Below, piece by piece: positions 1 through 54,769 of a DNA stretch of 54,769 bases. Within the stretch, counting starts at the first letter, position 1, and each line of letters starts with the position of its first letter. This DNA comes from Parafrankia elaeagni (lineage in GTDB: Bacteria > Actinomycetota > Actinomycetes > Frankiales > Frankiaceae), in contig NZ_KB893738.1 of NCBI RefSeq assembly GCF_000374165.1, forward strand, positions 1-54,769, given 5' to 3'. A program made the translations under genes and the position numbers. The notes below the pieces were generated by a model. The model was not told where the DNA came from. It made no database searches and saw nothing but the letters and a program-made list of their open reading frames with translations.

Positions 1-3000
1 GTCGGCGGGGTCTGGGTGCGCCGGGTGCTGTCGAGCTGGTGGAGGAGTTGACGGCTGCGGGTGCGGCTGTGCGGGTTGAGGCGTGTGATGTGGCGATGGT
101 GACGTCGTTGAGTGCTGACCGGTTGGCGGGGGTGTTGGCGGCGAAGGTGGACGCGGTCCTGAATCTGCGTGCGGTGACGGCGGGTCGGGATCTCAAGGGT
201 TTTGTGGTGTATTCGTCGGCGGCGGGTTTGTTGGGGAATGCTGGTCAGGCGAACTATGCGGCGGGGAACACGTTTTTGGATGCGTTCGCGGCGCGGTTGC
301 GGGTGGATGGTGTGCCGGCGGTGTCCTTGGCCTGGGGGTTGTGGGATTCCGAGGTGGGGATGGGTGCGTCGCTGGCCGAGGGGGATCGGGAGCGGATGCG
401 CCGTGGTGGGGTTCTGCCGTTGACGGTGGCGCAGGGTCTGGCTGCCTTCGACGCCGCCCTCACCGTGGACACGAGCCTGCTCGCCGCCCTGGCCCTGGAT
501 CCGGTCGCGCTCCGCCCGGCCGCCGCCGCGGGAATGCTGCCGCCCCTGCTGCAGGGGCTCTTCCCCGCGTCGACGAATCCGTCCGCCGGTGGTGGGGCGC
601 TGGCCCGACAGCTCACCACCCTGCCCGTCCAGGAACGTGCCCGGACGGTCCAGAACCTGGTTCGCGGCCAGGTGGCCGCGGTGCTCGGCTACGACAGCGC
701 GCAGGCGCCGGACCCGGCTCGGGCATTCAGCGAGCTGGGTTTCGACTCGTTGACGGCGGTCGAGCTGCGCAACCGTCTCGTCGCGGTGACCGGCCTGCGC
801 CTCAGCTCGACGCTGGTCTTCGACTACCCGAACATCGCCGCGCTCGCCGCCTTCATCAGCGGTGAACTGTCGGGATCGAACCGGGACGCGGCCGTGCCGG
901 CCCCCCGCGCCGCGTCCCGCTCGGAATCCGACGAACCGATCGTCATCGTCGGCATGGCCTGCCGCTACCCGGGCGGGGTGACCTCGCCCGAGAAGCTGTG
1001 GGAGCTGGTGGCGTCCGGTCAGGACGGCATCGGCCTGTTCCCGACCGATCGCGGCTGGGACGTCGACGCCCTCTACCATCCGGACCCGGACAACCCCGGC
1101 ACCGCCTACACCCGGGAAGGCGGGTTTCTCTACGGGGCGGCGGAGTTCGATCCGGGTTTGTTCGGGATCAGTCCGCGTGAGGCGTTGGCGATGGATCCGC
1201 AGCACCGGTTGTTGTTGGAGACGTCGTGGGAGGCGTTCGAGCGGGCCGGGATCGACCCGACCGGTGTTCGCGGCAGCCGCACCGGTGTCTTCGCCGGTGT
1301 CATGTACACCGACTACGCCGCCGTCCTCGAACGGTCCGACGGTGACGCCGAGGGCTTCCTCGGCACCGGCGGGAGCATCGCTTCCGGCCGCGTCTCCTAC
1401 ACCTTCGGGCTCGAAGGCCCGGCGATCACGGTGGACACCGCCTGCTCCTCGTCGCTGGTGGCGCTGCACCTGGCCGTTCAGGCCCTGCGCAACGGCGAGT
1501 GCGACATGGCCCTGGCCGGCGGCGTCACGGTGATGGCCACCCCGAACACCTTCGTCGGCTTCTCCCGCCAGCGCGGTCTCGCCCCGGACGGCCGTTGCAA
1601 GTCCTTCGCGGCCGAGGCGGACGGGACCGGGTGGGGCGAAGGCGTCGGCATGCTGCTGGTCGAGCGGCTCTCCGACGCCCGACGCCTGGGGCATCCGGTG
1701 CTGGCGGTGGTGCGGGGCAGTGCCGTCAACCAGGACGGCGCGAGCAACGGTCTGACCGCCCCCAACGGCCCCTCCCAGCAGCGGGTGATCCGTCAGGCCC
1801 TCGCCGACGCGCGCCTCACCACCCGTGACGTGGACGTGGTCGAGGCCCACGGCACCGGCACCACGCTGGGTGATCCCATCGAGGCGCAGGCGCTGATCGC
1901 CACCTACGGCCAGGATCGTCCCGCCGACCGTCCGGTGTGGCTGGGCTCCATCAAGTCGAACATCGGCCATACACAGGCCGCCGCCGGGGTGGCGGGCGTG
2001 ATCAAGATGGTGCTCGCCCTGCGGCACGGCCTCATGCCGCCGACCCTGTACGCGCAGACACCGTCATCGCGGGTCGACTGGTCCGCCGGCGCGGTCTCGC
2101 TTCTCACGTCGGCCCAGCCCTGGTCCGAGTCCGACGGTGAGCCGCGGCGGGCCGCGGTGTCCTCCTTCGGGATCAGCGGCACCAACGCCCATGTGATCAT
2201 CGAGGCGCCGTCCGCCGAGGCGCCGGCGGCCGCACCCGCACCCACACCATCCCGCCAGCTGCCGCTCACCCCGATCGTGCTCTCCGCCGCCGACCTGCGG
2301 GCCCTCGCCGACCAGGCCGGCCGCCTGCGTGCCGTCCGCGACGCATCCCTCGCCGACGCATCTCTCGTCGATCTCGGCCGGTCGCTGGCCGGGCGGGCAG
2401 TTCTCCGCCGTCGCGCGGTGGTCCTCGCCGCCGACCGCGCCGACCTCGACCGAGGGCTCGCCGCGCTGGCCACCGACGCCGCTGACCAGGTGCCAGGCCT
2501 GGCACCGCTCGTGGGGGAGGGACGTCCCGGGCGGCTGGGGGTCGTGTTCACCGGCCAGGGATCGCAGCGGATCGGCATGGGGCGGGCGCTGTACGGTGCC
2601 TTCCCGGCCTTCGCGGCGGCGTTCGACGAGGTCTGCGACCTGCTCGACACCCACCTGGACCGCCCGCTGCGCGAGATCATCGACGGTGAGCACATCGACG
2701 GTGGGCGCGCCGAGCTGCTGGAGCGCACCCAGTACGCCCAGCCGGCGATCTTCGCGATCGAGGTCGCCCTGCTCGCCCTGCTCAGACGCTGGGGAGTCAC
2801 GCCGGACGTGGTGGCGGGGCATTCCATCGGGGAGATCGCGGCCGCCCACGCCGCCGGTGCGCTGACCCTCGCCGACGCCGCCACCCTGGTCACCGCGCGG
2901 GGCCGGCTCATGCAGGAGCTCCCGGCCGGCGGCGGCATGCTCGCCGTCGGCGCCCCGGAGGCCGCCGTCGTGGCCGCCCTCGCCGCCGCCGACCTGAAGA

Positions 3001-6000
3001 TTGACGTCGCCGCCGTCAACGGGCCGGCCTCGGTGGTGCTCTCCGGCCGCCACGACCTGCTCGACCAGGCCGCGCGGCTTGCCGCCGACCGCGGCTGGCG
3101 GATCAACCGGCTGCCGGTCAGCCACGCGTTCCACTCCGCCCTGATGGAGCCCATGCTCGCCGAGTTCGAGACGGTGGTGCGTGGCCTGGCCCTGACCGAG
3201 CCGACGTCCGCCGTGGTCTCCACCGTGACCGGCGCGCCGGTCGGCCCGGGCGAATGGTCCGACCCCGTCTACTGGGTGGGCCAGGTGCGCCGTCCGGTCC
3301 GGTTCGCGGACGCCGTCAGCGCGATGGTCGCGGACGGGGTCACCCGCTTCCTGGAGATCGGCCCCGACAGCATCCTCGCCGCTCTGGTCCAGGACGCCGC
3401 CCACACCGTGGCCGGGACCGTGGAGATCGTCGCCGTGCCGACCGTGCGGCGCGGCCGCGACGAGGTCGGCACCGTGCTCGCGGCGGTCGGCGAGCTTTTC
3501 GTCCACGGCGTCGAAGTCGACTGGGCGGCTGTGTTCGACGGTACCGGTGCCCGCGCGGTCGAGCTGCCGACCTACCCGTTCCAGCATCAGCGGTTCTGGC
3601 CGAAGCAGCGGGTGACGGTCGGTGGCAGCGTCGCCTGGCTCGGTCTGGTGGCCTCGACGCACCCGCTGCTGGGCGCCGAGGTCCCGCTCGCCCAGGGCGA
3701 CGGAACGGTGTTCACCGGCCGGCTGGCGGTGGACACCCTGCCCTGGCTGGTCGACCACACGGTGCTGGGCCGGGCGATCGTCCCGGGCACCGCCCTGGTC
3801 GAGATCGTGGCCGCGGCCGGCGAGCGCCTCGGTACGCCGGTGCTCGACGAGCTGCTGCTGCAGGCCCCCCTGGAGCTGCCGGAGCGCGGCGGGGTCCTGC
3901 TCCAGGTGGTGATCGGCGCCGCCGACGACGATGTCCGCCCGGTCACCGTCTACTCGCGGCCCGAGAACGCCGAGGACGAGTCCTGGGCGGTCCACGCCAC
4001 GGGCGCCCTCGCCCCGGACACCTCCGACGCGCAGCCGCAGGACGACCTCATGGTCTGGCCGCCGGAAGGCGCCGACGAGATCCCGCTCGACGGGTTCTAC
4101 GACGTCCTCGCGGCCGCCGGGCTCGGCTACGGCCCCGCCTTCCAGGGGCTGCGCCGGGCCTGGAACCGGAATGGCGACGTCTTCGCCGAGGTGGCGACCC
4201 CGGCGGCGGCGGACGGCTACCTCCTGCACCCCGCCCTGCTGGACGCGGCCCTGCACGCCGTCGGCCTCGGTGGCCTCCTGCCGATGGACGGCGGTCTGCG
4301 GCTGCCGTTCGCGTTCGCCGGTGTCCGGGTGTTCGGCGCCGCCGGCGCCACGCTTCGAGCGCGGCTGAGCCCGGCATCGGACGCCGGCGGGGCCGGCGGG
4401 ACAGATGGGGCCGACGGGGCCGGCGGGGTCCGCCTCGTGGTCGCCGACGGCTCCGGGGTCCCGGTGGCCCAGATCGACCGCCTGTCGCTCCGAACGGTCT
4501 CGACCGGCGAACTTTCCGCCGGCATCGGAAACCGCTTTCTCCACACCGTCGAATGGTCGGCCCAGCCCCTACCGGACGTGGACATCACGACCACCGGTTG
4601 GGCGCAGACGACGCTTGGCCGCGCCCTGCCCGGACCGGCGGACACCCTCGTCATCGACTGCACCCAGGCCGGCGCGGGAACGAGCACCCTCACCACGGCC
4701 GGCGCGGCGGCCACGGTCCGGCGGCGGACGGGCGAACTGCTGGCGGCGGTTCAGGCCTGGCTCGCGGACCCGGCCTGGTCCGGCAGCCGGCTGGTGATCG
4801 TCACCTCGGGCGCCGTGGCGACGCAGCCGTCCGAACCGGTTTCCGCGTTGGCGACAGCCGGGCTGTGGGGTCTGGTCCGCGTGGCCCAGTCCGAACACCC
4901 GGACCGCATCCACCTGATCGACGCGGACCCGGCCGCCCACCTGGAGACCCTCGCGCCGCTGCGGGCGGTGCTGGCCGCCGGCCTGCCGCAGGCGGCGATC
5001 CGCGACGGCCGGATTCTGACTCCGCGCCTCGTCCGTATGCCGGTTCCCCGGACCGAGTCGGCCGGGGCCGGTCTCGGGTCGGGCACGGTCGTGGTGACCG
5101 GGGCGACCGGGACGCTCGGCGCCCTGGTCGCCCGCCATCTGGTCGCCGCCCACGGGGTCACCGACCTGCTGCTGCTCAGCCGCCGGGGCCCCGCCGCGCC
5201 CGGGGCGGCCGAGCTGGTCGACGAACTGACGGTGGCCGGCGCCACCGTCCGCCTGGAAGCCTGCGACCTGGCCGATCGGGCGGATACCGACCGGGCGTTG
5301 GCCGACGTCGACGTGGCGGCGGTCGTGCACACGGCCGGTGTCCTCGACGACGGCATGCTCGCCTCGCTCACGCCGGAGCGGCTGGAGCGCGTCCTGCGGT
5401 CCAAGGTCGACACGGCGGTCAACCTCCACCTCGCCACCGCCGACCGGGACCTCGGCGCGTTCGTTCTGTTCTCCTCCGCGGCCGGTCTCCTCGGCAACGC
5501 CGGGCAGGCGAACTACGCGGCGGCGAACAGCTTCCTGGACGCCTTCGCGTCCCGACTGCGGGCGGACAACGTACCGGCCACGTCGCTGGCCTGGGGGCTG
5601 TGGGAAACCGAAGGCGGGATGGGCGCCGGCCTCGACGCCCGGGAGCGGGAACGGCTGCGCCAGGGCGGCGTCGCGGCGTTGACGGTGGCACAGGGCCTGG
5701 CCGCGTTCGACGCGGCGCTCGCGGTGGGCGTGCCGTTGCTGGCGCCGATCTCGTGGGAGCAGGCCGGCCTGCGCAACGCGGCCGCCGCTGGTCTGCTGCC
5801 ACCGCTGCTCGCCGGTCTGGTACCGGCCGACGCGGCGAAGTCCCCGGACCAGCGGGCGTTGCGGGCCTTCCATCGGCAGCTCGCGAACCTGGCGCCGCAG
5901 GAGCGGCGGCAGGCGCTGGACGAGGTGGTCCGCCGGCAGGCGGCGGAGGTGCTGGGGCACGCCGATCCGGCGGCGCTCGACGCCGGCCGGGGCTTCCTGG

Positions 6001-6998
6001 AACTCGGGTTCGACTCGCTGATGTCGGTGGAACTGCGCAACCGCCTCGCCGCCGCCACCGGGCTGCGGCTGGCCACCACGCTGCTGTTCGACCATCCCTC
6101 CCCGGAGAAGGTGCTGGACCACCTCAACGACCAGTTCACCGACGATCAGCCGGCCCGCCCAGAGCAGCCCCAGACCGCGTTCGCCGAGATGTTCCGACAG
6201 GCCACCGCGCAGGGGCGCAACGAGGACTTCCTACGGATGCTGATGACCGCGGCCACCTTCCGGCCCAGCTTCGCCGAGCCGAGCGAACTCGGCCGACCGA
6301 TTGATCTGGTCCGGCTGGCGAACGGTACCGCGGCGCCCCGCCTTGTCTGCCTTCCCTCGATCCTGGCCATCTCCGGTCCGCACCAGTACGTCCGCTTCGC
6401 CAACGCGCTGCGGGGCCGGCGGGACGTGGCGGCCCTCGCCGTACCCGGCTTCCTCGCCGGCGAGTCACTCCCGGCCACCCCGGACGCACTCGTGAAAGCC
6501 CTGGCCGACGCGGTGAGCGGCCCCGCCGTCCTGCTCGGACACTCGTCGGGCGGCATGCTCGCGCACTGCGTCGCGGCGGAACTGGAACGTCGCGGCACAC
6601 CCGCCGAGGCGCTGGTACTGATCGACATCTACTCCCATGACGCCGAGGCGGCCGTGGGGGTCCAGCCGGAGCTGACCGGCGGCATGCTCGCCCGTGAGGG
6701 CTCGTACGTGCCGATCGACGACGCCCGGCTGACCGCGATGGCCGCCTACTTCCACCTCTTCGCCGGGTGGAAGCCAACGTCGACCGAGACCCCGACGCTG
6801 CTGGTGCGAGCCAGCGAGCCGATGTTCGGGTGGAATCGCGACGGCGACTGGCGGTCCACCTGGGACCTGCCACATGTGGCCCGTGACGCCCCCGGCAACC
6901 ACTTCACTCTCATGGAGGAACACGCCACCGCCGTCGCTCTCCTCATCCACGACTGGCTCCTGGCCGATGCGCTGGAGACAACACCCGATGTCCGGTGA
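1..6998 (+). CDS. Modular type I polyketide synthase, C-terminal part (KR remnant-ACP-KS-AT-DH-KR-ACP-TE), 5' end outside window
   Basis: The frame is already open at base 3, so the gene begins upstream. Residues below are counted from the first in-window GTG at 39. Order: KR C-terminal part (1-150), ACP (205-275, phosphopantetheine Ser237 in LGFDSL), KS (300-720, Cys469 in DTACSSS, His604, His644), AT (833-1145, Ser929 in GHSIG), DH (from 1207, His1240 in HxxxGxxxxP, Asp1402 in DxxxH), KR (1682-1865, TGATGTLG, Ser1813/Tyr1826, VLDDG), ACP (Ser1993), TE (2099-2315, Ser2169 in GHSSGG). The AT motif HAFH predicts malonyl-CoA. The last module therefore adds one malonate, reduces and dehydrates it, and the TE releases the chain. 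There is no ER. The first KR lacks about 27-30 residues including the HTAGVLDDG block, so it is probably inactive. Codon use in bases 1-430 and about 1140-1250 is less GC3-biased than the rest. Confidence 0.95.
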
Positions 6999-7813
6999 CC
7001 GTGTTCTTCCGGACAGCGGTGGAACTCACTCAAAAGAACGGACGCCATCCCGCTATGACCACACCCGTCGATGAGAGCCTGTGGATCCGCCGCTTTCACC
7101 CCGCCCCGGAAAGCCGGATCACGCTTGTCTGCTTTCCGCACGCCGGTGGATCGGCCAGTTTCTTCTACCCGGTCTCGGACGCCATGCAGCCCACCCTCCA
7201 GGTCGTCGCCCTGCAGTACCCGGGCCGACAGGACCGCCGCCATGAGCGCAGCCTGTCCAGCATCGCTGAGCTGGCTGACGCCACGTTCGCGGCGCTGCGT
7301 CCACTGATGGACCGCCCGCTCGCCTTCTTCGGCCACAGCATGGGTGCCACGCTCGCGTTCGAGGTGGCTGTTCGCATGCGGCAGCAGCTCGACACCGACC
7401 CGGTGACGCTTTTCACCTCCGGCCGGCGGGCTCCGTCGAGGTACCGGCACGAGACCGTGCACCAGAAGAGCGACGACGGACTGGTGCGGGAGCTGAAGGC
7501 GCTGAGCGGCACGGATTCCCGGCTGCTCGGGGACCAGGAGCTGCTGCGCGCGATCCTGCCGGCGATCCGCAGCGACTACACCGCCGCGGAGACCTACCGT
7601 TACACGACCGGGCCCAAACTGGAATGCCCGATCGTGGCCCTGATCGGCGACCAGGACCCCAAGGTCGACGTCGATGAAGCGAACGCATGGGCGGATCACA
7701 CGACGGACACGTTCGAGCTTCGTATCTTCTCGGGCGGCCACTTCTATCTCGCCAGCAACCAGGCCGCGGTCATCAACCTCATCTCGGATCAGCTCCTGTC
7801 CCTGTCGATCTGA
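6995..7813 (+). CDS. Type II thioesterase (alpha/beta hydrolase) of the PKS cluster
   Basis: Editing thioesterase that hydrolyses misprimed or stalled acyl groups from PKS carrier proteins in the cytosol. The protein has FPHAGGSA near the N terminus, the nucleophile elbow GHSMG (Ser115 counted from GTG 6995), a late GDQDPKVD acid region and a final GGHFYL histidine, the usual catalytic set for this family. About 250-270 aa is the family norm. GTG 6995 overlaps the PKS stop as GTGA, suggesting translational coupling. The in-frame ATG at 7055 (MTTPVDES) gives a more typical N terminus, but neither has a strong ribosome site, so the start is uncertain. Its position directly behind the PKS supports the role. 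Confidence 0.92.
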
Positions 7814-7953
7814 CTCCGGGAACCGGCCATCGGGTCATATCCAGGTGATCCGGTCGGACCGTTTTCGCTCCGGCCGCGAACTCGTTTCCGGCAGCTCTCG
7901 GCGAGCCGGGGTCGGAGACAATCGCGCCGGAGGCAATCGCGGAGGAGAGAATC

Positions 7954-8994
7954 ATGGATCTCATCTTCATTGTGGGAACGGGTCGATGTGGTTCGACTCT
8001 GATCTCGCGGATACTGAGCCGGCATCCGGACATGCTCAGTGTCAGTGAGTTCTGCACCCTGCTGCGAGCTCGCTTCTACCTCGAGGGGGAGCTCGACGGC
8101 CCGGGGTACTGGCGAATGCTGACCGACCCGGACCCGGTGGCCGACGCGATGGTCCGCGACGGGCTCAAGGCGTCGGAACACATCTATCCGTACGGCTCGG
8201 GAAGGTTCGATCCCGCGAGCGGCGTGCCGGTGATCAGCCATATGACGCTGCCGATGCTCACCGACGACCCCGATGCCCTCTACGACGAGCTGGCCGCGGA
8301 GGTGCCCGCGTGGCCCCTGCGTCCGATCGCGGACCAGCACCGAAGGCTGTTCGGGTGGCTGGCGGCACGCTTCGACCGGACGATCGTCGTCGAGCGGTCC
8401 GGGGGTTCACTGGGCGAGGTGGCCGGGCTGGCCGCCGCGTTCCCGGAGTCGCGGTTCGTCTACCTGACCCGCGACGGCGCCGACTCGGCGCTCTCCATGA
8501 GCCGGCATCCCGGCTTTCGACTGATGTTGCTCGGCCGTGAGGCCGCGTTGGCGGCGGGTGTGGAGACGCCGGAGAGGCTCGGGCCGGAGCATGCGCACCT
8601 GGTACCTGCGGGGCTGCTCCGCGGGCTGGTCCCGCCGTTTGACCCGGGGCGCGTCATGAACGGGGACGTGCCGTTGACCGCTTTTGGTGCGCTCTGGTCC
8701 GACATGATCTGTGCGGGTGCTGCCGCCCTCGCCCAGTTGCCTGCCCAGCGGTGGACGACGATGTCGTACGAGGATCTGATCCGGGACCCGAGGGCCGAGC
8801 TCGGTCGCTTCGCCTCCTTCGTGGGCATCGCGCCCGACGCGACCAGGGACGACTGGATCAACGGCGCCGCCGCGCTCGTCGACCAGTCACGCCCGGGTGC
8901 ATCCAGCAGACTCGATCCCCGGCTGCTCGCCGCGTTGCGCCGCTCCTGCGCACCCGGCGCCACCGCCCACCGCGAACTCGTCGACCACCCCTGA
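7954..8994 (+). CDS. Sulfotransferase family protein
   Basis: Probable PAPS-dependent sulfotransferase, 346 aa. The N terminus has the PAPS 5'-phosphosulfate loop GTGRCGSTLISRIL (residues 8-21), and the mid-protein segment SRFVYLTRDGADSALSM resembles the 3'-phosphate-binding Arg/Ser motif. ATG 7954 is preceded by a strong site, GGAGGAGAGA at 7941-7950. It lies 140 bp after the thioesterase on the same strand, so it could tailor the polyketide, but the acceptor cannot be read from the sequence. Homologues in this family also act on lipids and sugars. The gap 7814-7953 shows no gene. Confidence 0.85.
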   Translation: MDLIFIVGTGRCGSTLISRILSRHPDMLSVSEFCTLLRARFYLEGELDGPGYWRMLTDPDPVADAMVRDGLKASEHIYPYGSGRFDPASGVPVISHMTLPMLTDDPDALYDELAAEVPAWPLRPIADQHRRLFGWLAARFDRTIVVERSGGSLGEVAGLAAAFPESRFVYLTRDGADSALSMSRHPGFRLMLLGREAALAAGVETPERLGPEHAHLVPAGLLRGLVPPFDPGRVMNGDVPLTAFGALWSDMICAGAAALAQLPAQRWTTMSYEDLIRDPRAELGRFASFVGIAPDATRDDWINGAAALVDQSRPGASSRLDPRLLAALRRSCAPGATAHRELVDHP

Positions 8995-9066
8995 CCGACC
9001 TGCTCAGGACCGCATGCGCTCTGCGCCCGGAGCCGTGCAGACCCCCCCCACCACGGAGGAGGTCCG

Positions 9067-9791
9067 ATGTCACATCGGCTCAGTCTTGAGTTACCGACAG
9101 CTTCGTCGTCGATCGCCGTCGCGCCGTCGCGCCGTCGCCTTCGCGGATCAGCCGTGTCGGCATCGTCGGGTGCGGGACCATGGGCTCCGGCATCGCCGAG
9201 ATCTGTGCGCGCGCCGGGCTCGACGTGCGCGTGGCGGTTGGCAGTGACGCCTCGGCCCCGGCCGGGCGCCGCCGGATCACGAAGTCGCTGGACCGAGGAG
9301 TCCAGAAGGGTCAGTTGGCGGCCGACAACCGGGATGTGGCGCTCGCCGCGATCGAGCTGACCACCTGTCTCGACGACCTCGCCGACCGGCAGCTGGTGAT
9401 CGAGGCGGTCCGCGAGGACGAGGCGGCCAAGGTCGATCTCCTGGGTGCCCGCGCCCAGAACGTCATCGGCCTGCATTTCTTCAACCCGGTGTCGGCGTTG
9501 CCACTGGTCGAGGTCGTGTCGTCAGTTCTCACCGAGGACGCGGTCCGCGACCGGGCGGAGCTGTTCGTCTCCGAGGTACTCGGCAAGGAGCCGATTCGCT
9601 CGCCCGACCGCGCCGGGTTCCTGGTCAACGCACTGTTGATCCCCTATCTGCTGGGACCGCTGCGGCTGGCTGACCTCATCGGGCTCGACGTGACCGCTGC
9701 GATCGCCGACGCGCTGTACGAGGAGTACAAGGAACCGCTCTACGCGCCGCCGCCACTGCTGCAGCGCATGGTCGAGGGCGGTCTGCTCGGC
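9067..9791 (+). pseudogene. 3-hydroxyacyl-CoA (3-hydroxybutyryl-CoA type) dehydrogenase, frameshifted and internally deleted
   Basis: ATG 9067 has a good site (GGAGGAGGT 9055-9063), but its frame reads nonsense after a few codons. The dehydrogenase frame starts with ISRVGIVGCGTMGSGIAE around 9147 (Rossmann NAD motif) and continues through DRQLVIEAVREDE, GLHFFNP, LGKEPIRSPDRAGFLVNALL and GPLRLADLIGLD. Two blocks normal for this family are missing in frame: the part with ASNTSS between DEAAKVDLL and NVIGLHFFNP, and the part between IPYLL and GPLRLAD. After GGLLG (about 9791) the frame runs into transposase-like sequence. The enzyme would normally oxidise 3-hydroxyacyl-CoA in fatty-acid-type degradation; this copy cannot be functional. 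Removing one 8-bp unit at 9115-9138 restores the N-terminal frame. Confidence 0.85.
9115..9138 (+). repeat. Three tandem copies of 8-bp unit GCCGTCGC
   Basis: Units at 9115-9122, 9123-9130 and 9131-9138. They lie between ATG 9067 and the Rossmann motif. ATG 9067 to ATG 9180 is 113 nt (out of frame); with two units it would be 105 nt (in frame). This is a classic slipped-strand tract. Confidence 0.9.
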
Positions 9792-10000
9792 CTGCAGGCG
9801 TTCGTCGCCCTGACGGCGTCTCCTGGCGCGCGGGGCTACTACGACGCGCACCGCGCCCCCGGTGCCACCCACCACCAGGCGCTGCGCGCCCTCGCGAACC
9901 GGTTCGTCGGGATCCTGCACGGCTGCCTGCGTCACCACACCCCTACGACGAAACCACCGCCTGGCCTCGCCAGAGCACCGACCAGAAGATCGCCGCCTGA
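9792..10000 (+). mobile_element. IS110-family transposase C-terminal remnant, frameshifted
   Basis: In the dehydrogenase frame the sequence reads FVALTASPGARGYYDAHRA, then THHQALRALANRFVGILHG, the pattern of the C-terminal transposase domain of IS110/IS116/IS902-type elements. Near 9941 the frame must shift by one base to continue PYDETTAWPRQSTDQKIAA and a stop at 9998-10000. Only about 70 residues of a roughly 350-400 aa transposase remain and no ends are recognisable. It is a scar of an insertion and deletion that removed the 3' end of the dehydrogenase. Confidence 0.75.
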
Positions 10001-10044
10001 CAGTCAGAAGCGTGGGATATCTAGAACCGGCGGACAGGTGGGCA

Positions 10045-10056
10045 TAGATTCAGGCT
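10045..10056 (+). promoter_or_regulatory. Probable leaderless promoter of the prenyltransferase (TAGATT -10)
   Basis: TAGATT at 10045-10050 lies six bases before GTG 10057, and no Shine-Dalgarno sequence fits between. A TANNNT box at this distance is the arrangement of actinobacterial leaderless transcripts, where transcription starts at the start codon. A convincing -35 box is not visible. Confidence 0.5.
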
Positions 10057-10833
10057 GTGTCAATACGTGATCTTGCCTACACCGTGTACGCCCGCCGGCT
10101 CCGCGCGTCACTCAAGGGAGCCGCGCTACCGAGGCACGTTGGCCTGATCATGGACGGCAACCGCCGCTGGGCCCGCCAGATGGGGATGGCCAATCCCAGC
10201 CTCGGCCACAAGTTCGGCGCCGACCATGTCGAGGACGTGCTGTCGTGGTGCGAGGCGGCCGGGATCAGGCATGTGACCGTCTTCGTCTGCTCCACCGAGA
10301 ACCTGGCCCACCGCGAGGATGCCGAGATCGCGTTCCTCATGAAGGTCATCGAGCAGGTTGTCTCCGACAAGATCGCGACTCCCGATCCGGCGTGGCAGAT
10401 GCACATCGCGGGGCTGCTCGACGCGCTGCCGGACAGCACGGCCCGCGCGCTCAAGAACGCCGAAGAGGTCACCCGATCCTGCTCGACGGGGGCGCATGTC
10501 ACCCTCGCCGTGGGGTACGGCGGCCGGCAGGAGGTCGTCGACGCGTTCCGGGCCCTCCTGCACGAGCAGGCCGAGACGGGCGCCTCGCTGGCCGACCTGG
10601 CCGAGACCCTCACCGCCGAGGACGTCGCCCGCCACCTCTACACGGCCGGCCAGCCCGACCCCGACCTGGTCATCCGCACCAGCGGCGAGCAGCGCATGTC
10701 GAACTTCCTGCTCTGGCAGAGCGCGTACTCCGAGCTGTACTTCTGCGAGGCGTACTGGCCCGCGTTCCGCGAGATCGACTTTCTACGGGCACTGCGCAGC
10801 TACGCCGCCCGTGGTCGTCGCCACGGCGCCTGA
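10057..10833 (+). CDS. uppS: Isoprenyl (cis-prenyl) transferase, undecaprenyl/decaprenyl diphosphate synthase family
   Basis: Condenses isopentenyl diphosphate onto allylic diphosphates in cis configuration to make the polyprenyl lipid carrier for cell-wall synthesis, or a shorter Z-prenyl diphosphate. The 258-aa length is typical. Signature motifs: HVGLIMDGNRRWA with catalytic Asp33, VFVCSTENLAHR, and the C-terminal RTSGEQRMSNFLLWQSAYSE substrate-binding block. GTG 10057 follows a TAGATT box, suggesting leaderless expression. It stands alone: pseudogene debris upstream, a hairpin downstream, and a convergent regulator gene. Such genomes usually carry more than one paralogue, so whether this is the housekeeping copy is uncertain. 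Confidence 0.93.
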   Translation: MSIRDLAYTVYARRLRASLKGAALPRHVGLIMDGNRRWARQMGMANPSLGHKFGADHVEDVLSWCEAAGIRHVTVFVCSTENLAHREDAEIAFLMKVIEQVVSDKIATPDPAWQMHIAGLLDALPDSTARALKNAEEVTRSCSTGAHVTLAVGYGGRQEVVDAFRALLHEQAETGASLADLAETLTAEDVARHLYTAGQPDPDLVIRTSGEQRMSNFLLWQSAYSELYFCEAYWPAFREIDFLRALRSYAARGRRHGA

Positions 10834-10987
10834 CCTGGCGGCTTCCGACGACCCGCCGGCTCTGCCGCCGGCTCGCCGCCCGGTGCCACCGCCGGCGCGC
10901 GAAACCACCAGGAGGGTTCGGCGGGGGGCCGACGGAAAAGGACCCAACCAGGGCACCTCGCCGGCGGCCTACCCGACTCTGTGGTAA

Positions 10988-11031
10988 CCCGGGGGTGAGA
11001 TCCCCCCGGGCTACCCGACCGATATAGTCGG
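10988..11031. terminator. Bidirectional terminator-like hairpins
   Basis: CCCGGGGG (10988-10995) pairs with CCCCCGGG (11003-11010) over a 7-nt loop. A second stem, CCGAC/GTCGG, spans about 11015-11031 with an AT-rich loop. They sit between two convergent genes. Confidence 0.6.
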
Positions 11032-11088
11032 AAATTCCCTGCGCCGGGCAGGAGGTCGGCGGCCTGGACATCGGCGGCGGCGACGAGC

Positions 11089-11118
11089 GCGGTGGCGTGG
11101 AGCGCGGTGGCGTGGAGC
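11089..11118 (+). repeat. 15-bp tandem duplication (2 copies)
   Basis: Unit GCGGTGGCGTGGAGC occurs at 11089-11103 and again, identically, at 11104-11118, just outside the 3' end of the double GntR gene. Confidence 0.85.
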
Positions 11119-11135
11119 AGGCCCGCCAGGTCGGT

Positions 11136-12770
11136 TCAGTCGATGACGTCGATCATGAGCCGTTCGGCGAACTCGGCCGATTCGACGAACGGTGTGTTGA
11201 CGTCCAGCATCGCCGTCCAGCAGGCGCGTGCCCGCGCCGCGTCACCATCGGCCAGCGCGTCGATCAGATCGTTGAACTGGGCGGCGAGACGGCCTGCCAT
11301 CGCGGTCCACGGGTCGTCGGGTGGCATCGCGAGGGCGGGCCGGGTCGACACCCGCACCCACTGCAGGATCTCGGCGACGACGGCGAGCACGGGGTTGCCG
11401 GTCCCGGCGAAGACGATCGCCGCGCCGCGCGGCCAGACCCCGGCGAACCAGGGCATGTCCAGGACCCCCGCGGCGTCGGTCAGCTCGGCCGCCACCGCGC
11501 GCAGGTCCGGTATCGAGGCCTGGTCGAACCGGGTCGCGGCGAGTTCGACCATGGCCGGCTCGATCAGGCGCAGTGCGTGGAAGAAGTCGCCGAGGGTGGT
11601 GCGGCGTGCCTCCAGGACGGTACCGGCGAGCTGCGTGGCCACCTGCGTCGACGGGTGGCACACCAGGGGGCCGGCGCGGTCTCCGGCGCGCAGTTCCAGC
11701 AGGGACTCCATCTCCAGGGTGCGCAGCGCTTCCCGAAGCGTCGGACGGGAGACTCCGAATTCGGCGGACAGCTCGGCGAGTGAGGCGAGGCGGTCGCCCT
11801 CGGCGAGGCTGCCTTCCGCGATACGCGCCCTGATCTCGGATGCGATCGCGGTCGCCGCTCGGGCCGGCGGCATCGGGCCGCCCAGGCCGGCAGCCGCGGC
11901 CCCGCCCCCGCGCGCCCGCCACAGCGGGGCGACGTCGATCGGCTGCTGGCTGCGGCTACGGCTCACCCACAGCCGGCTCGTGGCGAGCAGGTAGTCGCTC
12001 CACACCCGGCGGGCCGTTTCCGCGTCGCGCCGTTGCGCGGCGGTGAGGAACTCGCCGTGGCCGGCCAGCGTCCGGCGGCGGACCCGTTCCGCGGCAGGGC
12101 CGATCGCAGGGTTGACCGCGGCGAACACCTGCCCGGCGTAGATCTCCCGGAGCATCCCGGCGATCACGCCGATCGAACGGTTGCCGGACAGGTCGGTGAC
12201 GGCCTGGTCGAACGTCGCCACGGCGGTGGCGAACGCCAGCGGGTCGCTCTCGGCCGCGCGTACCCGCTCATGCAGGCCCATGAGGTGGTCGAGCCCTTCG
12301 GTACCGCTGCGGAGCGCGACCAGCTCGGCGGCTGGTGGCTCGAGCACCGATCGGGCCTCCTCCAGATGCGCGATCGTCGCGCCCCGAAGCTGGACCAGCA
12401 GCGCCGTGTACCGGGCGACGGCGGCCAGCCCGGGCCGGCGGACGACGACACCGCCGCCACGCCCCCGTCGCACGTCAACGAGATGCTGCGCCTCCAGGAT
12501 CCGCAGAGCCTCGCGCAGCGTCTCCCGCGAGACGCCGAGCACCGCCGCCATTTCGCCTTCGGACGACAGTTGCTGATCGGCCGCGAAGTCGCCGCGCAGG
12601 ATCTGCCGCCGCAGATCCGCGGCGACAATGTGGGCGATCTTGCGAGACCGGCGGGACGGCTGGAAAACGGCAGCGGACGGCGAGCCGAGGCCGACTGCCT
12701 CCGACCGGCTCGCGGGCCCGGTCACTGCTGCGTCAAGAGCGGCCACGCCGATGCGTTCAGCGGCGGCCAT
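11136..12770 (-). CDS. Double FadR/GntR-type regulator (wHTH-FCD-wHTH-FCD in one polypeptide)
   Basis: About 544 aa from ATG 12770. GntR regulators of the FadR group are normally about 230-260 aa with one winged helix and one FCD ligand domain. Here the first unit has the helix-turn-helix ...LSSEGEMAAVLGVSRETLREA followed by a roughly 150-residue FCD part. A second unit begins with ATAIASEIRARIAEG and LAELSAEFGVSRPTLREALR and ends with another FCD domain. The two halves are diverged, so this is an old internal duplication or fusion and not an assembly duplicate. The frame stays open upstream of 12770 but enters enoyl-CoA hydratase debris there, so I placed the start at MAAAERIG; no strong ribosome site is visible. 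Ligands of FCD domains are usually small organic acids or acyl-CoAs. Neighbouring acyl-CoA gene wrecks suggest what it once controlled. Confidence 0.85.
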   Translation of the reverse strand: MAAAERIGVAALDAAVTGPASRSEAVGLGSPSAAVFQPSRRSRKIAHIVAADLRRQILRGDFAADQQLSSEGEMAAVLGVSRETLREALRILEAQHLVDVRRGRGGGVVVRRPGLAAVARYTALLVQLRGATIAHLEEARSVLEPPAAELVALRSGTEGLDHLMGLHERVRAAESDPLAFATAVATFDQAVTDLSGNRSIGVIAGMLREIYAGQVFAAVNPAIGPAAERVRRRTLAGHGEFLTAAQRRDAETARRVWSDYLLATSRLWVSRSRSQQPIDVAPLWRARGGGAAAAGLGGPMPPARAATAIASEIRARIAEGSLAEGDRLASLAELSAEFGVSRPTLREALRTLEMESLLELRAGDRAGPLVCHPSTQVATQLAGTVLEARRTTLGDFFHALRLIEPAMVELAATRFDQASIPDLRAVAAELTDAAGVLDMPWFAGVWPRGAAIVFAGTGNPVLAVVAEILQWVRVSTRPALAMPPDDPWTAMAGRLAAQFNDLIDALADGDAARARACWTAMLDVNTPFVESAEFAERLMIDVID

Positions 12771-12816
12771 CGTCGGGGGGCGACTCGTGTGCCACCCACG
12801 CCAGCGTCCGGATTTT

Positions 12817-12920
12817 TCATGAAAGTCCGATTCCCTCGGGTGGTTCTGGGGACTCCTCAGACGCCCAGAACATCGTCTGGTAGCCGATGAGACCGTACCC
12901 CTCGGCGAGCGTCCGGCCGG
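12817..12920 (-). pseudogene. Enoyl-CoA hydratase C-terminal scrap (first copy)
   Basis: Read on the minus strand this stretch gives RTLAEGYGLIGYQTMFWAS then EESPEPPEGIGLS and a stop at 12817-12819. It matches the segment EAYGTIDYQTMFWSLQNSPE of the neighbouring fragment at 12966-13244. It is a diverged second copy of an enoyl-CoA hydratase tail, with no start and no active site. Confidence 0.65.
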
Positions 12921-12965
12921 GACAGCGATCTTCACCTCGCCCGCGGCCGGTTCGGGCGCAGCGCG

Positions 12966-13244
12966 TCAGCGGCGGGTGCCGTCACCGGCGAACTGGTCGG
13001 GGACCCAGCCGGGTGCCCGCTTCTCCATGAAGGCGCGCATGCCCTCCCGCGGTTCGGGTGAGTTCTGCAGTGACCAGAACATGGTCTGGTAGTCGATGGT
13101 TCCGTAGGCCTCGTGGAGCATGCGCTTGACGTGCAGCCGGGCCTCGGACGCCGTCTGGAGGATCTCCCCGGCGGGCCGGTCGATGACGCACCAGCCGATG
13201 GCGCCGTCACGCTCGAAACGAAGGCCGGCCGCCCCCAGAATCAT
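12966..13244 (-). pseudogene. Enoyl-CoA hydratase/isomerase with the middle deleted (92 aa)
   Basis: The reading frame has a normal crotonase N terminus (GLRFERDGAIGWCVIDRPA) that passes directly, in frame, into a crotonase C terminus (GEILQTASEARLHVKRML, then DYQTMFWSLQNSPEPREGM). A full crotonase is about 260 aa, so about 150 residues containing the CoA-binding and oxyanion-hole segments are absent. The remaining 92 aa could be translated but would not be an enzyme. A second tail fragment lies just downstream on the same strand. The annotation could alternatively read 'small hypothetical protein', but the two family ends are clear. Confidence 0.75.
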
Positions 13245-13413
13245 CTGTCATCTCTCGTTCTCCTCACCTCGCGGATGGTGGGCGTCGGGAACAGCGGCAC
13301 TTCGATGCCCGCATCGCGATGCGGGCCGCCCGGTTGCGGCCGTCGTCTGATCCTGCACCAAGAGCCATCCGCGAGACAGCGGAGCTGGCGAGTGACCGGC
13401 ATCGCAATAGCGT

Positions 13414-13431
13414 TGACCTAGTCACCTATAT
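13414..13431 (+). promoter_or_regulatory. Palindromic operator/promoter, site A1
   Basis: TGACCTAGTCA (13414-13424), one base, then CTATAT (13426-13431). The same layout recurs at 13559 and 23143. The TATAT part resembles a -10 box, so the palindrome would sit in the spacer. Confidence 0.55.
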
Positions 13432-13550
13432 GATCGCGCGTTCATCGGTGAGCTCTGAATGGGTCGGTCGGGAGGCAGTGCTGGGCGGGCAGTGGCCTGG
13501 CCAGGCTGCCATGGCCTCGACCCGGTTGGCTGGTGCGTCCAGCGAAGCTG

Positions 13551-13576
13551 TAGACATCTGACGTAGTCAGCTATAT
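13551..13576 (+). promoter_or_regulatory. Palindromic operator/promoter, site A2
   Basis: TAGACA (13551-13556), then palindrome TGACGTAGTCA (13559-13569), one base, then CTATAT (13571-13576). Site A3 near 23135 has the same three parts at the same spacing, and similarity continues into the leader (ATCACACTGCGGAG versus ATCACGCTGCAGAG). Confidence 0.6.
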
Positions 13577-13611
13577 CTTCCCTTCTGTCTGGAAGCGACT
13601 GGATCACACTG

Positions 13612-13639
13612 CGGAGCTGTTGGGGCGGAGCTGTTGGGG
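13612..13639 (+). repeat. 14-bp tandem duplication
   Basis: Unit CGGAGCTGTTGGGG at 13612-13625 is repeated exactly at 13626-13639, in the putative leader of the SDR gene at 13950. Confidence 0.85.
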
Positions 13640-13949
13640 CGTGGCGCCGCGGGCGGTGGGGTCACGCGTTGCCCTGCTCCACCAGCGCGACCTCCCCGTC
13701 GCCTCCTGCGGCGACGAGGGGCCGGTCACCTGGCTTGGCTGGGGGACCGCCGACTGCGGGGGCGCAGTAGTAACCGGAATGGGGTCAGGGCATGCGGCAG
13801 GTATCTGAGAGCTGTCCGAGAGAACATCGTGAGGTGATCGACATCGTGATGACCTGCCGGTCCTACCAGCTTGGGTCTGCCGCGGATCTTGCCTTTTCTT
13901 CGGGCTTGCGGTCGGTTGATTCGCTTCCGCTGCTGATCGGAACCCCGGG

Positions 13950-14720
13950 ATGACCGCACCCGCGGAGTTGTTCGACCTGACCGGCCGGGTCGCGGTGGTC
14001 ACCGGCGGGAGCCGGGGCATCGGCCGGGCCGTCGCCGAAGGGCTGGCGAGGGCTGGTGCGCACGTCGTCGTCGCCAGCCGCAAGCTTGCCGCCTGTGAGA
14101 CCGCGGCGAAGGAGATCGAGGCGGCGACGGGCGGTCGGGCGCTCCCGGTCGCCTGCCACGTCGGTTCGTGGGACGACTGCGACCGGCTGGTCGAGACCGT
14201 CTACGACGAGTTCGGCCGCTGCGACGTGCTGATCAACAACGCCGGCATGTCCCCGCTCTACGAGAGCCTGACCTCCGTCACCAGGGAGCTGTACGACAAG
14301 GTCCATGCCGTCAACGCCAGTGGTCCGTTCCGCCTGTCCGCGCTGGTGGGCGAAAGGATGGCCGCCGGCGACGGCGGGTCGATCGTCAACGTGACGACCG
14401 CGGGGTCGCTGCGCCCGAATCCGAGCGATCTGCCCTACGCGATGGCGAAGGCCGGACTGAACGCGCTGACCCTGGGTCTTGCCGGCTCCTGGGCGCCGAA
14501 GGTCCGGGCCAATCTCGTTCTGCCCGGCGCCTTCGACACCGACATCACCAGGACCTGGGGCGAACAGGCCAGGCAGCAGGCGGCGCGGATCAACCCGATG
14601 GGGCGCATCGGCGTGCCCGCCGACATGGTGGGGGTCTGCCTGTTCCTCGCCAGCGACGCGTCCGGCTATGTCAACGGCGCCCAGATCCTCGTCGACGGCG
14701 GTCTGTTCCGCACTCTCTGA
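13950..14720 (+). CDS. SDR family NAD(P)-dependent oxidoreductase
   Basis: Classical short-chain dehydrogenase/reductase, 256 aa, one Rossmann domain. Motifs: TGGSRGIG cofactor loop (about residues 18-25), NNAG in DVLINNAGMSP, catalytic YAMAK, and the C-terminal GAQILVDGG. The residue 13 before the catalytic Tyr is Thr (NVTTAG) and not Ser, a conservative change that still offers a hydroxyl. The substrate is unknown. It is the first intact gene of the catabolic island and lies behind two A-type promoter sites. A strong terminator follows it. No clear Shine-Dalgarno precedes ATG 13950 (only GGAACCCCGGG), so the start rests on the family N terminus. Confidence 0.92.
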   Translation: MTAPAELFDLTGRVAVVTGGSRGIGRAVAEGLARAGAHVVVASRKLAACETAAKEIEAATGGRALPVACHVGSWDDCDRLVETVYDEFGRCDVLINNAGMSPLYESLTSVTRELYDKVHAVNASGPFRLSALVGERMAAGDGGSIVNVTTAGSLRPNPSDLPYAMAKAGLNALTLGLAGSWAPKVRANLVLPGAFDTDITRTWGEQARQQAARINPMGRIGVPADMVGVCLFLASDASGYVNGAQILVDGGLFRTL

Positions 14721-14838
14721 CAGCTACGGCAACCGCCTGGGGCGAGGAACGAGGCGGCCGCCGACTGTCTGACGGCGCCGGAGCGCGCCATCACGGTGAC
14801 CTGACCGGATAGCTGTGGACCATGGTTGCGTGTGAGCG

Positions 14839-14880
14839 GGCCCGGCGTCCGGCCGTTTCGGTGCGGCCGGACGCCGGGCC
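14839..14880. terminator. Strong bidirectional terminator hairpin
   Basis: A perfect 16-bp G/C stem (14839-14854 with 14865-14880) around a 10-nt loop lies between the convergent SDR and NTF2-like genes. Confidence 0.8.
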
Positions 14881-14926
14881 GGGTGCGCTACCGGCGGGCT
14901 CATTCTCGCCGGCGCGTCGGTCAGGT

Positions 14927-15475
14927 CTACTCGAGACCGTTGTCCCGCAGCACCTTGCCGACGAGCTCCATGTACTCCAGGTGGCCCTTGAACGGGCCGC
15001 GCCTGCCGATGGCGGCTTCCAGGAAGGGACCGTACTCCTCGTCGTTGACGAAGGTCTGCCAGTGCCGGATCTCACCGTTGTCGTTGGTCTCGACGAAGGT
15101 GGTCGAGTGGAAGCCCATCTTCAGTCCGTCCCTGGTATGCCCTTCCCACCGGACACGGGCAACGTACCCGTTGTCGGCTGCCCAGCTGGTGTAGTCGACA
15201 AGCTTCCAGTCCGGAAAGGTGACCGAGTATGCCTTGGCCTCCTGGATGGCTGAGGCGGCTATGGCCTCGAAAATAAGCGAGGCGTCTGCGCCGCCAGAAA
15301 TCTCACCCAGGTCGATCACGTCGTGCCCGGTGAAGTACGGCGACGAGTAGATCGCGTCGGGCGCGAATTTCCAGCTGTCGTAGGTTGCGCCGTCCTTCGT
15401 CCCCTGGTGGAGGTAGGCGTCCCGATAGCTGTCGGCCATGCGCTGATGTAAGGCAATCTTCTCTTCGAGGTTCAT
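14927..15475 (-). CDS. NTF2-like/SnoaL-like protein
   Basis: 182 aa of the nuclear-transport-factor-2 cone fold: an N-terminal helical part, then FAPDAIYSSPYFTG, LVDYTSWAADNGYVARVRWE, GFHSTTFVETNDNGEIRHWQ and a C-terminal extension ending EYMELVGKVLRDNGLE. Members include polyketide cyclases, ketosteroid isomerases, limonene-epoxide-hydrolase types and small dioxygenase subunits, so the chemistry cannot be assigned. ATG 15475 has AGGGA upstream on the minus strand. It is transcribed away from the Rieske gene, with palindromic sites B1 and B2 between them. Two other NTF2-like genes occur in the island (17879, 20944). Confidence 0.85.
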   Translation of the reverse strand: MNLEEKIALHQRMADSYRDAYLHQGTKDGATYDSWKFAPDAIYSSPYFTGHDVIDLGEISGGADASLIFEAIAASAIQEAKAYSVTFPDWKLVDYTSWAADNGYVARVRWEGHTRDGLKMGFHSTTFVETNDNGEIRHWQTFVNDEEYGPFLEAAIGRRGPFKGHLEYMELVGKVLRDNGLE

Positions 15476-16001
15476 CGCGGTCCCTGCTGGTCGTTGGACT
15501 TACAGCCGTCGGCCGGTCGGTCGATCCTGGCCTGCCTGGCTGTCCGGTCGTTGGTCGTGAAGACAATCAATCGATCGTATGATTAACCGTCTGGCGCAGT
15601 GCGTGCAAGAGTTTTCTGGCGTCGAGTCGTCCACGGCGGGCTGCGGCGGCCACCACCTGCGTGGCCCGAAGCGGGGGTTGAACTGTCGGTGGTACGTCAC
15701 GTGCAGTTGGTGACGCTGGGCGAGTCATGAATATGATCATGCCGTCCTGCGAGCTGAGGTCGATGTCGTTGCCGTAGGCCTCGGCGACCTGGATCGGCAG
15801 GTCGATGACGGAGAACGTCGGGCGGGCGACTGCGCGGTCGAGACGGTCCGGAATGTCCGGGCGGCCGTCCGGACAGCCTCCGGAGATACGACATGTCTTC
15901 TTCACCTTGTCCGACGTGGGAACGAGTGGATTGCCGAATCGTTCTCGGTGAGTAGCCGGCTGACCACACGGGATGGTGTCCGGCAAGGGGGACTCCGATG
16001 G
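15476..16001. other. Intergenic region upstream of the NTF2-like gene
   Basis: It holds palindrome B1 close to the NTF2-like start. A minus-strand open frame of 139 codons (15567-15986) shows no family I recognise and has no start or ribosome-site support, so I do not call it. No other feature seen. Confidence 0.45.
15565..15584. promoter_or_regulatory. Palindromic site B1 (candidate TetR operator)
   Basis: A 20-bp imperfect palindrome: AATCA (15565-15569) to TGATT (15580-15584) around CGATCG, matching at 8 of 10 symmetric positions. It lies about 90 bp before the minus-strand NTF2-like gene. Confidence 0.5.
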
Positions 16002-16112
16002 TCAGGTTCGCCGGTCGTCGTTGACGCCGAGGAGCTGCCCGGTGATGCGGGAGGACGCGCCAAGGCCCGACGCCCCTCCGGTCATGATCACGGTGGTCCC
16101 CTCGAAGGGCAT
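16002..16112 (-). pseudogene. 36-codon SDR relic: N terminus joined to C terminus
   Basis: On the minus strand ATG 16112 follows GGAAGGA and reads MPFEGTTVIMTGGASGLGAS, the SDR N terminus with its glycine-rich cofactor loop. It runs in frame into SRITGQLLGVNDDRRT and a stop, matching an SDR C terminus (usually TGQLLGVDGG...). About 210 central residues are missing. It has a start and ribosome site, so a peptide could be made, but it has no catalytic residues. Confidence 0.7.
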
Positions 16113-16178
16113 GGGTGTACGTCCTTCCGGTCGTGGAGGGTGGCTTGACGGCACCCGAGTGTGGCGTGCATCATGTCG

Positions 16179-16198
16179 CTAATCAAGCAATTGGTTAG
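16179..16198. promoter_or_regulatory. Palindromic site B2 upstream of the Rieske gene
   Basis: A 20-bp palindrome CTAATCAAGCAATTGGTTAG, with core AATCAA-N4-TTGGTT, lies in an AT-rich patch about 210 bp before the Rieske start. The core spacing equals that of B3 (AATCAA-N4-TTGATT). Confidence 0.6.
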
Positions 16199-16409
16199 TT
16201 TTCGTTTGCGTCGACGGCGCTGGCTACCCGGCGTCTGGCGTTGCTCTGACATGGACCGCGAGCACCGTGCTCCCGACCGGGCATCCACGGCCACCGCACG
16301 GTAGGTCACTGGTGCGCTCTGTCAGGAAGTGCGGTGGGGCACGCATGCGTACCCCTGCGCGTGAAGTCCTCCTGCCCACTGTTTCCCCCGCTTGAGGAGA
16401 ACTGGACTG

Positions 16410-17780
16410 ATGACGATCGAGGCGACGCGGCCCGGGGAATGGCTCGACGACACGAAGATCGGACTGTCGGGCCTGGATTCCGTCCCGGTCGACTTCCAGT
16501 GGAAGATCCCGACCGAGCGTTACACCTCGCCGGAGATCGCGGCGCAGGAGCGTGAGCTGATCTGGACGAAGACCTGGCAGGTCGTCGGCCGGGTCGGTGC
16601 GTTGGCGAAGGCCGGCGACTGGAAGACCTACCAGCTCTTCGAACAGTCCTTCATCGTGGTACGCGGCCGCGACGACGTGATCCGCGGTTTCGTGAACGCC
16701 TGCCGTCACCGTGGCAACCTGCTGTGCGCGGAGCGATCGGGCACCTCACGGCAGTTCCTCTGCCAGTACCACCTGTGGTCCTATGACCTCGAGGGTAACT
16801 GCCGGGGCATTCTGCGCGAGGGCCTCTCGGGAGTCGACAAGAGCGACGTCTCGCTGGTGCCCGTTCCGGTGGAGACGTTCGGCGGTTTCATCTTCCTCAA
16901 CCCGGACCCGGACGCGAAGCCTCTCGCCGAATACCTCGGTCCCGAGGTCATCGAACTGCTGCGGCCCTACCAGATGGAGCAGTTCATCACCGTCATGGAC
17001 GTCGAGGAGCCTCTCGAATGCAACTGGAAGGTCGTCATGGACGCCTTCCAGGAGGGCTACCACGTCTGGGGCGTCCACCCGCAGCTCCTGAACGTGATCT
17101 ACCCGGACCCGGAGAAGGGCCGCTACCGGTTCCTCGGCGACCACAGCGTCGCCACGACACCGTTCGACGTGCCCAGGGGCGAGCGCTTCGGCCCGGAGGA
17201 GCAGGTCGCCGGGATCCGCAAGCTCCCCGAGACCTTCCCCGCGGTCCCGCTGATGCTGCCTCGTTTCGAGGAGCTCGTCGCCGAGAACCGCGGAGAGGAC
17301 GGCACCCTCGTCTTCCCGGAGGGCGTCACCGCGCGCACGCTGCTGCAGCGGGCCACCCGCGACACACTCACCGGCATGGGCCTGGACGTCAGCGGGCTGA
17401 CGGACAACCAGATGACCGACAACCAGGGCTGGGTCCTCTTCCCGAACTTCTTCATGACGGTCCGCGCCGGCGAATGCCACATCACCATGCCCACGCCGCA
17501 CCCCTCCGGCGACCCGAACAAGTGCGTCTGGCACGTCGCCAGCTACATGTACCTGCCGGCGGAGCTCACCGAAGCCGCGAAGGTGGACCTGACCGTCGTC
17601 AAGGAGCCGGGCAGCCACACCTACTTCGAAGCGCTGCAACAGGACTACGAGCAGATGCAGCGCCAACAGGCCGGCCTGCGAAACAGCCGCCTGGAATACG
17701 AGACGATCACTCGGGAGGAGATCGTCGTCGCGAACTTCCACCGCGTTGTCGACCTGTACCTGGCCGACGCCGAATCCTGA
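16410..17780 (+). CDS. Rieske-type aromatic ring-hydroxylating oxygenase, alpha subunit
   Basis: 456 aa from ATG 16410, chosen over an upstream in-frame ATG (16392) because GAGGAG lies at 16395-16400. The Rieske [2Fe-2S] ligands are Cys98-x-His100 and Cys118-x2-His121 (CRH...CQYH). The mononuclear iron region NWKVVMDAFQEGYHVWGVHP supplies Asp211 (bridge), His218 and His223, and the C-terminal catalytic domain follows. Such enzymes use electrons from a reductase to mono- or dioxygenate rings or demethylate. No beta subunit or dedicated reductase/ferredoxin lies next to it; the NTF2-like protein 98 bp downstream could take a beta-subunit-like role, as ring-hydroxylating beta subunits share that fold. 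Site B2 lies upstream. The substrate is unknown. Confidence 0.93.
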   Translation: MTIEATRPGEWLDDTKIGLSGLDSVPVDFQWKIPTERYTSPEIAAQERELIWTKTWQVVGRVGALAKAGDWKTYQLFEQSFIVVRGRDDVIRGFVNACRHRGNLLCAERSGTSRQFLCQYHLWSYDLEGNCRGILREGLSGVDKSDVSLVPVPVETFGGFIFLNPDPDAKPLAEYLGPEVIELLRPYQMEQFITVMDVEEPLECNWKVVMDAFQEGYHVWGVHPQLLNVIYPDPEKGRYRFLGDHSVATTPFDVPRGERFGPEEQVAGIRKLPETFPAVPLMLPRFEELVAENRGEDGTLVFPEGVTARTLLQRATRDTLTGMGLDVSGLTDNQMTDNQGWVLFPNFFMTVRAGECHITMPTPHPSGDPNKCVWHVASYMYLPAELTEAAKVDLTVVKEPGSHTYFEALQQDYEQMQRQQAGLRNSRLEYETITREEIVVANFHRVVDLYLADAES

Positions 17781-17878
17781 GTGGTGTGGCCGACCCTGAC
17801 CGGTCGGCCGGCGAGACCGGCTGTGGTCCGGCTACACCTGTCCGAAGATTGTCAGCCCCACTACTGGGAGTTATCGAT

Positions 17879-18355
17879 ATGGTGCTCGCGCTGCGCGACC
17901 TTGACGAGGTCATCGGCGACTACACGGGCCTGTCGCGGGTCGTGCTGGAGTACACCCAGCTGATGAAGAAGCTGGTCGACGCGGGCAGGGAGCCCGGGTT
18001 CTCGGTCGACCGTTGGGCGCCGGTCGCCGATCTGGTCGCTGTCGACTCCTTCGAACGGATCGGCCCGTTCAAGGAGACCATGAACTGGTCGGAATACGCC
18101 GCGTTCCTCACCCAGTGGGCACAGACCTCCGCCTGGGAATGCTCGTTCAAGCGGGTCACCGAGGTCGGCAACCTGGTGCTGCTCGAGCTGGAGGAACGCA
18201 GCACGGTCTCCGGATTCAGCAGCGCCGTGAACTCCGCGACGACCTACGAGTTCGACGCGGACGGCAAGGTAGTCCACCTTGCGGTGTACCTGCAGATGCA
18301 ACTGCCCGACCCGGAAACGCTCAAGAGCTACCAGGGCATCCAGATCACGGAGTGA
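17879..18355 (+). CDS. NTF2-like/SnoaL-like protein (possible small subunit)
   Basis: 158 aa from ATG 17879, preceded by GGGAG (17866-17870). Segments VDRWAPVADLVAVDSFERIG, NWSEYAAFLTQWAQ, LVLLELEERSTVSG and TTYEFDADGKVVHLAVYLQM fit the NTF2-like cone fold. It follows the Rieske alpha-subunit gene on the same strand with a 98-bp gap and precedes the carboxymuconolactone-decarboxylase-like gene by 77 bp, so the three probably form an operon. It may stabilise or partner the oxygenase, or act as an isomerase/cyclase. The sequence does not decide. The frame is open for a long way upstream, but that part is a shadow of the Rieske gene. Confidence 0.8.
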   Translation: MVLALRDLDEVIGDYTGLSRVVLEYTQLMKKLVDAGREPGFSVDRWAPVADLVAVDSFERIGPFKETMNWSEYAAFLTQWAQTSAWECSFKRVTEVGNLVLLELEERSTVSGFSSAVNSATTYEFDADGKVVHLAVYLQMQLPDPETLKSYQGIQITE

Positions 18356-18432
18356 CGCGCGTAGCCCGGCACCGCGGCCCGCTGACGGGCTGCGGTGAAC
18401 CGATCCACCCATCTCAGGAAGGGAGTGCTCGC

Positions 18433-19002
18433 ATGGCGCGCATCGAGCCGCTGCGGCCCCGCCAGTTCTCACCGGAGATGCGCTCGGCCCTGGCGGCCAT
18501 GCTCCCACCTGAACCGCGCTATCCCATGCCCAGTGCTGAAGGGCGGCCCAAGGCACTCGGCATGCTGGGGACCTTCGCGCACCACCCCCACCTCGCGCGA
18601 GCGTTCCTCACCTTCAACGGCCAGGTGCTGCTCGCCACGACGCTGAGCCAGCGGCAGCGCGAGATCCTCATCCTGCGGGTCGCCGCACTGCGAGCCTGCG
18701 ACTACCTGTGGGCCGAGCACGTCCACCTCGCGCAGGAGGTGGGGCTCACCGCCGAGGAGATCGGCCGTGTCGCGGCAGGCCCCGCCGAGTCCTTCAACCC
18801 GCTGGATGCCGTGCTGCTGAGCGCCGTTGACGAGATCATCACCGACGGACTGCTCGCGGACGGCACCTGGGCGACCCTCGCCGCCGAACTCGACACCCAG
18901 CAGATACTCGACGTCATCTTCACCATCGGTGCCTACGAGACGGTGTCGGCCATGCTCCGAACCTTCGGCATCGGACTTGACGACGCTCCGGGCCCGTCGT
19001 GA
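18433..19002 (+). CDS. Carboxymuconolactone decarboxylase/AhpD-like family protein
   Basis: 189 aa, all-helical AhpD-like fold. ATG 18433 follows GGAAGGGAG. The family helix REILILRVAALRACDYLWAEHV carries Cys, acidic and His residues in the active-site position; only one Cys of the AhpD CxxC pair is present, so a disulfide-reductase role is unlikely. Residues LTAEEIGRVAAGP and QQILDVIFTIGAYETVSAML are typical of CMD-like proteins in actinobacterial catabolic clusters. It probably acts on an intermediate of the same pathway as the Rieske enzyme, for example lactone decarboxylation or isomerisation; this is inference from context. Confidence 0.85.
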   Translation: MARIEPLRPRQFSPEMRSALAAMLPPEPRYPMPSAEGRPKALGMLGTFAHHPHLARAFLTFNGQVLLATTLSQRQREILILRVAALRACDYLWAEHVHLAQEVGLTAEEIGRVAAGPAESFNPLDAVLLSAVDEIITDGLLADGTWATLAAELDTQQILDVIFTIGAYETVSAMLRTFGIGLDDAPGPS

Positions 19003-19050
19003 CCTTCGGTCGGCCTTCCAGGTGCCGCCAGGGCACGGTGGTCCCTCGGC

Positions 19051-19092
19051 AGTCACGACGGCGGGATCCCGAGTCACGACGGCGGGATCCCG
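19051..19092 (+). repeat. 21-bp tandem duplication upstream of the TetR gene
   Basis: Two identical 21-bp copies (19051-19071 and 19072-19092), each containing GTCACGACGGCGGGATCCC, end 51 bp before the TetR GTG start. They may duplicate a binding site or alter promoter spacing. Confidence 0.85.
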
Positions 19093-19143
19093 TCACCTGG
19101 TGTTCGCGTGCGAGACTGGAGGGAACGACAACCAGGAGAAACA

Positions 19144-19785
19144 GTGGCGAGCACCCCATCGCTGTTGGGCAGGCCGGTCGGCTCCCGAGGCGATCAGACG
19201 AGACAGCGCATTCTTGACGCGACTCTGCGCTGTGTCGCCGAGGTCGGCTACGCGCGCGCCACCATCCGCGAGATCGCCCGGGCGGCCGGCATGACCAGCG
19301 GCAGCCTCTACCACTACTTCCCGAACAAGGCCGAGCTGGTCAAGGAGACCTTTCGTGAGGTCGCGCAGCAGACGGCGCCCCGTTTCGCTCTCGCGGTGGA
19401 AACCGTCGACGGCGTTCTCGACAAGCTCATGGCGGTCCTCGACGAGGCCGACCGGATGGTCCGCGACAACCCCTACGCGGTCCCCTTCGACCGCGCGATC
19501 CGGGTGGAGAGCGCCGCGGACCTGCACCTGGCCGAAGAGAGCGACACCATCGTCACCTCCATCCACCGTGTCGTCATCGAGATTCTGCGCGAGGCCGACG
19601 AGCAGGGAATCCTCACCGACCACGTCGATCTCCAGGCCGCCACGAACGCCATCGACGTACTGCTCATGGGCCTCTACGAACACGCGCTGACCACACCGGC
19701 CGACACATACCACACAACCGTCCACGCCCTGAAACTGCTGATCCGCGGGATGTTCTTCGACCAGGCCCGGCTCTCGACACTCTGA
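19144..19785 (+). CDS. TetR/AcrR family transcriptional regulator
   Basis: 213 aa from GTG 19144 with AGGAG at 19134-19138. The N-terminal domain TRQRILDATLRCVAEVGY, ATIREIARAAGMTSGSLYHY and FPNKAELV is a canonical TetR helix-turn-helix; the C-terminal two thirds is a ligand-binding helical bundle. It lies between the Rieske operon and the SDR/P450 genes on the same strand. The repeated AATCAA-N4-TTGRTT palindromes at 16179 and 19989 (and the weaker B1 at 15565) are good candidates for its operators, so it probably represses the island until a pathway substrate or CoA intermediate binds. Confidence 0.93.
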   Translation: MASTPSLLGRPVGSRGDQTRQRILDATLRCVAEVGYARATIREIARAAGMTSGSLYHYFPNKAELVKETFREVAQQTAPRFALAVETVDGVLDKLMAVLDEADRMVRDNPYAVPFDRAIRVESAADLHLAEESDTIVTSIHRVVIEILREADEQGILTDHVDLQAATNAIDVLLMGLYEHALTTPADTYHTTVHALKLLIRGMFFDQARLSTL

Positions 19786-20185
19786 CGGGGTGTGGCCGCC
19801 CTTCCCGCTGCCTTCCCGCCACCGTCGCCCGGAGTCGCGTTCCCAACCTGGGAGATCGACCACGACAACTGTCGGGTCGGACAGTCGGCGGCGCCGGAGC
19901 GTTGTACCGCTCGTGGCGGAACGGATTGTCTGTCAGGGGTGAACCCCACTGCTTGACAGCGACCGATTATCACATGCACCATGCCATCAATCAATCAGTT
20001 GATTTGGTTCGGGTGTCGATGGCGCTGCCCTTCGACGTCCGGTGCTGGGCTCGCGTAAGCGCGGCTCGTTACTCCGCGTGCCCCGCTGTCCCGCCCGCGA
20101 GACCGTGCCCTTTGTGAGGAGAAGTGGACTGATGAGGACATGAGGACCGGGGCGATCCGACCGATCCGCGAGGAGTTGGGCATCC
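19786..20185. other. 400-bp regulatory gap before the SDR at 20186
   Basis: No gene. It contains palindrome B3 (19989-20004) and, at about 20113-20143, a near copy of the Rieske gene's translation-start leader, including TGAGGAGAA and GGACTGATGA, ending in a three-codon frame (ATG AGG ACA, stop 20141-20143). Confidence 0.55.
19989..20004. promoter_or_regulatory. Palindromic site B3 (candidate TetR operator)
   Basis: AATCAA-TCAG-TTGATT at 19989-20004, arms perfect. It has the same core and spacing as B2 and lies 182 bp before the SDR start. Confidence 0.6.
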
Positions 20186-20932
20186 ATGACGACACGGTTT
20201 GACGGCACGGCCGCGCTGATCACCGGCGCCGGGTCCGGCATGGGCCGCGCGATCACCCTCCGGCTGGCGAGTGAGGGCGCTGCGGTGATGGCGGTCGACA
20301 TCGACGAGGGTGGGCTGGCCGAGACCAGGTTCCTGGCGACCGGAACCGTGTCGGTCCGGGTCGTCGACGTCGCGGACCCCGCCGCGTGCGCCGAGGCTGT
20401 GGCGGCGGCCGTCACCGAGTTCGGCCGGCTCGACGTGCTGGGCAACGTCGCCGGGATCTACGTCCCGGCGCACGTCACCGAGACCAGTGTCGACCTGTAC
20501 CGGCGGACGCTGGCGGTCAACCTCGACGGCCCGTTCTTCCTGTCCCAGGCCGCGATCCCACATCTGGTGGCGGCCGGCGGCTCCATCATCAACATCGCGT
20601 CGAATGCCGGAGTCCAGGGCGTGCCCTACTCTGCCGCCTACGCGGCGAGCAAGGGCGGCCTCATCCAGCTGACCCGGTCGCTCGCGGTGGAGTACATCAA
20701 GACGCCGCTGAGGGTGAACGCGATCGCGCCGGCCGGCACACTGACCAACATCGCCAGGACCGTGAAGTTCCCCGAGGACCGGGACCCGGACCTCGCCCGC
20801 CGGATGGGTGGCTACCGCGGTGTCGCCATGCCGGAGGAGATCGCGGCGCTGTTCGCCTTCCTCGCGTCGAGTGAGGCGAAGTCGATCACCGGTGCTGTCT
20901 ACGCCGTCGACAACGGCCTCACTGCCAGCTGA
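20186..20932 (+). CDS. SDR family oxidoreductase
   Basis: 248 aa. ATG 20186 follows GAGGAG (20169-20174). Cofactor loop TGAGSGMG; acidic VDIDEG after beta-2 suggests NAD(H) preference; NVAG replaces the usual NNAG; the catalytic pair is Ser in NIASNAG and Tyr in SAAYAASK, 13 residues apart; the C terminus is TGAVYAVDNGLTAS. It lies behind palindrome B3 and 11 bp before an NTF2-like gene, so the two are co-transcribed. It probably oxidises a hydroxyl made by one of the oxygenases in the island; the substrate is unknown. Confidence 0.92.
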   Translation: MTTRFDGTAALITGAGSGMGRAITLRLASEGAAVMAVDIDEGGLAETRFLATGTVSVRVVDVADPAACAEAVAAAVTEFGRLDVLGNVAGIYVPAHVTETSVDLYRRTLAVNLDGPFFLSQAAIPHLVAAGGSIINIASNAGVQGVPYSAAYAASKGGLIQLTRSLAVEYIKTPLRVNAIAPAGTLTNIARTVKFPEDRDPDLARRMGGYRGVAMPEEIAALFAFLASSEAKSITGAVYAVDNGLTAS

Positions 20933-20943
20933 GAGGAGCATCG

Positions 20944-21378
20944 GTGGACCTGCAGGCGCTGGCCGACAAGCTCGAGATCCAGGAGCAGTTGGCGCGTTAT
21001 GCCCGTGGCGTGGACACGAACGATTTCGAGCTGTGGAAGTCGGTCTTCACACCCGAGGCGGTCATCGACTACACATCGACGTCAAGCTCGTTGCCTGTTG
21101 CCAAGCGTGACGACATGGCGGTTCTCCTTGAACAGGGCCTGGGCAGGGCGCCCTGGAAGATTCACTACGTCACCAACGTGGAAATCGACCTCGACGGCGA
21201 CCGTGCCAAGGTGATCGCCCAGTTCTACAACCCTATGCAGGTTCCTGGCATGGCCGAGCCGAGCCACTGCGGCGGCTACTACTTCCACGACTTCGTGCGT
21301 ACACCGGACGGCTGGAAGAGCGAAAAACTTGTCGAAGAACTCGTCTGGTTCGTCAACAGACCTGGCGACGGGGGTTGA
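20944..21378 (+). CDS. NTF2-like/SnoaL-like protein
   Basis: 144 aa from GTG 20944 with GAGAGGAGC just upstream. The start LQALADKLEIQEQLARYARG, DTNDFELWKSVFTPEAVIDY, the GRAPWKIHYVTNVEIDLDGD strand and GGYYFHDFVRTPDGWK match the SnoaL-like domain 4 type found with SDRs in actinobacterial degradation clusters. The His/Asp pattern at positions typical for general acid-base chemistry (Asp near residue 24, His near 76) is compatible with isomerase, dehydratase or hydrolase activity. It follows the SDR by 11 bp and precedes the P450 by about 180 bp. Confidence 0.88.
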   Translation: MDLQALADKLEIQEQLARYARGVDTNDFELWKSVFTPEAVIDYTSTSSSLPVAKRDDMAVLLEQGLGRAPWKIHYVTNVEIDLDGDRAKVIAQFYNPMQVPGMAEPSHCGGYYFHDFVRTPDGWKSEKLVEELVWFVNRPGDGG

Positions 21379-21559
21379 CCGTAACGCGTCCGGCGTTTCT
21401 CCGGGGCGCGTCGTCGCGTTTTCTCGGACTGTCATGAAAATGCACCCCGCTGGCGGACCCGTCCCGAGACCGGCAGGAGTCGCCGTCCCCGGCGAACCGG
21501 TCCGCCGGGGAAACGGATACGTGACGAGTGTGGTGTCGCGCAAAGTGAAAGGAACGGGC

Positions 21560-22843
21560 ATGGTCGACGTCGACTCCATCGACTTCTTCACGGACAACGA
21601 ACTCCTGCACGATCCATATGACTATCTTGCCGCCCTGCGCGGGGAGTGCCCGGTACGCCGGGAGAAGCATCACGACGTGGTGATGGTCACCGCCTACGAC
21701 GAAGCACTCGCGATCTACAACGACACCGACCGGTTCTCGTCATGCCTTTCCGTCACCGGACCGTTCCCGGGCTTTCCGGTGCCTCTCGAGGGTGAGGACC
21801 TCTCGGACCTGATCGCCGAGCACCGCGACAAGCTGCCGATGAGCGATCAGCTGCCGACGCTGGACCCGCCGGTCCACACCGCGCACCGCGCACTGCTGTC
21901 GAAGATGATCACTCCTCGCCGTCTCAAGGAGAACGAGGAGTTCATGTGGCGGCTCGCCGACCGCCAGCTCGACGCGGCGCTGACCGGCGGGCGCTGTGAG
22001 TTCATCCGCGATTTCGCCTCTCCGTTCGCCATGCTCGTCATCGCCGACCTGCTCGGCGTACCGTCGGAGGACCAGCCGGAGTTCGTCCAGCGACTCAACC
22101 GGCCGCACACCGGCACACTGGGCAGCACCGGCGGCGACCCGATGGCACAGTCGCCGTTGGAGTTCCTGTACGAGAAGTTCACCGGCTACATCGAGGACCG
22201 CCGCCGTCACCCGCGCGGCGATGTCCTGACCGGAGTCGCCTCGGCCACGTTTCCCGACGGAAGCACTCCGCCGGTGATCGACGCCGTCTGCGTCGCCGCC
22301 AACCTTTTCGCCGCCGGCCAGGAGACCACGGTCCGGCTTCTCAGCACCGCGGTGATGATGCTCGGCGAGGATCCCGAGCTGCAGACGAGGCTGCGGAACA
22401 ACCGCGACCTGATCCCCAACTTCATCGAGGAGTCCCTTCGCTACGAAAGCCCCATTCGTGGCGACTTCCGCGTGGCGAAGGTCCCGGTCGAGATCGGCGG
22501 AGTGCAGTTCCCCAGCGGCACCATCCTGTTCCTGGCCAACGCCGCGATCAACCGCGACCCGGCCAGGTTCCCCGAGCCCGACACGTTCGACATCGAACGT
22601 GGCAACGCCCGCAGCCACGTCGCGTTCGGCCGCGGCGTCCACAGCTGCCCCGGCGCCCCGCTGGCCCGTGCCGAAGCCCTGGTCAGCCTGCAGCGGCTGT
22701 TCGACCGCACGACGGACATCTGGATCGACGAGGACGAGCACGGCCCCGCCGGAGACCGGCGCTACAGCTACCTGCCCACCTTCATCCTGCGCGGGCTCAC
22801 CAGGCTCCACATCGGGTTCACCTCCGCCGGCGGTGACGCGTGA
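21560..22843 (+). CDS. Cytochrome P450
   Basis: 427 aa from ATG 21560 (AAAGGAAC upstream). It has all P450 landmarks: I-helix AGQETT, ExxR (EESLR), and the heme loop FGRGVHSCPGAPLA with heme-ligating Cys363. The start codon choice rests on the P450 N terminus DFFTDNELLHDPYDYLAALR. It is a soluble bacterial class I enzyme needing a ferredoxin, and one overlaps its 3' end by four bases (GTGA). It resembles the P450 at 37196-38488 over the full length, with shared FPGFPVPLEG, QLPT and AANLFAAGQETTVRLLS blocks, so the two are paralogues with probably similar substrates. It hydroxylates an unknown hydrophobic substrate. Confidence 0.95.
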   Translation: MVDVDSIDFFTDNELLHDPYDYLAALRGECPVRREKHHDVVMVTAYDEALAIYNDTDRFSSCLSVTGPFPGFPVPLEGEDLSDLIAEHRDKLPMSDQLPTLDPPVHTAHRALLSKMITPRRLKENEEFMWRLADRQLDAALTGGRCEFIRDFASPFAMLVIADLLGVPSEDQPEFVQRLNRPHTGTLGSTGGDPMAQSPLEFLYEKFTGYIEDRRRHPRGDVLTGVASATFPDGSTPPVIDAVCVAANLFAAGQETTVRLLSTAVMMLGEDPELQTRLRNNRDLIPNFIEESLRYESPIRGDFRVAKVPVEIGGVQFPSGTILFLANAAINRDPARFPEPDTFDIERGNARSHVAFGRGVHSCPGAPLARAEALVSLQRLFDRTTDIWIDEDEHGPAGDRRYSYLPTFILRGLTRLHIGFTSAGGDA

Positions 22844-23037
22844 CCACCGTGTCGATCGACTCGGAACGCTGCGCCGGCCATGGTGCCTGCGTCACGGTCT
22901 GCCCCGACGCGTTCGCCCTCACCGGCGACGGCTACGCCGAGTTGACCGTCGATCGAATTCCCGAGGAGCTCGTCGAACTCGTGGAACGGGCGGCGGCCCA
23001 GTGCCCGGAGAGAGCGATCCTCCTCGCCGCCCGCTAG
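22840..23037 (+). CDS. Ferredoxin ([3Fe-4S]-type), P450 partner
   Basis: 65 aa from GTG 22840, whose last two bases begin the TGA stop of the P450 (four-base GTGA overlap), so the two are translationally coupled. The cluster-binding pattern is Cys11-x2-His14-x2-Cys17 (CAGHGAC) with distal Cys55 in QCPERAI. His replaces the second Cys of a [4Fe-4S] motif, as in actinobacterial P450-linked ferredoxins. A further Cys21 (VCP) is present. It carries electrons from a reductase, not encoded here, to the P450. Confidence 0.93.
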   Translation: MTTVSIDSERCAGHGACVTVCPDAFALTGDGYAELTVDRIPEELVELVERAAAQCPERAILLAAR

Positions 23038-23134
23038 TCCGGTTCTCGCGCTGGCGTTCGCGGGTCTGCTCGGCCACCCGGCAGTGGGCGGGTGTGGACG
23101 GTGCCGACCAGGTCGGCCTCCACGTCGGTGGTCG

Positions 23135-23160
23135 TAGACAGCTGACTGGGTCAACTATAT
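23135..23160 (+). promoter_or_regulatory. Palindromic operator/promoter, site A3
   Basis: TAGACA (23135-23140), palindrome TGACTGGGTCA (23143-23153), one base, CTATAT (23155-23160). Layout and spacing are the same as in A2 at 13551-13576. It lies about 200 bp before the P450 at 23361. Confidence 0.6.
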
Positions 23161-23246
23161 TCTTGCGATCGCAGGTGGCCGACATCACGCTGCAGAGATT
23201 TGCCCGGCTCTCCGGGGCGCTACAGAGGCCCCGGAGCGACGGCGTC

Positions 23247-23270
23247 GGCGACGGCGACGGCGACGGCGAC
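23247..23270 (+). repeat. Four tandem copies of GGCGAC
   Basis: Simple 6-bp repeat, four exact units, in the leader of the P450 gene at 23361. Confidence 0.85.
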
Positions 23271-23360
23271 GTTGGCAGAGGTCCGCATGATGGCGCCGGT
23301 GACCGAGGCCCGACTGTGGGGCACGGCCGTGTGATCGGCCTGACGGACAAGGAGCGGAGA

Positions 23361-24620
23361 ATGGCTGAGGAATTAGTGGGCGACAGCGCGGCCGTCGAGG
23401 GAAGCCAGGCCCTGGGCGGCACCTACGGCGGTGGCGTTGTCGAGCTGATGACCATCGACGTCGCGAGAGATCCGAAGCCGACCTACCAGGCGCTGAGAGA
23501 GGCCGGTCGAGCGAGGCGGGCGACCGGCATGTTCGGCTCAGCGGTCATTGCCACCGGGCGGCAGGCGGTCGAAGAGATCTTCAAGCGTCCGGATGTGTAC
23601 TCTTCGGCGGCGCATGCCGGCCGCCTCGGCAATGTGCGGCCGCTTATCCCGATCGAGTACGATCCGCCGCAGCAGCGCAAGTACCGCAAGCTCATCAACC
23701 CGATCTTCGCCCCGCAGGCGATCGAACGGTGGGAGGAGCCGGTGCGGAAACTCGTCCACGACCTCGTCGACGATTTCGCCGACGCCGAGGAGATCGACTT
23801 CTCCAGGCAGTTTTCGATCCCCCTGCCGTCCCGGATATTCCTCACCCTGCTTGGGCTGCCACTCGACGACCTGCCCACGTTCCTTCGCCTCAAGGACGGT
23901 ATCGTCCGTCCAGCGGTTCTCCTCGGGCTGCCGGTGAACCATCCGGATGTCTCCGAACTCAAGGCGAGGACCGCTCAGGAGATCTACGCCTACTTCAGTA
24001 ATGTGCTCGACGAGCGGGAGCGGGAGCGGGAGGACGACCTCCTGAGTCACCTGATCGACGCCGAGGTCGACGGCGAGAGGCTGACCCGCGAAGAGCTCCT
24101 TGACATTTGTTTTCTGTTCCTTACCGCCGGCCTTGACACCGTGTCCGCGTCGCTGGACACCTTCATGGCCTATCTTGCCGAGTCCCCCCAGCGCCGCGCC
24201 GAGGTGGTCGCCAACCCAGACAACATCGACAACGTGGTCGAGGAGCTGCTGCGGTGGGAATCTCCGGTGATGCTCGTCACCCGCATGGCCACGAAGGATA
24301 CCGAACTGGCGGGCTGCCCGGTCCACAAGGGCGACGAGATCTATGTGTACATCGGCTCGGCGAATCTCGACGAGGAGGAGCTCGCCGATGCCGGCGAGGT
24401 CCGCTTCGACCGCACGGCCAACCGCCACATCGCCTTCGGTGGCGGGGTGCACCGCTGCCTCGGTTCCCATCTGGCCCGAATGGAACTGCGCGTCGTGCTT
24501 CGTGAATGGCATGCGCGGATCCCCGACTACCGGATCAAGCCGGGAGCCCGGCTCGATTTCACGCCGGGTGTCCGGTCCATCGACTCCTTCCCGATGCTGC
24601 TGGGGGGGAGCGGAGAGTGA
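23361..24620 (+). CDS. Cytochrome P450 (second, distinct subfamily)
   Basis: 419 aa from ATG 23361 with AAGGAG at 23349-23354. Landmarks: I-helix FLTAGLDTVSASLDT, ExxR (EELLR), heme loop FGGGVHRCLGSHLAR with Cys366, and PVHKGDEIYVYIGSANLDEE before it. It is clearly not a close relative of the P450 at 21560, whose heme loop is HSCPGAP. It has no ferredoxin of its own and may share the one at 22840. An A-type promoter precedes it, and an SDR follows 60 bp downstream, suggesting hydroxylation followed by oxidation. The substrate is unknown. Confidence 0.95.
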   Translation: MAEELVGDSAAVEGSQALGGTYGGGVVELMTIDVARDPKPTYQALREAGRARRATGMFGSAVIATGRQAVEEIFKRPDVYSSAAHAGRLGNVRPLIPIEYDPPQQRKYRKLINPIFAPQAIERWEEPVRKLVHDLVDDFADAEEIDFSRQFSIPLPSRIFLTLLGLPLDDLPTFLRLKDGIVRPAVLLGLPVNHPDVSELKARTAQEIYAYFSNVLDEREREREDDLLSHLIDAEVDGERLTREELLDICFLFLTAGLDTVSASLDTFMAYLAESPQRRAEVVANPDNIDNVVEELLRWESPVMLVTRMATKDTELAGCPVHKGDEIYVYIGSANLDEEELADAGEVRFDRTANRHIAFGGGVHRCLGSHLARMELRVVLREWHARIPDYRIKPGARLDFTPGVRSIDSFPMLLGGSGE

Positions 24621-24680
24621 GGGCGCCGCTGCCAGCGCCGTCGAGGGCGGCCACTCCCTCGGTCGCGAGGATGATCCGCA

Positions 24681-25442
24681 ATGTCAGGTAGCCCCGTGCT
24701 GCAGGGAAAGGTCGCTATCGTCACGGGCGCGGGCGGAGGCATTGGCAAGGCCTACGCGAAGGGACTCGCCGAGGCCGGCGCCGCGGTGGTCCTGGCCGAC
24801 ATCAACATCGACAAGGCTCGGACCGCCGCGGAGGAACTGGCCGCCGCCGGGCATCGGGTGCTTGCGGTAGGCACCGACGTCTCCGACGAGACGAGCGCGA
24901 ACGCGATGGCGGCCGCGGCGGCAGAGCACTTCGGCTCGGTGGACATCCTGGTGAACAACGCGGCACTGATGGCCGAAATCGTCGGCCAGGGAACGCTCAC
25001 CACGATGTCGCTCGACATGTGGAACCGCACGATGACCGTGAACCTCACCGGCCCGCTGCTGTGCGTCCGCGCGGTCGTGCCCCACATGAAGAAACAGGGC
25101 TACGGAAAGATCGTGAACCAGTCGTCGGGCGGCGCCTTCATGGCGGCCAATGCCTACGGCATCTCCAAGCTGGGCGTCGTGAGCATGACACTGTCGCTGG
25201 CCCGTGAACTGGCGCCGTTCGGTATCCGGGTGAACGCCATCGCGCCGGGCTACGTCAACACCGAGGCCGGTGCGGTCGCCGCGCCGCCGGCGCTGCGAGC
25301 GATGATCGAGAAGTCGATACCGTTCCCGTTTGGCGAGCCTGAGGAGGTGGTACCAGGCCTGCTCTACCTGGTCGGCCCCGGCAGCGACTGGGTGACCGGC
25401 CACACCCTCAACATCGACGGTGGCTGGATACCGCGCACCTGA
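24681..25442 (+). CDS. SDR family oxidoreductase
   Basis: 253 aa. Cofactor loop TGAGGGIG, Asp in LADINIDK after beta-2 (NAD preference), NNAA in place of NNAG, catalytic Tyr in NAYGISK, C terminus TGHTLNIDGGW. The Ser-Tyr spacing (SSGGAFMAANAY) is 10-11 residues and not the usual 13, so the active-site loop is short. ATG 24681 has GAGGAT upstream. It is 60 bp after the P450 at 23361 and before the EthD-like gene, in one probable transcription unit. Confidence 0.92.
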   Translation: MSGSPVLQGKVAIVTGAGGGIGKAYAKGLAEAGAAVVLADINIDKARTAAEELAAAGHRVLAVGTDVSDETSANAMAAAAAEHFGSVDILVNNAALMAEIVGQGTLTTMSLDMWNRTMTVNLTGPLLCVRAVVPHMKKQGYGKIVNQSSGGAFMAANAYGISKLGVVSMTLSLARELAPFGIRVNAIAPGYVNTEAGAVAAPPALRAMIEKSIPFPFGEPEEVVPGLLYLVGPGSDWVTGHTLNIDGGWIPRT

Positions 25443-25527
25443 CGCAGTCCTCGCCCCGGCGGCGCCGTCAAGCGGCGTCCCCGTGCGACCCCCGACAGAC
25501 CTCTGGATGCCGAGAAACGAGAAGATT

Positions 25528-25881
25528 GTGACGAACGACCAGCTCCCGCGCTGGATCCTGCACGTCGAGTCGGGGCCGGTGAGCCGGGACCCGGAGACGG
25601 TCGCCGAGTTCAACCGCTGGTACAACGAGGTGCACGTCCCGGAGATGGTCGCCTTCGAGGGCTATCTCTCGGGTCGCCGGCTCGAGCCGGTCGACGACGA
25701 CGGCCCGTACATCGCGCAGTACGTGATCGAGGGGGATCCGGAAGAGATCCTCGCTCGCGTGAAGACCGCCTCCGCCGCCGGCGAGCTAAAAATGTCCGAG
25801 ACTCTGCAGATGAATCCGACCCCGAAAATGCGGCTCATGCGGGTCTCGTTCGAATACGAAAGGTCAGGTACGGAGGCCTGA
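25528..25881 (+). CDS. EthD-like/dimeric alpha-beta barrel protein
   Basis: About 117 aa from GTG 25528; ATG 25507 and a more upstream start in the same frame are alternatives, and the ribosome site (purine-rich GAGAAACGAGAAG) does not decide. The segment ETVAEFNRWYNEVHVPEMVA followed by GYLSGRRLEPV and PYIAQYVIEGD has the beta-alpha-beta pattern of small ferredoxin-like-fold proteins (EthD/DUF4286-like) found beside P450s and SDRs. These can be monooxygenases, dehydrochlorinase-like enzymes or accessory proteins. It lies 85 bp after the SDR and 187 bp before the amidohydrolase. Confidence 0.75.
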   Translation: MTNDQLPRWILHVESGPVSRDPETVAEFNRWYNEVHVPEMVAFEGYLSGRRLEPVDDDGPYIAQYVIEGDPEEILARVKTASAAGELKMSETLQMNPTPKMRLMRVSFEYERSGTEA

Positions 25882-26068
25882 GCGGCCCGGATCGCTCTGG
25901 GGCACCAGCCTGGCCACAAGGGCAGTAGTTCCGGTGCGGCCGCGCTGCAGTGGACTCCTCGGAGTAACGGACAAGGTCCCTCTCGGCCAGGAGGCTGACC
26001 AGCGGAGCCCCAGCTCGGGCCGCTGGGGCTGGTCGGCCGTGCCGGGTATCAGGTAGGAGGAAAGCGTC

Positions 26069-27373
26069 ATGAATCTTGACGAGATGATCCTGATCAGTGT
26101 GGACGATCATGTCATCGAGCCCCCGGACATGTTCGTCGGCCGGCTGCCGAAGGAGTACGAGGCCGACGCGCCCCAGCTGGTGCACCGGGAGGACGGAACC
26201 GACGTCTGGAAGTTCCGCGACACCGTGATCCCGAACGCCGCGCTCAACGCGATCGCCGGCCGACCCAAGGAGGAGTACGGCCTCGAGCCGCAGGGCCTCG
26301 ACGAGGTCCGCCCCGGCTGCTATGACGTGCACGAACGGGTCAAGGACATGAACGCCGGCGGCCTGCTGGCCCAGATGAACTTCCCGTCGTTCCCGGGCTT
26401 CGCCGGCCGGCTGTTCGTCACCGAGGACGTCGACTTCTCGCTGGCGCTGGTCCGCGCCTACAACGACTGGCACGTCGAGGACTGGTGCGGCGCCTACCCG
26501 GGTCGGTTCATCCCGATGACGATCCCGGTCATCTGGGACGCGGAGCTGTGCGCGGCGGAGGTGCGGCGCAACGCCGCGCGCGGCGTCCACTCGCTGACGT
26601 TCAGCGAGAACCCGGCCGTCATGGGTATGCCGAGCTTCCACGACGAGTTCTGGAACCCATTGTGGAAGGCGTTGTGCGACACGAACACGGTGCTGTCGAT
26701 CCACATAGGTTCGTCCGGGCGGATCACGGTGCCCGCGGTGGACTCGCCGCCCGACGTCATGATGACGCTGCAGCCGATGAACATCGTCTCGGCCGCGGCG
26801 GATCTGCTGTGGTCCCGGGTCATCAAGGACTTCCCGGACCTCAGGATCGCGCTGTCCGAGGGTGGCACGGGCTGGATCCCGTACTTCCTGGAGCGGGCTG
26901 ACAAGACGTACGACACGCACGCTACCTGGACCATGCAGGACTTCGGTGGCAAGAAGCCGTCCGACGTCTTCCGTGAGCACTTTCTGACCTGCTTCATCAC
27001 CGACTCGCTGGGGGTCGGACTGCGGCACGAGATCGGCATCGACAACATCAGCTGGGAGTGCGACTACCCGCACAGCGACTCGGCGTGGCCCAACGCCCCC
27101 GAGGAGCTGTGGGCGGACTTCCAGAAGTGGAACGTCCCGGGCGACGAGATCAACAAGATCACTTACCAGAACGCGATGCGCTGGTACTCGTTCGACCCCT
27201 TCGCGCACGTCACGAAGGAGGAGGTGACTGTCGGCGCGCTGCGCAGGGCGGCCGAGGGGCACGACATCAGCGTCAAGCCGCGTAGCCATCAGGTCATCCA
27301 GCCACAGGACAAGCTCAAGCAGTTCCGCCTGCGCGCTCGGGCAGCCGTCGCCGGAACCACGACCAGCCGGTAA
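26069..27373 (+). CDS. Amidohydrolase family 2 (ACMSD-type) metal-dependent hydrolase or decarboxylase
   Basis: 434 aa. ATG 26069 follows TAGGAGGAAAG. The N-terminal SVDDHVIEPPDMF (a DxHxxEP variant of the family metal motif), NWDxH-like YNDWHVEDW, IPMTIPV, LSIHIGSSG (metal His), LRIALSEGGTGWIPYFLE and WECDYPHSDSAWP (catalytic Asp region) are the landmarks of amidohydrolase-2 TIM-barrel enzymes, which cleave C-C bonds by decarboxylation or hydrolyse ring or side-chain bonds. The C terminus has a long extension after FDPFAHV. It probably performs a late step of the island's pathway. It is the last gene of the rightward series, and a hairpin follows. Confidence 0.9.
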   Translation: MNLDEMILISVDDHVIEPPDMFVGRLPKEYEADAPQLVHREDGTDVWKFRDTVIPNAALNAIAGRPKEEYGLEPQGLDEVRPGCYDVHERVKDMNAGGLLAQMNFPSFPGFAGRLFVTEDVDFSLALVRAYNDWHVEDWCGAYPGRFIPMTIPVIWDAELCAAEVRRNAARGVHSLTFSENPAVMGMPSFHDEFWNPLWKALCDTNTVLSIHIGSSGRITVPAVDSPPDVMMTLQPMNIVSAAADLLWSRVIKDFPDLRIALSEGGTGWIPYFLERADKTYDTHATWTMQDFGGKKPSDVFREHFLTCFITDSLGVGLRHEIGIDNISWECDYPHSDSAWPNAPEELWADFQKWNVPGDEINKITYQNAMRWYSFDPFAHVTKEEVTVGALRRAAEGHDISVKPRSHQVIQPQDKLKQFRLRARAAVAGTTTSR

Positions 27374-27408
27374 CGCCGACTCGGCCCCTACTACTCATTC
27401 GGACACTC

Positions 27409-27426
27409 CCCGCCTGGGGTGGCGGG
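27409..27426. terminator. Terminator hairpin between convergent genes
   Basis: CCCGCC (27409-27414) pairs with GGCGGG (27421-27426) over a 6-nt loop, between the amidohydrolase and the convergent CGNR gene. Confidence 0.55.
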
Positions 27427-27481
27427 ATAGACGCGGCTGACCAGTCCGCGTAGCCGGACCGTCACGACACCGGAGCCCGTC

Positions 27482-28099
27482 CTACGGCGACCCGGTGGCT
27501 CCATCAGGGCCCGGCCGGGTCCTGGCGTAGTGGCGGGCGGCTCGGGCCCGGTTGCCGCAGCCAGCCGAGCAGTACTCCCGCCGCGGCGCGCCGTGGACGA
27601 AATAGAGGACGCAGCCAGGTCCGTGGCAGGCCCGTACCCCGGCGCCGGCGGGTCCGCCGAACAGGCACACTGCGTCGTCGGCCAGCGCGGTGAGCGCGAG
27701 CGCGACGGGTCGGTCCGCGCAGCTCACCACCACCCGGGGTTCGGGGTCGACGCGCAGCTCGCGCCACCACGGTGTTCGCCGGGCGAGCTTGTTCAGGGCG
27801 GCGACCGTGTCGGGATCCGGCTCGCGGCCGTTCGCCGCCGCGCCGGCCAGCGCTCGGACCGTGTCTCGTAGCTCGCGTGCCATCCGCAGGTCGTCCTCGC
27901 CGACGGCACGCAGGTCGTCCTCGGTGAGCGCGCCCGTGAGCCGCGGACGCATCGCGCGCATCCAGTCGACCAGGTCCGGCACCGTCCGCAGGGCGTCGCG
28001 GGGACGGCCCCGCGTGGCGTGGATGGTGTTGCCCAGCTCGATGGCCGGCGGTTCACCGAGCATCGGTGCGCCGTCGTACTCGGGAGGGGCCTGCTCCAT
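27482..28099 (-). CDS. CGNR zinc-finger (ABATE-type) protein, probable transcriptional regulator
   Basis: 205 aa from ATG 28099; a TTG one codon upstream is also possible. The C terminus carries the CGNR zinc finger: CHGPGC, then REYCSAGCGNRARAARHYAR. The N-terminal part (ELGNTIHATRGRPRDALRTV, LRMARELRDTVRALAGAA) fits the stress-induced ABATE domain of this family. Such proteins are thought to bind DNA and are common in actinobacteria, mostly unstudied. It is divergent from the VOC gene, and the 130-bp space between contains four TCTAACG half-sites, one of which (28103-28109) sits directly against its own start. Autoregulation is therefore likely. Confidence 0.88.
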   Translation of the reverse strand: MEQAPPEYDGAPMLGEPPAIELGNTIHATRGRPRDALRTVPDLVDWMRAMRPRLTGALTEDDLRAVGEDDLRMARELRDTVRALAGAAANGREPDPDTVAALNKLARRTPWWRELRVDPEPRVVVSCADRPVALALTALADDAVCLFGGPAGAGVRACHGPGCVLYFVHGAPRREYCSAGCGNRARAARHYARTRPGPDGATGSP

Positions 28100-28102
28100 C
28101 AA

Positions 28103-28181
28103 TCTAACGCTACCTCCGGGTTGACACCGTTAGAAAGCTCCGGCATCTTTCTAACGGGACGGGTGCGGCCAGGCCGTTAGA
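28103..28181. promoter_or_regulatory. Divergent promoter with four TCTAACG half-sites and a long inverted repeat
   Basis: TCTAACG at 28103-28109 and 28150-28156; its complement CGTTAGA at 28128-28134 and 28175-28181. The middle pair forms an 11-bp perfect inverted repeat, CCGTTAGAAAG (28127-28137) with CTTTCTAACGG (28147-28157). A consensus -35 box TTGACA (28121-28126) points towards the VOC gene. Confidence 0.7.
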
Positions 28182-28228
28182 ACGGCTGATCTGCGAGTCG
28201 GAACCAGATCCACACATCGGAGGTGCAC

Positions 28229-28681
28229 ATGGGCAATCCTGGGCCGCAGACCGGCCACGTCGGTCTGAACGTGACCGATCTGACCCGCTCGACCGCCTTC
28301 TACCAGCGGGTCCTCGGCCTCGAGGAGCTGGGCGGGCAGACCAACGGCGACCGGAAGTTCGCGTTCCTCGGCCGGGATGGCACGCTCCTGCTCACCCTGT
28401 GGCAGCAGAGCGAGGGGGCGTTCCCCACGGGGCTGCCCGGGCTGCACCATCTGTCGTTCCAGGTCGCCGACCTCGAGGCGGTCCGCCACGCGGAGGTGGT
28501 GCTGCGCGAGATCGGCGTCGAGCCGCTCTACGACGGCGTCGTCGCGCACGGCGAGGGCGCGTCGTCCGGGGGCGTGTTCTTCACCGATCCGGACGGCATC
28601 CGGTTGGAGATCTTCGCCCCGACCGGCGCCGAGGCTGCACCCGTGCCAACCCAGGGCGCCCCGACCTGCGGCTTCTTCTAG
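28229..28681 (+). CDS. VOC family (glyoxalase/extradiol dioxygenase fold) protein
   Basis: 150 aa from ATG 28229, chosen because GGAGG is at 28219-28223. The paired beta-alpha-beta-beta-beta modules show as TGHVGLNVTDLTRSTAFYQR, GLEELGGQ, GLHHLSFQVADLEAVRHAEV and GVFFTDPDGIRLEIFAPTGA. Metal-ligand positions are His (GHVGLNV), His (LHHLSF) and Glu (RLEIF). These proteins are glyoxalases, epimerases, ring-cleaving dioxygenases or resistance proteins; the substrate is not deducible. Control by the divergent CGNR protein is likely. The FMN-oxidase-like gene follows 159 bp downstream. Confidence 0.9.
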   Translation: MGNPGPQTGHVGLNVTDLTRSTAFYQRVLGLEELGGQTNGDRKFAFLGRDGTLLLTLWQQSEGAFPTGLPGLHHLSFQVADLEAVRHAEVVLREIGVEPLYDGVVAHGEGASSGGVFFTDPDGIRLEIFAPTGAEAAPVPTQGAPTCGFF

Positions 28682-28840
28682 CAGCCGGGATCCCGACGCG
28701 GCCTGCGGTGGCTCTGGGCGTCCTGCCCGGGCCATCGCGGCGGCCATCCCGAACCCCTGCGACGCCGGGAGCCGACACGAGCTGGACCGCCTGCGCGGGC
28801 CAGGTGGCGAGCCAACCCGTCCTGACGGAAGGAGCCGGTC

Positions 28841-29785
28841 ATGCTTCACCCGGGCGAACGTTCGGTACAGGCGCGCGCGAGCCTGCCCCCGGGCCCGCGC
28901 GGATCGGCCGTCGTCGGCGCCACCATCCCACCGGTGGCCGCGGAGTTCCTCGGGCAGCAACGGATCCTCCTGCTCGGAGCCGCCGACGAGGCCGGCGCGG
29001 TCTGGGCCAGCCTGCTGACCGGCACGGCCGGCTTCGTCGCCGCGGTGGACGAGGAGACCATCATCGTCGATGCCCTGCCCGGTGCCGGGGATCCCCTCGA
29101 GGGTGCCTTCGCCGCGCGGCGGGACGTCGGCCTGCTCGCCCTCGACCCAGCCAGCCGCCGACGGATGCGGGCCAACGGGAAGGCCCGCTGTGACGGCGGC
29201 CGGATGGTGGTCAACACCGACCAGGTCTACTCGAACTGTCCGAAGTACATCCAGCCACGCCACCTCGCGCGGGACGACGCCGAGGCGGCGCGCGGGCCTA
29301 TCTCAGTGACTACCGGGCTCACCGCCAGCCAGCGGCGCTGGATCTCCGAGGCCGACACCTTCTTCGTCGCGACCCAGGCCGCCGGCCTCGGGGCGGACGC
29401 GTCGCACCGGGGCGGGAGCCCGGGCTTTGTCACGGTCACCGACCACGGGCGTCTGACCTGGCCTGATTACCGCGGCAACTCGATGTACATGACACTGGGC
29501 AACATCGAGCTCGACCCGCGCTGCGGCCTGCTCTTCCTCGACTGGGAGCACGGCCACACCCTGCAGCTCACCGGCCGCGCCCAGGTCGACTGGAATCCCG
29601 ACCGGGCCGCGACGGTGCCCGGCGCGCAGCGTGTCGTCGACTTCGAGGTGCAGCGGGTCGTCCAGGTCTCGGCGGCCAGCCCGCAACGCTGGTTCATCGC
29701 CCGATTCCCCCGCGACCCGCGAGAACGAGCTCACCGGACAGGCCGATGCAAACAGAACCGCGGGAGACTGTCCGGTTCCTGTTAG
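28841..29785 (+). CDS. Pyridoxamine 5'-phosphate oxidase family (FMN-binding split-barrel) protein
   Basis: 314 aa; ATG 28841 follows GGAAGGAG. The first half (FLGQQRILLLGAADEAGAVW, ASLLTGTAG, DVGLLALDPASRRRMRANGK) and second half (ADTFFVATQA, SPGFVTVTDHGRLTWPDYRG, NSMYMTLGNIELDPRCGLLF and DWEHGHTLQLTGRAQVDW) together match the long PNPOx-like split-barrel proteins that bind FMN or F420. The middle QVYSNCPKYIQPRHL is also typical of that long group. It is probably co-transcribed with the VOC gene. The last about 25 residues are Arg-rich and unlike the family, so the true 3' end may have been altered by a frameshift. Confidence 0.88.
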   Translation: MLHPGERSVQARASLPPGPRGSAVVGATIPPVAAEFLGQQRILLLGAADEAGAVWASLLTGTAGFVAAVDEETIIVDALPGAGDPLEGAFAARRDVGLLALDPASRRRMRANGKARCDGGRMVVNTDQVYSNCPKYIQPRHLARDDAEAARGPISVTTGLTASQRRWISEADTFFVATQAAGLGADASHRGGSPGFVTVTDHGRLTWPDYRGNSMYMTLGNIELDPRCGLLFLDWEHGHTLQLTGRAQVDWNPDRAATVPGAQRVVDFEVQRVVQVSAASPQRWFIARFPRDPRERAHRTGRCKQNRGRLSGSC

Positions 29786-29808
29786 CCTGGCGTTGCTTCG
29801 CACATCGT

Positions 29809-29847
29809 TCTCACACTCGTAACGCCGTCTCACACTCGTAACGCCGT
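29809..29847 (+). repeat. 19-bp tandem duplication carrying TCTCACA half-sites, upstream of deoR-type gene
   Basis: Unit CTCACACTCGTAACGCCGT at 29810-29828 and 29829-29847. Each copy contributes a TCTCACA (29809-29815, 29828-29834), the same half-site found as an inverted pair upstream of the rhamnose operon (30724-30747). It may be the autoregulatory site. Confidence 0.7.
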
Positions 29848-29863
29848 GCTCGGCGAGGTGCCT

Positions 29864-30625
29864 GTGTCACTGCCCCAGCGGAACGTTCCCGGTGAGGATC
29901 GGCTGACGTGGCTGTGTGACCAGCTCCGGGCCCAGGGAGCGGTCACGATCACCGGCGCCGCGGCGGAGCTCAACGTCAGCGAGATGACGATCCGGCGGGA
30001 TCTGGTCCAGCTGGAGGAGCGCGGGGTGGCTCGCCGGGTACGCGGCGGGGCGCGGTCCGTCGGCCCGCGCAGCTTCGCCCAGCGCCGGGATCGGATGGCG
30101 GGGGCGAAGGCGCGTATCGCGGCGAAGCTCGCTGGTCTCGTCCCGGACGGGGGCGCGGTGGCGTTCGACGCGTCCTCGACGGTCATGCGGCTCGCCAGCA
30201 CGCTGACCAGTGCGGATGATCTGCTGGTCGTCACGAACGGGCCCGACACGTTCGGTGTGTTGCGGGACAGGCCGGGGATCTCGGTCCTGCTGACGGGCGG
30301 GCGGCTCGATCCGCGGACCGGCAGTCTGGTCGGCCCGCTGGCAAGCCGGGTGGCGGCGGACATCACCGTGCGGCGGCTGTTCGCCTCGGCGGCGGCCCTC
30401 GACGAACGGGCGGGGCCGTTGGAGGAGACCCCGGAGGAGGCCGATGTCAAGCGTGCGCTGGCCGTCGGCGCGGAGCAGGTCGTCCTGGCCGTCGACTCCT
30501 CGAAGCTCGGCACGCGGGCTGTCGCGCGCTGGCTCGACTGGGACCGCGTCGACTGGCTGGTGACCGAGCTCGACCCGCAGGACGACCGGTTGGCGCCGTA
30601 CCGGCGGGTGACGCGGATCCGGTGA
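29864..30625 (+). CDS. DeoR/GlpR-family transcriptional repressor of the rhamnose operon
   Basis: 253 aa from GTG 29864 (GAGG at 29854-29857); GTG 29846 in the same frame lacks a ribosome site and overlaps the repeat. The N-terminal helix-turn-helix is DRLTWLCDQLRAQGAVTITG followed by AAELNVSEMTIRRDLVQLEE, the DeoR signature. The C-terminal sensor domain has AFDASSTVMRLAS, VVTNGPDTFGVL, LTGGRLDPRTGSLVGPLA and the late VDSSKLGTRAVA, typical of sugar-phosphate-binding DeoRC domains. It lies 160 bp before the rhamnose genes on the same strand, and TCTCACA sites flank both promoters. Inducer is probably L-rhamnulose 1-phosphate or a related phosphate (inference). Confidence 0.92.
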   Translation: MSLPQRNVPGEDRLTWLCDQLRAQGAVTITGAAAELNVSEMTIRRDLVQLEERGVARRVRGGARSVGPRSFAQRRDRMAGAKARIAAKLAGLVPDGGAVAFDASSTVMRLASTLTSADDLLVVTNGPDTFGVLRDRPGISVLLTGGRLDPRTGSLVGPLASRVAADITVRRLFASAAALDERAGPLEETPEEADVKRALAVGAEQVVLAVDSSKLGTRAVARWLDWDRVDWLVTELDPQDDRLAPYRRVTRIR

Positions 30626-30723
30626 CGCCGCCGCGCCCGCCGGCGCGACGGCCGAGTGTCTTTCCCCCTGGGTCCCCTGGGTTCACGAACGCCCGGTTCA
30701 CGGTTGCCAGCCATGAAAACTTA

Positions 30724-30747
30724 TGTGAGACTTTACAAGATCTCACA
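30724..30747. promoter_or_regulatory. Inverted repeat TGTGAGA-N10-TCTCACA, probable DeoR operator
   Basis: Perfect 7-bp arms at 30724-30730 and 30741-30747, spacer 10 bp (AT-rich), 39 bp before the L-rhamnose isomerase start. The half-site equals that in the tandem repeat before the deoR-type gene. Confidence 0.75.
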
Positions 30748-30785
30748 GAGGTCGGAGGGGTTGGCGGCCGGAAGGGCTGGCAGTG

Positions 30786-31952
30786 ATGCGGGCATTCAGC
30801 CAGACGACAGAGGACCTCGCTCGGCAGGAGATCGAGCTGCCCTCGTGGGCGTTCGGGAACTCCGGGACGCGGTTCAAGGTGTTCACGCAGCGTGGCATCC
30901 CGCGTGATCCGTTCGAGAAGATCGCCGACGCCGCGCAGGTGCACCGCCTGACCGGGCTGGCGCCGTCGGTCGCGTTGCACATCCCCTGGGATCTCGTCGA
31001 CGACTTCGGCAAGCTGGGCGAGCACGCGCGGGACAACGGGGTCCGGCTCGGCACGATCAACACGAACACGTTCCAGGACGACGACTACATGCTCGGCAGC
31101 CTCTGTCACGTCGACGAGCGGGTCCGGGCGAAGGCGATCAGCCACGTCCTCGGGTGTGTCGACATCATGGATGCCACGGGCAGCCGCGATCTGAAGATCT
31201 GGCTGCCCGACGGGCTGAACTACCCCGGCCAGGCCGACCTGCGCGACCGCCAGGAGCGGCTCGCCGACGCGCTGGGCCAGATCTACGCCCGACTGGCCGG
31301 GCACCAGCGGCTCGTGCTCGAGTACAAGCTGTTCGAGCCGGCCTTCTACGCGACCGACGTCCCCGACTGGGGCACCGCCTACGTCCACTGTCTGGCGCTC
31401 GGCGAGCGTGCCGTGGTGTGCCTGGACACCGGCCACCACGCCCCGCACACCAACATCGAGTTCATCGTGATGCAGCTGCTCCGGCTGGGGCGGCTGGGGG
31501 CGTTCGACTTCAACTCCCGTTTCTACGCCGACGACGACCTGATCGTCGGCGCCGCCGACCCCTTCCAACTGTTCCGGATCATGACCGAGGTCGTCCGGGG
31601 CGGTGGCTGCGACGAGAGCAGCGAGGTGACCTTCATGCTCGACCAGTGCCACAACATCGAGGCGAAGATCCCGGGCCAGATCCGGTCCGTGCTCAACGTG
31701 CAGGAGATGACGGCCCGCGCGCTGCTCGTCGACCGGGCGGCGCTCGCCGAGGCGGAGCGGGCCGGGGACGTGCTGGCCGCGAACGCCGTCCTCATGGACG
31801 CCTTCTACACCGACGTCCGGGCGGATCTCGCCGCCTGGCGTGCGTCGCGCGGGCTGCCCGCCGACCCCCTCGCGGCGTTCCGGGCGAGCGGGTACGCGGA
31901 GCGCGTCGCGACCGAGCGGGTCGGCGGCACCCAGGCAGGCTGGGGCGCGTGA
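30786..31952 (+). CDS. rhaI: L-rhamnose isomerase (RhaI type)
   Basis: Converts L-rhamnose to L-rhamnulose. 388 aa, TIM barrel with two divalent metals. Family blocks: PSWAFGNSGTRFKVF, SVALHIPWD, LGTINTNTFQDDDYMLGSL, WLPDGLNYPGQ, LEYKLFEPAFYATDVPDWGT (metal Glu), VCLDTGHHAPHTNIEF (metal Asp and His), FDFNSRFYADDDL and FMLDQCHNIEAKI. In the FDFN block, Asp241 stands where the well-studied Pseudomonas enzyme has His (FHFN), as I recall the family; this may be normal for the actinobacterial branch. ATG 30786 is chosen over the GTG one codon earlier; GGAAGGG lies upstream. The downstream gene overlaps by four bases. Confidence 0.93.
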   Translation: MRAFSQTTEDLARQEIELPSWAFGNSGTRFKVFTQRGIPRDPFEKIADAAQVHRLTGLAPSVALHIPWDLVDDFGKLGEHARDNGVRLGTINTNTFQDDDYMLGSLCHVDERVRAKAISHVLGCVDIMDATGSRDLKIWLPDGLNYPGQADLRDRQERLADALGQIYARLAGHQRLVLEYKLFEPAFYATDVPDWGTAYVHCLALGERAVVCLDTGHHAPHTNIEFIVMQLLRLGRLGAFDFNSRFYADDDLIVGAADPFQLFRIMTEVVRGGGCDESSEVTFMLDQCHNIEAKIPGQIRSVLNVQEMTARALLVDRAALAEAERAGDVLAANAVLMDAFYTDVRADLAAWRASRGLPADPLAAFRASGYAERVATERVGGTQAGWGA

Positions 31953-33988
31953 GCGGGAACCAGACCGTCGCCGAGCTCCTCGCCCGGTCGAACCGGCTCG
32001 GAGCCGATCCGCGCAACACCAACTACGCGGGCGGGAACACCTCCGCCAAGGGCGTCGAGACCGATCCGGTCACCGGCCGCGACGTCGAGCTGATGTGGGT
32101 CAAGGGGTCGGGCGGCGACCTCGGCACATTGACCGAGCCCGGTCTGGCCGTGCTCCGGCTGGACCGGCTGCGCGCGCTCGTGGGCGTCTACCCCGGCGAG
32201 GACCGCGAGGACGAGATGGTCGCCGCCTTCGACTTCTGCCTGCACGGCCGGGGTGGTGCCGCGCCCTCGATCGACACCGCCATGCACGGGCTCGTCGAGG
32301 CCGTGCACATCGACCACCTGCACCCGGACAGCGGTATCGCCCTCGCGACCGCCGCCGACGGTGAACGGCTCACCAGGGACGTCTTCGGCACGAAGGTCCT
32401 GTGGGTGCCGTGGCGGCGACCGGGATTCCAGCTCGGCCTCGACATCGCGGCCGTGCGGCGCGACAACCCCGGTGCCGTCGGCTGCATCCTCGGCGGGCAC
32501 GGCATCACCGCCTGGGGCGACACCAGCGCGGAAGCCGAACGCAACTCCAGCTGGATCATCGAGCAGGCACGACTCCACCTCGAGCGGCACGGGCGTCCGC
32601 GGCCCTTCGGCGCCGAGGTCGACGACCGGCGCGCGCTGCCGGGGGCGCGACGGCGCGCGAAGGCGGCCGCGCTCGCCCCCCACCTGCGCGCGGTGGCCTC
32701 GCGCGACCACCGCATGGTCGGCCACTTCACCGACAGCGACGTCGTCCTGGAGTTCCTGGCGAGCGAGAAGCTGTTCGCGCTGGCCCGGCTCGGGACGTCC
32801 TGCCCCGACCACTTCCTGCGGACGAAGATCCGCCCGCTGGTGCTCGACCTGCCGGCCGCGGCGTCACCGCAGGAGTGCGCCGGTCGGCTCGCGGAGCTGC
32901 ACGAGGCCTACCGCGACGACTACCGCGCCTACTACGAGCGCCACGCCACCGCCGACTCGCCGCCGATGCGCGGGGCCGACCCGGCGATCATCCTCGTGCC
33001 GGGCGTGGGCATGTTCTCCTACGGCAGGGACAAGCAGACGGCGCGGGTGGCCGGAGAGTTCTACGTCAACGCGATCAACGTGATGCGCGGTGCCGAGGCG
33101 GTCTCGTCCTACGCCCCGATCCCGGAGAGCGAGAAGTTCCGGATCGAGTACTGGGCGTTGGAGGAGGCGAAGCTGCGCCGCCTGCCGAAGCCGAAGCGGC
33201 ACGCGGGCCGGATCGCGCTGGTCACCGGCGCGGCCAGCGGCATCGGGCGGGCCACCGCGGAGCGGCTCGCCGCCGACGGTGCCTGCGTGGTCGTCGCCGA
33301 CCTCGACGTGGGCAGGGCCGTGTCGGCGGCGGGCGATCTCGGCGGCGCCGACGTCGCGGTCGGCGTCGGCGCGGACGTGACGAAGGAGGGCGAGGTCCAG
33401 GCCGCCGTCGAGGCGACGCTCCTCGCGTTCGGCGGGATCGACCTGGTCGTCAACAACGCCGGCCTGTCCATCTCGAAGCCGCTGCTCGAGACCACCGAGC
33501 GGGACTGGGACCTGCAGCACGACGTCATGGCGAAGGGGAGCTTCCTCGTCGCGCGGGCCGCGGCGCGAGCCATGATCGACCAACGGCTCGGCGGTGACAT
33601 CGTCTACATCGTGTCCAAGAACGCACTGTTCGCCGGGCCGAACAACGTCGCCTACGGCGCGGCGAAGGCCGACCAGGCGCACCAGGTCAGGCTGCTGGCC
33701 GCCGAGCTCGGCGAGCACGGGATCCGGGTCAACGGCGTCAACCCGGACGGCGTCGTGCGCGGCAGCGGCATCTTCGCCGGTGGGTGGGGCGCCCAGCGCG
33801 CGGCGGTCTACGGCATTCCCGAGGAGGACCTCGGCGCCTTCTACGCCCGGCGGACCCTGCTCGGGCGGGAGGTGCTGCCCGAGCACGTGGCCAACGCGGT
33901 CGCGGCCGTGTGCTCGGGAGAGCTCAGCCACACGACCGGCCTGCTCGTCCCCGTCGACGCCGGCGTCGCGGCCGCGTTCCTGCGCTGA
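31949..33988 (+). CDS. rhaD: Bifunctional rhamnulose-1-phosphate aldolase / lactaldehyde dehydrogenase (class II aldolase-SDR fusion)
   Basis: 679 aa from GTG 31949, overlapping the isomerase stop (GTGA). Residues about 1-400 are a class II aldolase/adducin domain: NTNYAGGNTSAKG, VKGSGGDLG, PSIDTAMHGL, the zinc ligands in VHIDHLHPDSG, and GCILGGHGITAWG. Residues about 418-679 are an SDR domain with TGAASGIG, NNAGLSISKP, Ser in YIVSKNALF and Tyr in VAYGAAKAD. The fusion cleaves L-rhamnulose 1-phosphate to DHAP and L-lactaldehyde and oxidises the latter to L-lactate, as in the known RhaEW-type enzymes. Two bases separate it from the kinase gene. Confidence 0.92.
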   Translation: MSGNQTVAELLARSNRLGADPRNTNYAGGNTSAKGVETDPVTGRDVELMWVKGSGGDLGTLTEPGLAVLRLDRLRALVGVYPGEDREDEMVAAFDFCLHGRGGAAPSIDTAMHGLVEAVHIDHLHPDSGIALATAADGERLTRDVFGTKVLWVPWRRPGFQLGLDIAAVRRDNPGAVGCILGGHGITAWGDTSAEAERNSSWIIEQARLHLERHGRPRPFGAEVDDRRALPGARRRAKAAALAPHLRAVASRDHRMVGHFTDSDVVLEFLASEKLFALARLGTSCPDHFLRTKIRPLVLDLPAAASPQECAGRLAELHEAYRDDYRAYYERHATADSPPMRGADPAIILVPGVGMFSYGRDKQTARVAGEFYVNAINVMRGAEAVSSYAPIPESEKFRIEYWALEEAKLRRLPKPKRHAGRIALVTGAASGIGRATAERLAADGACVVVADLDVGRAVSAAGDLGGADVAVGVGADVTKEGEVQAAVEATLLAFGGIDLVVNNAGLSISKPLLETTERDWDLQHDVMAKGSFLVARAAARAMIDQRLGGDIVYIVSKNALFAGPNNVAYGAAKADQAHQVRLLAAELGEHGIRVNGVNPDGVVRGSGIFAGGWGAQRAAVYGIPEEDLGAFYARRTLLGREVLPEHVANAVAAVCSGELSHTTGLLVPVDAGVAAAFLR

Positions 33989-33990
33989 CG

Positions 33991-35385
33991 ATGGCCGCCC
34001 GGGTGTTCGCCGCCGTCGACATCGGTGCGTCCGGCGGCCGGGTGATGGCCGGGCTGGTCGAGGGCGGATCGGTGTCCCTGCGGCCGGTCCACCGGTTCGC
34101 CAACCCGCTCGTCGAGACCGCGGGATCACTGCGCTGGGACTTCGACCACCTGCACCGCGAGATGCTGCGCGGGCTGCGCCGGCTGGCCCGGGCCTGCCCC
34201 GAGGTGGAGTCGATCGGCATCGACACCTGGGCGGTCGACTTCGGCCTCCTCGACGCCGCCGGTGAGCTGCTCGCACCGCCCGTCGCCTACCGCGACGGCG
34301 CCGCGGCGCAGGTCGTCGACGACGTACACGCCGCGGTACCCCCCGAGGAGCTGTTCGCCGTCAACGGGCTGCAGTTCCTGCCGTTCACGACGCTGTACCA
34401 GCTCGCCGCGCAGCGGCGCGGCCCGCTGTGGGACCGGGCCGCCCACGTCGTCCTGGTGCCCGACCTGCTGGCCTACCGGCTGACCGGGCGGCTGCGCACC
34501 GAGCTCACCAACGCCTCGACGACCGGCCTGCTCGACGTCCGGACGCGCCAGTGGTCCGACGAGCTGCTGCGACGGCTGGACATCCCGCGCGGACTCCTGC
34601 CGGACCTCGAGACCCCCGGCACCGTCCGCCGCGTCACGCACGCCCTCGGCCCACCGGTCCCGGTGACGACGGTGGGCTCGCACGACACCGCCTCCGCCGT
34701 CGTCGGGATCCCGGCGACGACCGACAGCTTCGGCTACGTCTCGTGCGGCACCTGGTCGCTGGTGGGCCTGGAACTACCGGCGCCGGTCCTCACCCCGGAC
34801 GCCCGCGCGGCCAACTTCACCAACGAGATCGGCGTCGACGGCCGCGTGCGGTTCCTGCGCAACGTCGGCGGGCTGTGGCTCCTCCAGGAATGCCTGCGAG
34901 ACTGGAACAGCCCCGACCTCGCCGATCTCCTCGCCGCCGCGGCGGTGCTCCCACGCGGCGGTCCGGTGATCGACGTCGACGACCCGGCGCTCATCGCACC
35001 GGGAAACATACCGGCACGGATCGCGGCGGCGGTAAGAGACGGAGAAGGCGACGGCCGGGCACCCCGGACGCCGGCCGCGCTCACCCGCTGCATCGTCGAC
35101 TCCCTCGCCCTCGCCTACGCACGCACCCTGCGGCGGGCCGCGGACCTGACCGGACGAAAGGTCGAGGTCATCCATCTCGTCGGCGGCGGCTCCCGCAACG
35201 AACTCCTCTGCAGGCTCACCGCGAACGAGGCGGGAGTGCCGGTCGTCGCCGGGCCGGTCGAGGCGACCGCGCTCGGCAACATCCTCGTCCAGGCACGGGC
35301 CCACGGCGCCGCACCGGCCACCCTGGAAGACCTGCGCGAGCACCTCGCGCGCGCATCGACCCTCCGGAGGTACGAACCGTCGTGA
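33991..35385 (+). CDS. rhaB: Rhamnulokinase (FGGY family)
   Basis: 464 aa. ATP-dependent phosphorylation of L-rhamnulose at O1. N-terminal phosphate loop AAVDIGASGGRVMAG, IGIDTWAVDFGLLD with a catalytic Asp, the middle NGLQFLPFTTLYQLAA, and the C-terminal ATP-binding part TVGSHDTASAV, YVSCGTWSLVGLE, LRNVGGLWLLQE and VIHLVGGGSRNELLC are diagnostic of the RhaB branch of FGGY kinases. ATG 33991 starts two bases after the aldolase stop. Its own stop overlaps the start of the next gene by four bases. Confidence 0.94.
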   Translation: MAARVFAAVDIGASGGRVMAGLVEGGSVSLRPVHRFANPLVETAGSLRWDFDHLHREMLRGLRRLARACPEVESIGIDTWAVDFGLLDAAGELLAPPVAYRDGAAAQVVDDVHAAVPPEELFAVNGLQFLPFTTLYQLAAQRRGPLWDRAAHVVLVPDLLAYRLTGRLRTELTNASTTGLLDVRTRQWSDELLRRLDIPRGLLPDLETPGTVRRVTHALGPPVPVTTVGSHDTASAVVGIPATTDSFGYVSCGTWSLVGLELPAPVLTPDARAANFTNEIGVDGRVRFLRNVGGLWLLQECLRDWNSPDLADLLAAAAVLPRGGPVIDVDDPALIAPGNIPARIAAAVRDGEGDGRAPRTPAALTRCIVDSLALAYARTLRRAADLTGRKVEVIHLVGGGSRNELLCRLTANEAGVPVVAGPVEATALGNILVQARAHGAAPATLEDLREHLARASTLRRYEPS

Positions 35386-36644
35386 ACCCCCTGGCGACAC
35401 TGCGTTCCGTCATGCGGTTCGGCCCCGTCGAGACCGACCGGACCGAGCGGCGGCTGGCCCGGGCGGCCTGTGTGCACGACCTGCGGCGGATCGCCCGGCG
35501 GCGGCTGCCCGGCGGGGTCTTCGACTACATCGACGGCGCCGCGGAGGACGAGCGCACCCTCGCCGCGAACGAGCGTGCCTACGCCGCCGTGACCTTCCGC
35601 CCGCGGGTGCTGCGCGGCCTGCCCGAGATCTCGATCGGCACGGAGATCCTCGGCGCGCCGGCGGCGTACCCGCTCGTGCTCGCGCCCACGGGATTCACCC
35701 GCATCGCCGATCCGCAGGGGGAGCTGGCCGTGGCCCGCGCCGCCGCCCGCGCCGGCCTTCCCTACACGCTGTCCACCCTGAGCACGCGTTCGATCGAGGA
35801 GGTCCGCGCGGTCAGCGACGGGCGGCTGTGGTTCCAGGTCTACGCCTGGCGCGACCGCGGCCTGGTCCGGGAGATGATCGAGCGCGCCGCCGCGGCCCGC
35901 TACGAGGCGATCGTGCTCACCGTCGACACCGCCGTCTTCGGCCGCCGGGAGCGCGACGTACGCAGAGGCTTCTCCCTGCCGCCGACGATCGGTGCGGGCA
36001 CGATCCTCGACGGCGCGCTGCATCCCGGCTGGACCTGGCAGTTCGTCCGCAGCGAACCGATCCGGTTCAGCAACGTCGCGGGCCGCGACGTGGGCGACGG
36101 CGCGTCACCGGTGACCCTGTCCGACTACATCAACACCCAGTTCGACCCGGGCCTGTCCTGGGCGGACCTGACCTGGCTGCGCTCGGTCTGGGACGGGCGC
36201 ATCGTCGTCAAGGGCATCCAGACCGTCGAGGACGCGACCCTCGCGGCCGAAGCCGGCGTCGACGCGATCGTGCTGTCGAACCACGGCGGCCGGCAACTGG
36301 ACGGGGCACCGGCCACGCTGCCCCTCGTCGCTCCCGTCGCCGACGCTGTCGGCGGCCGCAGCGAGATCATCTGCGACGGCGGGGTCCGGCGCGGCAGCGA
36401 CATCGTCAAGGCGGTCGCGGCCGGCGCGAATGCTGCCATGGCCGGCCGCGCCTACCTTTACGCGCTCGGTGCCGGCGGGGAACGCGGAGTCGACCGGCTC
36501 CTCGCCTGGTTCGCCGCCGACATCCACCGCACCCTGGCCCTCCTGGGCGCCGCCAGCGTCGCGGACCTCGGCCGCAACCACCTCCACATTCCCCCAGGAC
36601 CGGCAGACCCGGCCGCACCGCACCGCACCACCCCACCTACCTGA
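35382..36644 (+). CDS. lldD: FMN-dependent alpha-hydroxy-acid (L-lactate type) dehydrogenase
   Basis: 420 aa from GTG 35382, overlapping the kinase stop. TIM-barrel FMN enzyme: GVFDYIDGAAEDERTL, LAPTGFTRIADPQGELAVAR, WFQVYAWRDRG, VLTVDTAVFGRRERD, VVKGIQTVEDATLA and the catalytic His with Arg in LSNHGGRQLDG, then FMN-phosphate-binding ICDGGVRRGSDIVKAVAAGA. In this operon it most likely oxidises the L-lactate that the aldolase fusion makes from rhamnose to pyruvate, closing the route to central metabolism. Related MftD-type dehydrogenases share the fold, but no mycofactocin genes are nearby. The C-terminal about 20 residues are Pro/His-rich. Confidence 0.88.
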   Translation: MNPLATLRSVMRFGPVETDRTERRLARAACVHDLRRIARRRLPGGVFDYIDGAAEDERTLAANERAYAAVTFRPRVLRGLPEISIGTEILGAPAAYPLVLAPTGFTRIADPQGELAVARAAARAGLPYTLSTLSTRSIEEVRAVSDGRLWFQVYAWRDRGLVREMIERAAAARYEAIVLTVDTAVFGRRERDVRRGFSLPPTIGAGTILDGALHPGWTWQFVRSEPIRFSNVAGRDVGDGASPVTLSDYINTQFDPGLSWADLTWLRSVWDGRIVVKGIQTVEDATLAAEAGVDAIVLSNHGGRQLDGAPATLPLVAPVADAVGGRSEIICDGGVRRGSDIVKAVAAGANAAMAGRAYLYALGAGGERGVDRLLAWFAADIHRTLALLGAASVADLGRNHLHIPPGPADPAAPHRTTPPT

Positions 36645-36668
36645 CCACCTGACCGCATTCGACTGGCT

Positions 36669-36737
36669 GTGCCGGTACTGTTCGTTCTGACCGGTCTCAT
36701 CGCCGGGATCCTGGTGGCGGCGGTCGTCCTGCAGTGA
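36669..36737 (+). CDS. Possible 22-aa single-helix membrane peptide or DUF202-type tail
   Basis: GTG 36669 reads VPVLFVLTGLIAGILVAAVV then LQ and a stop at 36735-36737 that overlaps the DUF202 start as GTGA. It is a perfect transmembrane helix directly before a DUF202 gene. Paired DUF202 genes are common, so this may be the tail of a deleted first DUF202 gene. No ribosome site. Tentative. Confidence 0.3.
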   Translation: MPVLFVLTGLIAGILVAAVVLQ

Positions 36738-37090
36738 AGGCGTCGCATGGTGCGCCCGGGCCGAATGTCGCGGTAGGGCCACCGAACCGTGACCCGGGAC
36801 TCCAGCCCGAGCGGACCGCGTTGGCGTGGCTTCGGACCTCACTCAGCCATGCGGTACTCACCTTGCTCCTCGTCCGCTGGACCGCGGACGGAGGCGGGAC
36901 CACTGCTCTGGTACTCCTGTCTGCAACGGCCCTTCAGGTATCTGCGAGCCTGGCTTGTGCGTCCTGTCGATCGCGACAGCGTATTCAGGACATCAACGCC
37001 ACGATGACCATGCCGGTGGCCGTCGCGGCATCGGCTGCTGCTGTCTTCACAGCTGCGGCGCTCGCGTTGGCCACCATCGTGCTTGGATGA
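36734..37090 (+). CDS. DUF202 family membrane protein
   Basis: 118 aa from GTG 36734. The motif RDPGLQPERTALAWLRTSLS is the DUF202 signature, followed by three predicted membrane helices (AVLTLLLVRW, TTALVLLSATALQVSASLAC, VAVAASAAAVFTAAALALA). The function of DUF202 proteins in bacteria is unsettled; the domain also occurs in eukaryotic vacuolar transporter chaperones. It stands alone between the rhamnose operon and a convergent P450. ATG 36746-type internal starts are not available, so the GTG overlapping the short upstream helix frame is the best start. Confidence 0.75.
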   Translation: MKASHGAPGPNVAVGPPNRDPGLQPERTALAWLRTSLSHAVLTLLLVRWTADGGGTTALVLLSATALQVSASLACASCRSRQRIQDINATMTMPVAVAASAAAVFTAAALALATIVLG

Positions 37091-37195
37091 AGCAGTCGGC
37101 CACCGGAGTCGTGGGCCGCTCCTGGTACGGGGCCCGGCCCGGCGAGGCCGTCCGCCGCGTCGCGGCATCACTTTTCGGTGATCACCTGACGGCCG

Positions 37196-38488
37196 TCATC
37201 GGGCGCTGTCCTCCACGAGGTCGAACTCCAGGTGAAGACTGGTCAGCCCGCGCAGGATGAAGGTGGGCATGTAGTCGTAGCGACGGTTGTCCGCCGGCCC
37301 GTGTACCCGCTCACTGATGCGGATGTCGGTGGTGCGTTCGAGGAGCCGTTCGAGGCTGGCGCGGGCCTCGGCGCGGGCCAGCGGCGCGCCCGGGCAGCTG
37401 TGGATGCCGCGTCCGAAGGCCAGATGCTGGCGGGCGTTCGTACGGGCGACGTCGAACGTGCCCGGGTCCTCGAACCGGCGCGGGTCGCGGTTCGCGGCCC
37501 CGTTGACCACCATCACCGTGGTGCCGGCGGGGAGGTCGACCCCGCCGACGTTGACCGGGACCCGGGAGAGCCGGAAGTCGCCCTTGACCGGGCTCTCCAG
37601 CCGCAGGGTCTCCTCGACGAAGTTCGGGATGCGGTGGCGTTCCGCGCGCAGCTGTCGCTGCAGGCCGGGGTCCTCCACCAGGATCTTCAGCGCGGAGCTG
37701 AGGAGGCGGACGGTGGTCTCCTGGCCTGCGGCGAAGAGGTTCGCCGCGACCCGGACCACGTCGATGACCGCGGGGGTCGATCCGTCCGGGAACGTCGCGG
37801 CCGCCAGCTGGGTCAGCACGTCGGCGCGGGGGCTGCGCCGCCGATCCTCGATGTAGGTGGTGAACCTGCCGTAGAGGAACTCCAGCGGGCTGTGGTGCAG
37901 GGTCTCCTCGCCGGTGCCCCCGATGCTGCTCTCGGCCTGCGGCTGGCGCTGCAAGCGGTCGAGGAACTCCTCCTGGTCCTCCTCGGGTACGCCGAGGAGG
38001 TCGGCGATGACCAGGAGTGTGAACGGCCCGGCGAAGCCGCTGATGAAATCGCCCTCGCCGGTGGCCAGGAACGGGTCGAGCATGCGGTCGGCCAGTTCCC
38101 ACATGAGGGCCTCGTTCTCCTTGAGGCGCTTCGGGGTGATGAGTTTCATCAGCAGGGCGCGATGATCCGTGTGGGTCGGCGGATCCATCGTGGGGAGCTG
38201 GTCGTTCATCGGGAGCTGGTCACGGTACTGCTCGATCAGCCCCGAGATGTCGTCGCCCTCGAGGGGAACCGGGAACCCGGGAAACGGGCCCGTCACCGAG
38301 ATGCAGGACGAGAAGGTTTGGTTGTCGTGGAAGATCTCCACCGCCTCCTCGTAACCGGTCACCATCACCACGTCGTGGTGATTCTCCCGCCGCACCGGGC
38401 ACTGCCCCCGCAGCGCGTCGAGATACGGATACGGGTCCGCGACGAGCGCATCGTCCCGGAAGAAGTCCATCGCCTCGAAGTCGGTCAC
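37196..38488 (-). CDS. Cytochrome P450 (paralogue of the P450 at 21560)
   Basis: 430 aa from GTG 38488, chosen because AAGGGA lies just upstream; the frame stays open to 38560 without a better start. I-helix AGQETT, ExxR (EETLR), heme loop FGRGIHSCPGAPLARAE, and C terminus YDYMPTFILRGLTSLHLEF. Blocks such as CPVRRENHHDVVMVTGYEEA, SVTGPFPGFPVPLEG and NDQLPTMDPP match the P450 at 21560 nearly residue for residue, implying a fairly recent duplication. Unlike that copy it has no adjacent ferredoxin. It is monocistronic, with an 830-bp upstream region containing two palindromes. Confidence 0.95.
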   Translation of the reverse strand: MTDFEAMDFFRDDALVADPYPYLDALRGQCPVRRENHHDVVMVTGYEEAVEIFHDNQTFSSCISVTGPFPGFPVPLEGDDISGLIEQYRDQLPMNDQLPTMDPPTHTDHRALLMKLITPKRLKENEALMWELADRMLDPFLATGEGDFISGFAGPFTLLVIADLLGVPEEDQEEFLDRLQRQPQAESSIGGTGEETLHHSPLEFLYGRFTTYIEDRRRSPRADVLTQLAAATFPDGSTPAVIDVVRVAANLFAAGQETTVRLLSSALKILVEDPGLQRQLRAERHRIPNFVEETLRLESPVKGDFRLSRVPVNVGGVDLPAGTTVMVVNGAANRDPRRFEDPGTFDVARTNARQHLAFGRGIHSCPGAPLARAEARASLERLLERTTDIRISERVHGPADNRRYDYMPTFILRGLTSLHLEFDLVEDSAR

Positions 38489-38709
38489 AGTTCGTCCCTT
38501 CGCCAGCGTGCACAGAGGCGCCCGTGATCGGGCACGCATGAGCGCGGTACCGCCAAGCATGACCGAGCAGGGCCCGCCCGTCGTCGTCCGTCGGCAGGCA
38601 TCCGACTACTGAGAACGCAGTACCAGGCCGGCCGGGATGGCCGAGGGAGGCGTCAGCCCCTGGCCGGAGCAGGGCCATGGTGTCCGAGGCGAAGGGCCCG
38701 GGCGGTGTG

Positions 38710-38725
38710 TACTGCATGTGCAGTA
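38710..38725. promoter_or_regulatory. Perfect palindrome TACTGCA-TG-TGCAGTA
   Basis: 16-bp palindrome with 7-bp arms, about 220 bp upstream of the minus-strand P450. An operator-like site; the regulator is unknown. Confidence 0.5.
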
Positions 38726-38769
38726 GCCGAAGTTGCTGCGTCTGGACGACGACAGCACCCGCCTGGTCC

Positions 38770-38787
38770 TGCAACATCCTTGTTGCA
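38770..38787. promoter_or_regulatory. Perfect inverted repeat TGCAACA-N4-TGTTGCA
   Basis: 18-bp element with 7-bp arms and a TCCT spacer, 44 bp from the first palindrome. It shares TGCA-containing arms with it. Confidence 0.5.
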
Positions 38788-39035
38788 TACCCGAGAAGAT
38801 CAGGAGGCCCTCCCTGTGCCCGCGACAGGAAGTGCCGCTTCTTTCGCGAGATGCGACATTCTTCTCTCGTGTGAACCGGCCACGCTGTTGGCCTGGGCGG
38901 GCATCCCGTGCGGACAACCGGGGGGGCCGCCGACCCTCTTACGGCGGATTCTCGGGATCATCGCCGGCTCCGCGTACTGATGTGAGTGCCCGGTCATCGG
39001 AAAGATAGCCTGGCTGGCACGGTCGGAGAGGTGTC

Positions 39036-39068
39036 ATGGCGGTCGGCGGAAACATCGCACCGGGCTGA
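39036..39068 (+). CDS. Possible 10-aa leader peptide
   Basis: ATG 39036 follows GGAGAGG (39024-39030) and reads MAVGGNIAPG, then stop. It lies about 250 bp before the exporter gene. Too short to support beyond its good ribosome site. Confidence 0.2.
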   Translation: MAVGGNIAPG

Positions 39069-39320
39069 CTGTGGCAGGTGCGCGGTGGTCCCCATAGGTG
39101 CCAGCGTAAATGAGAAATTTTGAACTGGTGCGGCAGGATCGAACTTCTTGAAAAGGATCGTTTCTGATGTCCTCCCTTCTCGTGTGGTCGCCGTGGCCTG
39201 TCCGAATCCGAGAGATCGGCGGGCAGGAAAGGCATCCGGAGGGGTCGGGATGGCGATCACCGTCCGCCGCGGCCAGCCGGCGGCCGGCGGGTGCGTCGGC
39301 ACAGCACAGAGGGGACACCC

Positions 39321-41690
39321 ATGGTTCGGACCACGCTGACCGTGACCAGCCCGGCGGGCCACGCGACGCTGCTGGGGGACGCGAGGTGCGTGGTCGGCCG
39401 TGCGTACGACACGGACATTGTCATCAGGGACGTCCGGGTCTCCCGGCGTCATCTCGTGCTCGAACCGGTGGCGGACGGCTGGCATGTGCGGGATGTCAGC
39501 ACGAACGGGCTGTGGCAGGCCGGGTACCGGCTGGGGGACACCACCACCGTGCGCCGCGCCGAGGTTCGCTTCCGGCTCGGTGCCGCCGACGGCCCGGAGC
39601 TGGTCCTCGCCCCCAGCCCGGCCGAGACGGATGTCGTAACGATGCCCGGCGCCGCCGCCGCGCATGCCTGCCAGCGGCTGCACCCGGTGCGGACCGGGAC
39701 GATGCGCCTGGGCCGTGCGCGCGGCAATGACATCTGGGTGTCGGACCTACTTGCGTCGCGCTACCACGCCGAACTGTCGGTCGGCCCGGCCGGCATCGAG
39801 ATCGTCGATCTCGACTCGGCGAACGGGACCTTCGTCAACGGGCAGCGCGTGAAGAGGGTGTGGGTTGCTCAGCGTGACGTGATTGCCATCGGTCACCATC
39901 TCTACCAGCTCAAGGGCGACTCGCTGGTCGAGTACGTCGATTCCGGCGACGTGGCGTTCGAGGCGCAGGATCTCTCCGTGTTCGCCGGCGCGAAGCAGCT
40001 CCTGCGCGACGTGACCTTCCGGCTGCCGGGCCGCTCGCTGCTGGGGGTGGTCGGTCCCAGCGGAGCGGGCAAGTCGACGCTCCTCCAGGCCCTCACGGGC
40101 TTCCGTCCGGCGGACATCGGCACCGTGAAGTACGCGGGACAGGATCTGTACGCCGAGTACGACGACCTGCGTCGGCGTATCGGGTACGTCCCGCAGGCCG
40201 ACCCGCTGCATGCCCAGCTCACCGTACGCGAAGCACTCCGGTACGGGGCGGAGCTGCGGTTTCCGGCGGACACCACCGCACAGGAACGGCGGTCGCGGGT
40301 CGAGGAGGTCATCGGCGAGCTCGGCCTGACCGCGCATGCGAACACCCCGGTCGGCAGGCTGTCCGGTGGGCAGCGAAAACGGACGTCGGTCGCGCTGGAG
40401 CTGCTCCCCCGACCGTCGTTGCTCTTCCTGGACGAGCCCACGTCGGGTCTCGATCCGGCGAACGACCAGTCGGTGATGGAGACGCTGAGGAACCTGGCGG
40501 AGGGCGGCGGCGCCGGCTCGGCGGACGAAGATGGCCGGACGGTCATCGTGGTGACGCACAGTGTGCTGTTCCTGGACCTGTGCGACTACATCCTGGTGCT
40601 CGCCCCGGGCGGGCACGTGGCCTACTTCGGCCCGGCGGAAGGGGCGCTGCGCTTCTTCGGCAAGGACGACTTCCGCGACTTCGCCGCGGTGTTCCGGGAG
40701 CTGGAAAGCACATCCGGCGCCGAGCTGGCGGCGCGGTTCCGGGCTTCGGAGTACTTCGTGCCCTCGGCCGTCGTCGCTCCGGTCGTGCGGACGGCCGCAC
40801 CCGCGGGGCTGCCGCGCGTGCGCCAGCAGCCGGTGGCCGCCCAGCTCGCGACGCTTACCCGCAGGTACCTGAAGGTGGTGCTGGCAGACCGCTCCCACCT
40901 TCGCCTCATCCTGGCCTTCCCGTTCCTGCTGGGGATCATCCCGCGGGTGATCCCGGCACCGGACGGGCTGGGCTCCCTGCCGGACCGGCCCAATCCGGAC
41001 GCGATGAAGGTGCTCGTCGTCCTGATGCTGTGCGCCTGTTTCATGGGCATGGCGAACTCGGTCCGCGAGATCGTCAAGGAGCGGGACATCTACCACCGGG
41101 AAAGGACGATCGGCCTGTCCCGGGCGGCCTACCTCGGTTCAAAAATCATAGTTCTGACCGGTGTCACCGCTCTGCAGTGTGCTGTCTTCACGCTGATCGG
41201 TCTGGCCGGGAGAGCTCCGGAGGCTGGCTCCCTGTTGGGCTCTCCACTGGCGGAATGCCTGGTCGCGGTAATTGTCGCCGCATTGGCCTCGATGATGATC
41301 GGCCTGCTTGTCTCGACGCTCGTCGACAACGCCGACAAGACGATGCCTGTTCTGGTTCTCGTGACGATGGCCCAGCTCGTGCTCTCCGGCGGCCTCGTGT
41401 CGGTCGCCGGCCGGTGGGGGATGGCCCAGGTCTCCTGGCTCGTGCCGGCGCGGTGGGGCTTCGCGGCGCTGGCGTCCACCGGCGACCTGAACGAGGTCTC
41501 CAAACTGGGTGACGAGGCGTTGCGCACCGATCCGGCGGACGGTCTCTGGGAGCACAGCGCCGGAATCTGGCTCCTTGACGTGACCACCGGTCTGGCTCTC
41601 GCCGCCGCCGCCCTCGTGCTCACCTCCGTGAGGTTGCGTCGCGGCGACAGTCAGTCGGGCGGGCGGGCGGGTAGCAGGCCGGACTGGTAG
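39321..41690 (+). CDS. FHA-FHA-ABC transporter (ABC-2 type, ABCG-like fused ATPase-permease)
   Basis: 789 aa; ATG 39321 with AGAGGGGA upstream. Two forkhead-associated phosphothreonine-binding domains come first: about 5-85 (VGRAYDTDIVIRDVRVSRRH) and 125-205 (LGRARGNDIWVSDLLASRYH, then SANGTFVNG). The ATPase has Walker A GPSGAGKST, Q-loop VPQADPL, signature LSGGQRKRTS and Walker B LLFLDEPTSGLDP. The C-terminal half is an ABC-2 permease with about six helices. The architecture equals that of mycobacterial Rv1747, a lipo-oligosaccharide/envelope exporter controlled by Ser/Thr kinase phosphorylation; no kinase gene is adjacent here. Its 3' end overlaps the convergent response regulator by 40 bp. 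Neighbouring MMPL and LmeA-like genes support an envelope role. Confidence 0.94.
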   Translation: MVRTTLTVTSPAGHATLLGDARCVVGRAYDTDIVIRDVRVSRRHLVLEPVADGWHVRDVSTNGLWQAGYRLGDTTTVRRAEVRFRLGAADGPELVLAPSPAETDVVTMPGAAAAHACQRLHPVRTGTMRLGRARGNDIWVSDLLASRYHAELSVGPAGIEIVDLDSANGTFVNGQRVKRVWVAQRDVIAIGHHLYQLKGDSLVEYVDSGDVAFEAQDLSVFAGAKQLLRDVTFRLPGRSLLGVVGPSGAGKSTLLQALTGFRPADIGTVKYAGQDLYAEYDDLRRRIGYVPQADPLHAQLTVREALRYGAELRFPADTTAQERRSRVEEVIGELGLTAHANTPVGRLSGGQRKRTSVALELLPRPSLLFLDEPTSGLDPANDQSVMETLRNLAEGGGAGSADEDGRTVIVVTHSVLFLDLCDYILVLAPGGHVAYFGPAEGALRFFGKDDFRDFAAVFRELESTSGAELAARFRASEYFVPSAVVAPVVRTAAPAGLPRVRQQPVAAQLATLTRRYLKVVLADRSHLRLILAFPFLLGIIPRVIPAPDGLGSLPDRPNPDAMKVLVVLMLCACFMGMANSVREIVKERDIYHRERTIGLSRAAYLGSKIIVLTGVTALQCAVFTLIGLAGRAPEAGSLLGSPLAECLVAVIVAALASMMIGLLVSTLVDNADKTMPVLVLVTMAQLVLSGGLVSVAGRWGMAQVSWLVPARWGFAALASTGDLNEVSKLGDEALRTDPADGLWEHSAGIWLLDVTTGLALAAAALVLTSVRLRRGDSQSGGRAGSRPDW

Positions 41691-42331
41691 GCGATGACGA
41701 CGAGCTGCGCCCGGTCGCGGGCATTGAGCTTGTTCATGGCGCGGTGGACGTGGGTGCGGGCGGTCAGTGGACTGATCACGAGTTTGCTCGCGATGTCCTG
41801 GTTCGAGAGTCCTTCGGCGACCAGCGCCATGACCTCGCGTTCACGGATGGTGAGTGTGTCGAGGGCTGAGGGGGTCGTCGTCGGGGCGGCCGTGGGCTCG
41901 GGGGTGGCGAGGAACCGGGTGATGAGCGCGCGGGTGGCTGTCGGCGAGAGAAGTGCCTCGCCGCTCGCGACGGTGCGGATCGCGGTGAGGAGTCCGTCGG
42001 CTTCGACGTCCTTGCCGAGGAACCCACTCGCCCCGACGCGGAGTGCCTGGGCGACGTACTCGTCGATCTCGAAGGTGGTGAGGATGAGGACACGGGCCGT
42101 GGCGAGTTCCCTGTCACCGCAGATGGCCGCGGTGGCCGCGAGGCCGTCCATGCCGGGCATGCGGATGTCCATGACCACGACGTCCGGTCGGTGCTCGCGG
42201 GTCGCGGCGACGGCTTCGTGCCCGTCGGCGGCCTCGGCGACCACTGTCATGTCGTCGCACGAGTCGATCAGGATCCTGAAGGTCGCCCGCAGGAGAGTCT
42301 GGTCGTCGGCGAGCAGCACACGGATGGTCAT
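41651..42331 (-). CDS. NarL/LuxR-type response regulator
   Basis: 226 aa. Receiver domain with acidic pair Asp9/Asp10 (VLLADDQ), phospho-acceptor Asp55 (VVVMDIRMPG) and Lys in GASGFLGKD; C-terminal LuxR helix-turn-helix LTIREREVMALVAEGLSNQD, then ASKLVISPLTARTHVHRAMN. ATG 42331 overlaps the kinase stop (ATGA), so kinase and regulator are coupled. The 3' end overlaps the end of the FHA-ABC gene on the other strand. It probably regulates the neighbouring MMPL or exporter genes; MMPL-kinase-regulator would be one operon. Confidence 0.94.
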   Translation of the reverse strand: MTIRVLLADDQTLLRATFRILIDSCDDMTVVAEAADGHEAVAATREHRPDVVVMDIRMPGMDGLAATAAICGDRELATARVLILTTFEIDEYVAQALRVGASGFLGKDVEADGLLTAIRTVASGEALLSPTATRALITRFLATPEPTAAPTTTPSALDTLTIREREVMALVAEGLSNQDIASKLVISPLTARTHVHRAMNKLNARDRAQLVVIAYQSGLLPARPPD

Positions 42332-43617
42332 CGGGTCCGATCTGTCGTTGAGTTCCCGGGATGGAGGGGCAGGACCGCGGTGACGTGGAACCCGACGTCG
42401 GGATGACTGCCGGCCTCGAGGTGCCCGCCGACGGAGAGCGCCCGTTCGCGCATGCTGATCAGACCGAACCCGCTGTTCGCGGACGAGATGGATGCCGCCG
42501 CGGCAGGCTGGTCGGCCCCGTGGGTCGTGCCACCTCCAGCAGCGGCCTGATCGGCGACGTCGGAGCGACGGCCCCGATCGGCGCCGTCGTCACCATTGAT
42601 GATCATCATGGTGAGGCTGCTGGGCGAATAGGTGATGTCAACCTGTGCGCTGCTGGTGGTGGTGTGCTTCGCGACGTTGGTGAGCGCCTCCTGCGCGATC
42701 CGGTAGGCCGTGAGATCCACGCTGGGGGAGATCGGGGGCCGTTCGCCCCGGGTGTTGATGGTGACGGTGAGCCCGGCGGAGGCGAAGGTGCGGGCGAGTT
42801 CGGGGAGCCGGGTGAGCGACGGGGTGGGTTCCAGCGGCGCGGCCGGGTCGTCGCCCTGCCGGAGGAGGCCGACGGTGGCCTTGAGGTCGCGCAGGGCGGA
42901 GGACGTGGTGGCAGTGAGGCTGGTGAGGATCTGTTGCGCCTGGTCAGGTCGGGTCTGGACGAGGTGCGCGGCGGTGCCGGCCTGGGCGTGGGCCAGAGTG
43001 AGGTGATGGGCGACGACGTCGTGCAGTTCACGGGCGATCCGCGTGCGTTCGTCCGCCACCCGGCGGCGGGCCTCGGCCTCGCGGGTGCGCTCGGCGTACT
43101 CCGCGCGGGATCTGATGGCGTCGAGGTAGTCCTGTTTGACCCGGCGTGCGCCGCCGAGCGAGGCGGGCATCAGTATCCAGGCGGCCGGGCCGACGGTCTT
43201 GAGCGGCCAGGGGTAGCTGGGAGGGTCCACGATGAGTGCCGTTCCCACCACCAGGGCGCAGGCGGACAGGACGAAGGCCAGGGTGGTCCTGCGATCGGTG
43301 TGCGCGGCGAGCCAGTAGAGCGCGGCCATCAGGGGGGCCAGTGACAGAACCGTGAGCAGATAGCCCAGCGCCGTCAGCGCCACGGTGCAGACCACGGCCA
43401 CCGCGGCTGTGGTCCGGGGACGGCGTTCATGCCAGAGCAGGGCGGTGCAGGCGACGGCCGCGAGAAGGACCGCGGGCCACCACCCCCCGCCGTGGGCCCC
43501 GATAGGTGGGGTCAGTCTGCTGGCGGGGCCGGAGGACACGAAGGCCGCACCCGCGATCACCACGGTGCGTAGCCGCGGGTGATTCTGGATCTGTCGCCAC
43601 CAGCTGGACATCGTCAT
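42328..43617 (-). CDS. Sensor histidine kinase (HisKA_3, NarX/DesK-like)
   Basis: 429 aa from ATG 43617, preceded by AGGAA; the longer open frame upstream is unsupported. The N terminus carries about five hydrophobic segments (VVIAGAAFVS, WWPAVLLAAVACTALLW, AAVAVVCTVALTALGYLLTV, LAPLMAALYWLAA, LAFVLSACALVVGTALIV). Then comes the dimerisation/phospho-acceptor box ADERTRIARELHDVVAHHLT (His in ELHD), N-box AYRIAQEALTNVAKH, an insert rich in Ala/Gly, and G-box SGFGLISMRERALSVGGHLE. It senses an envelope signal, typically together with ABC-type exporters. The stop overlaps the response regulator start. Confidence 0.93.
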   Translation of the reverse strand: MTMSSWWRQIQNHPRLRTVVIAGAAFVSSGPASRLTPPIGAHGGGWWPAVLLAAVACTALLWHERRPRTTAAVAVVCTVALTALGYLLTVLSLAPLMAALYWLAAHTDRRTTLAFVLSACALVVGTALIVDPPSYPWPLKTVGPAAWILMPASLGGARRVKQDYLDAIRSRAEYAERTREAEARRRVADERTRIARELHDVVAHHLTLAHAQAGTAAHLVQTRPDQAQQILTSLTATTSSALRDLKATVGLLRQGDDPAAPLEPTPSLTRLPELARTFASAGLTVTINTRGERPPISPSVDLTAYRIAQEALTNVAKHTTTSSAQVDITYSPSSLTMMIINGDDGADRGRRSDVADQAAAGGGTTHGADQPAAAASISSANSGFGLISMRERALSVGGHLEAGSHPDVGFHVTAVLPLHPGNSTTDRTR

Positions 43618-43715
43618 TGCGGGTTCCTGTCGGGTGCCGTGACCGTGCCGCTCACCGTACGGGGTCACCGCCAGCCGAGAGGCGCGCCGCCGTGCGCTCT
43701 GTCGATGGACTGTGC

Positions 43716-45989
43716 TCATCGACGGAATGTCGGCTCCAGGGATTCGGCTGTGGGCCGCGCGGAGGGGGTCTCCGCCCAGGCGGTGCCCCTGACCTCCGCG
43801 GCGGGTTCCAGCGAAGCCGGCCGGCCCAGCGCCTCGCCTTCGACGTCGAGGGAGGGCAGCACCCTGTCGAGGGAACGTGGGATCCACCAGGCCCGTTCAC
43901 CGGCCAACGCGAGGACGGCCGGAACGATCGTCATGCGGACGACGAAGGCGTCGAGCAGGACCGCTGCGGCCAGGCCGAACCCGATCATCTTGATCATCGG
44001 TTCGCCGGCGCCGATGAAGCCGGAGAAGACCGCCATCATGATGAGTGCCGCGGCGACCACGACACGGGCGCTGCGCCCGAAGCCGGAGACGATCGCGTTT
44101 CGGGCGCTCTCGCCGTGGACGTGCGCCTCCCGCATGCGGGCGACCAGGAAGACCTCGTAGTCCATGGCGAGCCCGAAGACGATGCCCACCATGAAGATCG
44201 GCATCATGCTCATGATCGGCCCGGTCTGCTCCAGGCCGATGAGGCCCGCCAGCCAGCCCCACTGGAAGACCGCGACGACCGCGCCGAGGGCGGCCAGCAC
44301 GGAGAGCAGGAAACCGAGAGCAGCCTTGAGCGGCACGAGGACCGAGCGGAAAAGCACCAGCAGGAGCAGGAAGGCCAGCCCCACCACGACAGCGAGGTAG
44401 GGCAGGAGCGCGTCCTGGACCTTCTGGGCCATGTCGATGTTGACCGCGGTGCTGCCGGTGACCTGGAACACCGCGCCGGTGGCCGCCTCGACGGAAGCGC
44501 GTTCGGCCCGGATCGCGTGAACGAGATCCCTGGTCGCCGCGTCGCTCGGGCCCGCCGCGGGGACAGCGGTGATCACCGCTGTGTCACCCGCGGGGTTGAA
44601 CCGGGCCGTGGACACCGAGACGACCCCCGGGGTGCCGGCGAGTGTCCGGATCGTTGTGGTGACCGCCGCCCGCGGGTCGTCGGCGGCCGCCGCGTCGACA
44701 ACGATGCTGAGGGGGCCGTTGAAGCCGGCGCCGAAGCCCCGGGCGAGGTCGTCGTAGGCGCGGCGTTCGGTCGTGGACGTGGGCTTGGCCTCGTCGCCGC
44801 TGCTGCCCAGGCGCAGGTCCAGGACCGGCAGCGCGATCACCACGAGAACGAGAACCGCCAGGACGAGGATGGGCAGCGGGCGGCGCAGGACCAGCCTCGC
44901 CCACCGGGTACCCGCGTTGGGGCCGTGGTGCTCGGCCTTCGGTCGACCCCTGCGGGCGGAGCGGGGGAGCACGGCACGCTGGCAGAAACCGAGCAGCGCC
45001 GGCACCAGGGTGAGCGCGATGAGGACGGCGATGACGATGGTACCGGCGGCGGCCAGGCCCATCTTCGTCAGCATCGGCACCCGGACGATGGCCAGGCCGC
45101 CCAGGGCGATCACGACGGTGAGCCCGGCGAACACCACCGAGGAACCGGCGGCGCCGGTGGCCACGGCCACGGCTTCGACCGGCTCGTGGCCCTGGGCCCG
45201 TTCCTCCCGGTAGCGGGAGACGACGAACACGGCGTAGTCGATCCCGACGGCCAGGCCGAGCATCATCGCCAGCGTGCCGGTGGTCGAGGACAGGCCGAAG
45301 GTGCTGGCCAGCGCCATGATCGAGGCCATCCCGACGCCGACGCCGACAATCGCGGTCAACAGCGGCAGCCCGGCCGCGGCCAGCGATCCGAAGGTGACCA
45401 GCAGCACGATCGCGGCGACCGCGATCCCGAGCGCCTCGGTGGCCCCACCCGCCGCCGGCCGGGTGGCCAGCGCGTCCCCGCCGATCTCGACGGTCAGACC
45501 GGCAGCCTCGCCCTGCGCGACCGCCCGCTTCAGGTTCTCCGTGGTGGCGGCGGTGAGGTCGGTGCTTCCCTCCGTGTAGACGACAGTCGCGTAGGCGGTC
45601 GCGGCGTCCTCGCTCACCGCGCCGGCCTGGAACGGATCCGTGGCGGTGGCCACCTGTGGACCCGCGGAGGCCTCGGTGACGACTCTCTCGACGACGGCTC
45701 GGTTCTGCTCCGTGGTGAGCTGCTGGCCCTCCGGCGCGCGGAAGACGAGACGGGCGACCGCCCCGTCCACCCCGGAACCGGGAAAACGTTCGTCCAGGAG
45801 ATCGAACGCCCGCTGGGACTCGGTTCCGGGAATGGAAAAGGTGTCCTCGGGGGCGGCAGGAGCCTTGACTGCGGCAAAGCTCAGGGCCGCCAGTGCCGCG
45901 ATCCACAGCAGGAGAACGTATCGGCGCCGCTGGAAGGAAAGGCGGCCCAGACGATAAAGAAAATTCGCCACGGTGGTGGGTCTCCACAT
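43716..45989 (-). CDS. MMPL family (RND-type) membrane transporter
   Basis: 757 aa from ATG 45989 (MWRPTTVANFLYRLG); the further upstream open frame has no family similarity. Two RND repeats, each one helix, a large external loop, then about five helices: LLWIAALAALSFAAVK, EDTFSIPGTESQRAFDLLDE, GIDYAVFVVSRYREER, and in the second half FGLAMDYEVFLVARMREAH, with the proton-relay Asp-Tyr pair in both (GIDYAVF, AMDYEVF). MMPL proteins export lipids, siderophores or drugs using proton motive force. It is followed on the same strand, after 98 bp, by the kinase and regulator, and faces the LmeA-like gene divergently. Confidence 0.94.
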   Translation of the reverse strand: MWRPTTVANFLYRLGRLSFQRRRYVLLLWIAALAALSFAAVKAPAAPEDTFSIPGTESQRAFDLLDERFPGSGVDGAVARLVFRAPEGQQLTTEQNRAVVERVVTEASAGPQVATATDPFQAGAVSEDAATAYATVVYTEGSTDLTAATTENLKRAVAQGEAAGLTVEIGGDALATRPAAGGATEALGIAVAAIVLLVTFGSLAAAGLPLLTAIVGVGVGMASIMALASTFGLSSTTGTLAMMLGLAVGIDYAVFVVSRYREERAQGHEPVEAVAVATGAAGSSVVFAGLTVVIALGGLAIVRVPMLTKMGLAAAGTIVIAVLIALTLVPALLGFCQRAVLPRSARRGRPKAEHHGPNAGTRWARLVLRRPLPILVLAVLVLVVIALPVLDLRLGSSGDEAKPTSTTERRAYDDLARGFGAGFNGPLSIVVDAAAADDPRAAVTTTIRTLAGTPGVVSVSTARFNPAGDTAVITAVPAAGPSDAATRDLVHAIRAERASVEAATGAVFQVTGSTAVNIDMAQKVQDALLPYLAVVVGLAFLLLLVLFRSVLVPLKAALGFLLSVLAALGAVVAVFQWGWLAGLIGLEQTGPIMSMMPIFMVGIVFGLAMDYEVFLVARMREAHVHGESARNAIVSGFGRSARVVVAAALIMMAVFSGFIGAGEPMIKMIGFGLAAAVLLDAFVVRMTIVPAVLALAGERAWWIPRSLDRVLPSLDVEGEALGRPASLEPAAEVRGTAWAETPSARPTAESLEPTFRR

Positions 45990-46342
45990 CTTTTCGGGTA
46001 CCCGAGAAGACTGGCGGATCCGAGGCGTCTCGTCGTCGTCCCCCGGTGGGAACTTCCGGCTACGAAAAGCGCAGTACACGAGGAGCAGCCGGCCCGTGGA
46101 GCCGCGCTCGAGGCAGTAGGCGGCGATGGATGTACTGAGTTCGCAGTAGTCGAAAGTGACTGCCTCCGGCCGACGCGGAAGCGGGTCGCTCCAGCGCACA
46201 GTGGCTCATGGCCGGTCGGCGGCCATGCGCCGGTGCCTCACCGGGCGCAGCCCGGTGAGGGCGGACCCGTGCCTGCCCGCCCCCGCGCGCCGACGAAGGC
46301 CGCTGGGAGAGCCCGGCGAGGCTCGAGACGAAGGGAAGTTCG
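45990..46342. other. Divergent promoter region, MMPL versus LmeA-like gene
   Basis: 353 bp without a gene. It has a strong hairpin at 46236-46260 in the LmeA-like leader. No clear -35/-10 pairs seen. Confidence 0.5.
46236..46260. terminator. Strong hairpin (10-bp stem, 5-nt loop) in the leader of the LmeA-like gene
   Basis: CCTCACCGGG (46236-46245) pairs perfectly with CCCGGTGAGG (46251-46260). It lies 83 bp before the start codon, so it could be an attenuator or a terminator shielding the gene. No following U-run. Confidence 0.55.
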
Positions 46343-47407
46343 GTGAGCCCCAGACTCGACGGCGACGGGCACGAGATCGCGGGCGCCGCACCCGGCGGCG
46401 TCGCGGAGGCAGGAGCCGGCGCCGCCGTCAACCAGCCGACCGGCGACGACCTGCGGGGCCTGCTCGGGCGGCGACCCTCGCCAGCGCAGGCCCCGCAGGG
46501 CCCCACCGGTCCGCCACCGCCCGCTGACGCCTTCCGCCCGGGACATCCGGTCCGCTTCCCGCGGGAGCGCGTGCCGGAGACCACGCCGATCGCCCCGAAA
46601 CGCCGCCGGTGGTGGCGCCGCCGGCGGACCTTCGTGATCGGCGCGGTCGTTCTGCTCATGGTGAGCGTGGCGGGCGACCGCTTCGCGGTCCTGGCCGCCG
46701 AGAGCCAGATGGCCCCGCAGATCGAAGCGAGCCTGACCGAGAGTCTCGCCTGCGACGCCATTCCAGCGACCGTGAGCGATGTCAGTATCGGTGGATTTCC
46801 GTTCCTCACTCAGATTGCGTTCGGCACATTCAAGCACATCGGTGTCACCATTCAGGGAATTTCGACACCGGGGCCCCGGATCTCCTCGGTCGAGGCGCAT
46901 CTCAAAGGGCTGCACCTTCCAGTCCAAAAGATCATCGCCGGCCGTGTCGGTGAGATACCGGTCGATGACGTCGAGGCAACGGTTCGTCTCGACTACGACG
47001 ACGTGAACACGTTCCTGGCCGACCAGCCCGGCAAGATCCAGATTAACCCGGTGGACGGTGGGAGGGAGGTCGAGGTCTCCGGAAGGGCCGACATACCACT
47101 GCTCGGTGCACAGGAGATCGGCGGCGTCACCACCTTCGAGGTACGTGACAACGAGGTAACCCTGATCCCCTCCGAGGTCTCGCTCCGTGGGGCGCTCGAC
47201 CTCGACGTCCCCGTGCCCGGCGGCGTGGGCCGGTTGCTCCCCTCGATCCCCATCCCCGTCGGCGACCTGCCGTTCGACCTCACCGTCGTCGAGGCCACCA
47301 CGGACGCCTCCGGGCTCTCCCTGACCGCGACGGCCAAGGACGTCAACCTTCCTGAGGCCGACCCGGCGACCCGGCAGTGTCCCCCGTCCGACAGCACTGA
47401 AACCTGA
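46343..47407 (+). CDS. LmeA-like/DUF2993 phospholipid-binding protein
   Basis: 354 aa from GTG 46343 with GAAGGGAAG upstream. The N-terminal about 90 residues are Pro/Ala-rich and end in a basic patch (KRRRWWRRRR) followed by one membrane helix, VIGAVVLLMVSVAG. The rest is periplasmic DUF2993: QIEASLTESLACDAIPATVS, VSIGGFPFLTQIAFGTFKHI, VEAHLKGLHLPVQKI and a C-terminal LSLTATAKDVNLPE. Mycobacterial LmeA binds phospholipid and affects lipomannan elongation, so a lipid-handling envelope role is likely. It is divergent from the MMPL gene. Confidence 0.88.
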   Translation: MSPRLDGDGHEIAGAAPGGVAEAGAGAAVNQPTGDDLRGLLGRRPSPAQAPQGPTGPPPPADAFRPGHPVRFPRERVPETTPIAPKRRRWWRRRRTFVIGAVVLLMVSVAGDRFAVLAAESQMAPQIEASLTESLACDAIPATVSDVSIGGFPFLTQIAFGTFKHIGVTIQGISTPGPRISSVEAHLKGLHLPVQKIIAGRVGEIPVDDVEATVRLDYDDVNTFLADQPGKIQINPVDGGREVEVSGRADIPLLGAQEIGGVTTFEVRDNEVTLIPSEVSLRGALDLDVPVPGGVGRLLPSIPIPVGDLPFDLTVVEATTDASGLSLTATAKDVNLPEADPATRQCPPSDSTET

Positions 47408-47420
47408 CCCGCGCGCGGGT
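47407..47420. terminator. Short GC palindrome at the 3' end of the LmeA-like gene
   Basis: ACCCGCGCGCGGGT, self-complementary over 14 bp, begins at the last base of the stop codon. A weak terminator candidate. Confidence 0.35.
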
Positions 47421-47591
47421 GGGCTCAAGCTGTCTGGTCCTCCATCGACGGACTCGTCGGTGTCCGGAACCTCACGAGTTATGTCGCCTCGAAGCACGCG
47501 CGGCCTGCACGGTCGACGGCGGCCATCTGGCCGGTCCCTGGCGGGAGGAGTACGCGTCGCCGGACACCGACTGAGTCGATGTCCGCACCAG

Positions 47592-48539
47592 TCAGGCGGT
47601 CATGGCCTCGTCGGGCGGGTGGCCGTCAATGCGCCGGGTGATCGCCATCGTGGCCTCGGTGAGCCGCCGTCCGTAGGCAGCTATCTGCTGGGGGCGCAGA
47701 CGAGCGGCGAAGCCGGTGAGACTGATCGCGAGGCGCACTCGGCCGGTGTTGTCGAAGACGGGCGCGCTGATCAGGCTGAACTGCTGTGCCTCGATGCCGT
47801 CGAGATCGACGAGGAGGTACTTCTTCTCGTCACTCATGGCCTGGATGACGCGTTCGACCGCGGTACGCACCTCGGTGTCGCCGTAACTGTCGGCGAAGAC
47901 ACCGAGAGCTCGGCTCAGGTCGTGGCGCCAGTCGTCGTTGAGTGCGACCGTGTATCCGCGGCGCCGGATCACCTTGATGGCGTCCCGGTAGATGCCGAGC
48001 CGGTGGTCGTCGAGCCGGTGGTCGTCGAGCCGGTGGTCGTCGAGGCGGGGGCTGAGCCGGCGGAGCCACTGCTCGACGTCGCCGGCATCGGACCACGCGA
48101 CGAAGACCGTGCCGAGCGGGGGCGACAGGGGGATCCGGCTGCCGGGCCTGGACACGAAGTCGTTCGGTGCCGCCGCGTGGCCCTCGACGGCCAGCACGAC
48201 GATGTCGTCGCCCAGCACCGTGCTCGCCACGACCTGGACGCCGAGCTCGTCGCTGAGGCGGAGCATGTGCGGGCGCGCGAGTTCGAGGGCGTGGCGATCG
48301 GCTCCGGCGGCTGCGTCACCGATGGACACCAGGGCCGCACCGAGCTGGTAGGTCTTGTGCGCGGTGTCCCGCAGCAGCCAGCCGGAGTCGGTCAGGGCGG
48401 CCAGCATGGCGTGGGCGGTCGCCTTGTTCAGGTCCAGTTGCCGGGCCAGCTCCGAGAGGCTGAAGGGCCGGCCCGGGTGCCTGCTCAGGAAGGTGATGAG
48501 CGCGACCGTCCGCTCGACACCCGGGGCGGGCCGTGGCAT
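47592..48539 (-). CDS. IclR family transcriptional regulator
   Basis: 315 aa from ATG 48539. The winged helix (VERTVALITFLSRHPGRPFS, LSELARQLDLNKATAHAMLA, GWLLRDTAHKTYQLGAAL) is followed by the IclR ligand domain (VQVVASTVLGDDIVVLAVEG, PLSPPLGTVFVAWSDA, GIEAQQFSLISAPVFDNTGR). Between PRLDDH and RLGIYRD the protein contains three consecutive RLDDH units, encoded by an exact 15-bp tandem repeat; normally this loop is shorter. It lies 27 bp downstream of the truncated SDR on the same strand. The ligand is unknown. Confidence 0.92.
   Translation of the reverse strand: MPRPAPGVERTVALITFLSRHPGRPFSLSELARQLDLNKATAHAMLAALTDSGWLLRDTAHKTYQLGAALVSIGDAAAGADRHALELARPHMLRLSDELGVQVVASTVLGDDIVVLAVEGHAAAPNDFVSRPGSRIPLSPPLGTVFVAWSDAGDVEQWLRRLSPRLDDHRLDDHRLDDHRLGIYRDAIKVIRRRGYTVALNDDWRHDLSRALGVFADSYGDTEVRTAVERVIQAMSDEKKYLLVDLDGIEAQQFSLISAPVFDNTGRVRLAISLTGFAARLRPQQIAAYGRRLTEATMAITRRIDGHPPDEAMTA
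47997..48041 (+). repeat. In-frame 15-bp minisatellite (3 copies) inside the IclR gene
   Basis: Unit GAGCCGGTGGTCGTC at 47997-48011, 48012-48026 and 48027-48041, exact. It encodes RLDDH three times in the regulator's ligand domain; copy-number change would keep the frame. Confidence 0.92.
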
Positions 48540-48566
48540 CAGTTCCGCGTCCGGTGGGGCTGGTGG

Positions 48567-49325
48567 TCAGGGCATGGAGGTACCCCCGTTGGGCCGCAGG
48601 ACCTGACCGGTGACGAATCGGGACGCGTCCGAGGCGAGATAGAGCGCCGCGTAGCCGATGTCCGCCGGTGTGCCGATGCGTCGCAGGGGCGCCACGTCCC
48701 GGCCTCGTGCCAGGAACGTGGCGCGGTTGTCCTCATTGATCGTTCCGTCCTGGTTGGTGTAGTGCCGGCGGGTGATCGTGGTCTCGACCAGCCCGGGGGC
48801 GACGGCGTTGACCCGTACCCCTTCGGGGCCGAGTTCCTTGGCCAGGGTGCGGGTTATCTGGACGGCCCCCGCCTTCGAGACCGAGTAGGCCACCAGGCCC
48901 GGGGGAGCTGTGTCGGCGGCGGCCGACGCCATGTTGATGATGCTGCCCGCCTGCTGGCCGCGCATCACCGCGCCGGCCTCCTGGCACCCGAACAGCAGGC
49001 CCTTGAGGTTGACGGCCAGCACCCGGTCGAACTGTTCCTCGGACAGCTCGAGCACGGGGGCCTCGACGATGATCCCGGCGTTGTTGCACATCACGTCGAG
49101 GCGCCCGTGTTCCGCCACCACGGACCGCACGAGAGCACGGACCTGCTCGCGCCGCGACACGTCCACGGTGGCCGGCTTCGCCGCCGTCGAAAGCCGGGTG
49201 CCCCACCCCCTGATCCCACTTCCCCTGCTGCGGCGACGGCCGGTCTGGACCATGCTGCTGACGACGTCCCTGGTCGGAGGCGCGGCACACGCCGTCGGCA
49301 CGGTGATGTTCCTGCTCGCCCTCAT
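48567..49325 (-). pseudogene. SDR oxidoreductase lacking its N terminus
   Basis: From about 49175 down to 48567 the minus strand encodes a normal SDR from VDVSRREQVRALVRSVVAEH through NNAG (VMCNNAGIIVEAP), Ser in INMASAAAD, Tyr in VAYSVSKAG and C-terminal TGQVLRPNGGTSMP. The first about 60 residues, with the glycine-rich cofactor loop, are missing. The frame remains open to 49325, but that part is the antisense of an MFS fragment and has no SDR similarity. Without the cofactor loop it cannot bind NAD(P). The IclR gene follows 27 bp downstream. Confidence 0.8.
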
Positions 49326-49425
49326 GCCGGCGATCCCCGGCGTCTCCGACGGCCTGGGATTCTCCGCGCCGGAGCCGCCGCGACAGGGGCGGCGCTGGCT
49401 CTACTGGTGCGTAGACGCCGGGTGA
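49198..49425 (+). pseudogene. MFS (EmrB/QacA-type) transporter fragment
   Basis: GTG 49198 reads PHPLIPLPLLRRRPVWTMLL, TTSLVGGAAHAVGTVMFLLA and IPGVSDGLGFSA, an internal piece of a 14-helix drug-exporter-type MFS protein. After GFSA the frame is unlike the family and ends at 49425. No ribosome site. It abuts the broken end of the SDR, so a deletion fused two unrelated gene remnants. Confidence 0.6.
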
Positions 49426-49442
49426 ATCAGGCCACCGACTGC

Positions 49443-49535
49443 TCAGGGCAGTACGAGCGGTAGGCCGTCGCGGACGAAGCGTCGCGTCCGCTCCGCGAGT
49501 TCGGCGGCGTGCGAGGGCGTGCTGGGCTCGGTCAT
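49443..49535 (-). pseudogene. Acyl-CoA dehydrogenase N-terminal scrap (30 codons)
   Basis: ATG 49535 on the minus strand reads MTEPSTPSHAAELAERTRRF, VRDGLPLVLP, stop. The AELAERTRRFVRD part resembles the first helix of acyl-CoA dehydrogenases. The rest of the about 400-aa gene is absent. Confidence 0.4.
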
Positions 49536-49651
49536 GACGTTGATCCCGTTCCTGGTGCTTATGCGGTGCCGCCGACCGTGAGAAGTCCCCCGGCGGTGAC
49601 GCCGCCAGAGCGGATCTGAGCTCACGTTGTGGTGGGGGTGACCGAGTCTGG

Positions 49652-51106
49652 TCAGCGGGCGCGGCGTGCGCTGAACATCGCTGCGCTGTGGGGCGGTCGC
49701 GACCCGGACCGCTCCGCGGGTGACGGGCCGGCCTCGTGCTCGGGTGAGCTGGTACGGGCCGCGACCATGGGCGGTCGAGACGCCGTGGACCGCCCGGCGC
49801 GGCTGCTGTGGTTGCCGGCGGGGCGGCGTCCGCGTCGTCTGCCCGTTCGAGGTGTCGATGCGGTGCCGCGGTCTTCACCGACCGGCGGGCGCCGGGCTGG
49901 AGTGGTTCTGGTCTCCGCCTGTGCCGCGACCACGGGGCTGGTGAGCGACCGGGCGCCGGGAGCGAGCGTGGCGAGTATCGGATGATCGGCGGATGCGACC
50001 CGGGTGGTCGTCGGCCTGATACCGGCGGCGCGGGCCAGTTGCGTGACCTCACGGATCTGCTCCGTGGTCGCCAGGGTGATGACGGTGCCGCTGTTGCCGG
50101 CGCGCGCGGTGCGCCCGGAACGGTGCAGATATGCCTTGTGGTCGGCCGGTGGGTCGGCGTGGATCACGAGTGCCACATCGTCGACGTGGATGCCGCGGGC
50201 GGCGATGTCCGTGGCGACCAGCGCCGAGGCCCGGCCGGTGTGGAAGTCGTCGAGGTTGCGGGTACGGGCGCCCTGGCTCAGGTTGCCGTGCAGCTCGACC
50301 GCGCGCACGCCGGCGCGGTTGAGCTGGCGGGCCAGAGCCTTGGCGCCGTGCTTCGTGCGGGTGAACACGACGGCGCGGCCCGGGGCGCTGGACAGGTCGA
50401 CGAGCACGGGAAGCCGGTGGTCCCGCTCGACGTGCAGCAGATGGTGCGCCATCGTGCCCACCGGGGACTGGGCGGAGTCGGCCTCGTGGACCGCGGGCCT
50501 GGTGAGGAACTGGCGCACCAGGGTGTCGACGGCCTTGTCCAGGGTCGCGGAGAACAGCAGGCGCTGCCCCCCGGCCGCGGTCTGGCCGATCAGGCGCCGC
50601 ACCGCGGGCAGGAACCCCAGGTCGGCCATGTGGTCGGCCTCGTCCACCACGACAATCGTCACCTTGGCCAGCGAGCAGCGCCCCCGCGCGAGGAGATCCT
50701 CCAGCCGGCCGGGGCAGGCCACGACGATGTCGACGCCCCGCCGGATCGCGGCCGCCTGCGGTTCGTGGCCGACGCCGCCGAACACGGTGCACGAGGTGAG
50801 GCCGGCCGCGGCGGCCAACGGTCGCAGCGCCGTGTCGATCTGCGCGGCGAGCTCGCGGGTGGGCGCCAGAACCAGCGCGCGCGGAGCCCCGGCCCGGGCC
50901 CGGGGCCCGCCGGACAGCCGCGCGACCACGGGCAGGAGGAACGCGAGCGTCTTGCCGGATCCCGTGCGGCCGCGGCCGAGGACGTCACGTCCGGCGAGCG
51001 CGTCCGGCAGCGTCGCCTGCTGGATGGGGGTGGGGGTCTCGATGGCGAGACGGGTGAGAACATCGGTCAGGCGCGCGGGCACGCCGAGATCGGTGAACGA
51101 AGACAA
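49652..51106 (-). CDS. DEAD/DEAH-box RNA helicase
   Basis: 484 aa from TTG 51106 (SSFTDLGVPARLTDVL). Helicase motifs in order: Q motif TPTPIQ, I GRTGSGKT, Ia PTRELA, GG (VFGGVG), Ib CPGRLEDLL, II DEAD, III SAT, IV VFTRTKHGAKALA, V ATDIAARGIHVDD, VI HRSGRTARAG. The C-terminal about 100 residues are a disordered Arg/Pro/Thr-rich tail that probably binds RNA. It remodels RNA duplexes in ribosome assembly or decay, often cold-induced. The 423-bp upstream gap may include a long leader. Start codon TTG is inferred from the family N terminus, with a stop four codons upstream. Confidence 0.94.
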   Translation of the reverse strand: MSSFTDLGVPARLTDVLTRLAIETPTPIQQATLPDALAGRDVLGRGRTGSGKTLAFLLPVVARLSGGPRARAGAPRALVLAPTRELAAQIDTALRPLAAAAGLTSCTVFGGVGHEPQAAAIRRGVDIVVACPGRLEDLLARGRCSLAKVTIVVVDEADHMADLGFLPAVRRLIGQTAAGGQRLLFSATLDKAVDTLVRQFLTRPAVHEADSAQSPVGTMAHHLLHVERDHRLPVLVDLSSAPGRAVVFTRTKHGAKALARQLNRAGVRAVELHGNLSQGARTRNLDDFHTGRASALVATDIAARGIHVDDVALVIHADPPADHKAYLHRSGRTARAGNSGTVITLATTEQIREVTQLARAAGIRPTTTRVASADHPILATLAPGARSLTSPVVAAQAETRTTPARRPPVGEDRGTASTPRTGRRRGRRPAGNHSSRAGRSTASRPPMVAARTSSPEHEAGPSPAERSGSRPPHSAAMFSARRAR

Positions 51107-51529
51107 GAAGAATCTCTATCTGTGCGGGTGTCCCGCCGACAACCGGGGATCCGAGGATCTTGGCCGGTTACGCGCGGAGCGGAGGCCCGATCCTGAGAAG
51201 CGGGTGCTACGACGCGCGGACAACTCGCGGCAGGAGCTCGACGAGCTGATGAAGCCAGCATAGCCGGTCCGCGCGCAGCGTCGGTACCCACAAGTGCCGT
51301 GAGGTCGCCGGCGGGCAACGGGCCGTCGTGGAGGCCGCGCCAGCGGTGGGCCCCACCGAGGGTGCGTCGCACCCGACAAAGTCCTGCTGGGCGGCGGCCG
51401 CCGACCCGCTCAGCGCGGCGCGGCGCGGCGCGGATGTCGGGGGTGTCGTCCTCCTGGCAGATCAGGCCCCGGAACCCGGATTGCGGCAGTGGGACGGGGG
51501 GCGCCTGACCGCCTATCTCGCTACCTGGC
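51107..51529. other. 423-bp gap upstream of the helicase gene
   Basis: Nothing coding supported on either strand; open frames here show no family pattern. It presumably contains the helicase promoter and leader. The LacI gene ends at its right edge. Confidence 0.4.
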
Positions 51530-52531
51530 TCAGCTGGTCTCGCGTTGGACCAGAGTGGGTTCCACGACAGTGCGCGAGGTAGGCGCAGGCCGCTGTTCGA
51601 CACTGCGCAGGACGAAGTCGGCAAACCTTCGCCCCAGAGCGACCGTGTCGATGCGGATGGTGCTTAGCGCGGGTACGAACATCGCCGCGATCGGAGAGTC
51701 GTCGTGGCCGATCACCGCGAGATCGTCGGGCATCCGGAGGCCTGCGCGGACCGCGCCGCTGGCGACGGCGGCAGCTACGTCGTCGTTGAACGCGACGACT
51801 CCGGTGATGCCGGCGTCGAACATCCGGCGAATGGTCTCGTCGGTGGAGGCGCTGCGGTAGTTGATCTCCTCCAGAGCAAGTGCCGCGAGGCCCAGCGAAC
51901 GGGCCCGCTCGCTCGCGGCCTGAAACCGGGCAGAGATCATCGAGGACGCGTGTGCCTCCACCGCCGCGACATAGACCAGATTCCGGTGGCCGCGTTCGTG
52001 GAGATGGTCGACCTGCAGCCGCGGGCCCGCGCTGAGCGCCAGGGAGGCATCGATGGGCTCGGTACGACCGGGGCTCGGATAGATCTTCCTGACACCGCAG
52101 GCGAGCATGGACTCGACGTCGGGCGGGTTGAACGGGATGGTCCCGACCACCAGGTCGGGGCTGAGGGACTCCCACAGCGGCCGGGCCGTCTGGTCGGCGT
52201 GGCGAGTGTAGGTGACCAGGGAGTACCCGGCCCGGTCGAGCGCGAGGGAAGCCTCGTCGAGATAGTTGCGCATCCGGAACTCGATCGGCCAGTCGGGCAG
52301 CACCAGCAGGATGATCCGGCTGCGGCCGCTGGCCAACGTGCGGGCGGCGCTGTTGGGTCGGTAACCGAGGCGTTCGGAGGCCCGCAGCACCCGTTCACGG
52401 GTGTCCTTCGGGATGGTCTGACCTCGCGTGTTGTTCAGGACGAACCCGACGGTCGCCCGCGACACCCCCGCTTCTCGGGCGACGTCGACGGCGGTCACCC
52501 GCCGACCGGCTGCCGGCTCCGACACGGTCAC
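51530..52531 (-). CDS. LacI family transcriptional regulator
   Basis: 333 aa from GTG 52531 with an excellent GGAGGAGG site. N-terminal helix-turn-helix VTAVDVAREAGVSRATVGFV and hinge YRPNSAARTLASGRS, then a periplasmic-binding-protein-like sensor (IILLVLPDWPIEFRMRNYLD, DLVVGTIPFNPPDVES, GITGVVAFNDDVAAAVASGA, LAVIGHDDSPIAAMFVPALS). It is divergent from the family 2 glycoside hydrolase; the gap has CTAG-centred palindromes typical of LacI operators. Probably represses the hydrolase and itself, with a galactoside or related sugar as inducer (inference). Confidence 0.93.
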   Translation of the reverse strand: MTVSEPAAGRRVTAVDVAREAGVSRATVGFVLNNTRGQTIPKDTRERVLRASERLGYRPNSAARTLASGRSRIILLVLPDWPIEFRMRNYLDEASLALDRAGYSLVTYTRHADQTARPLWESLSPDLVVGTIPFNPPDVESMLACGVRKIYPSPGRTEPIDASLALSAGPRLQVDHLHERGHRNLVYVAAVEAHASSMISARFQAASERARSLGLAALALEEINYRSASTDETIRRMFDAGITGVVAFNDDVAAAVASGAVRAGLRMPDDLAVIGHDDSPIAAMFVPALSTIRIDTVALGRRFADFVLRSVEQRPAPTSRTVVEPTLVQRETS

Positions 52532-52577
52532 CGCCTTGTCCTCCTCCGCTGGCCTGAAGCAAGTCGGACTTGTGCGC

Positions 52578-52626
52578 GCTAGTGCTCGATGCTAGCTTGC
52601 GTGCACATCACTAGCCCCCGCTAGTG
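52578..52626. promoter_or_regulatory. Two CTAG-type inverted repeats, probable LacI operators
   Basis: GCTAG-N9-CTAGC at 52578-52596 and CACTAGC-CCCC-GCTAGTG at 52609-52626 (perfect 7-bp arms). They lie 46-95 bp upstream of the LacI gene and 108-156 bp before the hydrolase. Confidence 0.7.
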
Positions 52627-52733
52627 GCGTCAGCCACGGATCAGATCGCCCGCGGGCCCGCCGCGGGGCCCTACCTGCCGTCGGCTGCCATCGCTGATAG
52701 CGGCCTGCTCGGCACCTGACCAGGAGAGCTCGA

Positions 52734-54551
52734 TTGATCCGCACATCGTTCAACGACGGCTGGTCGTACCGCCGGAAGCCCGACGCCTTCCAGGCTCTGC
52801 TCGGCAGGGCGAACGAGGGCTGGGAAGCGGTGCGGTTGCCGCATGACGCGATGGTCCGCCGCGAGCGGAGCGGCGCCGATCCGGAGGCAGGTCACCGGGG
52901 CTACTTTCCGGCGGACGGCTATGAGTACAGGAAGACCTTCTTCGTCCCGGAGGATTACCAGGACTGCCGGGTAACGTTCGAGTTCGAGGGCGTCTACCGC
53001 CATGGCCGGGTCTACATCAACGGTGACCTCGCCGGGCAGTGCGCCAGCGGCTATTCCACCTTCCTGGTTCGCGCCGATCATCTGCTGCGGTACGGGGCGG
53101 ACAACGAGGTACGGGTCGAGGCCCGCAGCCAGGACGACAGCCGGTGGTACACCGGCGGTGGCATCTATCGCGGCACGAGCATCATCGTCGCCGGGCTGCT
53201 GCATCTGGCTCTCGACGGCGTGCGGATCACCACTCCTGTCATCGAGAGCGATGCGGCGGTCGTGGCGGTGGCGACCGAGATCCAGAACGAATCGGCGGTG
53301 ACGCTGACCACCGAGGTTCGCAACGACATCGTGGGTGCCGATGGCGAGGTCGTCGCCACGGACGTCGCACCGGTCACGGTGTTCCCCGGTGACAGCGCTC
53401 TGCTGCGCCAGCGGCTGGTCGTTCCCGAGCCCCGGCTGTGGGGCGTGGAGCACCCCGATCTCTATACCTGCCGAACCTCCGTCACCGCCGGCGGCGAGCG
53501 ACTCGACGAACAGACGACGCGCTTCGGCATCCGCACGTTGACCGTCGACGCACGGCGAGGTCTTCGGATCAACGGTGAGGGCGTGAAGTTGCGCGGCGCC
53601 TGTATTCACCACGACAACGGTGTGCTTGGAGCGGCGACCATCGATCGGGCCGAGTGGCGGCGGGTGGAGATCCTCAAGAAGGCCGGCTTCAACGCGATCC
53701 GCAGCGCCCACAACCCGATCAGCCGAGGGCTTCTCGAGGCCTGCGACGAGCTCGGCATGATCGTGATGGACGAGCTGAGCGATGTCTGGACCCGGGCGAA
53801 GTCCGCGCACGACTACTCCGGCGATTTCGCCGGATCGTGGGAGGCGGACATCCGTGCGCTGGTCATGAAGGACCTCAACCATCCCAGCGTCGTCTTCTTC
53901 TCGATCGGCAACGAGATCCCGGAGGTGGGCACCGCCGCCGGCGCGGTGCTCGGTCGCCGGCTCGCCGAGAAGGTCCGCGAACTCGACGACACCCGGTTCG
54001 TCACCAACGCCGTGAACGGTCTGCTCGCCGCGGGGCCGGATCTCTTCTCGGCCATGAGCGCAGGCCGGGAGAAGTCCGCCGAGGACGGCACCGCGGGCGG
54101 CGGTACCGCGGGCGGCGGCACCGCCGGCGACGAGGCCGGCGACGTCAACGACGTCATGACCCGCCTGCGGGAGTTCATGCCGACATTGATGACCTCGGAG
54201 CTCGTGACGACGCGCACCGCGGAGTCCATGGCCTACCTGGATGTCGCCGGCTACAACTACCTCGAATCCCGCTACGAGCTCGACCGCACACTGTTTCCCA
54301 ACCGGGTGATCGTCGGCACCGAGACCTACCCCTCGAACATCGACCGCACCTGGCGGCTCGTACGGGACAACGACCACGTCATCGGAGACTTCACCTGGAC
54401 CGGCTGGGACTATCTGGGCGAGCCAGGAATCGGCAGGGTCGAGTACCAGAGCGATCCCACGCCGCAGGCCAGTGGCACCCCTGGCCACCAGGGGGCCTAC
54501 CCCAGGGCTGCGCAGAGATCGCACCAGGTTGTGATCAGTGACGTTCCGTAG
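52734..54551 (+). CDS. Glycoside hydrolase family 2 (beta-galactosidase-like), C-terminally truncated
   Basis: 605 aa from TTG 52734 (AGGAGAG at 52722-52728). Sugar-binding jelly roll (FNDGWSYRRKP, VRLPHDAMVRRER, EYRKTFFVPEDYQDCRVTFE), Ig-like domain, then a TIM barrel with RGACIHHDNGVLGAA, NAIRSAHNP, acid/base Glu394 in SIGNEIPE and nucleophile Glu530 in VGTETYPSN. The barrel reaches FTWTGWDYLGEPGIGRVEY. After GHQGAYP (about 54505) the family sequence stops, leaving out the usual C-terminal domains (family about 750-850 aa). A Gly/Thr/Ala repeat (TAGGG units) is inserted in the barrel near residue 455. Both catalytic Glu are present, but activity is doubtful. It hydrolyses a beta-linked sugar in intact relatives; no signal peptide is visible. 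Confidence 0.88.
   Translation: MIRTSFNDGWSYRRKPDAFQALLGRANEGWEAVRLPHDAMVRRERSGADPEAGHRGYFPADGYEYRKTFFVPEDYQDCRVTFEFEGVYRHGRVYINGDLAGQCASGYSTFLVRADHLLRYGADNEVRVEARSQDDSRWYTGGGIYRGTSIIVAGLLHLALDGVRITTPVIESDAAVVAVATEIQNESAVTLTTEVRNDIVGADGEVVATDVAPVTVFPGDSALLRQRLVVPEPRLWGVEHPDLYTCRTSVTAGGERLDEQTTRFGIRTLTVDARRGLRINGEGVKLRGACIHHDNGVLGAATIDRAEWRRVEILKKAGFNAIRSAHNPISRGLLEACDELGMIVMDELSDVWTRAKSAHDYSGDFAGSWEADIRALVMKDLNHPSVVFFSIGNEIPEVGTAAGAVLGRRLAEKVRELDDTRFVTNAVNGLLAAGPDLFSAMSAGREKSAEDGTAGGGTAGGGTAGDEAGDVNDVMTRLREFMPTLMTSELVTTRTAESMAYLDVAGYNYLESRYELDRTLFPNRVIVGTETYPSNIDRTWRLVRDNDHVIGDFTWTGWDYLGEPGIGRVEYQSDPTPQASGTPGHQGAYPRAAQRSHQVVISDVP
54087..54131 (+). repeat. In-frame 15-bp minisatellite (3 near copies) inside the GH2 gene
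   Basis: GGCACCGCGGGCGGC (54087-54101), the same with one change (54102-54116), and a third diverged unit (54117-54131). It encodes GTAGG GTAGG GTAGD in the catalytic barrel. Confidence 0.85.
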
Positions 54552-54769
54552 CCACGTTGTGGGGCGCCTCAAGGTGCCTTGCGCGGAGCGGAGCGAGTTG
54601 GATGCGATCCCGCCACGCTCGCCCGGGATGGGCCGCACAAATCAAGGCCACGCACACCCGGATCAAATTCCGAGGAAACGACGCAGAGCTTCACCGGAGA
54701 AACTCCGGCAGCCGAATTACCGAAAACGTGGCCAGCCGTAGTGACGGAAGTGGCCTTCCAGTCGGATGA
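54552..54769. other. Window end after the hydrolase; no gene recognised
   Basis: 218 bp. Short open frames are present, but none shows a family pattern; GC content falls slightly towards the end. The breakpoint of the hydrolase lies just upstream. Confidence 0.4.

What the first reader, a model, noticed from the sequence alone, without database searches (positions are those of the whole stretch)
13950..27373. Possibly undescribed oxygenase-rich degradation pathway
One Rieske oxygenase without usual beta subunit, two unrelated P450s (one with a coupled ferredoxin), three NTF2-like proteins, a CMD-like protein, four SDRs (one relic), an EthD-like protein and an ACMSD-type amidohydrolase are interleaved on 13 kb under shared operators. 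No thiolase, CoA ligase or extradiol dioxygenase is present, so it is not a standard beta-oxidation or catechol route. A cyclic, probably oxygenated or alicyclic/terpenoid/lignan-like substrate with stepwise hydroxylation, oxidation and decarboxylation is plausible.
Basis: inference. Interest (0 to 1): 0.75.

Follow-up and report, generated by a model that had tools for sequence, protein, structure and literature searches.

The report
Oxygenase gene module with matched switch
A bacterium of the Frankia family carries a set of oxygen-using enzyme genes, apparently for breaking down some ring-shaped compound, together with its own regulator; the set recurs in many other bacteria, and the regulator and the DNA site it seems to bind have changed together more than once in evolution.

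Summary
Module A (14.9-23.0 kb) holds a Rieske oxygenase, three small SnoaL/NTF2-like candidates, a CMD-like protein, a TetR, an SDR and a CYP150-type P450 with its ferredoxin; much of it recurs in Frankiaceae, Actinomadura, Nocardia and many mycobacteria. Three copies of one palindrome (AATCAA-N4-TTGATT) lie before its transcription units. Across 79 related loci regulator and operator match: 19/19 TetR-I loci carry site I, 52/52 TetR-II loci carry a different palindrome, none the wrong one; the tree needs four switches, two forced by well-supported branches. The Rieske has an unrecognised small partner gene (NTF2b): within 1.2 kb downstream in 74/79 loci, and among 396 actinobacterial genomes both occur in the same five. 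Module B (P450-SDR-EthD-like-amidohydrolase) is separable, lacks the operator, and its amidohydrolase is nearest DitZ and PtmU3 (a C-H hydroxylase), not ACMSD. The substrate (hydrophobic, cyclic, perhaps terpenoid) is inferred only. Ten open-access full-text searches found no description of the set. New variant of a known kind.

The parts
13950..14720 (+). SDR1 (short-chain dehydrogenase), module B type
   Evidence: PF13561/PF00106; beside P450b in G030 and G035
14927..15475 (-). NTF2a, small SnoaL/NTF2-like candidate, module A
   Evidence: No Pfam match itself, weak SnoaL_2 in 4 of 20 members; homologue at 40% or more in 57 of 80 related loci
15569..15584 (.). Operator site I (10 of 12 conserved positions), about 94 bp before NTF2a
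   Evidence: G019 also has a site before NTF2a
16002..16112 (-). SDR relic, 36 codons: N-terminal 18 + C-terminal 18 residues
16181..16196 (.). Operator site I (11 of 12), 229 bp before the Rieske gene
16410..17780 (+). Rieske non-heme iron oxygenase, alpha-type; Rieske ligands C98/H100/C118/H121, candidate iron ligands H218/H223/D412 with E215
   Evidence: invariant in 8 orthologues; positions; ligand roles assigned from general knowledge of the family
17879..18355 (+). NTF2b, SnoaL_2-like small protein, dedicated partner gene of the Rieske
   Evidence: 74 of 79 loci; same 5 of 396 genomes
18433..19002 (+). CMD-like protein (start uncertain)
   Evidence: PF02627
19108..19785 (+). TetR-I regulator (true start uncertain)
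   Evidence: PF00440; matched to site I
19989..20004 (.). Operator site I (12 of 12), 197 bp before SDR2
20186..20932 (+). SDR2
20944..21378 (+). NTF2c, SnoaL_4 protein
21560..22843 (+). P450a, CYP150-type cytochrome P450
   Evidence: PF00067; 55% identical to CYP150A6, PDB 6dcd
22840..23037 (+). Ferredoxin with CxxHxxC...CP motif, probable GTG start overlapping the P450a stop
   Evidence: PF13459; sequence; motif as Fdx8 of M. marinum
23361..24620 (+). P450b, nearest solved relatives CYP101/P450cam, module B (start uncertain)
24681..25442 (+). SDR3, module B
25507..25881 (+). EthD-like small protein (no Pfam support; start uncertain), module B
   Evidence: conserved between SDR3 and AmdH
26069..27373 (+). 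AmdH, PF04909 protein of the DitZ/PtmU3 branch, candidate dinuclear-metal oxygenase, module B
   Evidence: D12/H14/E17/H212/E264/D332/H335 kept in DitZ and PtmU3

Best explanation
The region joins two gene modules. Module A is an inducible, locally regulated oxidation module. TetR-I probably represses it by binding TAATCAA-N4-TTGATTA palindromes before NTF2a, before Rieske-NTF2b-CMD-TetR and before SDR2-NTF2c-P450a-ferredoxin, and lets go when a substrate-like effector appears (regulator-site match shown by comparison; binding, repression and effector inferred). The Rieske oxygenase probably works with NTF2b, and perhaps NTF2a, as dedicated small partner (gene pairing shown, physical complex inferred). 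P450a, fed by its CxxHxxC ferredoxin, hydroxylates; SDRs oxidise alcohols to ketones; SnoaL-like and CMD-like proteins isomerise, hydrate or cleave products (inferred from families). Module B (P450b-SDR3-EthD-like-AmdH) is a second oxidation unit whose amidohydrolase-fold enzyme probably hydroxylates C-H bonds with O2 like PtmU3 rather than decarboxylating (inferred). The substrate is most likely a hydrophobic cyclic compound, perhaps a terpenoid; lower steps are probably CoA-based and encoded elsewhere (inferred).
For: Regulator and site: 19/19 loci with TetR-I have site I within 330 bp before the Rieske; 2 of the 60 others do, one (L083) on a contig ending just after the Rieske, one (L058) on a 15 kb locus. 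52/52 loci with TetR-II have site II; no locus has the wrong site (79 loci). Null in random windows of the same loci: 3 of 1788 and 10 of 1793. Labelled by site, with rows lacking a site left out, the Rieske tree needs 4 changes, 2 of them forced by well-supported branches, 3-4 in the bootstrap range. Genomes outside the 80-locus set agree, 5 of 5: G019, G029, G031 (TetR-I/site I; seen already, before thresholds were set), G073 (TetR-I/site I) and G435 (TetR-II/site II), both looked at afterwards. Own genome: three places at one mismatch or less, two of them here. Partner gene: 74 of 79 loci; the same 5 of 396 genomes. P450a 55% to CYP150A6; M. marinum CYP150A5 with Fdx8 turns beta-ionone into 4-hydroxy-beta-ionone (PMC6237146, passages). 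AmdH: DitZ 365 bits, about 44%; PtmU3 109 bits; the proteins of 8SM7 and 8SM6 (SfbO) 48 and 44 bits; PtmU3, AibH2 and SfbO are described as dinuclear oxygenases of PF04909 (PMC10811679, parts 1-2 of 3). Module B as its own run in G019, G031, G028.
Against: No expression, binding or substrate data. Whether TetR-I represses or activates is not shown. Consensus and thresholds for the sites were set after seeing the loci, and related loci are not independent. NTF2b shows no profile similarity to true beta subunits (probability 0.1%, NTF2a 7.9%, NTF2c as positive control 96%), so a complex rests on gene pairing alone; five loci lack NTF2b within reach (L032, L035, L101, L102, L108), and G435 has one copy away from any Rieske. 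The 80 loci were chosen by two peptide patterns, so sampling is not even. CYP150 is also proposed for pyrene (PMC10301208, passages), which points to aromatics. AmdH metal content is untested, and 4dzi (labelled a putative hydrolase) shares the DxHxxE motif. No ferredoxin reductase or CoA gene was identified in the region.
Confidence: 0.6

Rival explanations
1. One single 13-kb catabolic pathway for one substrate, with both modules acting in sequence.
For: Adjacent in the window and in G035; homologues of AmdH (40% or more) and EthD-like (35% or more) lie in 14 and 12 of 80 module A loci.
Against: Apart in G019 and G031, B alone in G028, A without close P450b in G017, G029, G034; no site I in five module B stretches from four genomes.
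Confidence: 0.25
2. Module A detoxifies or degrades aromatic or polycyclic aromatic compounds; the CYP150-type P450 and Rieske attack the ring.
For: cyp150 proposed for pyrene breakdown in nid-less Mycolicibacterium austroafricanum (PMC10301208, passages); module carriers include M. pyrenivorans, M. vanbaalenii, M. austroafricanum.
Against: No extradiol or intradiol dioxygenase identified in the range; no PF00866 beta; carriers also include Frankia strains and mycobacteria known from the clinic (names; clinical origin recalled).
Confidence: 0.25
3. Steroid or bile-acid side branch: Rieske as a KshA-like hydroxylase, NTF2-like proteins as ketosteroid isomerases, SDRs as hydroxysteroid dehydrogenases.
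For: Family-level resemblance; weak matches of the TetR to KstR (50 bits, cut-off 280) and of the Rieske to a 4beta-methylsterol monooxygenase model (29 bits, cut-off 600).
Against: Best Rieske matches are glycine betaine/carnitine oxygenases and aromatic dioxygenases; no KshA among the hits listed there.
Confidence: 0.12
4. Tailoring genes of natural-product biosynthesis rather than catabolism, next to the PKS at the left end of the window.
For: PKS gene and thioesterase at 39-7813; PtmU3 and many P450s act in biosynthesis.
Against: The PKS lies over 6 kb away with unrelated genes between; module A genes recur in dozens of loci. Whether PKS genes lie near those was not tested.
Confidence: 0.1

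Closest known systems
dit cluster for abietane diterpenoids (Pseudomonas abietaniphila, Paraburkholderia xenovorans)
   Same: P450 plus ring-hydroxylating oxygenase plus dehydrogenases; AmdH is nearest to a protein deposited as DitZ (PDB 8uyr)
   Different: dit has a ring-hydroxylating dioxygenase, a putative ring-cleavage dioxygenase and a sterol-carrier-like protein (PMC13063091, passages; CoA genes recalled); no ring-cleavage gene identified here. That 8uyr DitZ belongs to this cluster is assumed from its name
CYP150A5-Fdx8 and CYP150A6 of Mycobacterium marinum
   Same: P450a 55% to CYP150A6; adjacent ferredoxin with CxxHxxC motif
   Different: Here tied to a Rieske, NTF2-like proteins and a TetR; the M. 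marinum gene neighbourhood was not examined
Amidohydrolase-related dinuclear oxygenases (PtmU3, AibH2, SfbO)
   Same: PF04909; AmdH aligns with PtmU3 over 343 residues and keeps the D/H/E/H/E/D/H positions
   Different: Metal and activity of AmdH untested; no small Rieske ferredoxin gene identified next to it
Rv3160c-Rv3161c (TetR-controlled Rieske oxygenase of Mycobacterium tuberculosis)
   Same: TetR binding palindromic repeats before a Rieske gene (PMC7810876, passages)
   Different: Two-gene operon; orthology to this Rieske and likeness of the palindromes not tested
Aromatic-ring-hydroxylating dioxygenases (alpha3beta3)
   Same: Rieske + PF00848 alpha subunit with a small gene of SnoaL-like type downstream
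   Different: Small gene shows no profile similarity to PF00866 beta subunits

Membership tests
Rieske non-heme iron oxygenase (alpha) | PF00355 and PF00848 domains, CxH...CxxH Rieske motif | tested here: met
   C98-x-H100 and C118-xx-H121 invariant in 8 orthologues
Rieske non-heme iron oxygenase (alpha) | 2-His-1-carboxylate iron site and bridging acid | tested here: met
   H218, H223, D412, E215 invariant in 8 orthologues; motif level only, roles recalled
Alpha3beta3 ring-hydroxylating dioxygenase | PF00866 beta subunit beside alpha | tested here: not met
   No PF00866 hit on contig C69; NTF2b vs set of 8 beta sequences 0.1%, NTF2c positive control 96%
CYP150 | More than 40% identity to a CYP150 member (naming rule, recalled) | tested here: met
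   231 of 422 aligned residues with CYP150A6
CYP101 | More than 40% identity to a CYP101 member (recalled rule) | tested here: inconclusive
   P450b best hits are P450cam at about 190 bits, identity not computed
P450 ferredoxin of CxxHxxC type | CxxHxxC(X)nCP motif, next to a P450 | tested here: met
   CAGHGAC ... QCP in the translation; Fer4_15; motif definition from PMC6237146
ACMSD-type decarboxylase | HxH metal motif at the first strand (recalled); closest relatives decarboxylases | tested here: not met
   D12-x-H14 in place of HxH; DitZ 365 and PtmU3 109 bits against 33 bits for the best LigW-type decarboxylase
Amidohydrolase-related dinuclear oxygenase | Dinuclear metal site with three His and carboxylates | tested here: inconclusive
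   Candidate ligands kept in DitZ and PtmU3; metal content not testable here
Amidohydrolase-related dinuclear oxygenase | O2-dependent C-H hydroxylation | not testable with these tools
   -
EthD family | EthD Pfam domain | tested here: not met
   No EthD match up to E 0.5
TetR-operator pair | Regulator co-occurs with a specific palindrome at its targets | tested here: met
TetR-operator pair | The regulator binds the palindrome | not testable with these tools

The most novel reading that the evidence does not exclude
This Rieske family uses an unrecognised kind of small subunit (NTF2b, with NTF2a as a possible second one) unrelated in sequence to known beta subunits, and three different O2-activating chemistries (Rieske iron, heme P450, dinuclear amidohydrolase-fold metal) act on one cyclic terpenoid-like substrate in a pathway shared by Frankiaceae and environmental mycobacteria, whose switch (regulator and operator together) has been exchanged more than once, probably three or four times.
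Probability: 0.25. Interest if true: 0.68.

Novelty: new variant of a known kind. Interest (0 to 1): 0.5.

Why it matters
It turns a vague 'oxygenase-rich' stretch into a defined, widespread module with a testable switch: two regulator-operator pairs that can be read off the DNA, a candidate new small subunit for Rieske oxygenases, and an amidohydrolase that is probably an oxygenase. The operator gives an assay for the inducer, and hence a way to the unknown substrate.

Tried and rejected
Rejected: NTF2b as a diverged PF00866 beta subunit by sequence. The first comparison used 13 sequences, at least 4 of them wrong extractions; the repeat with 8 gave the same answer (NTF2b 0.1%, NTF2a 7.9%, CMD as negative control 0.1%, NTF2c 96%). 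Rejected: ACMSD-type decarboxylase. Rejected: EthD by Pfam. Rejected: one operon of 13 kb. Led nowhere: plasmid searches (55 records, best about 31% identical to the Rieske; three P450a relatives of 41-55%); paralogue regions of the own genome (SDR2, NTF2c and CYP150-like paralogues, no site I); PDB search with the NTF2b profile (no relevant match); literature for DitZ (nothing relevant in the 20 listed) and for a described cluster (listings and starts of abstracts). Read: parts 1-2 of 3 of PMC10811679; passages of PMC10401708, PMC6237146, PMC13063091, PMC10710418, PMC10301208, PMC9956245, PMC8540908, PMC7810876. Rfam, padloc and phrogs were not used.

Corrected on checking: a first tree count forced four changes of the TetR-I label, but the label 'none' had been given to L083, whose contig is cut off and whose Rieske is identical to that of a TetR-I locus, and to L058, which carries site I. 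Relabelled by site the forced number is 3 with all rows and 2 with only rows that have a site; the best tree needs 4 in both cases.

Rows dropped: leave out 1 of 80 loci (less than 330 bp before the Rieske); one search counts 79 of 80 (room downstream) for the NTF2b neighbour; the trees have 81 rows (80 loci and the window), the second tree has 74 (7 without a site dropped). The 80 loci are the best of 105 relatives found by two peptide patterns. NTF2b alignment A2 holds the window and 35 of 40 homologues listed after redundancy removal, from 51 found.


Full report
What is there. The window is a whole contig (C69) of a 7.6 Mb genome in 135 contigs. Codon-position GC, Pfam and orthologues give the genes in the parts list. 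The genome holds many oxygenases (18 Rieske-domain matches; 39 P450 match segments), so a dense patch is by itself not striking; conservation is what makes it more than chance.

Conservation of module A. In 36 genomes of the family, 8 (own included) have the Rieske at 76-100% identity. NTF2b follows it in 7 of these 8, CMD lies near in 7 of 8, and a TetR homologue of 63% or more in all 8; SDR2, NTF2c, P450a, ferredoxin and NTF2a come and go or change order. A scan of GTDB genomes with the 8-sequence alignment found 105 relatives by two peptide patterns and kept the best 80: Frankia, Parafrankia, Actinomadura, Nocardia, Williamsia, Aldersonia, many Mycobacterium, Mycolicibacterium and Mycolicibacter, and a few Sphingomonadales. 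Anywhere on these 80 loci (up to 10 kb each side), homologues of NTF2b (35% or more) are in 73, NTF2a (40%) 57, CMD (28%) 43, P450a (55%) 38, TetR (40%) 21, ferredoxin (40%) 17, NTF2c (40%) 15, AmdH (40%) 14, EthD-like (35%) 12; SDR2, SDR1, SDR3 and P450b at 50% or more in 3, 3, 2 and 1. The identity limits are my choice.

The Rieske and its small neighbour. NTF2b lies on the same strand within 1.2 kb downstream in 74 of 79 loci with room (no identity limit), either directly after the Rieske or, as a rule, after NTF2a; missing in L032, L035, L101, L102, L108. In 396 genomes of the phylum, the NTF2b model (E up to 1e-6) hits 5 genomes and the Rieske model (E up to 1e-90) the same 5; in each, one NTF2b copy lies 0.1-0.6 kb downstream of the Rieske. 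Only up to 4 (Rieske) or 9 (NTF2b) candidates per genome were scored, and two of the five are genomes of the 80-locus set (L040, L081). One extra NTF2b copy in G435 stands away from a Rieske, and the Rieske-side copy there carries a stop; G073's Rieske reads in two frames. NTF2b is SnoaL_2-like at best (20 of 36 members) and shows no profile similarity to true beta subunits, while NTF2c does. So the pairing is strong and the 'beta subunit' reading is a hypothesis.

The switch. A palindrome AATCAA-N4-TTGATT stands before the Rieske, before NTF2a and before SDR2 in the window (16181, 15569, 19989; 11, 10 and 12 of 12 positions). In the own genome only three places match with up to one mismatch, two of them here; the backward control pattern matched one place. 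Across 79 loci: TetR-I homologue (45% or more over 150 residues) and site I together 19, TetR-I without site 0, site without TetR-I 2 (L083, whose contig ends just after the Rieske, and L058, a 15 kb locus), neither 58 (Fisher p 2e-16, which ignores relatedness). Of the 58, 52 carry another TetR (TetR-II, 33% to TetR-I over 91 residues) and a different palindrome, TATACA-N4-TGTATA, often as a tandem pair; TetR-II is divergent from the Rieske in 44 of 53 loci. The table is clean: TetR-I/site I 19, TetR-II/site II 52, no TetR of either kind 8 (2 of them with site I), no mixed case. Random windows of the same loci reach the thresholds in 3 of 1788 and 10 of 1793. On a maximum-likelihood tree of the Rieske a site I clade of mycobacteria is nested among site II ones, apart from Frankiaceae with Actinomadura and from Nocardia; with rows that lack a site left out, the best tree needs 4 changes, at least 2 forced by well-supported branches, 3-4 in the bootstrap range. 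So regulator and operator changed together more than once. Genomes not in the 80-locus set agree: G019, G029, G031 (TetR-I, site I; already seen), G073 (TetR-I, site I) and G435 (TetR-II, site II); G368 and G404 are the same as L040 and L081 and do not count. Where NTF2a stands apart from the Rieske it can have its own site: site I in the window and G019 (and a 12-base variant 81 bp before it in G017), site II in loci such as L049, L072, L073, L080, L082, L088, so NTF2a belongs to the core.

Module B. P450b (75-100%) and the EthD-like protein (84-100%) occur in the same 6 of 36 family genomes (own, G019, G028, G030, G031, G035). P450b-SDR3-EthD-AmdH run in that order in G019, G028 and G031, with AmdH 89-92% identical, and none of five module B stretches (four genomes) has site I. 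Linkage to module A is seen only in the window and G035; in G030 the genes are on several contigs. In the window module A sits between SDR1 and P450b, which are neighbours in G030 and G035.

What the enzymes suggest. P450a is 55% identical to CYP150A6. The next gene is a ferredoxin with the CxxHxxC motif, the pairing described for CYP150A5 and Fdx8 of M. [quoted passage not shown] P450b's nearest solved relatives are P450cam. AmdH is nearest DitZ and then PtmU3; PF04909 includes dinuclear oxygenases such as PtmU3, AibH2 and SfbO (PMC10811679, parts 1-2 of 3). A few NTF2b homologues touch limonene-epoxide hydrolase weakly (3 of 36, best E 0.05). These pointers lean to terpenoid-like substrates; CYP150 has also been proposed for pyrene (PMC10301208, passages). 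Substrate and order of steps are inference.

Known or new. Ten full-text searches of the open-access library gave no description of this module among the papers listed; subscription papers are not covered. Nearest described circuit: Rv3160c-Rv3161c, a TetR on palindromic repeats before a Rieske gene (PMC7810876, passages); orthology not tested.

Verdict. Ordinary parts in an unreported, recurrent arrangement with a matched switch; one cryptic partner gene and one probable misnaming (amidohydrolase) make it worth following.

Noticed in passing
window 37199-38560 (-): A second CYP150-like P450 (73% DNA identity to P450a), with further such paralogues on C59 and C50 of the same genome.
   Followed up: partly
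window 16393-16416 and 20115-20138: Nearly identical 24-base leaders (92%) before the Rieske and SDR2 genes, each downstream of a site I; looks like a duplicated promoter-leader cassette.
   Followed up: no
window 19051-19092: Exact 21-base tandem duplication between the CMD and TetR genes.
   Followed up: no
window 11136-12935 (-): 599-residue protein with two GntR and two FCD domain matches; homologue (62-64%) near P450b in G030 and G035, so perhaps linked to module B.
   Followed up: partly
window 39-7813 (+): PKS module with thioesterase and a second thioesterase gene at the left end of the contig.
   Followed up: no
L099 7964-11775: Novosphingobium beihaiensis carries two Rieske-NTF2b pairs in tandem.
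   Followed up: no
L210 and L209 (G435); L213 (G073): NTF2b next to the Rieske has an in-frame stop in G435, which has a second copy without a stop elsewhere; the Rieske of G073 reads in two frames.
   Followed up: partly
paper PMC13063091: Pseudomonas abietaniphila makes 5-hydroxy-dehydroabietic acid by an unknown enzyme (passages); DitZ, as a PtmU3 relative, would be a candidate (my inference).
   Followed up: no
L131, L132, L134, L136: AmdH homologues of 72-74% sit in another cluster with a Rieske (27-40%); some also hold a CYP150-like P450 (61%) with ferredoxin, a CMD-like gene or a SnoaL-like gene, and apparent acyl-CoA dehydrogenase and thiolase genes (by eye): a possible sister pathway.
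   Followed up: partly
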